Source of the DNA: Lineus longissimus
Lineage: Eukaryota > Nemertea > Pilidiophora > Heteronemertea > Lineidae
Assembly (NCBI RefSeq): GCF_910592395.1
Contig: NC_088323.1
Span: 7,256,001 to 7,320,000, forward strand
DNA: 64,000 nucleotides
Reading direction: 5' to 3'
Shown here: positions 1-64,000 of the stretch, in pieces
How positions within the stretch are numbered: the first letter of the stretch is position 1
Layout: every line of letters starts with the position of its first letter
The notes under the pieces: model-generated
The model's database searches: none
Seen by the model: the letters and a program-made list of their open reading frames with translations, nothing else
Told to the model about the DNA's origin: nothing
Made by a program: the position numbers and the translations under genes

Positions 1-1088
1 ACAGTAAAAAATAACCAAAAATGACATTGACAGATAATTTCCGAACAAACTCCAGGTGTCTCCCTGTCATACGTCTGCCGCTGGGATGCGGAGTAACACG
101 AGATAAAAATGCCTTATCAGATCCCCCTGCCGGAGCTGGCCCGTCAAATCTCAGACTCACGTTCCCCGTGAGAATCATTCTGACAGCACCGCGATGATAC
201 CCTCTCTGTGGAAATTGAGTTCATTCGGCGATATGCTGTCTCGCGTTGCGGTGCATTTCTTTTTTGTCGGATGCTGGGAAGTTATGTTGCTTCTTCTGTG
301 TGACGGTCTGTATCATGTTGCCGTATGAATTTTGTTCTTTTTTGGTGACTGGAAAGTTGAGTGTCGATTCCTTCTTAGGTCAGACGTGCTGCCTCTGTGG
401 AACCAGTCATGTTGGTGCGACGAGTTCTTTCTTGTCAGATTCAGAGAAGTCGAGTGTCATTTCTCACCGAGTTAAATTGCTTCTGCAGATTAAGTTTTGT
501 TGGTTTTGCCGAGTTCATTGTTGGTGCGTATTAGAGAATTCTTTCCAGTGTGGAACAGTTGTCGAAATATCAATCTATCTTTTCGTCACTTTCTAGTTTT
601 CGTTATTTGTTTAATGAGGATGGCTCCCACGTTGCCATATGATTCTTTTTTGTCGGATGCTTCGAGACTGAGCGTCATTTTCCCTTTCCCGCCTGTGCCA
701 GAAGTTGCTTCTGCAGAATTAGTTATCAATATTGATTCCCTTCGGAAGTCATCAAGATATGAATTTCTGTTTCTTTGTCAATTATGAGGTATTCAGTAGT
801 GTCGTCGTGGGTGTTCTTTGTCAAAGAATAGAATGTTTCCATTAATCTTGAGGGGAAGAACCATATTATTGCCATGACAACAAAATGATGGAATAAAAGG
901 AAAGTGTATACAAATGGAACATGAGGAAATTAGACAGCCTACCGCAGATAAGCTACTCTAGTTTCAGCCATCTAAGACTGGTTGATTACCTGATACGAAA
1001 TCGAACAAAGGCCAAGCAGGAAGCTTGCGTTATCATCGGAAGACTTGGTCTTGCCAACCCATTGTTTATTCAAATTGATAAACGGGTA
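1..1088. other. Non-coding, degenerate repeats at 246-790
   Basis: Variants of TTTTTTGTCGGATGC, GTCATTT and TTGCTTCTGCAGA recur two or three times at irregular spacing. The short ORFs here look like by-products. No exon matching the missing first half of EPAC cNBD-A was found. Confidence 0.5.
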
Positions 1089-1492
1089 GGGAGCTTCATA
1101 GCCTAGTGGTTTACACAGCTGGCTACCACGCAACGGTCCCCGGGTTCGATCCCGGGGAGAACCCAGGATTGTATTTCTAGATGAACCGGCGTGGCTTTCA
1201 AGGAACGCAAATTCCTGGCACTTCACAGTCCTTCGAATGAGACTTAAAACCCAGGTTTCTTGTATCTGGTGTCTAATCCAAGGAAGGTTAAAGCCCCACC
1301 AAGTGAGAAACATAAGTAGCTTGTGTGGACTCAACCTCTCGCCGAAGTTAGATTCACTAGGCCAATAAACCCGATTGGCACATAAACCGTAGTGTCTCAC
1401 ATAAGTGCTCATCCCGCCTTGGAGGAGGAATACTACCTGAAGAAAATCACCTCCAAGTGCAGTGCGTATGCTGAAGAAGAAGAAGAAGAAGA
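1089..1492 (+). mobile_element. tRNA-derived SINE, apparently full length
   Basis: The head resembles a tRNA with a B box GGTTCGATCCC at 1143-1153. A unique body follows, ending in a (GAA)n tail. Partial relatives: 7427-7660 (same strand), 9640-9960 and 10730-10985 (opposite strand), 59222-59345 (3' end only). Confidence 0.8.
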
Positions 1493-3149
1493 CTAACAAG
1501 CATGTAAATGATATCAAGCTTTAATTGAATATTCAAAACAGGTCTTAGATCGGTGAAAGTAGAGTATATTGAAGAATCTTCATTTCGAGAACTGGTAAGG
1601 CAAAAACCAGATTAACAAGAATATCACTAAAGTCTCTACAGCCTCTGAGAAAAAATCTGGCACATTTTGTCATTTCCCAGATGTCTGCCACTAACATTTC
1701 TATGGATCTTTTGAAAGGTCGTAGGTCTCTCTCTATATTGGACTCCCCCGCACAGTCGATGTAATCAGTTTTCTATAACGCATGTTTCCCACGGGTGCAT
1801 TGTTTGTCACATTTTATCACTATTGCTATTAACTCCTATTAGTCATGTTTGCTTTCGAGCAGGTGTTAAAGGTTTCTCGTCCGAAACTTTCCTCAAAATT
1901 GAGGATGGGGGCTTTTTTCCTTGGGGGGTCTGGGTTTGCGCTTCCATGCATCAATCCTGGTTCCTCCTGGCTGTTCTAGTTGACCACTGGCACTACCTTG
2001 GCTAGAACTCTGGAAAACAAAGAACCGACTCCCATTCATGAAATTGGCATTCACCACCTTTCGAGGAGTTCTTATCACTTTAGGATTTCACGTTCTAGCC
2101 AAAATGGTGGTGGTGCTTGTGGCCAACCCTTAACTGAAGGAGTGTAGTCCAAGTTAGCTTAACGCCAATGTTAATGACAAAAAACTTGGTTTGAAAGAAC
2201 AGGCTGATAAAACTTTCGTGTACGAAAAACTTTCAAATTACAAAAATAATAATTTGCACTCTCGGGACGTTAATTGCGTGACAGTCGCCCCGAAGTCTCA
2301 GACAGCGATATGAATTTAACGAGTTTGTTACTTATAAATAAGTCATATTCATTTTCATTTGTCGAGACTGATGGTTTGACGTCACGTGAATTAAGATTGA
2401 TGAGGTTTCATCACATTAAAACACCTGTGCCTCTTTAACATTGGGTTATTAAATTTTGGAGGGAAAAACTCTCCTATGTCATAAGTATATTGAACTTTTA
2501 AGGACTATTTTTTTGGCCAAAAACATCCATCATATCGAATCGGGTATTAAGTCGCTTGGCCTGGTATCGAGTAATCACTGGGTCTCCTTAACCTGTGGCT
2601 TTCATCATAAGTTTGTTGAACTTAACAAAATAATTTTTTTGCTCGAACTCAGCGATATGTCCATTGTCCATTGTGCTACGGAAATGTTCTAATAACCAGC
2701 TGGACTCTGCCTAAGTTGAAGATAGTGAACCACAACCGTTTCACACCTTCCTCCAACTTTAGTTGATGCTAATTGCTTACTAATAACGATAAGTAATATT
2801 TGTTATTTTACTAATAACTCTTAGTGTTATTTGTTCATTCTGACGGAATCCCCCTCATTCATACAATATCCCCCCTCTTTAAAGAAGTTCTGTGGTTACA
2901 ATTCTCATTGTCGCTGCGTAGTGCGTTCCAGTGCGTTTCAGCATACAAGACCCAAAGTAACTATACACACATTAAATGCGTACACAAGTATCGTGCCTCA
3001 CCTTAAGATGGCATAGTGGGACGCCTACGAATAAACTTCTCGTTCATATATTGAAACACAATACCGTTGCCGCGGGCCTGTTTAACTCAATGCGGCCTCC
3101 CTTATTGCCTCTCTAACCGAAAACGGATACAGTTACGGTTCCGTCGTCA
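1493..3149. other. Non-coding apart from one MITE
   Basis: AT-rich; nothing else recognised beyond the MITE at 1870-2135. Confidence 0.5.
1870..2135. mobile_element. MITE copy (family with GCCAAAATGGTGG ends)
   Basis: Relatives at 31316-31548, 35824-36035 and 44730-44930 share GTTCTAGCCAAAATGGTGG, AAGTGAATGCCAATTT and GAAATTGGCAT blocks. The 31316 copy shows the inverted ends best. Confidence 0.5.
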
Positions 3150-3240
3150 GCTCATTTGCATGATGTGACGACGTCGACAATCTTGATAGTATTTCTATCA
3201 TTGTGGTCAACGCCATATAAGGATTGGATCGGTATTCCTC
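3150..3240 (+). promoter_or_regulatory. Promoter-like cluster: octamer, CRE-like, CArG box, inverted CCAAT
   Basis: ATTTGCAT octamer at 3155-3162, TGACGACGTC at 3167-3176, perfect CArG box CCATATAAGG at 3213-3222 followed by ATTGG. The block lies in CpG-richer DNA about 130 nt before the ATG at 3360. Motif matches only. Confidence 0.35.
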
Positions 3241-3359
3241 TTAAAGGCTTTTCGACTGACTCCCCATTTATGGTTGCCATGGTTACAAGCTAAGCTATAT
3301 GTGTTCATAATGAAGGCCTAGCGGGATACGGTTGTTCATTCCTTCGTTAGGATCCCGCC

Positions 3360-3386
3360 ATGTCAGACATTGATCATCTACTTCAG
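3360..3386 (+). CDS. Candidate first coding exon (MSDIDHLLQ)
   Basis: ATG in a strong context (CCGCCATGT), nine codons, then GTAACT donor at phase 0. It sits about 140 nt after a promoter-like cluster. Phase 0 would splice directly to the cNBD-A exon at 5372 and give an EPAC form starting midway through cNBD-A; this is inference. No homologue recognised. Confidence 0.35.
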
Positions 3387-4655
3387 GTAACTGCTATTTC
3401 CCGTTTTTCGTTGTTTTTGTATATTGAACTTCCAGCGTCTTTCTCTGCTGTGTCTTGTTTCAGTTAGCCGTGTACCCTCACGGGCTACATAAAGTTTACA
3501 TAGAAGTTTATGTGGAGGTTTACATAGAACTTCATGTATAGGTTTACATAGAAGTCATGTCTTCATGTGTTGTGCTTCATGTGTCGAGGCTACACATAGT
3601 CTCATCCACGGCGAAATGGCACACAGAGTTTTAAAATGATTTCAGGTAGAAAACACAAAATTTCATATTTTAACAAAACTAACTCAGTTTAAACTGATCA
3701 AAAACATTTGTTATCCAAAACCGGACAAACCATGATCAAGATTAAGCCATTTGAAACAAGATACTGATGACTTCTTCCAGACATTTTAGTCTTTTTTGCC
3801 AGCAGTGCCGTGGACAATATCAGGTGATAATGAAAATTCTTTGTGTGCCCAAATCATGACACGTGAATCAAAGAACGTGACAACGTAACGTCTGTCTAAA
3901 CTTGGCCCTACCAGTATACCAACTGTAAAGGAGTGGTTTGTTTCCTAGAGTACTGTCCATAAATAACTTTTGACTGTTGTAAGGCTTGAATTTCTGGACT
4001 GGGTGAAGCAACGTCATAAAAATTTCAAAATGTCCGATAGTCGAGTGATACTCTGCCCAAATGCCATTTGTTATCTTCTTCATTAATTATTCATAACCTA
4101 ATTATCTGATTGATGACGGAAAGTTAATGAACATTTCTTTGAGGACGTGAGCAGCGTGGGGGTCGTTAAGGGAACGATTAAGCTCATTTGAATAATGACT
4201 GATCACCATAGTGATACATACATCTGCTGTTAAAGGTTTGATGAAATGGTCGACAATTTTGTTTTATGTCAGAAAGTTTTTGCCAGTATTTCAACTTCAT
4301 GGAATGGGACGGTATATTGAATAACGTCACAGCTTTTCCTCTAGGGCTGATATAGGAGGCCTTCCTTTACCTTGGATCAGTTTAACGTGTTGATTGTGGA
4401 CAGAATTATTCACAAATGTGAAGCTATTAAAGTGAATTTTGCATGAGCAACAATGCCATTTTGTTGCCTGCATCTCAGTCGGTTTAGCAGTATGGATACC
4501 GAGTGCTATTAGTACGCAGTCTATGGACCCAGGTACGGTAGGAAAAGAGTTAAAGATTTCATTTTCTTACTTCTTTTTGTGTGTCTGTTGGGACACAGAA
4601 ACGAATACGACCCAAACCCAATTTTATCAAATCGACAGTCTATTTTGTATTGCAG
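3387..4655. other. Non-coding stretch before the cNBD-A array
   Basis: GTTTACATAGAAGT-type strings recur at 3490-3560 and relate to 43380-43470. Otherwise nothing is seen. Confidence 0.5.
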
Positions 4656-5371
4656 GGTGCCTATTCATTGCAGACTATTAGGGACATCATTATTTGGAGA
4701 ATTTACTCTAAACAACATGCCTTGCAACGCGACTGATAATGCGTTACTTTAGACACTGTATAGACTTGATGAAAGAATGTCCCCATGCCTTATCCTTCCC
4801 TGTATCTCCTACATGCATTTGTCTTTCCTCGTATCATTCTAGGATGGCTTATGCACCCTAAAAATAGGCACATCAAGCACGTAGTCTATCTTGAACAACA
4901 CACCACACAACAGAATTGTGATAACTCAAGACATTGTGTAAACTGGCTGACAGAATGTCCCCTTGCCTTATCCCTGTAGTTTCCTATCAATGCCTTCATT
5001 CTTTATTTCATTCTAGCATACTGACACACTTTGCACCCTAGGTATAGAAAAGTAATTTGGAGAGTCTCTCTTAATTGGTATACAATGCAACAGTCACTCA
5101 GGATTATGCATAGACTTGGTGAAAGAAGATACCCTTGCCTTATCCCTGTAGCTTTCTATCAAATGTTTGTATCTCCTCTTGTCATTGAAGGGTGCCAACA
5201 CGCTATGCATCCTTAAGGTAAAGGGACATCATTTGCAAAATTCTCCTAAACAACATGCCACGCAATGCAGCCATATCAACCCAATATTATGCATAGACTT
5301 GGTGAAAGAATGTCCCCTTGCCTTATCCCTGTAGCTTCTACTCACTTTTGTCTTTCTTCGTATCATTCTAG
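4656..5371 (+). repeat. Tandem array of decayed cNBD-A exon copies
   Basis: Four copies (exon-like starts near 4656, 4843, 5018, 5191; spacing 173-187) precede the real exon at 5372. Each keeps part of the acceptor plus TGCACCCT, ACATCATT and AACAACATGCC-type exon blocks, with stops in frame. Confidence 0.85.
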
Positions 5372-5518
5372 GATGCCTACACGCTATGCACCCTGGGTAT
5401 AGGGACATCATTCGGAGAGTCGATCTTAAATAACACGCCAAGAAACGCAACTGTGATAACTCAGGACTACTGTGAACTGCTACGGATTGAAAGACGAGAC
5501 TTCAAGGTTTTATGGGAG
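5372..5518 (+). CDS. RAPGEF4: EPAC exon: C-terminal half of cyclic-nucleotide domain A
   Basis: 49 codons, phase 0 at both ends, acceptor CATTCTAG and donor GTAAGC. The translation reads [17 protein letters not shown], then NNTPRNAT and [16 protein letters not shown]. These match the phosphate-binding cassette and hinge region of EPAC2 cNBD-A. The cassette has FGES with the canonical glutamate and the arginine of TPRNAT. It is preceded by four decayed copies of itself (4656-5371). The earlier part of the beta-barrel is not seen in 1-5371. Confidence 0.93.
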
Positions 5519-8500
5519 GTAAGCAAAAAACTTTCTCTACGATTAACCCTCTCGCTTCGGCAGCCATTTTTGTGTCAGGGCCAGGTGCTGACGGTTGATA
5601 CCAAATATATATATATATTTTCGTTTATACCAATAATAAATAGTGGAGCTTACTTTTAGCGGAACAGTAGAAACTATTCAATAGTGTCGTCATCTATACT
5701 ATTTTGATGAAACTAATTATCCCCGAGTGCATTTGGCGTGTTTAGGGAGGGTGAGACCAAGTGTTTGTGAATTTATATTTTAGGAGGGCATGACGTGCTA
5801 TGCACGTCACATGCACGATATGTGACCATGTTTAAGACATGCTATACACATCATCCTAAACTTCTTCCGGCTTGTTCTTCTTGTGCTTGTTCTTCTGCGT
5901 TCAGAAATTTTTAGATTCTCGGTCGACAGTCAGTCCGTTTTCAAGTTCCACCACAGAGCCCCAGAGCTTTGTGGTCAGGGTGGTGTCCCTTGACCAGTAT
6001 TCCTCTCCATTCTTCATCAGGGAGCAGGTCTGAAGCCACAAAGCCTCAGAGCGTTGTGGTCAGGGTGGTGTCCCTTGACCAGTATTCCTCTCCATTCTTC
6101 ATCAGGGAGCAGGTCTGAAGCCACAAAGCCTCAGAGCTTTGTGGTCAGGGTGGTGTCCCTTGACCAATATTCCACTCCATTCTTCATCAGGGAGCAGGTC
6201 TGAAGCTACAGAGCCCCAGAGCTTTGTGGTCAGGGTGGTGTCCCTTGACCAGTATTCCTCTCCATTCTTCATCAGGGAGCAGGTCTGAAGCCACAGAGCC
6301 CCAGAGCTTTGTGGTCAGGGTGGTGTCCCTTGACCAGTATTCCTCTCCATTCTACATCAGGAGTCGAGCACGAAACATCAAACAAATGATACTCAAACCT
6401 CTGATTCTGAACTAGCATTGTACTTTTCGTATGTGCCTTCCCCCATGGACATCCACCTATAAAAACAGTTTAATTAAAACCTGCCGAAAAAAGTTCCACT
6501 ATCGAAATCCTGCCTTATCAATCGAGTAATTTCCTGTTTAGAATGAATACGAATAGATCAATCCTGAAATTAACATGCTATCTGATTGCATTACACTTTT
6601 TTTCGTCGTCTGACACTGACGTACAGACATGGATCGTTGCGGACACGTCGCTCGCAAATACGGAAAATTCAAATGAATTGTACGGTAGGCGAGACACCGT
6701 CGTAAGATTCTTTCGTTTTTGGGGGAATCAATCTGTTTTTGCAGAAAAATAAAATTGGCACATCTGTCGAAGGCGTCTTTGCCCGGAACTTCTTATGATG
6801 GCGAACACGAGCACGTTTTTTTGTGTTCTAGACTGATCACAAATATATTCTATAAGAGCGTGTGAATTTGAGTTTTAGTATTCACTCAAAGTTTTAGTAT
6901 TCACTCAGAGTTTTAGTATTCACTCAAAGACATTTCATACTTGGCTGACATTCAAATCAGTGCCAAATCTTAGCAATATTTTTAACCCGGAAATATTTGC
7001 AGCGGGACATTTGCTGGCTGGGTATACAACTCATAAATGACTTCAAAAAGTTTTTCGATTTTTCACTTACTATAATAGACTCGACTCGAATATTACAAAA
7101 CTTACTGATTGTACAGTAGTGACCTAGCAGTCATTCATCAATAAAGAATTAAGAACCACGATTAACCGCTCGTAATTCCTCGGAGACACTGCTATTGGTC
7201 ATGTTAACAGACAAAGATGAAGACCCAACATGGCCGCCGCGTGATGCGACGACCAATCTGCTCGGATCTAATTGGGTCTCCTTCGGTTGTCGGGGAGAAC
7301 ATGAGGTTGGATTATGAAGTGATGTTTGATCTCAGATAGAGGTGATTGAGAAGCTGATCATGAAGAGGTCATGGTCGGTCAGAAGAAGATAAGTCTTTAC
7401 TCTCTGTCATCGTGATAATATAGAGAGGAGCCACATAGCCTATTGGCTAACACTGCTGGCTACCACGCAATGGGGGCCAGATTCGATCCCAGGGAGAACC
7501 CAGGATTGTATTTCGTGATGAATGGGCATGGCTTTCAAGGAACGAAAATTCCTGGCTCTTCACAGTCCTTCGGATGAGACTTAAAACCGAGGTTCCTTGT
7601 ATCTGCCTGGGCAAGCAAAAGACCCCCCTGGTGAGAAACATGAGTAGCTTGCGTGGACTGAGAGAGTATCCTTAATAGAGAGGTGTCCACTAAGGGAGGT
7701 TCTACTGTATATAAGGTTGTCATGAATGACACAATGCTCAGTCAATATTGGAACTCAAAGTAAAGAGAGACACTTTAGGACGGACTGACATTGCTTGGCT
7801 CCAGTTCCCTCAATCAGCCTCGAGTGATACTGTTTTCGAACGATGACAATGCTGTGACATCAATATTGGAGACAGTAGAATATATCGAATACAGTCGGTG
7901 TTCAGTCTAATAATAAAGTTAAAGGTCTAGACATAAAAATATAGGATATTGATTCCTCAACATAATTGACATCAGCTGTATCCTATATCAATTGCCTTGT
8001 CCATTTCAGTTGCTTCATATCAAGTGAAGGGATCTATATATCCTGACACACAGCGTAATGAAAACTCTCTCTAGACATCAGACCAATGTAACAAATCATT
8101 ATTTCTTTGGTGAGTCCTTGTCTCCTTGCAGAGTAGGGATTGAGTTCATCCTCCTTGCGCAGGACTGGAACTCTATTTATCGACTCCATCATTTCGTCTC
8201 TGCTCCAATTGGTCTTTTAGGGCAACACCATTGCCATCTTCAGGGCAAGGCAGGAACTGAAAAAAAATGGTTAAATATCATGTTAGAGCTATTCTGACTT
8301 GGGAATTTTATTTTTGGGGGTCATTTTTCAACCGAAAAATGAAATATAGTAAAGGAGTGTAGCTAACATAACTCTATTGATTCAAGAAGACCTTGTCTTG
8401 GAGAAGCTACTGCAAAAGACCTTATGCAGCAATCTCTTATACTTTTTTTCTGGGGGTCTGAAGAAGGGTGGGTGTTTTGGGGTGAAACACCGCACGTGAA

Positions 8501-11500
8501 GGTGTTAAAAATGTTTTGTCTTCATTAGGAAGATCCTGCGATGAGGTAAACATCTATTCAGGTGTTTGTCTAACACAGTGCAGCTGCTGCAACTCAAACA
8601 AACGCTTCGCGTATAAATTGTTGAAAGTCTGCATGGGGTCGCCACAATCAGCAGGGTCTCCCATCTGTTCGCGATAGTCAACAGGCATCTTTGTAATTTT
8701 TTCAAAGGAAAAGACTGCTTTTGAGATAATATCCCTCCGTAGTGTTGTGACACCTTATCTTTTGTCGTTTACTGAATATGGGAATCAAGTTGGCAAATCA
8801 TGTTCGCCAGGACCATGGAAAGAGTTAAAGGCCTGCACCATTTGTTAGAAATTTGTTACTTGTAATTGCATTTGAAATTTTCCAATTATGTCAATTTCAG
8901 CATTGCTGTTGTGTTGACAGATATACAAGAGCTATACATACCAAGTTTCAGCATAGTTGCATGCATGATAACTGCACTATGGAACAGAAAAAAATGCATT
9001 TCTATTTTCCTGACCCACTCTTACACTAACAGCATAGTCCTTTAAGACGGCATAAAAATCAGCTCGAGGGCAGGGTGAGATGTCATGAATAGTGGAATAA
9101 CAAAAATCGATAGATGCATTTAAAAACAAACACATTACCCGGCAGGACCTGGCCGCTTATGGTCAATCTGCACGGGACGTTGAAACACGAAACGTCACGG
9201 GACTGGGAAGATCATAAGAGTTATTTCACTTCGGACAGGATATTAAAAGTTCACGTATGCGCCAATCAAGATCATTTTCTGATCGTTTGGCGTGGTTTGT
9301 GGATCAGTGTTGGATCTGAGCACAGGATGTTAGTTGTATGATAGGATATTATATCTGAGCATTGGATGTGTGGCAAGGCCCTCATTTAGCATTGACTGAT
9401 AGCGATATTTGAAAAGTGGACAAAGTTAAAGGACTATTGGAACTACCCTTAGTTAGTAGTTACGGTGAAAGGATGCGCAAATAGCGATTTATATCGCTGT
9501 CCTGTGCAACAAAACGCTCTGTTGTCTGTTTGATATTGGTTTCTGGACGCTGCTGTCAGCGCTTCTTGTCGCTTGTAATTATGATCACAGGTCCCAGCAA
9601 TTTCGATCAATGGTTTGGGTGCACTTTAGTGTTGGCGGTTGCGGTGGACAAAAGATATGATTATCGCACTTGGAAATGGTATTCTCCAGGGAGTATTCCT
9701 CCTCCAAGGCAGGATGAGCGCCCATCGCAGGGTTCTCATGATTCTCACTTTGTGGGGTCCTTTTCTTTCCCTGGCAGAGACCCCAGGTACAAGGAACCTC
9801 GCTTTTACATCTCATTTTAAGGGCTGTGATGAGCCAGGAATTTTAGTTTCTTGTTCGTTTCCTGTTCTTCCTGTCTTATCAAGAACCCTCTATTGGTAGG
9901 CAGCAGTGCTAACCACCAGGCTAACTGTAAGGCTATGAGGCTCCTCAGTTCCGTTGACGAAAATTGTTGGCCTTTGGGGTCCTTACGAAAAAATGCTAAA
10001 AAATCTGAAACAAACAGCTAGGCCTTATATATGGTTGACTGGGTGTCAAAAATTTTTATGTTAGGCCAACTAGGCCCTGCGGGAAAAAAAGTACAAGTGG
10101 ATCTCTTAATCATAGGTATTTTACTCTTGGGTGAATAAATAGCAAACGATCAAAAATTAAGGCCATTTTCGGCTCCTAATTATGAACTGTCCTTCAGAAT
10201 TGTTTACTTTCCACCCAACATGGAATTTATGGACAATTGAGACTAGTTTGTTTTATCATTTGAGAAGATTTGATGATAATCTGAGGTATGCTCTCTGTGG
10301 AAAAGTGGATTTGTAATACAGTTGTTTACTGGATTAGTGGATTAGAGGATCAGAGATTACGTCGACCGTTTTGAGGACGAGCTTGTGGATAGCACAGTCG
10401 TTTGACAAACGCAGTAAAAGGAAGGATAGCTATGACAGTGTTTATGACTGTTTACGCGAGGATTATGATAGGATCAGATAATTATGATAGGATCTACATG
10501 TATTACTGGATTTTATAGAATTTATTTATTCATAGTATTGATTTATTATAATTTTGGGCATCTGCAAATACTTGAAAATGTTTGATAGGTCCAGTAGACA
10601 AGAAGATGTCTTTCGCACACAACTAGGTTTCTACAAGCTCCGCCTCGATGTCAAACATAAGCCCTATTGTTGTAGCTAGACGTTTTTATTCTCCTATATC
10701 AGCGCTTGCTCTGCATTTGGAGGTGCTGTTCTCCAGTTTCCTCCCCCAAGACAGGATAAGCAACTTTGTGTGCCACTTTGGTTAAGCGGCAGTTGTGTTT
10801 ATTGGCCTAGTGGCTCTGTCTTTGACCCCATGTTGCGTCCAGTGGCAGCCACTGTTGTTTCTGACTTGGTTGGGTCCTTTCCTCGTCCTGACATCGACAC
10901 CACATTCAAGGAACCTCGATTTTACGTCTCAATCGAAGGGTTCACACCTGTGGTCGAACCTAGGCCACGCTAGCCAAGTGTTCAAGCCACTTAATCACAC
11001 CATTCCGACAAAATGGTTTCACGTCTTTTGTCCCTGGTACGTTTGGCAACTTGGGCTCTATCTGTGGGACGTTTGGCAACATTTTTATCCATTGGATGTT
11101 TGGCAGCTTGGGCTCTATCTGTTGGACATTTGGCAGCTTGGGTGTTTATCCACTGGATGTTTGGCAGCTTGGGCTCTATCTGTGGGATGTTTGGCAACTT
11201 GGGTGTTTATCCACTGGATGTTTGGCAGCTTGGGCTCTATCTGTGGGATGTTTGGCAACTTGGGTGTTTATCCACTGGATGTTTGGCAGCTTGGGCTCTA
11301 TCTGTGGGACGTTTGGCAACTTTGGTGTTTATCCACTGGATGTTTGGCAGCTTGGGCTCTCTCTGTGGGACATTTGGCAGTTTGGGTGTTTATCCACTGG
11401 ATGTTTGGCAACTTGGGCTCTATTTGTGTAACGTTTGGCAACTTGGGCTTCATCCGTGGGACGTTTGGCAAGTTGAGATTTTTCTGTCAGACAATTGGCA

Positions 11501-14500
11501 GCTTGTGTTTTAGCCGTGGAATGTTTGACAACATGGGTTTTATCCATTTGGCATTGTAGTGAAGATGCTTAGAGACATTTCTACCTTTATATAAAAAACG
11601 TATTCTCAAATATGTGGTCATTGTCCCAATCCTGGAGAATCAGATTCAAGCCATTACTGCTTGTTTACATATAAAACCACTAATGCATTCAGCTATATTG
11701 GACTTTCAATGTGTTTTTCTGTAGCACAAGGTGTGACATCACATCGATCGCACAGGGTGTCATCCGACATTACCGGAGGAGGCTCGTCAGATCAATATAT
11801 TTGATTAGCTGGCCTGAGCGCAAACATATGTTGTGTATGACAACGCGGGCAGCTAGCATAACACTGTGATTGAAGCACAAGACCACGTATTGTCCGGAGT
11901 ATTGTTTTCAATTCAAACTTTTGCGAAATTTCTTGCGGATTGTGCTCTCAGGCCTGCGCAGGGATCATATTCTTATCAATGACAGATTTGCTGAGATGTA
12001 TGACAAAACTGATGAGATTTAGACCTGACATTAGACTGAGAGACGTATTGTCTAAAAAAGTTGTTTTTGGAGCTGTTGTCTTGTTGTGTACAGGGTATGT
12101 TTGATTTGAATATGTGCCAAAAATATTTCTGGTGGATTCGTAGATGGGCTTAGCGGCTGACATATGTTGTGTGTGAGATCAGGTCATTGGTAGCTTGATC
12201 TAAGCTGTAATTGGAAGAGACTGCTGTATTGTTTTGTCATGGGTTAGGTGTCAGTCAGCTTTCGACATTATGACATTCCATCAAGGGCAAAATTTCTCAG
12301 TACATTTTTACATATAGTCCAGTGTCCAGTCGAATTTAACATAAAGTTCCATGGCATTCATTGAATTTGCTCCGTTAATTTACCTAGCACACACATCCGA
12401 CTGCCATGATGAATTAAGTCATGTTACTAGGCCAAGAAAAAACCTACTCATTAAGTCTGGTCTGTAGGTATCACTTCTGGATCATCAAAGGACACACCAT
12501 GCATTATCTATATAAGTCTGTTTCTGTACTAATTCACAAGTCATGTATGACATCGGTTCTGGATGAGTCTTTATTCGGAAACATTTCTTAATTCAGACAC
12601 TCTGAGTCTGAATTCAGACTCCAAGCCCAAATCAAGAAACTCTGGAGAGAGAGTCCAAAGTTGGAATCCTTCACTGAAAACACAAATTGGGTAGTGAAAA
12701 CATTGGATCAGGAGGTACCTCACGTTATTGATAGATAGCTGTGAATATCAATTTCAAAGTGGCGGCTTTTCATTCCCTGGCGTAATTTTTGAGAATTTAA
12801 AAAGAAGAAGTTTACAGTGCTTTTTTCTGTACATTTATTTCTGCCCGAATAGAAAATGAAGGAGTCTTTATGTAGACTCGGGAGTCCGAATTCGGGACTC
12901 ATTTAGGGAATCTTAATTCAGACTCTTGAGTCTGAAAAAGGAAACGTCTCTGAATGAAGACTCGTCCAGAACTGACATATGCCGCAGACTGTAGCAATGA
13001 CATTTGTATTCTGCAGAATGATTCTCTTCGTTTGCTATGTGCATTTCAGGATTTAATCAAGGTTTAATTAAGGCAATATCTCAGTATCGGTCGCAAAGAG
13101 AGGATCGTATCTCATGAGAGTTGTATGTGATGTGAATTCTGGACGCTGTATCTATGCTTCTTATCTCATCAGTATTCTGCATCTGCCAAAAACTTTTGGT
13201 TACATTTTGTCTCGTTTTCACAGTTTGACTGTGCTAAAGTGTTCTTGCAGTGAGGCATTTGAGGGCAGGTGGCTCATTGAGTAGAGTTTGCATTGAGGCA
13301 TTTGAGGGAAGGTGACACATTGAGCAGAGTTTGCAGTGAGGCATTTGAGGGCAAGTGAGACATTGGGCTTGGCTTCCAGTGAGGCATTTGAGGGGAGGTG
13401 ACACATTGAGCTTGGCTTCCAGTGTGGCATTTGAGGGCAGGTGACACATTGGGCTTGGCTTCCAGTGAGGCATTTGAGGGAGGGTGTCACATTGAGTAGT
13501 GTTTCCAGTGCGGCATTTGAGGGGAGGTGACACATTGAGCTTGGCTTTCAGTGAGGCATTTGAGGGAGGGTGTCACATTGAGTAGTGTTTCCAGTGCGGC
13601 ATTTGAGGGGAGGTGACACATTGAGCTTGGCTTCCAGTGTGGCATTTGAGGGCAGGTAGCTCACTGAGCAAAGTTTTTCTTAATCTAAATTGTTTTGTTT
13701 CTCCATTCCCTATTTAAACTGATACAGAAGGAACATCAACAGTGACTTTGCCTAATTAGTACCTTTGACTGATTTGACCTTTGACTCACTATGTAATGAG
13801 GGCCTACAAATTATTTGCAAGTGATTTTGGACCATATTCAATGATGAATCCACATAAACCATGGATATGACTCTGAGATCTGAGTACAATGGGACACCAA
13901 CTTATAGACATTTCAGACGAGTCGAGGAGCAATGTGATTAAAGATGACTTTTCTGAACCATAGGATACTGATATATGTGCAAAATGTTTCCCGGAAAATC
14001 TGCCGGTTACTCGCTGGTTCGTGCGAAGCCGACCATTGTCAAAGTCGGCGATGTGGAACTACAGGTGAGGTTTTCAGGCCATTTTCAACCTCACTCCCAT
14101 ACGAGATTATGTTTTGCTTTTTGCTCACAGTTTAACCCTTTCGCTGCAGGTGACGGGTATACAATGTAGCACGTCATGTACATGGGCCTATATCCCAAAT
14201 TGCCGAGAATCTCATCAGGCCTTTCAGTTTGCCGAGCTTGCCTGTCCTGGGAAAGGAATTGTTTTAATAAAATTAGAAAAACTGTGTTGTTGGGTCTTTC
14301 AACGAAATATTGTTGTGTTCATCTGTCGATAAGCATGATTTGCATCAAATAAAAAGAAAAAAGTATTGCTGGTTTGTCCTATGGAAAGCGAACAAATTGT
14401 AAAATATGCATGGATGGATTTTGTGCGGGCACCACAGGGTAACCGGCTGGTTAATTTACCTCGAAATTTAGTGCATATGATGACATATTGTTCATGTTAC

Positions 14501-17500
14501 CAGATGTACACACTGTTTGTTTAGAAAATTTACCAACGAGTGCCCATTTTGGATGTTTTTCTTGTGAGGCAGCCATTCTCCCAGGCCTCAAGGAACACTT
14601 TCCAGGGCAGCCTGCTCGGTAAGTTGGAAGGCCTGTTAAGATGCTCGGCAATCGGGGAATTCTTTCTCCAGGGTTTTTTTATGGTGCACTTTTCATCAAA
14701 AGTATAAATTTACAAGTTATCATTTCTCATAATGTTTAAGGTGAATATTTGACATATCGAACATGTCAAAACACAAAACTAGTTAGCTTATTTTGAAAAC
14801 AATGGTTACTGAGGGTTTAACTCTTTCACTATAAGGTCATTGTTTTATTAATCAAGTATGTTCAAACAAGTTGGAGACGCTTGATTGGCAAGTGTAATTA
14901 CCGTATTTTGCTGCGTATAAAACGCACCGGGGTATAAAGCGCACCCATTGAGTCCGTAGACAAAATCCAGACATAAGGCGCACCTACGTATAACACGCAG
15001 TACATTTTACACTTCTGAGATGCCCGCTGCCTATCTTTCCTTCGTAAAAGCCTCGCTTTGATGTTAAATCATGGCGGCACACGATCAGCTGATTTATCGA
15101 TTTGGATTTATCTCGCATCCACGCTCTGAATATTGCCGCTAAGGACCCTCAAAAACATTTATAGAAGTAACTGAAATGATAATGAGGATACTAATATGTA
15201 TTGCGTACAGAACAGGCGAGTTAGCATCGGTGAACTATGCAAAGTGCATCGATATTCCCCGATTTTTCTTTCGTGCAAAAATATAAAATGCGCCGACTTG
15301 GTTGCGAGCCAAAAAAGCCGTCAAAAGAAATGAGTTGATGGAAAAATCTTGTGATCATTCGGTGGCTTCCTAGGGCTAGGCCATAGATAACACGCACCTT
15401 CGTATAACGCGCACCCCCCGATTTTAGGGCTTTCATGGGTCAAAAAGCTGCGCCTTATACGCAGCAAAATACGGTAGTATAAGTCTTTCAATCAGAAACA
15501 TGTTTGATTTGTCAAAGTTTGTATTATGTCTCCTTGGTGATTTTGTGTTGTTATAGTTTTCATGGTAAATCAAAGATTGTACATGGTCATTCAGGTTTGG
15601 ACTCCAGACTGGGAACACACATATTTGGACTTCCAATCTGTATTTGTAATTGTAACTGTCAATGTATTTGCTTTCATGAAAGTTTATTGAATTAGAAGAA
15701 GTGAACAGAACCTACAGGACTCTAATTTATTTCTACAGCTAGTCTCCTTTTCCCCCATAATAGTTTCTCCGTTTCTGCGAACATTCTGACACGTTTTCCT
15801 GCCGACAATGATCATGAAAAAGTGCATCGTGTAGGTGTTAATTTAATGTTTCCACGGCCATGGGCAGAATATCACATAACGGGATTTGTGCCCATTACTG
15901 CGACTGCATTAGTTGGAAAAATATCTTCCCCTGCCGTGGGATACTGTGGGCAGTAATGGGAACTTGTAATAGTTTTGTTCAAACTAATTACTTTCTCCCG
16001 ATATAATTACAAAGACAGGTTGTACCTCAATTCTAACATATCGTAATTATTTTTCCCCGAAACACATTTATTGAAAAGTTATCGCTTCGGGGTCGGGTGG
16101 GCGTTGCATTGTGAGTGCAAGGTATGTCATATTGTTTCTCAGGACCTCATGTTAAACATTTTATTCAGGTAATTATCGTCCATGCATGAGTATTTCACCA
16201 GGTTGTGGGAGGCAAATGTACGGTGGCCCATAGAGGACATGCGTTTATTTTCAATATAATAGAAAATTTTTCTTTTTACAATGTGCTTTTTTCTCTCAAA
16301 TTACAACCGCCGTCGGATTTATTTCTCACCGCCGAAAAAATAATTTCCACCGCCGGGTAAAAAATAATAATTCCCACCACCGCCAAGGAAAATAATATCG
16401 ACCGCGGTGGAAATTAATATCCACCACGGTGGAAATAATAACCACCCGGTGTCAATAACGAATTAGCTCCCGCGGTGGATATTATTTCCACCGCGGTCGA
16501 TATTAATTTCCACCGCGGTGGTGGGAATTATTATCTTTTACCCGGCAAAAAAAAACACATTGTAAAAAAAAAATTCTATTATATTGAAAATAAACGCATG
16601 TCCTCTATGGGTCACCGTACAAATGGCCTCAAAATGCACCATTCCATATTTACGTCAACGCTGCAGTTACATATCAGTGAATTTTCGACGAAGGTTTGTT
16701 TTGAAGTCGGTGTAGACTTCAAAACAGCCTGCAGCACCATTTTGATGCAGTCTCAGGCCCAAGGCCTGAATGAACCAATAATCATTTTAATTTCAGAGCT
16801 CAGACGAAGTTTCTCAGGGCATCTCGGGTTATCTGTGAGGTTCCCAATTTTGATCATGTTTCCTTACTTTCTCGTTCCAGAGATACAAGCAGCTTATGGA
16901 AGGAGTTGTCACTCCTTTGCCCACGCTTCAGAAATCGGGTAGGTCCACTACACATGACATAACGTCCTGTACGACGTCAGATTGCAACGCAGCACTATGC
17001 ATTTTGATGTCAAAACGGCAACGTTAGATTGCAACACTACGCTACACATTATGATGTCAAAACGGCAACGTTAGATTGCAACACTGCGCTACACATTATG
17101 ATGTCAAAACGGCAACGTTAGATTGCAACACAGCGCTACGCATTATGATGTCAAAACGGCAACGTTAGATTGCAACACAGCGCTACGCATTATGATTCAA
17201 AACGGCAACGTTAGATTGCAACACAGCGCTACGCATTATGATTCAAAACGGCAACGTTAGATTGCAACACAGCGCTATGCATTATGATTCAAAACGGCAA
17301 CGTTAGATTGCAACACTGCGCTACGCATTATGATTCAAAACGGCAATGTTAGATTGCAACACAGCGCTACGCATTATGATTCAAAACGGCAACGTTAGAT
17401 TGCAACACAGCGCTACGCATTATGATTCAAAACGGCAACGTTAGATTGCAACACAGCGCTACGCATTATGATTCAAAACGGCAACGTTAGATTGCAACAC

Positions 17501-20500
17501 AGCGCTACGCATTATGATTCAAAACGGCAACGTTAGATTGCAACACAGCGCTACGCATTATGATTCAAAACGGCAACGTTAGATTGCAACACAGCGCTAC
17601 GCATTATGATTCAACACGGCAACGTTAGATTGCAACACAGCGCTACGCATTATGATTCAAAACGGCAACGTTAGATTGCAACACTGCGCTACGCATTATG
17701 ATTTAAAACGGCAACGTTAGATTGCAACACAGCGCTACGCATTATGATTCAAAACGGCAACGTTAGATTGCAACACAGCGCTACGCATTATGATTCAAAA
17801 CGGCAACGTTAGATTGCAACACAGCGCTACACATTATGATTCAAAACGGCAACGTTAGATTGCAACACTGCGCTACGCATTATGATTTAAAACGGCAACG
17901 TTAGATTGCAACACTGCGCTATACATTATGATGTCAAAACGGCAAGCATGCGCTCTCCTGGTTGGCAAAACATGTTTTTGCGAGCCATTCGATCGGCTTG
18001 ATGGAACTGGTTGAAAATTTTATTGAGTAAAGAATTCGGGCAGTTCTATCAATGCGCTTGATCCAATAGGTAAACTGACGGCCTATAATACCATCAAAAA
18101 TATATAAGCTTGACTTATAAATTTTTGATACCATGAAATGCATTTTATCAAGCAGTGTTATTTTAGTTGATTTATTTGAGAAATGTACTCTGTGAGAAAA
18201 ATACAGAGAAACCAACAGGGGGAATGGAAATTGAATATGAGAGTAAGAATAACCTTTAAAAGCCCCCTATTGTCAGAAAGCGGTACTCGGAACTAGGTAA
18301 GGTGCTGTAAGATTGCTTCACATTCTAAGTATATCAATTCTTTTTATGATTGATACCAAGGAAATTAGAAATGAAATAAATTATGACACAATGACCCAGC
18401 CTAAGCCATCTCTAGATTGCCATGTTGTCCACAGAGATGCTGCAAGGTAAAGGGAATGTCATTTTTGTCTCTCAGACATATGGGATTGCTAAACTTTAGA
18501 AAGTGTGAACTATCGACTTTTTTGGCCGCCCTTGGGACATCGGGGATTTTTAGTAATGGATGAGACAGACTTCTCCAGGGGTTTGATATCAAAGAAATAG
18601 TTTGGCTCGGCGCTATTGCTATGGTTCAGTGTGACTTGGTTTTGGATAGACAGGATTTTAGGTGATTCTTTTGTCAGTTTGAAGTGTACAGTCCAAATCA
18701 CAATTGACATCCCTTAAATCTTGTCAGTGGTGGGTCACTGAAGTGCTAACCACTGTGTAGGGGGCACAATATATGCACAACCTTCGCGAAACATAGCACG
18801 TTAATGACATGCTACTTGGCGTGTATGTTGTGCGTAACTGACGCTGAGCAGAAGGGATGTCAATTGTGACTTGGACTGTAGTTGATTCCCTAGATCTTGC
18901 CTGCAACAGCAGACAGTAACTCTTTTTCCTAAAGGAACAACGACAAATGGTTAAAAGGCAAGAAGTTGTCTTTGATCATAAACATGATAAAAGGGTTTGC
19001 TGGAACGTGTTGGATAGTATAGTAGAACCTCTCTTGGCGGACACCTCTATTAAGGACAACCTCTCTATTAAGGACACCAGTTTTAGCCCCAAAGTGGTTG
19101 TTTCCATTCAATTTGAACTCTCTAATCAGGACACCTCTCTATTAAGGACAGCACTTGTCAGTCACGAGGGTGTCCTTAATAGAGAGTTTCTGCTGTATCT
19201 GCAGTCAACTTAATTTGTCTTCATCAATCCTCTCCAATGGCAGTTTTGTGTCGCAAACTTTCATCACCTTTGATAAAACATGATATAGTCGTCCCGTTAA
19301 TTGCCTCTTAGAAGAGCATCATGGGAATTACTGTTGCATTTTGGGATACTCCATCTATCAGTCGCAGATGGTGTGACGCGAGTTGAAATTTGTTCATAAT
19401 CACTAATGTTAATGAAGAATTTTAAGACCGATTTTTTTCATGAAATGCATATACTTCATTCAAATGTCGCCATCTATACTATTAGCATGAAACTAATTAT
19501 CCCAGAGTGCGTTTGGCGTGTTTAGAGAGGGTGCGACCACGTGGACATCCTATAAACGTCACCCACTTTGTATGGGACATGTACAGTTCATGATGTGCTA
19601 TTCACGTCATCTTCAGCGAAAGGGTTAATGTTGTCATTGTGACAAGTGAAACGTTAACCATGACAAATGACACATGAATCCTATATAACATGTCGATTTC
19701 ACCATGACTAATAACACGTGAATCCTGTATATAAACCTTACATGTCGATTTCACCAATCACCATGTGTACCCTGCACGCTCGCGCAAGCGATGTTTTTCA
19801 AATGCGTTATACTTCCAGACGCTGCCAAGAAGGCAACCCAGAACTCGACCATGCCGAAGTCCACATCATCGCCTTCCAAGCTGCCCCCTGGTGGCAAGAC
19901 CCAGACAGGAAAGAATGAGTCACCCTTCAACCCTGCTGCTCCAATCACTCCAGTGAGTATTCAATCATTGTTTGCTCTTCTGAGCTTTTGTTTTAAAAAT
20001 ATTGAGTTGAGAGCCGAACATCAGTTTTTAGCTCACCTCTGGGGAGCTTATACGATACTGTGGCATCCGTCGTCATTCGTTAGTGGAGCACGTTTCGTCA
20101 CCACTAGGGCAAGATGTCTTAAACTTGGTGTGATGGTAGCTTTGGGCAATATGCCCAGAGGCATTTTTCTTTTTCGCGATATGACCTACTTTCTGGCCTC
20201 CAGGCGGCCATCTTGGAAATTGGTTTTTTGCCTTTTTGAAGGCATTGGTGATATGCTCTTTTGCTGACTGATGGCATTGGTGATATGCTCCTTTGATAAC
20301 TGATGGCAGTGGTGATATGCTCCTTTGATAACTGATGGCATTGGTGATATGCTCCTTTGATAACTGATGGCAGTGGTGATATGCTCCTTTGATAACTGAT
20401 GGCATTGGTGATATGCTCCTTTGATAACTGATGGCATTGGTGATATGCTCCTTTGATAACTGATGGCAGTGGTGATATGCTCTTTTGATAACTGGTGGCA

Positions 20501-23500
20501 TTGGTGATATGCTCCTTTGATAACTGATGGCATTGGTGATATGCTCCTTTGATAACTGATGGCATTGGTGATATGCTCCTTTGATAACTGATGGCAGTGG
20601 TGATATGCTCTTTTGATAACTGGTGGCATTGGTGATATGCTCTTTTGCTAACTGATGGCATTGGTCAGATATGCTCTTTTGCCAACTGCTGGTGTTGGTG
20701 ATATGCTTTTTAGCTCACCTCTTAGCAGAGGTGAGCTTATCCCATACCGTGGCGTCCGTCGTCCGTCGTCGTCGTCGTCCGTTAGCAGGGCACGTTTCGT
20801 AACTGTTAGAGCTATTGAGTTGAAACTTGGTACACATGTACCCTTATGTAATGACACCTTGGAGACTAAGTTTCAATCCGATTCGTTTCATGGTTTGGCC
20901 ACCAGGGGGCCAAACATTAAAAGTGAAAATATGCAATATCTCCCTTAATAGTAGTCGGGAAATTTTGAAAAAAATATGGTAGGTACTTCTAGCAAAGGTG
21001 CATCATATATCCTCCGGGTTTTTGATTTGACCTCCTTTTCAAGGTCACAGAGGTCAAATGGTGTAAATTGGTCATTAGGATGTAACGATGGCACGTTTCT
21101 AAACTGCAATGACTATTGATACCAAATTTGGTACACATTTACCCCTTAGTCAGGTGATCTTAGGGACCAAAGTTTGGTCCAATATGATTCACCACTTGAC
21201 CACCAGGGGGCAAAATCCAAAAACCTTAAAAATGTGATTATTCCTTAACTTCTTGCCCGATTGCCACCAATTTGATATCATGGGTACATCTAACCACCAT
21301 ACAGTATATGTCACACAGGTTTTTAATTTGACCTTCTTGTCAAGGTCACAGAGGTCAAATGGCATAAATTCGCCGTCAGGCCGTAACTATGGCACGTTTC
21401 TTAACTGCAATGACTATTGATCACAAATTAAGTACACATGTACCCCTTGGTTAGGTGATCTCAGGTACCGAAGTTTGGTGCGATCTGATTTGCCGTTTGG
21501 CCTCCAGGGAGGGGGCCAAATCCTAAATTCTTCAAAATGCCATTATACCTAGTAATGACTTGCCCGATTGGCACCAATTTTATATCATAGGTGCATCTAA
21601 TTCTAACAACCATTCAATGTGTCACCCGGGTCTTCTTTGATTTGACCTACTTTTCAAGGTCACAGAGGTCGAATGTACTGTAAATTGGCCATTTTGGGGA
21701 AATTGTAATTGCTTGGACCTACATCAATCCTAACACTACATGACACAATACCATGCTCTTTATCCATCTTTCCTCCACATGAGGTGAGCACAATGGCCCT
21801 GGCCATTTCATTAAAAAATTCCCTCAAGTCATCATTATTGTCGCATAAATGGGTGTAAGCCGTTGGAACTATATATATACGTTTATCTCGCTCCGTAAAG
21901 TACATATCTATAACGCAAGTGATGACCCGCGCTATTTCCATCTGATAATACTCTCACAGAGACTATTATAAAGTTAATCCTGCAATTATTAATAGACCTT
22001 TCACACACATTATTTTCTTATCTCGAAATGTATTAAGGATATCTTATATGATTCCAGTTGAACGTTTCTCGCTGTCGTTCTCTTTTAACCTTGGTGTAAC
22101 CAACTCAAGTGACTTCATGTGGAGTCGGGCAATGATTCTCAAACAGCGAGTTGTCTCCAATAACTCCCAGGATAAATGTACCCAAAGCTAGAGCCTTTTT
22201 CCTGATATTCCTTGTGTTTTTCCAGAGATTCCTAGTGTTTTCCCCGGCATTCTTCCTGTTTTTCCAGAGATTCTTGGTGTTTTTCAGAGTTTCCTGATGT
22301 TTTTCCTGGGATTTTTCCTGATTTCCTAGAAATTCCTGGTGTTTTCCCAGAGGTATTTGGTGTTTTCCAGGGATTCTTGGTGTTTTTCCAGAGATTCCTG
22401 ATGGTTTTCAACATGAGACCCTTCGCGTTGAATCTCTGGTCTGGTACTTGCTCGTCACTCCAATATTTGCAGTTTTTCCTTTCCTTCTTCTTCAATCCTT
22501 CAAAAAACCTGATTGAATTATATATAGCATTCCCCAAATGTTTTCAGATATTTCAAATTGCTATTTGGCCGTCAACAATAATGGAATTAATTTTTTATGG
22601 CCTGATCCTAAATGATGTACCGGTTTTCAGACATGATTAATGTTCCACAGTGTGGCGGATTAAAATTTTATGGATTTTCGAATTTGCAAGAATTTCATTC
22701 AAATTGATTGGAACTCTGAAGCAGTAATCAATATAGCTGACATCTCTTGACGCGTTAAGACTTCATGGTGCAAATGGTTCAATATTAAAACTGTGGATGT
22801 CCTCTGGCTCTCAAAAGTGGTGCTGTCTGTTTGACTTCAACACCGGGATGTGATGATCAAACATCATATGTCGAAAATCATTTTGACATCGTCTGGAGCC
22901 TTTCTTGAAATTGATTAAGGTTTTGTAGTTGTTGTCTATACGTCTGTCAGTATCTTCTGCTGCGTTGATGCTTATTTAGCTTTCGAATGGCTCATCAGAT
23001 CATCCCTTTGGATTTTGTCTACTTTAGATCTCTTTTGGATTCCATCAGGATTAGATTCTCTGCCCGTTGACAAGTGACACTTGTGTTGTCTCTGGAGCGA
23101 GATCTTCAGTTGACAGGAAAAAAACGGGATCTAGTCCATTTTATTTGTGGTGTCGTGGTAGGCTGGATAGAATTACAAGTCCTTAATGGCTGTCGCAGAT
23201 GGCTGCTCAACCATGAATACAAGCGCACTTCAAATTTGAAGAAAAAAACATAATCTGTTTTGTGTTCGAATCGATATGTGATGCCTCGAAAATGACATAT
23301 TTGGAGTCAGTCAGAGGTTGTCGTTATCTATCTACACCCGCCCCTTTGAACACTTCTAGAATTCCACCAATGGAGTTCCCATTTGAACACGTCTAGCTAG
23401 AATTCTACCACTGGTTATGACTGGGGTTCTGCCTCTGGAGTTTCCCCTTTGAACACTCTAGTGTTCCACCACGAGATACTACTGGAGTTCTGCTGCTGGA

Positions 23501-26500
23501 GTTTGCCTGTTGAACACTCTAGTGTTCCACCACGAGATACTACTGGAGTTCTGCTGCTGGAGTTTGCCTGTTGAACACTCTAGTGTTCCACCACGAGATA
23601 CTACTGGAGTTCTGCTGCTGGAGTTTGCCTGTTGAACACTCTAGTGTTCCACCACGAGATACTACTGGAGTTCTGCTGCTGGAGTTCGCCTGTTGAACAC
23701 TCTAGTGTTCCACCACGAGATACTACTGGAGTTCTGCTGCTGGAGTTTGCCTGTTGAACACTCTGGTGTTCCACTACGAGATACTACTTGAGTTCTGCTG
23801 CTGGAGTTTGCCCTTTGAACACTCTAGTGTTCCACTACGAAACACAACTGGAGTTCCCCCTTTAAACATTCCTAGAGTTTCACCACTGGACACCACTGAA
23901 GTGATGCATTTCGAAATGGATTTAGACGAAAAGTCCTACCCAAAGGAAGTCCTGAGCTGCCCAAAACTTCAGCGCCATCTTCGAAGACATAGCTCGGCAT
24001 ATGAACGGCGAGGGAGGGACCAAAAATACCGATCATCGATGCAGGTCAACATAGGTGGAAAGAACCCAGAGGTAGGGAACAGGTGTTTTAGTTCGACTGA
24101 AACCATCTTCAGTAGTTCTTCAGGGCACTTGCTCATTCCTCAAAAGACTTTGCGAGATGATGCTGAGAGTGCGAGACGCGAGTGTGCTTCCCATAAAGGT
24201 TTGATGAGGAGGCAGCAAGCCTTGACTGGTAAAGAGTGTATGGAGTTGGAACTGGGCGTAGTAGCGCAGAAAGGATCAGCGCCAACTGGGAAACAGGGTT
24301 CAGAATCCGATGGGACTGGTAAAACTCATACAGGATTGAGTTGGCCCGAACGTCCATGTTCGGAACCGGGACTTGGTCGATATTGTACCGGTACGGCAGT
24401 ACATGAATTGAATGAAAAACGATGTTCAGGTTGGGAAATGATCAGAAGACATTGTGCAGTACGGGAAACAGCCAGTAAGCCACGTGGAGATCGGGGATTA
24501 TTTCAGAGCCAACAAACGGCATGGAGCTGGGAAGGTCGCCAAAATGCTGGTTTAGATTTGACGACCAAGCCGTTGGATTTGAGTCAAAAACCCCTGGATT
24601 TAACAAGAAAACAGTGGAGGACCCCTGTTGCTATCGACAGAGCAGAAAGTTCATATTTAACGGGACAACGATTAGACGCCTGGGTGTTTGGAAATCAGTG
24701 TATAGGTTTGGATTTGACTAAAAACCCTTATGCTGGTTTGCCATTGACTGGAGATCAGTATTTGGAATTAGATGTGACAAAAAACTCGATGGGTTTTGAT
24801 TTTTCGAGAATTGGACACTCCAAGGATGATTATACCGGTACTAGAAATATTTCAGAATTTTATCTGACCATGAGGCCGTACAGAGCAAGTATGCAGTTTG
24901 AATTTGGCAGAGGACAGCATATGGAGTTCAGTTTTCCCCGAAAAACATGTTTAGAGGGCGACTTGACTAAAAAGCCGTCTGCAGAATCGGATTCTTCTAA
25001 AAAATGTTGTAAGGAAACAGAAACACATATGGCCAGAAATGAATCCATGGCGACAGATTTAACGAGGACGGAATGTATGAATTTGAATATGTCGAGGAAA
25101 CCTAGTCGTGTTTTGGGATTGTGTGAGAAGGAGTGGGAGAGGGTGATGCAGGCGGACTCAGCAAGAAAAGCTCGGGAGGAATCTGAAGTCGTGTCGCAGG
25201 AGATGATAGCGGGCAAAGAGTCTGACGAAATGTCACGTAAAGCGAACGTGAAAAAGAAAACAAGTGCGGAGATGGTGTCGTTGTCTTGGAAGAAGCTGAT
25301 TATGAAGTTGCCTGGTTTGGAGTTCAAGATGATTGGGGAGAAACCAGGCAGTGAAGGCAGGAGGTTGTCGAGGAGGTTTTCCATTAAACGGAAAGTGAAA
25401 ACTGATAAAGAATCTGTGGGAGAATCGAAGGAAAATATTGTGGTTCCTAATGAATCAAAGGAAAATGATGCAAAGATTCCAGAGAATGACCCCAGAGAAA
25501 GTTTGAAAGCAGTCGTCTCTGAACCCAGGACAGATTTGGGGGAAAATAATGCAACAGGCTCTAAACCTGATGAGTCAAATCCTGGAGCTGACCTTGAGGA
25601 AAAGTCGAACAGGTTGAAACCAGATGACAAAGAAAGTTTAAATCTGAGCACAGATTCATCTAAAACAAGGACTAATTTGGAGGGAAATTCCAGGGATGAG
25701 TTGGAACAAGATACAGAAAGTTCCAGATTCGATTCAGGCGGGCCTGAAACTAGAACTGACGAAACTGTGGATGGAGTAGTTGATGATTTGAGTGTTTCTG
25801 TTGGACAGTCAGTCGGCAAGGAACATGATTTGGATTTGGATATTGCGGACACTGAAACAATTGAGAAACTGTCTGTGGAAGTGAGAGGGAAAACAAAGAG
25901 TGAATTACCTTTGACAGATATTGAAGAACCAAATATGGTCTCCAATGACAACCAATTAAACGTTGTATCCAACAACGACCAAACTGAAGAAGCAGACAAT
26001 ATGACTGGAATTGGCTTTGTTCCAAATGGAGAATGTTTGGATTCTGATCAAATTACCAATAATCATTCGACAACAAAGGATAAACGTCTTGTGTCTGATG
26101 ATATCAGGACTATTAACGACTTGCGGGATGAACAGACTCTGTTAGGATCAGACGGCTCAGGGGATGATCAGACACCCGTAGGACCGGACTCCTGGACCAG
26201 AGTAAGTTACCCCTCCCATGTTGAAGTTGCCCATCTAAAATGACTCATCTTTTTGTTGTTGCTCAGTGTTTCATCTAAGGTCTAACCTTTTCTTTACTGG
26301 GAGAGTTCCTGGACCAGAGTAAGTTACCCGACCCAAGCACCAAAGCTTTCATGTTGAAGTTGCCAGTCTAAAATCCTTTGTTGTTGCTCATTCAGGTCTC
26401 AGAGTTTCCTTTAAGATCGCACTTATTCTTTTCTGGGAGAGTTCTGTTGTCTGTGGTAGGATGTTCAGATAGTTTAGTCAGATAGTTCGGATACTTTAGT

Positions 26501-28701
26501 CTCATTCGTTGTATTAGATATCATTGTTTTCAAGTCCCAACATCCATAAATTATATTTTTTCAACCAAGTCATCAGCAACATTCTCCTTGCCAAGTACCT
26601 TAACCTGATTTAAGGTCTCATTGTCACTATACATCCTTGTTATGGGCACCACTACTGCCAGTGGAGACCACATTGATATCACTCAGGTCCTAGGTTCTCG
26701 TTTCTTCTTCTTCCATGAACATTTATGGAGGTAGTCCAGCGAAACTGCTGAATATACGGAAAATCATTCACCCCAGTTCCATCAAACTCAACTTGATCCA
26801 TGGAATATCGCAAAACGATTTTCAAAATTTGGATCATTTCGATGACTTTGAAGCATTTTTTATGCTCCGATTTTCTGATTTGTTTGAAAATCTCCTAAGC
26901 GATTCTGGTGACGTCACGTAACACGAGTTCGATTCGATGACTTCACTTAAACCTGAGTTCAATCCGTGTGTTGGCATTCTCATATAAAACAGTTAACTCG
27001 GCTTATAACTCGGCTTACTCGGTTCACGCATGCGCATTTGAAGCCAAGGCAGACCATTGATAGATTGGTTCCCGATCGACTCACTAGGGCATATGAGCCT
27101 CCCTGTAGTCCTATTAGTCCTTATATCAATGTGTTTGGTCGCCTGACGCTTATAATGAGTAGTGTTTTAGGGTTTCTAACGTTAGTGCATTTCTATAGAC
27201 TATAGTATAGGCCTAGTACATGCCTATTGACGTCAGACCTCTAGGCTTCGTAAAAATGATATACTTTCGATTATCGGATGATCTATTTCCGGACATAGTA
27301 ATTTCTCCGCTCTCGTCATATCCCCCTCCCCCTCTACGCATATGGATACCATCATCAGGTACCACTGCTTCCTCCACAATCCTGGGGCCCATCAAATTTG
27401 CTGGTAAGCAAATTTCTCAGTCGTCTCACAATCACTTGTTTCAGATCAATCAGAGTAACTTGCATGTGCCAGCCATCTGACTGTTTTCTTCACCAAATGA
27501 AATGTCCAGATTGTTTTAAGGCCTCACAGTCTTTGCCTTAAGGTCTCCCAGTTGTTACCTTAAGGTCTCATAATCCTGAAATTTGATTTCTTTCAGATTC
27601 CTTCAGGAAAACTTGCAAGAGCCAGTCATGTCACCTGCACTGTTCTTCTCACCATGTACATGCATACCCCAACATGGTTTAAAGTCTTACAGTCATTGTT
27701 TTAAGGTCTCACCATCCTTAAATGTGATTTCTTTCAGATCCCTGGCACGAATCACCCATGTACGGTCTCACAATCATTGGTTGGGAGGTGATCACACCAT
27801 CACTAAATTTGATTTCTTTCAGATTCCTTCAGGGAAACTTGCACAAACCAGCCATGTCATCTGACTGTATGTCCTTCACCAACATGATATCAAGATTGCT
27901 TTTTAAGGTCTCACCATCCTTAAATCTGATTTCTTTCAGATTCCTTCAGGGAAACTTGCATAAACCAACCATGTGATCTGACTGTACATCCTTCACCAAC
28001 ATGATATCAAGATTGCTTTTCAAGGTCTCACCATCCTTAAATCTGATTTCTTTCAGATTCCTTCAGGGAAACTAGCACGAGCCAGCCATGTCATGACTTT
28101 ATGTCCTTCACCAACATGATATCAAGATTGCTTTTTAAGGTCTCACCATCCTTAAATCTGATTTCTTTCAGATTCCTTCAGGGAAACTAGCACGAGCCAG
28201 CCATGTCATCCGCACCATTCTCCTTACGAAGTACCCCAACATGATCCGTGACAGGAAGTTCCATTTACGCACATATCGCCGCTGCATGATCGGGACGGAG
28301 ATGGTCGACTGGATGCTGACCTTCCAGAATGTGCACTCGCGACAGCAGGCTGTCGGGATGTGGCAGGCGCTACTGGAAGAGGGCGTCGTCGTCCATGGTA
28401 AGTCGAATGGAAAGATTTCCTCAAATTACCAGATAGATATTCTTGTAGCTTCACCTTTCTGCTTATTCTTGTCTTGCAACCTTATGCATTCCTTCTGATA
28501 CTGGCTGCTTGATACCAGCCGGTCATCTGACAGTCGTTTGGGTCTCTGCACCAATGTTAACTGCTTAAAAACAGGAAAATATTTGCGACTATATTACACA
28601 ATTTTTAGAAATTGCATCTTATGTGTAGTTTTAAATTTTGCATTTTTAGCTCAGCTGACAAGCTGAGCTATTCATATGAGTAAATGGTAGAATGAATGTC
28701 C

Positions 28702-28732
<31 letters not shown>

Positions 28733-31700
28733 CGTTAAACAGGCACGTTTCAAAACTATGGCGGATAGGCGATAGATTTTCCCTATAAGCCATTTAGACC
28801 CTTCAGGACTCCTGAATAGACCAAGTGTGGGTCCGGCAGGATTAACAGTTTGGCCACCAGGGGGCAAAAAGCCTAAATCACAAAACAATTTTTTGGCGCT
28901 TTATTCAAGCAGATAGAAGCTTGAAATAAAGTTGAAAAGGACCGCATGCATGTAGGTCTTGAAGCTACTAAGAGTAGTTTTGATTGATACTACCAGTTGG
29001 CGTTACTGAGCCAAAATCTGTGTTGACCTAGTTTAAGCTTGATTTGAATTTCCCGCTCTTGTATGACTCTGAAGGTTGTGGGTTCCAATCCCACTTCGGG
29101 TCAATTTTTTTTTTTTTTTAATTTTTACTTTTTTCACTTGTAAATACATTTTCTTTACTTTTTTGAATAATTTGGTGGGCGGCCATCTTGGTTTTTTTTT
29201 TCTATTTTAAAGCCTTTGCTGTATCCAGAGTGACATGAATTTTATGGTTGGTGTACAATAAGTCTACCACATGGGCTTTCTATTTGACCTACTTTTCAAG
29301 GTCAGCCTGGCTCAGGCACTTAGATTTGACTAATAAGTGGCATATTTGTCACCATTTAAAAGTCTTTTTACTTTGGTATGTTTGCCTGATATATTGACAA
29401 AACTGAGGTTGAAAGAGATCTATCGGGTGCTTTCCATGTTCATATATTTCAGCTGAGCGCCAGGCCCTTGGGCCTCTTGTTATAGAACACTGTAAGAGTA
29501 ATTTCAATAAGATTTTGTTTTATGCAGCGTTTTTTTTGGCGGATTTTGCTCGTTACAAAAAAACGCAAAACAAAAAAGTAGGTGAAAATTTCCCAGTTCA
29601 TGATATTTATATCTGGACCAGACAACACGCACCCCTGTAGTCTACCTTACGTGGATCTGAGATTCATTCAGGAAAGATTGTTTACAGATTAAAAGGGAAT
29701 TGACACTGTGAAATGATTTTTTGAGCCAACAAAATTTGCATATTTCAGACTAGCTAAAAGGGAAATGACACTGTGAAATGCTTTTTTTGAGCCAACAAAA
29801 TTTGCATATTTCAGACTAGCTCACCAAAGATTGATTACAAATTGCTGAATTCACGCCAGTACAGTCTTTATAAGCAAACATGTTTACTGTAAACTTCTCC
29901 CTTGGCAATCTGTGCAGGTTAGATTTGGAAAAAAGATAGCTCACATGTTGATGAGAATATGACACTGGTGAATAACATACTTCCTGTAATCTTCCCTGGC
30001 AAAGTTTCATGTTTTCGAATACAAATTCATGAGACACTGACTCAGGCAAATAGCTCATGATTTGATGCTAAGCCAGATGTAACCTTATTCACATGTTTTG
30101 AGATTGGTACAAGTTTGTTTGGAGACTTGTGAGTAATAACACTGGCAGACAGCATTCTTCAAGCAGCGTGCTTAGCGTAACCCTCCTTGCCAATCTTTGC
30201 ATGTTTCCTCTACTCTAACACTCATCATACCTCGAAGTAATACGGCCTTGATTACTGTCAAAACTATCAAATAAACAAACCAGATATCACTTGGTTGAAG
30301 TCCGCCAGAGAGGAGAAGTAGCCTACCTGTTGTTTGCAAGTGCTTTCCTGATTCCCCTTACTGACCTAGTGTAAGGATTAGCATTTTTCTTGCTCAAGCC
30401 AACTCACAGAGTAAGAGGAGCATTCCTTTTTGACTGGATTCGAAATTTGTTTTTTATATCTCGCAAAAAGGATTAGCATTTTCCTCTCTTCAGCCAACTC
30501 ACAGAGTGAGAGGAGCATTCCTTTTTGACTGGATTCAGAATTTGTTTTTGATATTTCACAAGAAGGATTAGCATTTTCCCCCATTCAGCCAACTCGCACA
30601 ATAAGAGGAACATTACTTTTTGACTGGATTTGAAATTTGTTTTGATATCACATGGGATACGTGGATATATTGAAATATCAATACGGTTTCGTTGATGCGG
30701 CTTAACTGATTCGCATTCAATTCGGTTTAAGAACCGTGTTGGTTAAAGCGGATTGAAAACGGTATGAACGAATTGAGTGTGGCACCTCAATACGTATTGA
30801 ACTTTTAAAGTGCATTCAATTTGTATTCAAATGCCAGTGTAACCATGGCACTAGGGCAGTATTATTCACATGAAATTTGTTTCAGTTCTTTTTTTCTGAG
30901 CACTGACTCATCCGTGATATTGGGTATTTGTTCTGTCATTCGTTGGCTATCAAAGTGGCCTATAATGCAAGGCGAAAAAAATCAGATATCTATCTTCTGC
31001 ATAACATATTATCATATTGACATTTCCATCTGCTCATAGAAATGAAAGAATTAAGTAGGTATAAGTGTGACGTTTTCAGTTGCTGTGCTTACATTCGATA
31101 TTACGTTTGCGTGTCCTTTTCGAATTCAGTTGAAACTCCGAAAAATTAATACCAGCAACCTTGATTTCTTCAGAATTCAGCATGTATTGAAATATTGAAT
31201 ATCTTTGACATGTTTGAAATGGAATTTTCATTTGTTTACACCAGTGCTAGCACCTATTTCATGCATATTTCAGTGCTGTACTCTTTCTTTTAGGTTACAA
31301 ATGTAGTAATTTTTAAAGGGTTTGACCATAGGCCACCCAATTTTGGCTAGAACTTGAAACCCTAAAGCAATTAGAGCTCAAACTTCAAAATGAAGTGAAT
31401 GCCCATTTAAAACACGGGAGGCTGTTCTCTGGAAAACAAAGAACAGACTCCCAACCTTGAAATTGGCATGTACTTCATTTTAAAAGAGTTCTAATTACTC
31501 AAGGATTTCAAGTTTTAGCCAAAATGGTGGGCCTGTGGTCAAACCTTATTTTAAAATTTTAAAACGTCTGCCTTTGCAAAATTTATTTCGAACAATCATG
31601 ACACCAATTTTGCCCGCAATTACAATTAAGTTCACTGCGTAGTAAATACCCGGGGTGGTTCAGAATGTTCTCAACCAAAAAATTGAATTTCTTGCTCAGC

Positions 31701-34700
31701 AAGCCTGAAGAAGAATAAATTGAATTTTCTGCTTAGGTGCATTGATGGTAGCAATGTCCCTTTAATAGGCCTATCTCGTGGCCTTGACTTGCTAACTGAG
31801 GAATGAATACCCACTTGTCTTCCGTTTATCACCTGAGATGACAGATAGCTGCTAATAGCCAATATGATTTGGTATGTTTACCTGGCTGACCTGCTAACTT
31901 CATTATCACAAGGTGCCACACATCTACACCTAACAGTCGTTAGCTAGTGTTAGCATTGTGAGTAAATACTAGAGGCCATGATGTTATCAATTCCCCCCCC
32001 CCCAAAAAAAAACTGCTGAAGCTATTGAGAAGTGTTGACCTTATGATGCACATGCTAACGCAAGCTGTGTTAAAGGTCCCACCAATGGTTAGCAGTTTTT
32101 TGCCCCTCCAGCCACTTATTAGTTCACTAAAGGCTTCAACGTGAAAACACCATCTTCAGGGTAATGAAGGAATTGACACCTTCAATGCGTAAGAATCAGT
32201 AATGTGAAGTGATCCTGACTTCAGGAGATATTTTAGAGGTCGGGAGTGATGAAAATGGGGCCATTGTCCTGACTATAATGTTTAATAGGTCTAGAATGTT
32301 GTTAAAGGGACACTACACCATATCTCAATTAATTTTTCCCATTCCTTGTATCTTTCAGTTTGTCATGAGCATCAATTCATGGATAAATACCTCTTCTATC
32401 GTTTCCATGACGATGATGAAGGCATCGGCACGTTACCGACGAATGCAGATAAGAAAGAATGTGATGACGAGCTGCAGTATACGCTGTCCATGTTGGGTCA
32501 AATCGGCCCGGATGCCATGCTTAGAATGATACTCCGCAAAGCGTAAGTTACATATACCCATATAAGCTACACCATAGGTTCTCCATGTTGGGTCAAATTT
32601 GCCCGGATGCCATGCTCAGAATGATACTCCGCAAAGCGTAAGTTACATATACCCATATAAGCTACACCATAGGCTGTCCATGTTGGGTCAAATCGGCCCG
32701 GATGCCATGCTCAGAATTATTCTCCGCAAAGTGTAAGTCACATACACCTATATAAGCTGCGCCATAGGCTGTCCATGTTGGGTCAAATCGGCCCGGATGC
32801 CATGCTCAGAATGATACTCCGCAAAGCGTAAGTTACTTATACCCATATAAGCTACGCCATAGGCTATCCATGTTGGGTCAGATTTCCCCAGATGCCATGC
32901 TCAGAATGATACTCCGCAAAGCGTAAGTTACATATACCCATATAAGCTACACTATACGCTGTCCATGTTGGGTCAAATCGGCCCGGATGCCATGCTCAGA
33001 ATTATTCTCCGCAAAGTGTAAGTCACATACACCTATATAAGCTGCGCCATAGGCTGTCCATGTTGGGTCAAATCGGCCCGGATGCCATGCTCAGAATGAT
33101 ACTCCGCAAAGCGTAAGTTACTTATACCCATATAAGCTACGCCATAGGCTATCCATGTTGGGTCAGATTTGCCCAGATGCCATGCTCAGAATGATACTCC
33201 GCAAAGCGTAAGTTACATATACCCATATAAGCTACACTATACGCTGTCCATGTTGGGTCAAATCGGCCCGGATGCCATGCTCAGAATGATACTCCGCAAA
33301 GCGTAAGTTACATATACCATATAAGCTACACTATACGCTGTCTATGTTGGGTCAAATCGGCCCGGATGCCATGCTCAGAATGATACTCCGCAAAGCGTAA
33401 GTTACATATACCCATATAAGCTACACTATACGCTGTCTATGTTGGGTCAAATCGGCCCGGATGCCATGCTCAGAATGATACTCCGCAAAGCGTAAGTTAT
33501 ATATACCCATATAAGCTACACCATAGGCTGTCCATGTTGGGTCAAATCGGCCCGGATGCCATGCTCAGAATTATTCTCCGCAAAGTGTAAGTCACATACA
33601 CCTATATAAGCTGCGCCATAGGCTGTCCATGTTGGGTCAAATCGGCCCGGATGCCATGCTCAGAATGATACTCCGCAAAGCGTAAGTTACTTATACCCAT
33701 ATAAGCTACGCCATAGGCTATCCATGTTGGGTCAGATTTGCCCAGATGCCATGCTCAGAATGATACTCCGCAAAGCGTAAGTTACATATACCCATATAAG
33801 CTACACTATACACTGTTCATGTTGGGTCAAATCGGCCCGGATGCCATGCTCAGAATGATACTCCGCAAAGCGTAAGTTACATACACCCATATAAGCTACA
33901 CTATACACTGTTCATGTTGGGTCAAATCGGCCCGGATGCCATGCTCAGAATGATACTCCGCAAAGCGTAAGTTACATATACCCATATAAGCTACACTATA
34001 CGCTCTCCATGTTGGGTCAAATCGGCCCGGATGCCATGCTCAGAATGATACTCCGCAAAGTGTAAGTTACTTATACCCATATAAGCTACACCATAGGCTG
34101 TCCATGTTGGGTCAGATTTGCCCGGATGCCATGCTCAGAATGATACTCCGCAAAGCGTAAGTTACATATACCCATATAAGCTACACTATACGCTGTCCAT
34201 GTTGGGTCAAATCGGCCCGGATGCCATGCTCAGAATGATACTCCGCAAAGCGTAAGTTACATATACCCATATAAGCTACACTATACGCTGTCCATGTTGG
34301 GTCAGATTTGCCCAGATGCCATGCTCAGAATGATATTCCCCAAAGTGCAAGTTTCAAACTAAATATTAGGCCAATCATGAAGAGAATATAAATGAATGAA
34401 TGTTTTTGGGTCACCCAGTAGAATGATCTGTTTTGGAGCATAGAAGACCCCTTACAATATTTGTAGTTCTTGTTTTTGTAGTTCAACCACTCGTAAAGTT
34501 TTCAGCCCATTAATGGCCAAGGTTTCGTGTCTGTTGTTTCTGGCTATTGACTTGACCTGTCAGGTTGACCGCAATCAGTGGATCTGGTCAAGTCAACCAA
34601 AAGGAATGTTATACTGTGCATGTTTGCATGTAAATGGCACAGTTAACTCCGGTCATCTGTGGCAATGTTTTAAAGTGGAACTCCAAATCACAAAAGTGAA

Positions 34701-37700
34701 ATTTTGGAATTTTTCTTGAAAGCTTTCTATCACAAGTTTGCAACACGTCATTTAAATCTGTTATTGTTCTTCAAATCATCACGTTATTGTTGGGACTAGA
34801 AATAGGACTAACCGCTCAGCTCAGCTCAGCTACAGTCAGGCAGATTGAAATTTGCCTTCAAACGTAATCTTGTTGTTTGTTAAGGGGGTGACTGTTCGTG
34901 TAGTGGTGGTACCAGGGAATTAGAAATGCAGTTAACGATACACACAATGCCATAGTGCAGTTATTAGCAAGTTTCCGCATCGCTTACTATTACGATTACG
35001 ATTACGATTTGTGTTTGATGCCATCGATTTTTGGTGCTGCGTCATCCCCGGCGAAATCGTCGATGGTACTTTCGTCTCGTTCTTACGAGGATTCCGGCTG
35101 ATCTTCGTATTCGGAAAACGATTACATGGATTAGCGAAAAGCCTATTTTCCACGCTACATATCAAATTCAAGGTGAAATATTCATTGAAGAATACTTTAG
35201 AACATATCTGTCAAACATTGGAACTGCATTTAATGTGATCAACTGCGATTTTGATCATGTTTTAGCGCCGAGAAAAGTGCACCCAGAGCACGAGAGCAGA
35301 GTATAGGGCCTATACTACAGTACACCAAGTCGTTGGTGTGAATGCGGAAACAAAATTTCTGGTTCATGCCGGTTTTGAGAGTATTATGATTACTCGTAAT
35401 CGTAATCGTAATTGTAAGCGATGCGGAAACTCCCTATTATTACAAATTTCACATTTTTAACTAACTATGCCGTTAGTTAAAAAAGTTGAAATTTGTTCTT
35501 GAGTTTGAAAATTTCTTTAAAGTTCTTCAAAGGCCTTTAAAGTTTCTCTTTAATCAATGTATAAACAAGCAAGAACTACAACATTTTCTAAACTGTCTGG
35601 TGTTATATTGTTCGGGGATATTCTAAGTATCTTGTCTCTGTTTCAGTCCAAACGATCGCACGTTAGAAGATTTAGAATTGATCTACGATGAGCTGCTGCA
35701 CATCAAGGCTTTGTCGCATCTCTCTACGATGGTCAAACGCGAACTTGCCAACGTCATTATGTTTGAATCGCACGCAAAAGCTGACACTGTGTGTAAGTAC
35801 ACTTTTTCGACTTTTTAGAAGTCAAGGGTTGACCTAATAGGCCTCAACCATTTCGTCTAGAAATTGCAATCCTAAAGCAATTCGAACAAGATAAAGTGAA
35901 TGCCAATTTTGCGGGTAGCAGTCTGTTCTCTTGAAAACAGAGAAATGACTCCCACTCTTGAAATTGACACACACTTCGTTTTGAAAGAGTACTAATTGCT
36001 TGTGGACTTGTCGGTCTTGCCAAAATGGTGGTGCCTCCAATTTTTGAAGGATTTTCGTTTTTCCCCTCCTAAAAAGGGCCTAAACAGCAGAAATAATAAG
36101 AGCTATGGCTCAGGTCTGTGTAGAATTTTCAATTTTCGAAATCAAACAAAACAACTCATTTTAGAGGCACATTTGCAAGTCGGGGCAGTTCCAAGTTCCA
36201 CCGTTTTTTCATAAAAACTTTTTTCAGTTTTTTGCTCTGGGACTCTCGGATCCCTGGTCATGACTTTCTTTGTTTTCTTTCAGTATTCAACCAAGGCGAC
36301 GAGGGCAAGTCATGGTACATCATCCTCAAGGGCTCCGTCAACGTCGTCATCTACGGCCGGGGTGTTGTCTGCACGCTACACGAAGGTGACGACTTTGGGA
36401 AGCTGGCTCTCGTGAACGACGCGCCCCGGGCGGCCACCATCGTACTGAGGGAGGACAACTGCCACTTCCTGCGCGTCGACAAAGATGACTTCAATAGGAT
36501 TCTTAGGGTGGGTAAAAAATGTGTTGAGTGTGGCAGTTTAAAATGTCCGATTCCACTACGTGCCTTTCCCGTTGTGGTTTTGTCACGATCACAGGCTTCT
36601 TGGTCAGTTGCAGTTGCCAAGCCAATAACTTACAACAAAATTAATCCAACGCCTGTGAAAGCCGAACAGAATAAGCTTTAGCATGTAGGACTCCTGACCT
36701 TGAAACTGGGGGTTTGAGTTCCTTTGGTGAATTTCCAATTTAAAGTGCGAAAGTAGTGCATTGGATCTGCTCCTAACGGAAAGGGACCTTGCAGTTGAGC
36801 TAAGTTGTTGCTCTGCTCCTAACGGAAAGGGTCCTAATACAGTTGAACTAAGTTTTTGCTCTGCTCCTAACGAAAGGGTCATAATACAGTTGAGCTAAGT
36901 TTTTGCTCAGCTCCTTAAGGAAAGGGACCTAATTCTGTCGATTTCTTTCTAGGATGTCGAAGCAAACACGGTGCGTTTGAAGGAACACGGACAAGATGTT
37001 TTGGTGCTGGAGAAAATTCCGATGAATAAGAAAATATCCGATGGTTCTATACAGTCTCATTATAAGTGAGTAGCCCCTTATCCCCCCTCCCCCGCGACCA
37101 TCATCACCTTCACCTTCACCACACCTACTTTAACCCCTTAGCAGAAATCAGAAGAAAAATACACACACCCCCAGCCGCTTGTTAGTTCTCTAAAGGCTTC
37201 AAAGTTAAACAATACAATCGCCATCTTCAGGATGATATGGAACTGAATCATTCGATGCATAAAAAACCAATTAAGAAGTGACTCTGCCTTATGATACCCC
37301 ATCCAAGGGCAAATCATCAATAATTCATTACAAGTTACATTCACATCCCTAACTAGGGCACAACCGTAGTGGCATGCAGTAGACGCTAACAAGGGTGGGA
37401 TAAAGAAGAAGTAGAAATCACGACTTATTTATTTTTCATTGCAGATATTCAGTGATGGCGGGTACACCCGACAAGATGCTGGAGTACCTCTTGGAGACGA
37501 GGATAGAGAATAAGAGTGAGGAGACATCGGACAACTTCCTTGAGGACTTCCTACTGACTCACGTCATCTTCATGCCTTACAACCACCTCTGCCCCGCACT
37601 TATGTCACAATATCCTTTTTGGAAGTAAATTCATCGAGTAACAGCCCAACTATGGGTTTGGTTAGGGTAAAGTAGGCCTAGATGTGGACTTCCTAAATGT

Positions 37701-40700
37701 TCATGTCATCTCGTCATGCCTAACAACCACCTCTGCCCCGCACTTATGTCACAATATCCTTTTTGGAAATAAATTCATCGAGTAACAGCCCAACTATGGG
37801 TTAGGTTAGGGTAAAGTAGGCCTAGATGTGGACTTCCTAAATGTTCATGTCATCTCTTCATGCCTAACAACCACCTCTGCCCCGCACTTATGTCACAATA
37901 TCCTTTTTGGAAATAAATTCATCGAGTAACAGCCCAACTATGGGTTAGGTTAGGGTAAAGTAGGCCTAGATGTGGACTTCCTAAATGTTCATGTCATCTC
38001 GTCATGCCTAACAACCACCTCTGCCCCGCACTTATGTCACAATATCCTTTTTGGAAATAAATTCATCGAGTAACAGCCCAATTATGGGTTAGGTTAGGGT
38101 AAAGTAGGCCTAGATGTGGACTTCCTAAATGCTATGTCATCTTCATGCCTTACAACCACTTCTACTATAAGGCTGACTCTAAAGCTTGGTGTTGGATGCT
38201 ATGTCATCTTCATGCCTTACAACCACTTCTACTATAAGGCTGACTCTAAAGCTTGGTGTTGGCCAGAGACTTCACTGCAAGGCGCTCATCTGGAAGGAGG
38301 CAATTTGCCCTTGCAACGATGAAGTCACAACCAGAATGCCGGAATAAGATAGTATTTTCTGTTAACGCACCTCCTGCTCGTTTTCTTGCTAGTTTTCCTT
38401 AATGTGCACCACCTATCATGCAGAAGCAACAGCTCAGGGACCTACGTCTGATTCTGCTGACTTTTCACTTGCCAATAAACGTCGCATCATCCAGTTCGTG
38501 AAGGAGTGGTACCGTGTCATCGGAGAGGCAGCCTTCATGAGCGAGAGGACCATCCAAGCATTTCTAGAGGTACGTGGCTTTCAAGGCCTAGAACCCGAGC
38601 GGCCGGTTTCTGTGCCGCTGACAAGAGGCACATATACCCGAGCGGCCGGTTTTGGTACCAAATGGTTAGGCCCATTGCTATCAGCTAGCGTACGAGTATT
38701 AGTTCAGCCACCTACCACAGGATGTCTCTCCTATCGCTCAGCATGTTGCTGACGCCAGTCAAGCAGACAATCTTTTCATAGGGCTGCCCGGCAGGGTGCC
38801 TGGGGCTGGGAAAGAGCCGATTTCGGTAAAAACGTCAAGAAAGTGGCCACCACTCGCATTTTTACCTCCGTTTAGAGAAATGGGCGTGGGGCGTGGGGTT
38901 TACCTGCATGGACAGGAAGATGATGACCCTGCTTGCCGCCATGCACAGCCACTGGTAGTTCCACACTAAGCTTATCTATGATAATGATTTTCGTCATGTT
39001 GCGAGGCAGTTTTGGGCATGGCATTTGAATTTCAGGCAGGCCAATTGTCACACCCCTTTCTAGTACATTGTTCATTGCAGGTCAAGTATTTTTAGTTATC
39101 CTGTTTGGAGAAGTAACAGTCATCCTGGAAGCCATTATTGTACGAAAAACCAACATATCTCTAGTTGTCCCTTTAAAGATCTGAAATTCGTGACTTTAAA
39201 GAGTTTTGCTACTACACTTACCTCAGACTTTAGACGGAAGCCCGGAACTGTGGATATCGTAATCTCGCGATGCTAACATTTTATTCCGCTATTATTTGCA
39301 GGAGCTGCACAGTGCTGTGTTGGATGATATGAAACTTCATCCACCATTCTCTGAAGAGGCGTCAAACCTTGTTCGAATTATGCAACAGAAAACACGGTAT
39401 GTCTTCGTGACGTCTACAAACAATTTCTCAGACTTTGATATACTTGCTCCTGTCGTCTGGGTGTCAGTTTTGCATGGCTGAAGCTTAGCTTTCACAAAGT
39501 CTGTCTATCTTTGGCAGGGTGGTACCCATTTTAAGATCATGGGTAGAGTGTGGACCAAGTCAAGTTATGTATCTTACTTAAGGACCCATAGATTAATAAA
39601 TGGTCATACCGCAAAACGAAAGTCAAGTATACAACCTTCTGATCAGTCATTTAGGCCTACAGTCAATCTCGGTGCTCTAATTCGATGCCACTGATCCCCT
39701 CATGCCATTCACTATGAAATGAAAGCCTGGTAAAAAAACAAGTGTTTGAAACACTTTAGTTGACTGTTCTCTTTTGATTGCAGCGATCCTTCCTGTAGTC
39801 CGAAGAAAGTCGTCACAAAAGGCTCCCTGCGTCTGCGCGGCTCGAAGGATAACGTGTCAGAGGAAGAGCGGTTAAATTTCCGTCAGTCGGTCAAGCTATC
39901 TGATGAAGGTAAGCCTAAAGGTCAAGGTCATTGACATATGGATCTATAAGTATAGTGGATTCTCATGATTTCATTGAATGAGCTGTGAGTTGTATCAGTA
40001 AAGTGCTTGTAAATGGACAGTAAAGTTGAAACCATCCATTGATATTGGGTAAATGTAATCTTACGATTGGAGAACTGATGTAAAACGTGGTTTGGGATAA
40101 TCATCGAAGATTCTACCATCGGTCCACCAGTGATTCTATGAGGGGAACTTTGGCCTGTAGAAAGCCAGCCTCATTTCGGTCCGTTGTTTGGGACTAGCAC
40201 ATGCAGTTTATTGGGTGGAAGAGTTAGCATCGATTCTACCCAGCGTATTGAGCTACTGTGCATCTCCTTGCGCGAGATATCCAAGCGATGATCCTGGTGG
40301 GAAGAATCTATTTATAGGTGGCCCCACTAATCTTTTGCTGTTACTTTAAGAGTACTGGCATCTCTCTTTGAGTCAGATTGATTTCATTGCACAAAATTGA
40401 AATTCACATCACCATTGGTCTGACTTTCAGATATCTTCAAAGTGTTCTGTGCGAATCACACGTACACAACACTCAAGCTACGGATGGATGCGAGTGTGGA
40501 GCAGATCATCCAGCAGGCTGCTGAAAAGATTGGTCTCCCAGATGATAATTTGGTGCTATGTGAGGTCAAGTCTAATGGTGGTAGGTAATACCAGTCTATC
40601 TCAGATTGGTCACCCAGATGATAATTTTGTGCTATGCGAGGTCAAGTCTAATGGTGGTAGGTAATACCAGTCTATCTCAGATTGGTCTCCTAGGTGATCA

Positions 40701-43700
40701 TTTGGTGCTTTGTGAGGTCAAGTCTAATGGTGGTAGGTACCTCTATATCTGCAACGCCAGAATGCTTGACATGTGTAGTCTTTCGCCAATGACTAGAGAG
40801 TGGTTCATCAGTCCTGGTAGAAGCCCTTTGAATTTGGCCTTTGATGCATCATTTAAGGTAACTCTAAACCCTTTTCCTTTTTGGCGCCCTAAAATCAATC
40901 CATACCTCTATTAAGAGTAGGCCTATGTGTAGTGAAATCAGAAGTGGACCAATTGGATGGTTTCTGGTATAAAATTATCTAATAAAACTTTGCCTTCTGT
41001 TCCAGAGCGTATTGAGTTCAAGGGCAATGACCTTGCGGTGACCTCTGGTTTAAGCCTTAATGGTCAGTTGTTCATTTCTCCCAGGGAGCATATCGATGCA
41101 CTCGTAAGTATCAAGGATTCTGTAGATTTCATTATCTTCTTTCAAATACATGTCATCGAGCTATGAGTTGTCTGTAAAATGTTTTAAAAGAACAACAAAC
41201 TGAAGACTTTAAAGTTGAGTCAATGTTTATCCGACTTCCTTTAAAGTTGAGTCAACGTTTATCCGACTTCCTTTAAAGTTGAGTCAATGTTTATCCGACT
41301 TCCTTTAAAGTTGAGTCAATGTTTATCCGACTTCCTTTAAAGTTGAGTCAATGTTTATCCGACTTCCTTTAAAGTTGAGTCAGTGTTTATCCGACTTCCT
41401 TTAAAGTTGAGTCAATGTTTATCTGACAAAGATACTTTTAGCATTTGTTTAAGCCAGCGGCTCTTTACCATATAGACGTTTGTCAGATGGCTGAAATGAG
41501 TGACTACAGTGTGTAACCTGATCGGCAGTTTTCTGCTGAACTTGTTTTGGGGGAGTTAATTTCATAAGTTGGCAAATGTCGGAGATAAAGGCCCTGACAT
41601 CATGATAAGAGGTTCTGCCGAAACTCTGTCAAGTCTTACCTTGGCCTGGGTTCGAACCTGTGGTAACATAGTTATGCTAGTCAGCTGATCAATAAGATAA
41701 ATGAGATCTGAAGTATTGTTAGCTTTGCCTCTACTTCTGCAGGATAAGAATATATTCTTTATTTGTTTCAGACGCCACTGCCAGAACAGGATGGCCCCGC
41801 CGCGGTGATGGGTCCCTCTGTGGAGGAGATGAGCACAAAGGAGGTGGCGTATCATCTGCTTCTCTATGACTGGGAACTATTTAGGTGCTTACATGAGGTG
41901 AGTATCATGATATTTATGCAGTGATGATATTGCCATGAACGTTTTAAAAATGGATGGTCACACTGGGCATCTGTCCACGGGTGGTTGTTGGAGATGGAAG
42001 AGGGTAAGCCTCCCAGGGTAGTCAAAAAGCCTAAAGTCGTCTTAACAATGCCTTTGTGAAGTGGCTTGTTGTCTTCAAAGGGCCCCGATTGCGGCTGGAG
42101 TTAACTTGATTGAACATCATGGCCAACTTTGATTGGAACTTAAGTCACAATCTAAGTGTGAAATCTACCTGGGTTGGCGAACTCTACAAGCAATATAGCA
42201 ACAGGTTACCACGACCTAATCCGGCCTGACAGACTTTCACGGCTTCAAAGGTTTGTCGGGTCTGTAGCAGACAAGCAAATTTGTTGCTGTGACCTGCGAT
42301 TATAATTGCTGCAATGTGTGACAAAAAATCGTGTGTCTGCGGGTCATTGCTTAGTTTGTTACGGATTACGTTTGTTACGGATCGGTGCGAGCGATCATCG
42401 ATTCATCACTGTTGCTTGAGTGGCATTTCCAGAGGGGTTTTACAAACTGGTTAAAGTTCTTATGATTCTCCTTCTGAATAGTGTCTTTTCACGACGTTTT
42501 GTACTTGAAAATGGACAGGGACACTGCTGTTCGAATTATTGTGAAGAGACACTATACAGAAGGAGAACCATATAAACTTGAACCAGATTCATCACTGATT
42601 CCTCTGCAATGACCGCTGCAAGCGATTTTTATTGCATGCGATGATGGTTTCAGGTTGCAGTAATTGAAATGGCTCATTTGCGGGCTGCTAGATACACAGA
42701 GAGGGACTTTTGCATTTATCCAAGCATGTTTATCACAACACTGTCAAAAAGACTTATCAACTTTAGTAGTTAGAAAATATTGGGCAGTCAAACCGTCTTT
42801 GTGAATTCTTGATGATTTGCTGGTATTTTTTTCCAAAACCATTTGTCTCCAAATCCGAGAACACTAGAGGTCAGCTGATGTCAGCAGAGCTACATCTCTC
42901 AGTCAGTGCACTGAAGAAGTCCTTAGCGTAAGGACGAAATATTTACAAGGTAACTATTCTGCTTGTGATAAAAGAACTTTTTTCAATCTAAAACACCAAT
43001 GTGACGAACCTTTTTGGATCCATTTGTCTCCTTTCAGTACGAGTTGATATACCTTGTGTTTGGACGACACAAATTCAAGAAAATCACCACAAATCTCGAT
43101 GTCTTCCTTCGTCGATTTAATGAAGTGCAATATTGGGTTGTTACGGAAATGTGCCTTACGTCGACAGTCGCAAAGCGCGTGCAGCTTCTGAGGAAGTTCA
43201 TCAAATTGGCAGCATAGTAAGTCCTAAAGTCGGATTGCCGTAATAAACTTACCCTTGATGTCGTTGAAAAAAACCAATAACCTGCAATGTTTTTACTGTC
43301 ATACCACTGCAATGACTTATGACTTTGAAAGTTTGAGTCGATTCCCTGAGGCCGACTTTACACAGAATTAATTTTCCCAGGACTTGGTTTACATAGAAGT
43401 CAATTCCCCAATGCCGGGTTCACAGAGGAGTCAATTCCTTGTGACCGGGTTTACATAGAAGTCAATTCCCAAAGGACAGGTTTACAAGAGTTTTCAGTCT
43501 TTGCATGTACCGGTAGTTCATACAATGTGACCTCTATGTAAACTGGGCTTGATGGACCCTGTTGGGTGGAGAGACAGATATTTGAGTAGGTAGTCAGCCT
43601 GAAAATGTTATTCACTGTACAAAAGTGTATGGAATGACGCTTGACAGATAAATTCGGCCAGGAATATAGAACTCAAAATGTAAGCTACTAGTACAAGGTA

Positions 43701-46700
43701 CTAGCTCATGATACATTATGAAAAAATTTGTATTTACATAGTTAACGTTGAACTGGTGGACAGTTTTGTATCTTTTCATCTTTTTTATTTCAGTTGCAAG
43801 GAATATCAGAACTTGAACTCGTTTTATGCAATAGTGATGGGACTTAGCAATACTGCTGTCAGTCGACTCTCGCAAACTTGGGAGGTGAGGTCAAAGTCAT
43901 GATGTAAAATTTGTCTCTTTTGTCAGAAAAGTTGAGTCAGCCCTTTGGCAAACTACTTACTTACTTACGGCATTATGATGGTTTAAACCATCTCCTTCTT
44001 CCTCTGTGTTCGACCTGGCTAAACTATAACTTCACTCTTGTAGCGGCGATGACTTACTTATACTTAATGGCATTATGACGGTTTAAACCATCAAAGGTGC
44101 GAGCTCAGGTGTCAAATAAAAATGTTATGGCCTTTCCCAGCCACAAACAAAGCTTGAAATAACCATCATGTTTTCTCTCCCAATTACTCTAGCGACTCCC
44201 GGGCAAATTCAAGAAACTTTTTAGCGATTTTGAAACTATGATGGATCCGTCCAGGAATCACCGGGCTTATCGTCTGATGGTGGCTAAAATGGAGCCATCG
44301 ATCATTCCCTTTATGCCACTACTCATGAAGGGTGAGTTTATGATGTTGTCTCTGCACTCACTCCTTGGATTGCCAGATGAACTTGAAGCAGGCTTGTTGC
44401 TGCGCTGTACAACAAGTAGGCCTATCCAACAGGTTTGATTTAAGGGCCGACCATAAGTACGACCATTTTGACCAGAACGTTTTCTCCACACTCACTCCTT
44501 GGATTGCCAGATGAACTTGAAGCAGACTTGTTGCTGCGCTGTATGACAAGTAGGCCTATAAAACAGGTTTGATTTAAGGGCCGACCATAAGTACGACCAT
44601 TTTGACTAGAACGTTTTCTCCACACTCACTCCTTGGATTGCCAGATGAACTTGAAGCAGGCTTGTTGCTGCGCCGTACTACAAGTAGGCCTATCAAACAG
44701 GTTTGATATAAGGGTTGACCATAAATACGACCATTTTGACTAGAACTTAAAATCCTGAAGTGATTAGAACTCTTTCCGAACGAAGTGAATGCCAATTTCG
44801 AGGTAGTCAGTTCCTTGATTTACAGAGAACAGCCTCCCACACTTGAAATTAGCATTCACTTCATTTAGAATGAGTTTTAATTGCTTTAGGAGTTCAAGTT
44901 CTACAGCCAAAACAGTCGTGGGTCCCTTGCTTCACAACAAAACCTGTTTTGTCCACTTACAGATAGAGTTTTCTGTATTAAAGAATCTGTAAAGTATCTT
45001 TCGAATATTGCTTAAATGATGTTTCAAGTAATGGCTGACAAAACATCAGAAATTGAAATCACCACAAAATATTCCTATTGTTGATCTTGAGTAAGCCCTT
45101 TACTAGCCTCGTCATGACCTCTCCTTGCAGATATGACCTTCACCCACGAAGGCAACAAGTCATACTTCGATGGTCTCATCAACTTTGAAAAGATGCACAT
45201 GATTGCTCAAACCCTGAGAACCATTCGCTACTGCCGAAGCACCCCCCTTCGTAAGTTATCTGCAGTGCCCATTGAAGCCCACAGCACACCTGCCCACTGA
45301 ACACCTGCCCACAGCACACTTGCCCACAGCACACCTGCCCACTGTACACCTGCCCACAGCACACCTGCCCACAGCACACCTGCCTACAGCACACCTGCCC
45401 ACAGCACACCTGCCCACTGTACACCTGCCCACAGCACACTTGCCCACAGCACACCTGCCCACTGCACAGAGTTACCTGCTAGTTACTATAAATTGGTAGT
45501 TCAACGTATGCTAGGTTTAAAGGGACAACTTGGTGTGAGATTTATGTGGCCAGGAAAATAATGCCTCAGCTTGCCACCATGCACCGCCACTAATAATGAT
45601 TTTCACCAGTGTTGCGAAGCAGCTTTGGACGTGGCTTGTGAATTTCAAGCAGGCCCATGAACACACCCCGTAGAGCATTGTTTATTGCCGTTCAATAACT
45701 TTTCCATTATTCTGTTTGGAGAAGTCACGGTCCTACTGGAAGCGATTGTTGTTTGAAAAACCAACATATCTCATGCTCAAGTTGTCCCTTTAACAGTTTT
45801 TGGAGAAGTTACTGTCCTGTTGGAAGCGATTGTTGTTTGAAAAACCAACATATCTCATGCACAAGTGGTCCCTTTAACAGTTTTTGGAGAAGTTACAGTC
45901 CTGCTGGAAGCGATTGTTGTTTGAAAAACCAACATATCTCATGCTCAAGTTGTCCCTTTAACAGTTTTTGGAGAAGTTACTGTCCTGCTGGAAGTCATTG
46001 TTGTTTGAAAAACCAACATATCTCATGCCCAAGTTGTCCCTGAAACAGTTTTTGGAGAAGATACTGTCCTGCTGGAAGTCATTGTTGTTTGAAAAACCAA
46101 CATATCTCATGCTCAAGTTGTCCCTTTAACAGTTTTTGGAGAAGTTACTGTCCTGCTGGAAGTCATTGTTGTTTGAAAAACCAACATATCTCATGCACAA
46201 GTTGTCCCTGTAACAGTTTTTGGAGAAGTTGCAGTCCTGCTGGAAGCGATTGTTGTTTGAAAAACCAACATATCTCATGCACAAGATGTCCCTGTAACAG
46301 TTTTTGGAGAAGTTGCAGTCCTGCTGGAAGCGATTGTTGTTTGAAAAACCAACATATCTCATGCACAAGTTGTCCCTTTAAAGAGTAAAGGGTGAAATGC
46401 ACCTTCTACTTCCTGAAATATATTCTAACTAAAGTCAAGCCAGAATCACTGAACCAATAGTGAGGTATCGCTATAATGCCGTTTTGAGAACAAATTCACA
46501 GAGAATAAACAAACTTGTGTGTAAGGCGTCATCAGTTTTAGGGCAGGTTTTCCCGTTCCTGAATGTGGATTCTGTGAATCGGAGGCTGTGGAACCCGTGA
46601 CAAATTTGTGGGACACTTCGGCAGTAAATGCACCCTGTTCACATTCAATTGATCAGATAGCCTACATTATAAAGTGTTTTGGCAAGTTGAGACATCGTGA

Positions 46701-47867
46701 CACACAGGGTGCGGTTGTTAGAAAGCATGTTAGCTCATAACATTATGCTGCCATGTTGTTACATGTGCATTGATGTACATGAAACAACATGTCAACATGA
46801 GGACTGTTAGAAGCTATCATGTTGTTACATGTGCATTGATGTACATGAAACAACATGTCAACATGATGACTGTTATAAGCTATCATGTTGTTACATGTGC
46901 ATTGATGTACATGAAACAACATATCAACATGATGACTGTTATAAGCTATCATGTTGTTACATGTGCATTGATGTACATGAAACAACATGTCAACATGATG
47001 ACTGTTAGAAGCTTTGCTTTCTAACAACCGGGCCCTTGCCGCTCTACGCCACTGATAAGACACAAACCTCTTTTCCAACCTGCTAGCCATGTATGGTTGA
47101 AAGTGGGAAGGATGCCCTCATAGTGATGATGAAATAAAGGACTCTTCACTTATTTCTTTTTGATGTTTCAGGTATAGATGCCCCAACTTCCGTGAAGAAT
47201 ATGCAAGAAGTCAAGAACTATGTCAGGTACGTGAGTCTGAATTCCTACCTCTGCTATGTTATATTCGTGAAATGAAAAAGGCATTCTTTCGATATCTTCG
47301 TCTTTTGACTATTTTTTTTCTCAGATTCAAAAACTTCCTACCTGCATGCCGAACAGGTAGCGCTTCTTCTTCTCAAGGAGCCACGGTGGTGTAGTCGTTC
47401 GGGTCTCTGACAAGCAGTCAAGAGGTCCCTGGTTCGATCCCCACTGGCGGCGTTAGACTTTAGGCAGGTCCCTTTGCCTCACATGCCTAACTCCACCCAG
47501 GTCTTTAAATGGGTACTGGTCAGAAATGCTCGGGTTGTAGCGCTGATTGAGCACTCTGAGCTCTACTGGAAGGTTTCAGCTTTGACAAGTGAATAAATGT
47601 AAAGCGCTTTGAGAATGTTGTACATTATAAAGCGCTCTACATTGTATATAAGAACTTGCATTTATTTTTCATTTTTTATTTATTTCTCATTTTTCACTCC
47701 CACACCCTGTGACTTCATGTAGCCTCATTTTGTGTTCCAGCAAAATTTTGGCCCAATTCAACCTTTATATCAAATTGTTTCGTTCCTTTTGCAGAAACTT
47801 CCATGTCATTGACAACCAGCGTGTCTTCACTCAACTCTCGCACAAGTTAGAACCTCGGCGCTCATGA
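5372..47867 (+). CDS. RAPGEF4: EPAC (cAMP-activated Rap guanine nucleotide exchange factor), multi-exon gene, 5' part incomplete
   Basis: cAMP-regulated exchange factor that loads GTP on Rap1/Rap2. Exons recognised by translation: 5372-5518, 28172-28397, 32359-32542, 35647-35792, 36284-36507, 36953-37065, 37445-37609, 38413-38569, 39302-39396, 39784-39908, 40431-40580, 41006-41103, 41772-41897, 43038-43216, 43794-43884, 44193-44331, 45131-45250, 47172-47226, 47795-47867. From 28172 on they total 2466 nt, i.e. 821 residues plus stop, with every phase compatible. Domain order is cNBD-A (second half), DEP, cNBD-B, REM, RA, CDC25 homology, as in vertebrate EPAC2 rather than EPAC1, which has a single cNBD. 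The terminal residues LEPRRS resemble the vertebrate EPAC2 end. The first half of cNBD-A was not found and probably lies upstream of the window. All introns are GT-AG except 37610-38412, which is AT-AC. The long exon 23904-26201 may belong between cNBD-A and DEP. Confidence 0.96.
5541..5865. mobile_element. Relative of the TTAACCC MITE family
   Basis: Begins TTAACCCTCTCGCTTCGGCA and contains ACTAATTATCCCCGAGTGCA and TGCTATGCACGTCAC blocks shared with 19460-19629. Directly follows the cNBD-A exon donor. Confidence 0.45.
5951..6360 (+). repeat. 85-bp minisatellite, about 5 copies
   Basis: Unit contains GAGCTTTGTGGTCAGGGTGG and CCATTCTTCATCAGGGAGCA; unit starts at 5951, 6036, 6121, 6206, 6291. 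Confidence 0.95.
6365..7426. other. Intronic, no gene seen
   Basis: Only the short tandem repeat at 6872. The 69-codon ORF at 6543 has no recognisable feature. Confidence 0.45.
6872..6935 (+). repeat. Short tandem repeat, about 3 copies
   Basis: GTTTTAGTATTCACTCA(A/G)A repeated. Confidence 0.85.
7427..7665 (+). mobile_element. SINE copy, 5' part
   Basis: Same tRNA-like head and body as 1089-1492, truncated on the right where a MITE end (7666-7712) abuts it. Confidence 0.75.
7713..9639. other. Intronic, no gene seen
   Basis: No clear exon, repeat array or RNA gene; CCATTGCCATCTTCAGGGCA at about 8230 resembles the dispersed repeat at 32100 and 37170. Confidence 0.45.
9640..9960 (-). mobile_element. 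SINE copy, reverse orientation
   Basis: Reverse complement of the 1089 family: GAGTATTCCTCCTCCAAGGC near the left, tRNA-like head near 9900-9950. Diverged. Confidence 0.65.
9961..10729. other. Intronic, no gene seen
   Basis: AT-rich; ATTATGATAGGATC is duplicated near 10460-10495. Confidence 0.45.
10730..10985 (-). mobile_element. SINE copy, reverse orientation, decayed
   Basis: Shares the CCTCC-rich 3' block, the ATTGGCCTAGTG block and the AAGGAACCTCGATTTTACGT block with the 1089 family in reverse. Confidence 0.55.
11040..11545 (+). repeat. 61-bp minisatellite, about 8 copies
   Basis: Alternating GTTTGGCAGCTTGGGCTCTA and GTTTGGCAACTTGGGTGTTT half-units. Since 61 is not a multiple of 3, all frames stay open and yield spurious ORFs up to 254 codons. 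Confidence 0.95.
11546..12547. other. Intronic, no gene seen
   Basis: CATATGTTGTGTGTGA-like strings occur twice (11826, 12161). Otherwise nothing. Confidence 0.4.
12548..12977. mobile_element. Foldback element, about 430 bp
   Basis: The left arm (GACATCGGTTCTGGATGAGT, then CTTTATTCGGAAAC) is mirrored by the right arm (GTCTCTGAATGAAGACTCGT, then CCAGAACTGACAT). Inside are several short GAGTCTGAATTCAGACTC-type palindromes. Confidence 0.75.
13248..13668 (+). repeat. About 43-bp minisatellite, about 10 copies
   Basis: Unit built on GTGAGGCATTTGAGGG and GTGACACATTGAGC; antisense ORFs across it are artefacts. Confidence 0.95.
13975..14064 (+). CDS. Candidate alternative coding exon
   Basis: ATG at 13975 or 13984 (AAAATGT), then [15 protein letters not shown] and [11 protein letters not shown] up to donor GTGAGG at phase 0. 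The composition is more coding-like and richer in CpG than its surroundings. All three frames are open here, so the frame is not certain. It could be an alternative EPAC N-terminus or part of a nested gene. Confidence 0.3.
14899..15476. mobile_element. MITE, 578 bp, TA-flanked
   Basis: Terminal inverted repeats: CCGTATTTTGCTGCGTATAA at the left, TTATACGCAGCAAAATACGG at the right, each next to TA. Subterminal CGCACC motifs recur inside. ORFs within are not significant. Confidence 0.85.
15477..16217. other. Intronic, no gene seen
   Basis: No supported feature. Poorly conserved, AT-rich. Confidence 0.4.
16218..16620. mobile_element. Long palindromic foldback with CCGCGGTGG repeats
   Basis: Left arm GTACGGTGGCCCATAGAGGA and right arm TCCTCTATGGGTCACCGTAC, about 70 nt each. 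The interior alternates ACCGCGGTGG palindromes with AATAATAT runs, so both strands can fold almost end to end. Confidence 0.85.
16985..17942 (+). repeat. 46-bp satellite-like array, about 20 copies
   Basis: Unit AACGGCAACGTTAGATTGCA then ACACAGCGCTACGCATTATG; first and last copies carry a 47-bp variant (GATGTCAAAA). Very homogeneous, CpG-containing, with palindromes AACGTT and AGCGCT kept in nearly every copy. Confidence 0.95.
17943..19018. other. Intronic, no gene seen
   Basis: Short minus-strand ORFs show no domain. No repeat array. Confidence 0.4.
19019..19197. mobile_element. Short MITE with TA flanks (TTAAGGACACC family)
   Basis: Left end AGAACCTCTCTTGGCGGACA, right end TGTCCTTAATAGAGAGTTTC before CTGCTGTA; termini are inverted and flanked by TA. 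Relatives: 7666-7712 (right end only), 60890-61063, 61943-62123. Confidence 0.7.
19460..19629. mobile_element. Relative of the TTAACCC MITE family, right part
   Basis: Shares CATCTATACTATT and GGCGTGTTTAGAGAGGGTG with 5541-5865 and ends GCGAAAGGGTTAA. Confidence 0.5.
19635..19740 (+). promoter_or_regulatory. Duplicated TATA-bearing segment upstream of the 19791 exon
   Basis: TATATAAA at 19728-19735 and an E-box CACGTG at 19715-19720. The stretch is a direct duplication: CACATGAATCCTATATAA and CACGTGAATCCTGTATATAA are both present, each followed by CATGTCGATTTCACCA. Confidence 0.35.
19791..19952 (+). CDS. Candidate alternative first coding exon of EPAC
   Basis: In-frame ATGs at 19791 and 19851. 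The shorter product is [20 protein letters not shown] followed by [14 protein letters not shown], low-complexity and probably disordered, ending at donor GTGAGT in phase 0. A TATA box at 19728 supports a local promoter. It could join the DEP exon directly, giving a form without cNBD-A, as known for mammalian EPAC2 short forms. No cDNA evidence is available to me. Confidence 0.4.
20240..20706 (+). repeat. 32-bp minisatellite, about 14 copies
   Basis: Unit TTGGTGATATGCTCCTTTGA TAACTGATGGCA. It lies between the 5' fragment (20028) and the full copy (20708) of the hairpin-ended element. Antisense ORFs up to 180 codons are artefacts. Confidence 0.95.
20708..21805 (+). mobile_element. Long hairpin-ended non-autonomous element with internal repeats
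   Basis: Starts TTTTTAGCTCACCTCTTAGC, whose end folds on AGAGGTGAGCT, followed by a (CGT)n run. Three internal units of about 300 bp contain AAGGTCACAGAGGTCA, CCACCAGGGGGC and ACATGTACCCCTT blocks. Ends GAGGTGAGCACAATGGCCCT. No transposase ORF. Copies: 28643-29481, 56617-58271 (reverse), and a 5' fragment at 20028-20165. Confidence 0.75.
21806..23439. other. Intronic, no gene seen
   Basis: Contains the degenerate repeat at 22198-22400. A minus-strand ORF at 21660-21941 overlaps the mobile element end and is not annotated. Confidence 0.4.
22198..22400 (+). repeat. Degenerate short tandem repeat
   Basis: Variants of TTTTCCAGAGATTCCTGGTG recur about every 25 bp. Confidence 0.8.
23440..23870 (+). 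repeat. 61-bp minisatellite, about 7 copies, running into the long exon
   Basis: Unit GTTGAACACTCTAGTGTTCC, ACCACGAGATACTACTGGAG, TTCTGCTGCTGGAGTTTGCC. The reading frame of the long exon is open only from 23706, within the array. Confidence 0.95.
23904..26201 (+). CDS. Long 766-codon exon of unknown function, probable EPAC N-terminal or linker exon
   Basis: Open from ATG 23904 (second ATG 23916) to a donor GTAAGT at 26202, ending in phase 0 (DSWTR), exactly what the DEP exon at 28172 (IPSGK) requires. I recognise no domain. The N-terminal third is basic. Residues about 215-400 hold degenerate repeats of the type LDLTxxP, including PLDLS (223-227) and PLDLT (230-234), which fit the CtBP-binding motif PxDLS. 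Residues about 487-498 are a basic cluster with RRLS and RRFS, PKA-type sites. The last 250 residues are acidic and Ser/Asn/Asp-rich, probably disordered. The exon end and its donor are duplicated 117 nt downstream. The frame is open upstream only to 23706, so an upstream acceptor inside the 61-bp repeats is possible. A 379-codon antisense ORF here is judged a shadow. Confidence 0.6.
26187..26405 (+). repeat. Two-copy duplication of the long-exon donor
   Basis: TCCTGGACCAGAGTAAGTTACC occurs at about 26189 and again 117 nt later, each followed by CATGTTGAAGTTGCC and TTGTTGTTGCTCA. Copy donor GT at 26319. Confidence 0.85.
26406..27569. other. Intron between the long exon and the DEP array
   Basis: No exon recognised. 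Some CpG-richer sequence at 26930-27120 with GCATGCGCA at about 27026. Confidence 0.4.
27570..28171 (+). repeat. Tandem copies of the DEP-exon acceptor
   Basis: Five copies of CTTTCAGATTCCTTCAGG with preceding TCTCACCATCCTTAAATCTG; exon-like starts at 27597, about 27738, 27823, 27940, 28057 before the real 28172. Spacing 115-117 in the later copies. Exon similarity ends after about 45 nt (78 nt in the first). Confidence 0.92.
28172..28397 (+). CDS. RAPGEF4: EPAC exon: DEP domain, first part
   Basis: Starts at phase 0 after TTTCTTTCAG and ends one base into a codon before GTAAGT. Reads [18 protein letters not shown], then [16 protein letters not shown] and GTEMVDWM, the EPAC DEP signature. 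The DEP domain takes EPAC to the plasma membrane. Five partial copies of its acceptor and first about 45 nt precede it in the intron. Confidence 0.95.
28643..29481 (+). mobile_element. Related hairpin-ended element in a DEP intron
   Basis: Starts TTTTTAGCTCAGCTGACAAG, a hairpin, then a (GTCT)n run and one TGGCCACCAGGGGGC. Ends GGCCCTTGGGCCTCTTGTT. A tRNA-like B box GGTTCCAATCC lies at about 29070-29095. Confidence 0.7.
29690..29822 (+). repeat. Two-copy direct repeat
   Basis: GGGAA(T/A)TGACACTGTGAAATG through CATATTTCAGACTAGC occurs twice. Confidence 0.85.
30370..30655 (+). repeat. About 110-bp repeat, 2.5-3 copies
   Basis: AAGGATTAGCATTTTCC, CAGCCAACTCACAGAGT and CCTTTTTGACTGGATTC recur in order. 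Confidence 0.9.
31316..31548. mobile_element. MITE with inverted termini
   Basis: The left end GGGTTTGACCATAGGCCACC and inner TTTTGGCTAGAACTTGAAA are mirrored on the right by TTTCAAGTTTTAGCCAAAA and GGCCTGTGGTCAAACC. About 230 bp. Confidence 0.65.
32359..32542 (+). CDS. RAPGEF4: EPAC exon: end of DEP domain and linker
   Basis: Joins the previous exon to give [17 protein letters not shown], the end of DEP, then a linker reading [13 protein letters not shown]. Donor GTAAGT follows two bases into a codon. The last about 55-60 nt plus the donor are repeated about 19 more times downstream. Reading through the donor gives GCG TAA, an immediate in-frame stop. Confidence 0.95.
32487..34355 (+). repeat. 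About 95-bp array of exon end plus splice donor, about 20 copies
   Basis: Unit: the last about 55-60 exon bases (CCATGTTGGGTCAAATCGGC through ATACTCCGCAAAGC), donor GTAAGTTA, and about 30 intron bases (CCCATATAAGCTACACCATA). Nearly all copies keep GTAAG. Variants (ATTATTCTCC, GATTTGCCCAGATG) recur in a fixed order, so higher-order duplication has occurred. Confidence 0.95.
34970..35432. mobile_element. MITE with TTACGA microsatellite termini
   Basis: Left AGTTTCCGCATCGCTTAC plus (ATTACG)n, right (CGTAAT)n plus GTAAGCGATGCGGAAACT. 463 bp, inside the intron before 35647. Confidence 0.8.
35647..35792 (+). CDS. RAPGEF4: EPAC exon: linker and start of cyclic-nucleotide domain B
   Basis: Translates as [20 protein letters not shown] followed by [20 protein letters not shown], the helical lead-in and first strands of cNBD-B. 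Acceptor TGTTTCAG, donor GTAAGT; phase 2 in, phase 1 out. Confidence 0.96.
35824..36035. mobile_element. MITE copy, same family as 31316
   Basis: Starts GGGTTGACCTAATAGGCC and ends GCCAAAATGGTGGTGCC, with the same internal AAGTGAATGCCAATTTTG block. Lies in the intron before the cNBD-B core exon. Confidence 0.55.
36284..36507 (+). CDS. RAPGEF4: EPAC exon: core of cyclic-nucleotide domain B
   Basis: Contains [20 protein letters not shown] and the cassette [18 protein letters not shown]. The FGK lysine stands where PKA has glutamate; this substitution is known from EPAC2 and underlies tolerance of 2'-O-alkyl cAMP analogues. The cassette arginine (APRAAT) is present. The donor is the weak GTGGGT, chosen because it alone keeps phase 0 with the next exon. 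Confidence 0.96.
36953..37065 (+). CDS. RAPGEF4: EPAC exon: hinge and lid of cyclic-nucleotide domain B
   Basis: Reads [20 protein letters not shown] then KIPMNKK, the conserved hinge/switchboard region joining the sensor to the catalytic half. Phase 0 in, two bases out, donor GTGAGT. Confidence 0.96.
37445..37609 (+). CDS. RAPGEF4: EPAC exon: REM domain, first part, with U12-type donor
   Basis: Reads [20 protein letters not shown] and later [15 protein letters not shown], the start of the REM (RasGEF_N) domain. No GT donor fits. The exon ends at TCACA and the intron begins ATATCCTTTT, a U12 AT-AC donor. Joining to 38413 restores [15 protein letters not shown], which aligns with the EPAC2 REM sequence. 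Confidence 0.92.
37560..38270 (+). repeat. 144-bp array carrying REM exon end and U12 donor
   Basis: AACCACCTCTGCCCCGCACT and TCACAATATCCTTTTTGG repeat with donors at 37610, 37754, 37898, 38042. Two shorter units (CTTCATGCCTTACAACCACT, then TCTACTATAAGGCTGAC) follow at about 38145-38262. Confidence 0.95.
37610..37620 (+). other. U12-type AT-AC 5' splice site
   Basis: ATATCCTTTTT matches the minor-spliceosome donor consensus /ATATCCTTT. The same string recurs exactly 144, 288 and 432 nt downstream (37754, 37898, 38042) within a tandem array. Confidence 0.88.
38395..38412 (+). other. U12 branch site and AC acceptor
   Basis: TTCCTTAAT (38395-38403) matches the U12 branch-point consensus TTCCTTRAY. 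An AC dinucleotide at 38411-38412 lies about 10 nt after the branch adenosine, typical U12 spacing. Exon sequence starts at 38413. Confidence 0.87.
38413..38569 (+). CDS. RAPGEF4: EPAC exon: REM domain, second part
   Basis: First base completes a histidine codon, then YHAEATAQG and [15 protein letters not shown], followed by [11 protein letters not shown]. Donor GTACGT at phase 0. It continues the REM helices. Confidence 0.93.
38880..39180 (+). repeat. Interspersed repeat, single-copy form
   Basis: Shares GCCGCCATGCACAGCCACT, ATAATGATTTTCGTCA, CCTGTTTGGAGAAGTAACAG and AAAAACCAACATATCTC with 45560-45800, where the same end has expanded in tandem. Confidence 0.75.
39302..39396 (+). CDS. RAPGEF4: EPAC exon: REM domain, last helices
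   Basis: Reads [20 protein letters not shown] then [12 protein letters not shown]. Acceptor TTTGCAG, donor GTATGT, two bases over. Sequence is less conserved here, as in other EPACs, but phase and position fit. Confidence 0.88.
39784..39908 (+). CDS. RAPGEF4: EPAC exon: REM-RA linker
   Basis: Basic and serine-rich linker ([19 protein letters not shown], then [15 protein letters not shown]) between REM and RA. It is supported mainly by phase (one base in, one base out), consensus sites TGATTGCAG and GTAAGC, and its position. Confidence 0.87.
40431..40580 (+). CDS. RAPGEF4: EPAC exon: Ras-association domain, first part
   Basis: Reads [20 protein letters not shown] and [20 protein letters not shown], an RA fold. 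The donor GTAGGT after AAT GGT G is chosen by phase; the nearby GTAATA would put a stop in the next exon. Two further 76-nt copies of this exon end and donor follow. Confidence 0.92.
40530..40740 (+). repeat. 76-bp array of RA exon end plus donor, 3 copies
   Basis: ATTGGTCTCCCAGATGATAA through TCTAATGGTGGTAGGTAATA; donors at 40581, 40657, 40733. A CTATCTCAG acceptor-like string precedes each extra copy. Confidence 0.92.
41006..41103 (+). CDS. RAPGEF4: EPAC exon: Ras-association domain, second part
   Basis: Completes a glutamate codon, then [20 protein letters not shown] and [12 protein letters not shown], the last RA strands before the catalytic domain. Donor GTAAGT, phase 0. Confidence 0.93.
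41205..41425 (+). repeat. 32-bp minisatellite, about 7 copies
   Basis: Unit TTTAAAGTTGAGTCAATGTT TATCCGACTTCC. Confidence 0.95.
41772..41897 (+). CDS. RAPGEF4: EPAC exon: start of CDC25/RasGEF domain
   Basis: 42 codons, phase 0 at both ends. TPLPEQDGP is followed by [20 protein letters not shown], the first helix of the RasGEF domain. Confidence 0.96.
41898..43037. other. EPAC intron, no repeat or gene seen
   Basis: About 1.1 kb between two catalytic-domain exons. CTGAAGAAGTCCTTAGCG at about 42910 may be a mobile-element end. Confidence 0.4.
43038..43216 (+). CDS. RAPGEF4: EPAC exon: CDC25/RasGEF core, SCR region
   Basis: Reads [40 protein letters not shown] and [12 protein letters not shown]. 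The [13 protein letters not shown] stretch is a RasGEF structural signature. Phase 0 in, two bases out, donor GTAAGT. Confidence 0.97.
43794..43884 (+). CDS. RAPGEF4: EPAC exon: CDC25/RasGEF core, NLNSF motif
   Basis: Contains [20 protein letters not shown] and [22 protein letters not shown] is the best-known RasGEF signature, contacting switch II of the GTPase. Donor GTGAGG, phase 0. Confidence 0.97.
44193..44331 (+). CDS. RAPGEF4: EPAC exon: CDC25/RasGEF core, helical hairpin region
   Basis: Reads [40 protein letters not shown] and MPLLMK. The NHRAYR and IPFMPLL blocks flank the catalytic helical hairpin. Donor GTGAGT after one base. Confidence 0.97.
44357..44740 (+). repeat. About 120-bp repeat, 3 copies
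   Basis: CACTCACTCCTTGGATTGCC, AACTTGAAGCAGGCTTGTTG and AAGGGCCGACCATAAGTACG recur; begins 26 nt after an EPAC donor. Confidence 0.92.
44730..44930. mobile_element. MITE copy fused to a tandem array
   Basis: Carries ATGCCAATTTCGAGGTAG and ACTTGAAATTAGCATTCACTT. Its left terminus (ACCATAAATACGACCATTTTGA) also forms part of the tandem units at 44357-44740. Confidence 0.5.
45131..45250 (+). CDS. RAPGEF4: EPAC exon: CDC25/Ras[12 protein letters not shown] motif
   Basis: Reads [20 protein letters not shown] followed by [16 protein letters not shown]. Donor GTAAGT after one base. A 15-bp minisatellite begins about 35 nt downstream. Confidence 0.97.
45283..45470 (+). repeat. 15-bp minisatellite (CAGCACACCTGCCCA), about 12 copies
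   Basis: Near-perfect units with CTGTACACC variants. The reverse complement of the same unit forms the array at 48470-48745. Confidence 0.95.
45720..46388 (+). repeat. 84-bp minisatellite, about 8 copies
   Basis: TGTTTGAAAAACCAACATAT, CTCATGCTCAAGTTGTCCCT and TTTGGAGAAGTTACTGTCCT. Expanded from the 3' part of the interspersed repeat also seen at 38880-39180. Confidence 0.95.
46750..47018 (+). repeat. Palindrome-bearing repeat, 4 copies
   Basis: Each about 66-bp unit contains CATGTTGTTACATG and CATGAAACAACATG, which pair as a hairpin. Confidence 0.92.
47172..47226 (+). CDS. RAPGEF4: EPAC exon: penultimate, CDC25 C-terminus
   Basis: Short exon reading [17 protein letters not shown] after a split arginine codon. 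Acceptor TGTTTCAG, donor GTACGT. It matches the last helix region of the EPAC catalytic domain. Confidence 0.92.
47378..47648 (+). mobile_element. Second tRNA-derived SINE family, in the last EPAC intron
   Basis: tRNA-like head with B box GGTTCGATCCC and a tail reading AAAGCGCTTTGAGAATGTTG followed by TATAAAGCGCTCTA. The tail resembles those borrowed from LINE 3' ends in many animal SINEs. Confidence 0.7.
47795..47867 (+). CDS. RAPGEF4: EPAC last coding exon and stop
   Basis: Reads [20 protein letters not shown] then RRS and TGA at 47865-47867. The C-terminal SHKLEPRR is nearly the vertebrate EPAC2 terminus. Confidence 0.97.
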
Positions 47868-47914
47868 CAATGATGTCATCATAGGTACATCCCTACATTC
47901 CATATCCTCCAAAT

Positions 47915-48175
47915 CAAGGTCAAGGTCGAGGATACTCCTCAAGGTCAAGTAGTAATGACCTTGACAATAACACTAGAAGTATGGCTTGTAAAGGATTGAA
48001 GGTCCGAAAATGGCAATGTGTCTGACCTTGACAAATGAACTTGAAAGCCCAAAGGTCACTGTATTGATTTCATGAGAAAGGCTGAAGGTCGTGTGAATTT
48101 AGGAGTTCAAGGTCATCAAGTGAGGAAATTCAGGTGAAGCAGAATGTGCCTTATGTGAAGGTCAGGGTCACAAAA
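47915..48175 (+). promoter_or_regulatory. Cluster of AGGTCA half-sites after the EPAC stop
   Basis: At least eight AAGGTC(A) half-sites on both strands, including TCAAGGTCAAGGTC at about 47920 and GAAGGTCAGGGTCAC at about 48158. Probably 3' UTR. Confidence 0.4.
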
Positions 48176-48469
48176 AGGATGATGTTGCGAAATGTTCCCT
48201 GGTGGATAACGACCCTTGGCCCTCTGTCATGTTGACTTTTGACTATGAAATGAGGGTCAATTTGGTACGGTGTGGCAATAAAGGCAATGAGTATTGAGTG
48301 CTTGCCCGACGGTATTCTGACTGTAGTGGCTGCCTTGAATAAGGCCTATAGGTAACCGGCCCGAGGTAAACTTGCCTAAAACATTGCCAGTGTCCAAGAC
48401 TAATTTACCAGGGGCAGTAACAAGAAACCTAGTCCGGCAATCTCTTATTTTCATCGGATACAGAAGTTG

Positions 48470-48745
48470 GGGCAGGTGTGCTGTGGGCAGGTGTCCTGTG
48501 GGCAGGTGTGCTGTGGGCAGGTGTGCTGTGGGCAGGTGTCCTGTGGGCAGGTGTGCTGTGGGCAGGTGTACAGTGGGCAGGTGTACAGTGGGCAGGTGTG
48601 CTGTGGGCAGGTGTGCTGTGGGCAGGTGTGCTGTGGGCAGGTGTGCTGTGGGCAGGTGTGCTGTGGGCAGGTGTCCTGTGGGCAGGTCTGCTGTGGGCAG
48701 GTGTGCTGTGGGCAGGTGTACAGTGGGCAGGTGTGCTGTGGGCGA
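48470..48745 (+). repeat. 15-bp minisatellite (TGGGCAGGTGTGCTG), about 18 copies
   Basis: Same unit as 45283-45470 in opposite orientation, with the same GTACAGTGG variant. Because 15 is a multiple of 3 all frames are open, giving pentapeptide-repeat ORFs that are not genes. Confidence 0.95.
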
Positions 48746-48889
48746 GTTACTGGCACATTCAGGAGATCCACCACAGTGATTTTATTGTGACACTAGGGCT
48801 TTGTTACGGTCTTAATACAAGGAACTTGAAAAATATTCAAATTTGATGAAATCTTATGAAAATATTCAAATTTGATAAAATCTTACAAA

Positions 48890-48895
48890 AATAAA
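48890..48895 (+). terminator. Possible EPAC poly(A) signal
   Basis: AATAAA in an AT-rich stretch about 1 kb after the EPAC stop. It would place a 15-bp minisatellite inside the 3' UTR. Other signals further on cannot be excluded. Confidence 0.25.
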
Positions 48896-51800
48896 TATTA
48901 TAAGACCTCAAACGTGCTACTGGCTAAAAAGGCAGTGGTTCCTAAACAATGCTAAAGGGTCACCCTTCGAATCCTTCTCTACTGGAACCCTCATTGAACT
49001 GGTGTAATGAAACATGATTTTATTGCCATCAATGCAGAAAACGATTTGCTGCTGCTTTTCTATCCCTAATAACCACCATTCCTTCTGAAGCACAATGCTC
49101 TCTAGGTGCTAGAAGTTTCAGTGATGTGTTCTCATGATTTGGTCAATAGATAGATAATTGATTGATTGATTGGTTGGTTTGATTTGCCTAAAGAGTTTAG
49201 CTCATCATTTAATTGGATATTTTACTGTAAAACAGGTTTTGTTTGCAAAGCCGAAAGTTTGTGAATTTGCTAATTGTTGATTTGGCGTTGACTAAATGCT
49301 GCATTTGCTGCCACAATTTAAAGTTTATTGCATGAGACATTTTAAGGCGGGGAAGTGTAACTGATTGAAGATTGTGATAAAAATGAGAGGCATAATTAAT
49401 TATCAATATGGAAGTGAAATGTTACAACCGTTTAAGTTGATTGTTCAGGAGTGTGTTCAATATTGGGAAAAATCGCATGTGTTCATATTTATTCAGGTAA
49501 ATGAATTCAAAGTGTTGTTAAAGGCAATCGGAGTTAAAAGCAAAATGTTTGTATTATAAATGATCCTGTTTATTAGAGAAGTCATTTTCAGAGAGCGTAC
49601 TGTTATTCCGGGAATATTGGCAACCTATTTCATTTTGCGTTTTTTTCTGAAATTGCAACTTATGCATAATTTAACTTATAGTTTTGACAACCCCATATTA
49701 ACATAAATATCAATAAGAATTTTCTTTTCGTGGCCATATACTTTTGTGTTTATTTGTAAACATGAAATTAAAATACATAAAAATAATAGCCACGTGAATA
49801 CTTCTGGGTTTACGGTGATGCATTACCATCAACTACAATATGGCGAGGAACTTTATTACCGTAGGTGGTATTGCCAAGCGGTCTAATACCTAATAGATTT
49901 CTGGCCCATGTCAATTTCATCCACACAAGGTTCCGTACCTTTTGATGGCCCGAACCTTTTGGCGCTAAAGTCCCTCATTTGGGTTAAGGTGTCACATTCA
50001 GCACTGACGACTACTGCTCAGGCAGTATATTCTTTCAAATATTTGATAAAATCTGATGTTCTGTATTTAGGACTGTTTATCCGATTCGTCTAATGACGGA
50101 GGCTGTAATAATATTGGAGAAATGTGGCCTTGTCCCGTGTCACTGACTATGCCGGTGATTCAATGTAATGTGATGTTCAGCCACTTGGTGGCACCACTGT
50201 GTCTGGCAATATTTTGTGTATAAAACTGTTTTTGTTACGATAATAATCTTCCATGTTTGTTGTATGTAATTTGGCCATTTTTATGTGGTTTTAAGTCGTC
50301 AACAATTATGGTCCTTTAAGTTCTCAAAGTTTTTCAGATACAGAAACTTCAGATGTTATCCATTATGTATTATCAAGAATTCATTACGACTATGAATTCT
50401 TGGTATTATCCATTATCTGGTGGAGAGGAGGAGCTTAAAATAAGATTAATTCAAATTCTAGTCAATTGCTAATTAGTTAGACAACCCATCAAACCTCTCA
50501 TTGCCTTAGAACTCACAAAATGTATCTGTAACTGACAATATGTAACAGTCATGGGTGCATCTGCTTGGAGCCTGAAATTAAAGTGATTACTGCCGGGTAG
50601 CAGTTAACCCTTTCTCGGCCGCTGCCGCCTTGTGCCGACGGCCGGTACCAGTGATGAACTGTGGAGCTTATTTTAGAAGGGCATGATGGCAATGCACGTC
50701 ACCTGCACGACATGGGGCCATGTACACATGATGTACTATGCACGTCACCCGCAACAAAAGGGTTAACTTACAGCAGAAAGTTGTGCTGTGAACACCTGAA
50801 GTAGATTAAGGGTTTTTTGCATCTGAAATGTACAGGTCTGGATCTGGATGCAGGAGTTAATTACCCTCGACACTTGTAGAAGAAGCATCCTCGAAAAATT
50901 GGCCATTGGATTTTGAGGAGATGAACCCCCTCAAAGATAACATGAAACCACTTTGAGGAACATAAAGCTCCTCGGGCATAACTGATCGGGCAGTGTGCAT
51001 ATTAAATGCCTTCCGTATAGATTCAAATTTGTGTTCAGAAGTTGACGCTTCCTCACCCTGGGGAATCGGCAGTAACCTATTCGAGGGTTGCACACCTCTC
51101 CCAGTGAAAGTTAACCACCTCTCCGAGTGACAGCCTCAGATTGCTGGCTCCCTCTTTACTGGGGCCTTGATACAATTAAAGCTCCAGTACAGTTACAGCC
51201 CTTACAGTGTAGAATACACCCCTCCACTTGGACTCTTCCATTTTACAGGGATTATAATTGTACAACTTTACCTTATACAAAGGCCCAGTTTCGAGGTAGC
51301 CTGTAATCTGTGGCAGGATTGACTCGGAGAGTTGGTTACCTTGACTCGAGGAAGTGGGCAAGCCTCGAAGAGGGTGTTGCTGACTCTACAGGGTGTTCCT
51401 ATTGACAACAAATCAAAAAATTTATAAATACTTTGTTTACATGTTACTTGTTTTGATAGATATTGTTGTAGATATATGTAGCGTAGAGAATCTTATAAAT
51501 ATATAGTGATCAGTTAATGTTACAATGATGATTATTTATTATTTGAGGGAAATGATGATGATCGGTTCTTAGCGTGGGGGCATTTTATCATTGTTCGCCA
51601 AGTCACCCTGTGGCAGCTTGTGCATTACACCACAGGGACTTTATTGGTATTGTGTACATTGTTAATGACTTCCTTTAAAAAGATGAAATAATATTTCCTC
51701 CCCATATTGCGTTCATCGCCAAACATTCATTAAAGTACAGAGAACAATACCTACCCATGCTGAACCGATCATGTCATTCCTCTGACAACTAATGAACGAC

Positions 51801-52049
51801 AAACGCCTGCGATTAAAGATTAGTACTTAGTTTAGGATATAGATGATGCCACTAGTTACCGATTTTATTCATACGCTTCTTCTCTAGATTAGAAATTCTA
51901 AAAGGCCTTGCGTGGTCAGGTGACATCAGTGTTTCCATACGTTTCAAATAATTAATAATTATGAGACTTATATAGTTCTCAATCCAACTGATTTTAGTCA
52001 CTCTGCCACTGATCTTGGTCATAGGATATCAATGATTGTGGTGGAAAAT
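48896..52049. other. AT-rich sequence downstream of EPAC
   Basis: May be long 3' UTR or intergenic. Contains the TTAA-flanked MITE at 50604 and a (GATT)n run at about 49160. No exon recognised. Confidence 0.4.
50604..50766. mobile_element. Short TTAA-flanked MITE
   Basis: TTAACCCTTTCTCGGC at the left and CAACAAAAGGGTTAA at the right; TTAA at both borders fits piggyBac-type insertion. Relatives share ATGCACGTCAC and GCGTGTTTAG blocks: 5541-5865, 19460-19629 and a fragment at 14132-14195. Confidence 0.6.
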
Positions 52050-53020
52050 ACTTTAAGCCATGTTTTGAAAGGACAGGTCCGATTGTGAGGCCAGCTGTTT
52101 GGTAGAAGTCTACCCCTCTCAAATCATGACGTCACAATGAGGAGCGTCTAGAGATATTGTCGGGACTGCACTAATGTAGCTTTCACAGTTACTCTAAGAA
52201 ATCAGAGTAAATTTAAGCCATGTTTTGACAGCACAGGTCCAATGGCGAGGCCTGCTGTTTGGTAGAAGCCTATACCTCTCTCAAATCATGACATCACAAA
52301 GAGGAGCGTCTAGAGATATTGTCGGGACTGCACTAATGTAGCTTTCACAGTTACTCTAAGAAATCAGAGTAAATTTAAGCCATGTTTTGACAGCACAGGT
52401 CCAATGGCGAGGCCTGCTGTTTGGTAGAAGTCTGCCTCTCTTAAATCATGACGTCACAATGAGGAGCGTCTAGAGATATTGTCGGGACTGCACTAATGTA
52501 GCTTTCACAGTTACTCTAAGAAATCAGAGTAAATTTAAGCCATGTTTTGACAGGACAGGTCCAATGGTGAGGCCGGCTGTTTGGTAGAAGTCTACCTCTC
52601 TCAAATCATGATGTCACAATGAGGAGCGTCTAGAGATATTGTCGGGACTGTACTAATGTAGCTTTCACAGTTACTCTAAGAAATTAGAGTAAATTTAAGC
52701 CATGTTTTGACAGGACAGGTCCAATGGTGAGGCCTGCTGTTTGGTAGAAGTCTACCTCTCTCAAATCATGACATCACAATGAGGAGCGTCTAGAGATATT
52801 GTCGGGACTGTACTAATGTAGCTTTCACAGTTACTCTAAGAAATCAGAGTAAATTTAAGCCATGTTTTGACAGGACAGGTCCAATGGTGAGGCCTGCTGT
52901 TTGGTAGAAGTCTACCTCTCTCAAATCATGACATCACAATGAGGAGCGTCTAGAGATATTGTCGGGACTGTACTAATGTAGGTTTCACAGCTACTCTAAG
53001 AAATTAGAGTAAATTTGAAA
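52050..53020 (+). repeat. About 160-bp array, 6 copies
   Basis: TTAAGCCATGTTTTGACAGG, GCCTGCTGTTTGGTAGAAGT and GAGGAGCGTCTAGAGATATT recur. Units carry TGACGTCA or its C-to-T/G-to-A variants. Confidence 0.95.
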
Positions 53021-53814
53021 CAGCTAAGGTTCCAAAACCTTTATACAACTAGATGCTTAGTATTTTCTACTCCTACTTCTGATTTATTCCGACTTATTTA
53101 GAATCGACACATTTTCTAATGTCTCTTTGTAGATAATTGTACAGAAGTTTTGAAAGAATGTCTTTTACAATATTTAGCTTGAAATGCAATACTTCTTAGC
53201 TTGATTATTTAAATTTCAAGTTTATACTCCTCAATTTTTATCCTCCAAGGTCTGGTTTACATAGGATTTACTTTGTCACGTGTCATAGTTTACGTGACGC
53301 ATAACACTTGTCACGGTATGTTTTTGTCACATGACTTTGGTTTGAACATGACACGGTTAAAACTCGCATTGTGAATCATATGTAGCCCACCCTTTGAAAA
53401 TAACTTGTTCATTCTTTAGTTGTGACAGGTTACAAGGTGAATTCTATGTAAACTCAGTCTAAGAATTCCATTAATTGTCATGTGAATACCTTTGTATCAT
53501 GCACCGGACTTGAAAATGAGCCATGATATCTGACGTGTGACATACTGAATTCTATGTAAACCACAAGGCTTACATATAGCAGGAATAATTGCAAGGTCAT
53601 CAGCAATAAAGTAGAGTAAATAGCAGATAAAACTTATTTACGTGGAAGGAGAACAGATTATAAATAGTCTATTAGCTTGATAGTTTGGGTCACTGCCAAA
53701 TTGTTTCAAATGAAATCTTACCGTATTACTCTTATCATATAAGATGTTGAGATTATCCACGGTGTAATGAATGACTCCATTTATTCCACTTTGAACTCAG
53801 TAATTCATCCTCCT

Positions 53815-54425
53815 TTCTGTATAAGGTTTCAGAAAGCCATTTGAAGTCTTCTGTGTATAATGTGTCTGAAAGCCATTTGCAGTCTCCAATGTCTGAGGTC
53901 TCTAAAGCCATTTGCAGTCTCCAATGTATAAGGTCTCTAAAACCATTTGAAGTCTCCAATGTATAAGGTCTCTAAAACCATTTGAAGTCTCCAATATATA
54001 AGGTCACTAAAAAACACTTGTTCCTATGTATAAAGCCTCTGAAAGCAATTTGCAGTCACCTATGTCTGAGGTCTCTAAAGCCATTTGAAGTCTCCAATGT
54101 ATAAGGTCTCTAAAGCCATTTGAAGTCTCCAATATATAAGGTCACTAATAGACACTTGAAGTCCCTATGTATAAAGCCTCTGAAAGCCCTTTGCAGTCAC
54201 CTATGTCTGAGGTCTCTAAAGCTATTTGAAATCTCCACTGTATAAGGTCTCTAAAACTATTTGAAGTCTCCAATGTCTAAGGTCTCTGAAGCCTTTTGAA
54301 GTCTCCAATGTATAAGGTCTCTGAAGCCTTTTGAAGTCTCCAATGTATAAGGTCTCTGAAGCCTTTTGAAGTCTCCAATGTATAAGGTCCCTAAAGCCTT
54401 TTAAAGTCTCCAATGTCTAAGATCT
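53815..54425 (+). repeat. About 36-40-bp minisatellite, about 16 copies
   Basis: Unit TATAAGGTCTCTAAAGCCAT TTGAAGTCTCCAATG with variants. Confidence 0.93.
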
Positions 54426-54597
54426 CTGCCAGTCTAAGGGAATTCATAGTCTATTAAAGCAGGCCTCCAGGCAGGACCTAGCTGAGGAGTGCAATAGGTC
54501 CAGTTGTATATACCTACAGTTTATAGTTCAACTTAGTGCTAAGAATAGGGTACCAGCAAAACTAAGGTAGAAGTTAATAGCTGATACCCTATAGTTT

Positions 54598-54995
54598 GAG
54601 ACTGTCCTCTCTTGAGTGTTGTCCTAGGATTTGGAGGTGACGGAAAGAGACAAAGGATACCCTATAGTTTGTAACCTCGAAGAGTTTAAGGCTTAAAAGT
54701 GTAAGTCTTGTAGCATACTATCTGAATTGTAACAATTTCCATCAAGTCTTATCACAATTTCTATGTAGATGAACATTTTGAAGGTGACAATGTTTTGTAC
54801 TAGAAAAATAAACAAAAACAAAATCTGAATCTGAATCTGCCTTATTTTGCTTTGTGACAGTCCACCCCTGCAAAACTCTGATTAGATAGGATGGATTCGA
54901 TCTGGCCCTAATCTCCTCAACTCCATAATGTCCTTGGCCTCTTTGGGTCACCTCCAGACCCTGGGACAACACTCGAGTGAGGACAGTCTCAGCCA
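54598..54995. repeat. Inverted duplication, about 45-bp arms
   Basis: GAGACTGTCCTCTCTTGAGT at 54598 and GTCACCTCCAGACCCTGGGA through GAGTGAGGACAGTCTCAG at 54950-54993 are reverse complements with mismatches. Confidence 0.7.
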
Positions 54996-55439
54996 GTTCC
55001 GTCTCGTAATGAGATCGCAGCTGGGTAGGAAATTGTAAAACAACAACCACAACACTGCGCAAATTTTGTATAGCGAATCGACAGATCAAAACCTTCAAAA
55101 TCAATATATATCTGTATTACAAACCCCAAGAAGAATCATAGTTTTTTAATCCTTTAAAGGTAAGTAATCAAAGAATACGATGACTTGTTGATTTATCGAA
55201 AAAGGCGTTCGAAAGTGACATAACTGTGGTCTGCACCATCGCGGTTTTCAGAGAATTTTTTTAGCACGGCGCCTGTACATAATGTACCCGTGTTTCTACC
55301 CAGACATAGCGCACTAGTTAGATAGTCCCAGGGTTGAGACACTGGCTGGAGATCCAGATCATAGGGTATACCAGCATAAACGGCTGGACTGGTATATATT
55401 GATCTTATCATACTCAGTCTCCCCAACGGAGACTGTGGC

Positions 55440-55750
55440 TAGAACTGGTTGTGTACTTAGCAAGGACTAGGACTGTTTTCCACTGGTTGTGTCCTTAGCA
55501 AGGACTAGGACTGTTTTCCACTGGTAGTGTCCTTAGCAAGGACTAGGACTGTTTTCCACTGGTTGTGTCCTTAGCAAGGATTAGGACTGTTTTCCACTGG
55601 TAGTGTCCTTAGCAAGGACTAGGACTGTTTTCCACTGGTAGTGTCCTTAGCAAGGACTAGGACTGTTTTCCACTGGTAGTGTCCTTAGCAAGGACTAGGA
55701 CTGTTTTCAACTGGTTGCGTCTTTAGCAAGGACTAGGACTGTTTTCCATG
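55440..55750 (+). repeat. 38-bp minisatellite, 8 copies
   Basis: Unit CTGGTTGTGTCCTTAGCAAG GACTAGGACTGTTTTCCA. Diffuse CTAGCAATG/TGTGACAATGTC variants continue to about 56370. Confidence 0.95.
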
Positions 55751-56616
55751 GCTCTGACTGGATGTGACTATGTTGCTTTTTACACGACTAGGATTGAGTG
55801 TGACAATGTCTCATTCGTGCTAGCAATGACTATGATAATTTTTCTCAGCTTGAACAGGAGCAGCGAATAGGTGTCATGGCTCGGAGTGGATGTGACAATG
55901 TCTGCTTCATACTAGCAATGGACATGATTGTTTTGCTTGGCTAGGACTGGATGTGAGCATGTCTCATTCGTGCTAGCAGTGCTGGACATGATTGCATCCC
56001 ATGCTCAAGACTCGATGTGACATTGTCTCTTTTATTCGTGCTAGCAATCGATATGATTGTTCCCCATGCTCAGGACTTGATGTGACAATGTGTCCTTCGT
56101 CCTAGGAAGAGGATAGTTGTTATCTGTTTAATGTTCATTCTTACCAGCGATAAACATGATGCTTGGCTAGAACATGATGTGTCAATGTCTTAGTCAAGCT
56201 GTTTTCCATGGCTAGGACTGCATGTGACACTTTTACCTTAGTGCTTGCAATGCCCATAATTGTTTTCGATGGCTAATACAGAATGTGACAAAATCTCATT
56301 CGTGCTAGCACTGCCCCCCCTCCGGATTGTTTTCCATGGCAATGACCGTATGTGACAATGTCTCTGCTGCGGTCCTTTCACCCAATAAGCAAGCAGCATG
56401 ACCCAGTGTAGCAGCAGATTGAGTCCAATTAATCCAGTCTCTAGTACCATGGTCCTTTCACCCAATAAGTAAGCAACACCACACAGTGTGGCAGTAGATC
56501 GAGTCCCCATACATCCAGTCCCTCATGTTGGTATCAGGACAATTCCCCTCTGGACAATTGCCAATTGCCCCCCCCCCCTCCCTGTAAAATTGCCCTTCAG
56601 TAATATTGCCCTTAGA

Positions 56617-58189
56617 ATGAAACGGCCAGGGGCCATTGTGCTCACCGTATAGATATTTGGTGCTTTGTAATTCATCCAGATTAAGAAACATTGTACATGT
56701 ATAGTATATAGGTCAAACCAAAGTCGGTATGACATGTGATGTATCGTTGCTTGGAGTAAGTACCATAAGAATATCATCAAAAACAAGTCAATAATAAACG
56801 AGATATTGCACTTTTTACCTATTTTAGTTTTGGCCTCCTGGTGGCCGAGTTGAGTACCAGATCAGATCGAAATTCGGTGTCCGAGGCTACATGACGTAGG
56901 GAGTCATGTGTAACAAATTTCAAGTTCAAAGCTTTAGTGGTTAAGAAACGTGCCATAGTTACAATCAAACGACAAATTTACGCCATTTGACCTCTGTGAC
57001 CTTGAAAAGCAGGTCAGATCAAAAACTCATATGATATGTGATGTATCCTTGCTAGGAGAACCTACCATAAAAATGTTATTGAAAACGAATCACTAAAAAT
57101 AAGCAAGATATTGCACTTCTTACTTTTTCCATTATGGCCCCCTGGTGGCCGAATAAAGAATCAGATCGAGCCAAAATTTGGCATCAGAGGTTATCTGATG
57201 TAGGGGGTTATATGCACCAAGTTTCAAGTTCATAGCTTTACTGGTTAAGAAACGTGCCATAGTTTACACTCTAACGGCCAATTTACGCCATATGACCTCT
57301 GTGACCTTGAAAAGTAGGTCAAATTGAAAACCCGTAAGATATGTGATGTATTCTTCCTAAGGGTACCTACCATAAAAATTTTATCGAAAACAAGTCACTT
57401 ATAAGCGAGATATCACACTTTTTAGATTTCCACTTTTGGCCCCCTGGTGGCAAAGTTGAGAATCAGATCAAACTGAAATTCAGCACCAGAGGCTATGTGA
57501 TATAGGGGGTTATATGTACCAAGTTTCAAGTTCATAGCTTTAGTGGTTAAGAAACGTGCCATAGTTTACACTCTAACGGCCAATTTACGCCATATGACCT
57601 CTGTGACCTTGAAAAGTAGGTCAAATTGAAAACCCGTAAGATATGTGATGTATTCTTCCTAAGGGTACCTACCATAAAAATTTTATCGAAAACAAGTCAC
57701 TTATAAGCGAGATATCACACTTTTTAGATATCCACATTTGGCCCCCTGGTGGCAAAGTTGAGAATCAGATCAAACTGAAATTCAGCACCAGAGGCTATGT
57801 GATATAGGGGGTTATATGTACCAAGTTTCAAGTTCATAGCTTTAGTGGTTAAGAAACGTGCCATAGTTTACACTCTAACGGCCAATTTACGCCATATGAC
57901 CTCTGTGACCTTGAAAAGTAGGTCAAATTAAAAACCCGTATGATATAAGATGTATATTTGCTATGAGTACCTACAACAAAAGTTTCATCGAAAACAAGTC
58001 ACTAATAAGCGAGATATCACACTTTTTAGATATCCACATTTGGCCCCCTGGTGGCCAAGTAGAGAATCAGATCGAAGAGAAATTTAGTGTCACGGGTCAT
58101 CTGACCTAGGGGGTCATGTGAACAAAGTTTTAAGTTCATAGGCCTAGCGGTTAAGAAACGTGCCACTGTTTTTGAACTAGGATACGACG

Positions 58190-58224
<35 letters not shown>

Positions 58225-58271
58225 ACGACGGACACTGCGGTATTGTATAGACTCCCCTACGGTGAGCCAAA
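56617..58271 (-). mobile_element. Reverse copy of the long hairpin-ended element, about five internal units
   Basis: Left CGGCCAGGGGCCATTGTGCT, right (CGA)n then CTACGGTGAGCC. Internal units repeat every 302-305 bp and the last three are nearly identical, implying recent expansion. It lies between the convergent EPAC and GALNT-like genes. Confidence 0.75.
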
Positions 58272-58394
58272 AAGGGGATCGCCATACCAGGCCAAGTAAA
58301 TCCAACACCCAAGTTGTCCCTTTAGTAGAACGACCTCACCTAGACTGACCACATTGAAGGGGAACCATAGCTTTGGGTTTGTCAGAAGAAACTT

Positions 58395-58560
58395 CAGCAA
58401 GTGACCTACCAATGTTCGCGAGACAACTACAGGACATTGGTCCGACCAGTACTGGAATATGCGGCCCTGTCCGAGACCACAAAGTTACCACCAACTCTGA
58501 TGGCAACACACAGTAAATGGGTACCAGGCTTACCTGGAAAGTTAACCTGTGATAGATCAA
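58395..58560 (+). mobile_element. Fragment of a LINE-type reverse transcriptase
   Basis: Translation YRTLVRPVLEYAAL matches the conserved block near the end of non-LTR reverse transcriptases (TLVRPxLEYA). The frame is lost soon after, so this is a relic. Confidence 0.6.
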
Positions 58561-59221
58561 CATCCATTCCTCCGTTCACAGCTCGTACAAAAGCTCAGCA
58601 GACTTTAACTTTAACTGGACATACACCCTATAAGCCTATAGGATGCTCTCTTGCCTTCATCATGTGGTCAGTGCTAGTATTCATGCAGTCTTCAAGAAAT
58701 ACAGAAATGAGATAGACGGCATTGTATCTCTTTATTTTGTTATTAAAATTACATTTTATTTACATGTTTTTTCTCTTTTTATAATGTTCTTCATAAAAGA
58801 CAGATTACAATATTGCCTCACCTTTTGGAAGTAAGAATACACAGGTTGTAACCTTGGAATAACAGGGATAGTACAAGCAATAGAAGGGCCTTTCCGCACC
58901 TCAGTAAGGCCTTTCCGCACCTCAGTTGGTATCAAAGCAAAATCAGGTCCCAGCAGGTTTCTGAATGGAACATGCTATTGTCCACATGTTCATCAGACTG
59001 AAACTTGGTAATCATCACTAGTGCCGGCCCAACATTGTCTGGAGACAATCCTCCCAAGTCTACAGCCACCGACCCTGCTATGGAGGCCTTGCGGATGATG
59101 TCACGACAAAAAAGACGCCCTTTTGGACGTTACAATTCCGTTGATGACCCGCGTGGTGCACCTTGGTGGCGAGGTCAGCCATGACGTCATCCACATGGCA
59201 CACTTTGTCTGCGACATCAGC

Positions 59222-59345
59222 AGGGTCAAGGACACGGACTATAACCGTAGTGTCTCGCATAAGTGCTCATCCCACCTTGGAGGAGGAATACTCCCTGGAG
59301 ATAATCACCTCCAAGCGCAGAGCGAACACTGAAGAAGAAGAGAAG
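59222..59345 (+). mobile_element. SINE 3' end
   Basis: ATAACCGTAGTGTCTCGCAT and CCTTGGAGGAGGAATACT match the 3' body of the 1089 SINE, with a GAAGAAGAAG tail. Confidence 0.65.
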
Positions 59346-60765
59346 CAAGGACACGAACTGATGTCCAAAATGGACGTCTTGATGACGTCATGCAGGCCTC
59401 TATACCGTCCAACCCTCATATCATACAAGTCAACAAGCTATAAAACTTTAACCATAACCGATATTTATAACATACATAGTTTGTCGATGATTTCACAAAG
59501 TGACCAGTCTGCTATTTTTCTGAAATTGAGACAACAGTGCTGACTGTGTTGTACTAGCCATGTCTACTTACATACCAGTTACCATGGTGATATTCAAAGC
59601 AAATGTCAATTCTATAAGGGTTTACCCTCTGAACATGCATTTCGTGCCATAACACTCTTTCATATACAGTGCACGGAGTCATTAAAACAATACGGAATCT
59701 TGGAGTGGAGTTTTCTGCTAATGAAAAATTTGCTGACTGGTAACCTCATGAAATCATTGACAAGTTGAAGGGCTCTGGCAGGGAAGTGCAACATATTTTC
59801 AAATGCATCGTAAAAAGCTCATCAATCATAACATATCGAATTGGTCAATGGTTCCATCAATTTCATCAGCGGCCTGCCATCTTGTTTGCCTTGGTTTTTC
59901 GAGAAAGACCCAGTAGGAATTTGACTGGAGCTCTACTGAGATGTTTAAGGATAGACCAAGTTTGAAGTGTAATTTTGGATGAAAACATCTACCTTTGTTG
60001 ATATCGGAACACAAACCCAAAACTTGAACTTTAAACCTTAATCTTCCTTCTCAATGTAGGTTTTAAGTACTTCACCAACCAGTCGACGGACTTACCCTGT
60101 ACATTTGATGATGATAAATTGCTATTTTACAGATCTTTTGCAAACGCAGAGGAAAGATTGGTCCCGATTTACAGATTGTCCCAAAGGTCTGCTGGTTAAA
60201 ACTGCCACGTGGACCCAACAATATCACTGAATACATTTCAAACTTACACTTAATACTACTGTGCACCATATCAGAAATTTCTCATACCAGATTTCTGCGT
60301 TAGGTTGTGGCACAAACCCGTCCCAAAAGTCCTGGTACATGATATATCACAAGATCGGACACCAAATGATAAAACACTGTTGGCGCCGACCTCCCCATAC
60401 ACAGAAAACAAAATATACTGTGTGCACAAGTTTGACCCTCTAGCACTCCAGCATTTCAATGATTTTTCCATCTGTTCCTCCAGAAAAATGCCTAAAAATG
60501 AGCAATTTCAACATGAAATTTGCAGTACCACTCATCAGCAACAGATAACTCAATGACTGAGCACAAGTTCGGCTCCGAACATCGGCTCAAGTAGAACGAC
60601 GTTTTGATTCTGCACTTTCACGTCAGATGTCACCTAAATCACAGGCGTTTGAGGGGAAAACGCTGCGGGCTTCCACGGGCATTTGAAGGGCTAAAGGGTC
60701 AAGCTTGCCAAATGGTGCCTATACATTCAGCCACGATTAGCAGAACAAAATTTTCAAATAGATTT

Positions 60766-60833
60766 TGTATCCGGTTACGCATGCGCATACCAGAATTTAG
60801 CATTCGTTCATGCGCATGCCTGACCGGATACAT
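60766..60833. repeat. Short hairpin with GCATGCGCAT arms
   Basis: TATCCGGTTACGCATGCGCA pairs with TGCGCATGCCTGACCGGATA. The GCATGCGCA core resembles the NRF-1 motif. Confidence 0.7.
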
Positions 60834-60889
60834 CATGTTCTGACTTCGGCAGACCGTGGAGCCAATTCGAAGTCCCAAAGAACCATACA

Positions 60890-61063
60890 GTAGCACCTCT
60901 CAACTGAGGACACCCTTTGGATTAACAAATGCTGTCCTTAATGGCAAGGTGTCCTGATTACAGAGGTCAAATTGTATAGAAGCGACAAATCTTGGACTAA
61001 AACCACTGTCCTCAACAGACAGTGTCCAGCTAACAGAGGTGTCTGCTGAGGGATGTTCCACTT
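60890..61063. mobile_element. MITE copy, TTAAGGACACC family, decayed
   Basis: CAGTAGCACCTCTCAACTGA at the left and AGAGGTGTCTGCTGAGGGAT at the right mirror each other. Confidence 0.6.
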
Positions 61064-61417
61064 TGCATCTTTTCAACACAGCCCCAAAGAAATTTTCATC
61101 CGTTCCTGGCAAACTTTAAAGGGGGACTATAGGCAGGAGCAGAGAGGCTAATTTGGCCATCTTTAGGTGACTAGTATACACAGTGATGGCCCTGGGTCAT
61201 GTCAGATTCAGCACTAAATATATTCCTCATACAAGCGCGAATCATTTCGACGTACTGTGAGATGTGAGAGACCCCTATTGGCGACGTTGTGTAACTTTAT
61301 CTTGCCTGCCTAGCTGCTGCCTATATTGTCCCTTTAAGGCAGTCAAACAAAACCCCGATCAAAACATAAACAAATGTTCTCCCGATTGAGCGGGACATTT
61401 GTCGTCTGTCGCGGTTC

Positions 61418-61582
61418 TCACGGCTGCTTCTCCAAAAGTTTCTTCTCCTTGTCGGGATCGTTGCGCGCCCACAACCAGACTTGGCGCTGGTTTGTCGGCT
61501 CGCAGCTGTTGATGAAGATGCGTTGACCGTTGGCGGACAGCTCGAGACATTTGTTGGTGGTCGTGTGAAGGATGTGGCCATC
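61418..61582 (-). CDS. GALNT-like last coding exon
   Basis: Minus-strand acceptor CTTTTACAG, then DGHILHTTTNKCLELSANGQ and RIFINSCEPTNQRQVWLW, a lysine-rich tail and TGA. The acceptor tract is part of a 16-bp unit repeated about three times. Confidence 0.88.
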   Translation of the reverse strand, partial: DGHILHTTTNKCLELSANGQRIFINSCEPTNQRQVWLWARNDPDKEKKLLEKQP

Positions 61583-62393
61583 CTGTAAAAGATGATCAGG
61601 TAAAAGATGATCAGGTAAAAGATGAGTGACGACACGGAAATGTTTTCGGCAACGAAGTCACCTCTCCATTACTGTAAACCATGATACTTTTGCGACGTTA
61701 AAATTTGGCGAAATTTCACGCGACGATAGACCCAAATTTCTTGGTTAATTTTTGTTAGAGTTGAAATATTCACACTTTTTAAATAGGTACGCCACACGTA
61801 ATTGATTACTGGTGGTCCAGGCAAATAGAAATGCAGTTATACACAATGCCATAGAGCAGTTAGAATGCATCCGAATTTGCTAAAATTTGGTGCTTATAGT
61901 ATTGTATGTCTGTCTGCACAACTGCAATGTTGAGATTTATATCCAGTATAACCTCTCTATCAAGGACACCCTCGAGACTGACAAGTGCTGTCCTGATTAG
62001 AGTGGAATCCCGATAAGAGAGGTCAAGTTGAATGGAAACTACCTCTTTGGGACCAACACTAGTGTCCTTAATAGAGAGGTCGTCCTTTACAGAGAGGTGT
62101 CCGCTAAGGGAGGTTCCACTGTAGTACATATTTATGCAATTGAAAATTTTGCCGTGTTCAAAGAAAAGTCACGATCAAGCAGCAGTGATATTTTAAAGAG
62201 TCGAGCATGCGACCTCCTGATTATGAGCTGGGCCCTCCTGCCACTACGGCGCTATTCAACTTACCGCCTGATAAAGCCACATCTGGTTTCCCTTCTGCCC
62301 GTGACATCCCATCACGACGACGTCACCGTGACCGGAGAAATCGAAACACCCCTCGTCTCGGCGGATCTCGAAGTTCTTACTCAGCATCCAGAA
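61418..62393 (-). CDS. C-terminal ricin-lectin exons of a GalNAc-transferase-like gene (5' part outside window)
   Basis: Two minus-strand exons, 62393-62265 and 61582-61418, joined in phase 0, encode 97 residues ending the protein. They form two repeats of a ricin-type beta-trefoil: one with GCFDFSG and CHGQKGNQMW, one with KCLELSANG and NQRQVWLW. The CHGxKGNQxW block and QxW motifs are characteristic of the lectin tail of Golgi polypeptide GalNAc-transferases, which start mucin-type O-glycosylation. The catalytic domain and first lectin repeat should lie to the right, but I found no further exon before 64000. The gene is convergent with EPAC. The exact paralogue cannot be named. Confidence 0.85.
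61943..62123. mobile_element. MITE copy, TTAAGGACACC family
   Basis: About 180 bp from CAGTATAACCTCTCTATC to CTAAGGGAGGTTCCACTGTA, inverted termini. It lies in the GALNT-like intron between the two exons. Confidence 0.7.
62265..62393 (-). CDS. GALNT-like penultimate exon
   Basis: Minus-strand acceptor CACTTTTCAG, then FWMLSKNFEIRRDEGCFDFS and GHGDVVVMGCHGQKGNQMWL, donor GTAAGT. 43 codons, phase 0 at both ends. A 74-codon plus-strand ORF over the same bases is a shadow. Confidence 0.88.
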
Positions 62394-64000
62394 CTGAAAA
62401 GTGGAGATTCGAAATGAGAAAATGCGAGTAAAGACCAAAATTCTGACAACAAAAAACTTTCCGACAACCAGATTGCCTACTTCAAGTGCCTAACTAAAAA
62501 TGACGCATCCTAGTCCTAACTACAACTTGACCCTCAAGTTTCAGACTCCACTAAGGGAACCTAGACTCTGTTACACCAATCCTCGATGAAGAATACAGCA
62601 TGCATTTATATATTGGCTACCTTTCACACATAGAGAATCGCATTGCACGAAGGGTGACCATCACTATCACTCACCAAGTCTGACGATCTCAACAATTGCA
62701 CGCGTAGTGTTTTTGTGTCTCACTCAAAAACTACAATATATTTTTCGCTGGCACTTACGCAGTGTCTAAAGAAGACTATAAGGGCTGGCCATGTGAAGCT
62801 GTTTTGAAATCCCGTACATACTAGCAGCGCAGTGGCCACTGAAAGTGAGGTCTTTGCGATCGAAAAATAGATTCACCATGTGTTGGCTGATACATGTGTT
62901 ACGTAAGGTAGTTTTTAGACAGGGGTATGGTACCGTATTGGGTTAATGTACTTATGAATTTGAGTTGATCAGATGTTTTAGATTTACTCCAATTATCAAA
63001 ATATTGTGAGGTCGAAAGAGTTAATGGCCAGTAAGTTCAGTTATGTGTGAGAATCAATGATAGTCTGACCTTGGCCATATTGGAATGTACATTGTATGAC
63101 GTTGTAATTTGAGAAATAATTGGGTGACCTGCACAGGCCACTTCAACACTGACCAGTGGTCAATCCAGTTTATTGAACTAATCTATTGTGTAAATTGTAG
63201 TATAGAGTACATTAATAGTAAGTCCGGTTGGCTTGAAATGATAGGTTATAAGATGAGTAAGGGATCACGGGTTGGCGGACCATGGCCTGAAAGTAACTAA
63301 GGGGTCAGGTAACAACTGGTACTTGTGTCATGAAAATTGGTATATAAACCCTAGGTTTTAGAGACTCAGGGAGACAGTTTAGAATTGCCAGAGGGTATAT
63401 CCACATCACGCCACCCAGCACCATTCCATACAAGGAAACCTCTGTTTGAGTCTAAACTGTTGAAAGAGAATAAAGCATCAAGAGAGAAGTCCAGTCTTGT
63501 CGTTGGTCGAACATTCTGGTCAGAAAAGCTCAAGCACAGGAACAGGAGAAGGGAGCAGTCTGCTTAGAGTCAACAATCAACCTAAGATCCTGTCACATGT
63601 ATACCAAATACACCTAGTGTACACTACATCTGGCAGAATAAGATCGATTTTGGTGAGATGCACTGTAAACAGAGGCCATATAGAAAAATGCCTTGTATTT
63701 CTTCGGGGGAGGTTATGATCAGAGTATCTCTAACTGTTCGCCTGGTATCTAGCTGCCAGAAGGCAGAGGCATTGTCATTCAGGTTACCACTAAAAGCGCC
63801 CCCTATGGAATTTTGTGGAGAAATATCGCTATGCTCATGAGGAGGGTTCAGCTCCGACCAAAAACCAAACTCAAAAGTAAGAAATTAGGCATTCTACCCG
63901 TCAATTTGAATGGTACATGCCTGAGGTGATCCTGGTGGAATCTTTTTGTCCTGAGGGTTAAAATAGATCGAAGTTTGAATTGGAAAGGGCTGCACCACTT
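62394..64000. other. GALNT-like intron, right window edge
   Basis: No upstream lectin or catalytic exon recognised on the minus strand. Holds the LTR-like block. Confidence 0.4.
62950..63650 (+). mobile_element. Possible solo LTR or LTR-like promoter block
   Basis: TATATAA at 63341-63347 and AATAAA at 63470-63475 lie 130 nt apart, a spacing seen in LTRs. No duplicated partner or coding region is visible in the window. Boundaries are guesses. Confidence 0.25.

Follow-up and report, generated by a model that had tools for sequence, protein, structure and literature searches.

Splice-site-bearing tandem repeats at five exon-intron borders of a RAPGEF4-like gene in the nemertean Lineus longissimus

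The window analyzed here is a stretch of 64,000 nucleotides from Lineus longissimus, a heteronemertean (nemertean, Spiralia), taken from the forward strand of contig NC_088323.1 (positions 7,256,001 to 7,320,000). A tblastn search with the protein P0001 locates 21 coding exons of a RAPGEF4/EPAC2-like gene in the window, at 5372..47867 on the plus strand. P0001, which NCBI names 'rap guanine nucleotide exchange factor 4-like [Lineus longissimus]', is the top match in the protein database (1242 bits), and the runner-up is a mollusc protein (843 bits). It matches at 71% over a gapped draft of the gene and exactly over the exon model, and a Branchiostoma protein matches at 49%; an amphioxus origin of the window is rejected on these values. 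When the exons are joined, with borders chosen by hand, they encode residues 91-1024 of P0001 and the stop codon with zero differences. The window yielded no exon for residues 1-90.

P0001 carries Pfam families PF00027, PF00610, PF00618 and PF00617, which we take to be the cNMP-binding, DEP, REM and CDC25 domains. The proposed exon pieces also match structures of mouse EPAC2 (RAPGEF4), with a best E value of 9.8e-134. The predicted protein thus unites all four domains, as mouse EPAC2 does, and on this evidence is a RAPGEF4/EPAC2 homolog. A sequence-only reading of this DNA had called the gene EPAC, in agreement with these protein and structure matches.

Five of the 41 borders in the exon model lie inside tandem arrays. 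These are the acceptors at 5372 and 28172 and the donors at 32542, 37609 and 40580. A border was counted if the surrounding 40 bases have a local copy with at least 30 matches. The arrays are as follows, with a slash at each border.

4678..5467, plus strand: degenerate acceptor array of exon 1 (of the window), AG/GAT at 5371/5372
27597..28210, plus strand: acceptor array of exon 4, TTTCAG/ATTCC at 28171/28172
32479..34353, plus strand: donor array of exon 5, 19.7 copies, AAGC/GTAAGT at 32542/32543
37544..38163, plus strand: donor array of exon 9, U12-type AT-AC, CACA/ATATCCTTTT at 37609/37610
40527..40739, plus strand: donor array of exon 13, 2.8 copies, GGTG/GTAGGT at 40580/40581

At all five borders it is the intron that holds the extra copies, and these include the splice site. 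In the same order, the borders have 3, 5, 19, 3 and 2 extra copies, whose identities were measured on 50 bases around each border. The exon 1 array has acceptor copies at 4842, 5016 and 5190 and a fragment from 4678, spaced by 172-183 bases (174-181 in the 50-base comparison); the three copies are 66-76% identical to the border, and all keep the AG. The exon 4 array has five further acceptor copies (27596, 27737, 27822, 27939 and 28056) with 72-100% identity, and CAG is kept in each; within the part delimited by Tandem Repeats Finder (TRF), 27795-28210, the unit of about 117 bases comprises 78 intronic and 39 exonic bases. The 95-base unit of the exon 5 array (64 exonic, 31 intronic) yields 19 extra donors with 68-98% identity, 18 of which keep GTAAGT. 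The exon 9 unit of 144 bases (66 exonic, 78 intronic) has three extra copies at 98% identity, and ATATCCTTTT is present in four of four copies. The exon 13 unit is 76 bases long (54 exonic, 22 intronic); its two extra copies have 98% and 70% identity, and both keep GTAGGT. With the tool's scoring, TRF calls four of these five arrays; that of exon 1 is called only under lenient scoring, as 4757-5429.

In each case, then, the repeat unit spans an exon-intron border and the copies carry the splice signal, which is the structure called a mirage in amphioxus. The claim that splice signals are intact in the array copies is borne out at these five borders. The units are unlike one another, so the arrays look like independent events, as had been proposed. 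The repeats themselves greatly exceed chance expectation; for the count of borders struck, an excess is not clear.

The sequence-only reading had listed six such borders. Five were confirmed, and the sixth, a donor at 26201, was not. The features at this position are given below.

26190..26444, plus strand: partial duplication at the donor-like site AGA/GTAAGT (26201); exon unconfirmed
23706..26201, plus strand: 832-codon open frame within EPAC intron 3

The site at 26201 scores 29 of 40 matches, below the threshold of 30. It has one further copy of 29 bases (93%) located 117 bases downstream, and two more matched blocks; the blocks are 117-136 bases apart. Neither TRF setting calls this duplication as an array. 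The open frame starts within a 61-bp array and ends at AGA/GTAAGT in phase with exon 4. By our estimate, 832 codons without a stop are unexpected by chance. By tblastn, an exon ending at 26201 is absent from P0001. Among 7993 scored candidates, none was a homolog of the frame, and Pfam gave no match to it at an E value of 0.01. Its GC contents at codon positions 1, 2 and 3 are 0.478, 0.439 and 0.411, compared with 0.527, 0.356 and 0.582 for the EPAC exons. The frame is possibly an alternative first exon or a cassette exon.

One of the confirmed arrays involves the minor spliceosome. U12 introns of the AT-AC type have a ATATCCTT donor and a TTCCTTAAY branch point shortly upstream of an AC end. 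Intron 9 begins with ATATCCTTTT at 37610 and closes with AC at 38412, borders that are forced by the exact translation, and its 3' end has a matching element.

38395..38412, plus strand: branch-point-like TTCCTTAAT and AC end of intron 9; exon 10 starts at 38413

The sequence signals of intron 9 thus follow the classical U12 AT-AC pattern. The plus strand of the window contains ATATCCTTT four times, and the minus strand lacks it. The four occurrences are the four copies in the exon 9 array, which indicates that the duplications take in minor-spliceosome borders besides ordinary ones.

The exon-proximal site at each repeated border is the one used in the exon model, and in this model these sites alone suffice to give residues 91-1024 of P0001 exactly. 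Moreover, an alignment of P0001 with annelid, amphioxus, mouse and priapulid orthologs reveals no repeat-encoded insert at the five borders; a 5-residue gap beside the first border is due to extra residues in the amphioxus sequence. Eleven decoys out of 32 extra copies were tried in place of the model's sites (three for each of exons 4, 5 and 9, and two for exon 13), and every one would introduce a premature stop. Thus, the gene seems to depend on the exon-proximal copy.

These results bear on the idea that the copies have a function. As decoy sites or mini-exons, they would offer alternative donors and acceptors, and splicing would be controlled or made more varied through them. Such a role could account for the retention of GTAAGT in 18 of 19 extra exon 5 donors and of ATATCCTTTT in all U12 copies. 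Likewise, 18 translated copies of exon 5 have no stop in the exon's frame, and most of their variation falls on third positions: within this array, 9 of 21 third-position columns are variable versus 2/21 and 4/22 for the other two positions. However, pooled exon copies of the five arrays show no coding signature: the columns that vary number 52/106, 52/107 and 59/105 at first, second and third codon positions (P 0.13). In this count the exon 1 copies are ungapped and partly shifted against one another, and the truncated final exon 5 copy is omitted (18 of 19 used). Diversity in the exon 5 array differs little between its exonic (0.067) and intronic (0.088) parts. Introns cannot be formed by 22 or 31 bp alone, and these are the lengths of the intronic parts of the exon 13 and exon 5 units, respectively. 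Given also the premature stops, a function for the copies seems quite improbable.

Another concern is that the assembler inflated or created the repeat units. There is reason for such caution, because one amphioxus mirage reportedly looked aberrantly assembled in a draft genome (PMC3087553). However, the units in Lineus longissimus have diverged. Of the 19 full units in the exon 5 array, 15 are distinct. The border copies at exons 1 and 4 show 66-92% identity, one exact copy at exon 4 excepted. An artefact would have to be invoked separately for each of five arrays that differ in their units, so we give this explanation very little credence. Over part of the exon 5 array, unit types come back every third unit. 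Recurrence of unit types at fixed steps is a usual mark of unequal exchange.

The gene as a whole is rich in minisatellites. After periods below 10 were dropped and overlapping TRF rows were merged, 28 arrays remain in 43.2 kb (0.65 per kb), and they cover 23% of the sequence. Similar values hold for the 16.1 kb downstream of the gene (10 arrays, 0.62 per kb, 25% covered); the 4.6 kb of the window upstream of the first exon has one array (0.22 per kb). Four arrays that do not contain a border begin or end 20-36 bp from a splice site.

16974..17945, plus strand: 46-bp array, 21 copies; starts 36 bp past the exon 2 donor, border excluded
36766..36933, plus strand: 48-bp array; ends 20 bp short of the exon 8 acceptor, border excluded
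44355..44746, plus strand: 134-bp array; starts 24 bp past the exon 18 donor, border excluded
45277..45468, plus strand: 15-bp array; starts 27 bp past the exon 19 donor, border excluded

The 15-bp unit at 45277-45468 recurs in opposite orientation at 48470-48743, 3 kb away; hence, some arrays may be dispersed rather than solely born in place. Stop-free stretches with similar translations at 975-1520, 7451-7672 and 9588-9842 suggest a dispersed repeat family. On the minus strand, 61421-61657 resembles a piece of the ricin-B-lectin domain of polypeptide GalNAc-transferases, below the Pfam cut-off. This is apparently the end of a neighboring gene, and it seemed too small a gene part to provide independent borders. 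A scan of the window against Rfam produced nothing at gathering scores.

The sequence-only reading held that the independence of the events implies a mechanism favoring exon-intron borders. This expectation was examined against three null models. In the first, random duplications matched in unit length are placed over the gene, excluding those that are wholly exonic or that cross more than one border. Four of 28 arrays span a border versus 1.64 expected (P 0.073), and under lenient TRF scoring 5 of 52 do so versus 2.31 expected (P 0.077). In the second, whole array intervals are placed at random, either over the gene or within the same introns. Over the whole gene, P for spanning is then 0.053-0.055 under the first TRF setting and 0.042-0.045 under the lenient one; within the same introns it is 0.23-0.24. 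In the third, borders are shifted circularly, and the 5 of 41 borders in local repeats compare with a mean of 9.2 (P 0.96 for five or more), although this null is too harsh because a border can lie in the founding copy alone.

The second null was also applied with arrays near borders included. With the first TRF setting, the arrays spanning a border or situated at most 25, 40 or 100 bp away from one number 6, 8 and 8 of 28, with P values of 0.015, 0.002 and 0.034 over the gene and of 0.11, 0.026 and 0.33 within the same introns. With lenient scoring the numbers are 7, 9 and 10 of 52, with P values of 0.041, 0.015 and 0.14 over the gene and of 0.18, 0.076 and 0.43 within introns. The eight arrays at 40 bp compare with expectations of 2.5 (gene) and 4.3 (same introns), but this cut is post hoc, having been picked after data inspection.

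A process tied to transcription or splicing, such as R-loop formation or repair at a paused polymerase, might favor borders of both spliceosome types. The 40-bp excess is in line with such a process, as are five separate borders struck in one gene, and this excess, post hoc as it is, keeps the border-favoring idea open. However, spanning alone has P values of 0.05-0.07 over the gene and 0.23 in the same introns, the border count falls short of the circular-shift mean, and the 16 kb that follow the gene have the same array density. Depending on the null, 28 arrays in 43 kb are expected to include 1.5-2.6 that span a border by chance, and four were seen. The proposition that independent arrays by themselves imply a border mechanism is therefore rejected on the spanning count, the in-intron probabilities and the equal downstream density. 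One gene cannot settle the matter of bias, since a two-fold bias fits the data and so does none. On balance, we regard a border-tied process as unlikely.

Instead, the arrays are mirages in the amphioxus sense that probably arose from random tandem duplications that happened to cross a border and were tolerated because the exon-proximal site stays put. An ordinary in-place duplication would have included one exon-intron border, and the array would later have expanded and been partly homogenized, like any minisatellite. When a duplication crosses one border, the extra copy lands in the intron with its splice site by geometry alone. Such a duplication would preserve the exon, the reading frame and the first (donor) or last (acceptor) splice site, with all extra sites becoming intronic. 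One-border duplications could therefore persist, whereas duplications within exons would alter the protein. The splicing machinery would use the exon-proximal site, probably since the shortest exon is favored under exon definition, and the remaining copies would be decoys that we infer to be neutral. Because about 23% of the gene is minisatellite, a few border-crossing cases are expected. Both donors and acceptors, and sites of both U2 and U12 type, have been struck, as random placement would permit. Several observations run against this explanation, namely the 8 of 28 arrays that span or adjoin borders (40 bp), the borderline result for spanning in the whole-gene interval null, the sparse arrays upstream of the gene and the concentration of exon 5 variation at third positions.

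Arrays of this kind have precedents. In amphioxus globin genes, tandem duplications of 5' and 3' borders were termed mirages; the same report also cites Adh3 and other loci, suggests that splicing is undisturbed and proposes intron gain from such duplications (PMC3087553). The suggestion that amphioxus Adh genes have minisatellites at their borders thus has a real basis in the Adh3 mirages. PGBD5 and troponin C are added in a second report (PMC3902484). The amphioxus mirages (Adh3, the globins BflGb6 and BflGb9, TnC and PGBD5) are of the same kind as the Lineus longissimus arrays, which differ in their nemertean host, in affecting five borders in one gene, in including a U12 AT-AC donor and in reaching 19.7 copies. 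In a potato RdRp gene, a duplication across an intron-exon border likewise carries splice signals and reportedly made a new intron (PMC4974935); the Lineus model, in contrast, shows no new intron, and the copies remain within the old one.

Ordinary intronic minisatellites in the window share the range of unit sizes and densities of the border arrays. Unlike these, the border arrays include an exon border in the repeated segment. There is also a human minisatellite whose transcript is reportedly IFI6. Judged by the title of its report, it multiplies donor sites, as the Lineus longissimus donor arrays do.

Among the matches listed in the open-licence literature, mirages by that name are confined to amphioxus genes. 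Apart from the potato gene and the human minisatellite, no mirage outside amphioxus was recognized among these matches, and none in a nemertean or at a U12 border. Thus, the structure is a known one, and what is new here is the phylum, the occurrence at several borders in one gene and the one U12 border.

It is doubtful that nemerteans resemble amphioxus in that tandem duplications arise preferentially at or beside the borders of both spliceosomes. If they do, then mirages would reflect a process common to animals and linked to transcription or splicing, and would keep supplying decoy splice sites and new introns. In either case, five mirages in one protostome gene suggest that these structures are no lancelet oddity. 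Any genome rich in minisatellites could give rise to them as a by-product. Two of the arrays, that of exon 5, where 19 further donors (18 intact) follow the true one, and the U12 array, serve as natural experiments on the choice of exon-proximal splice sites and on how tandem duplication may seed new introns.
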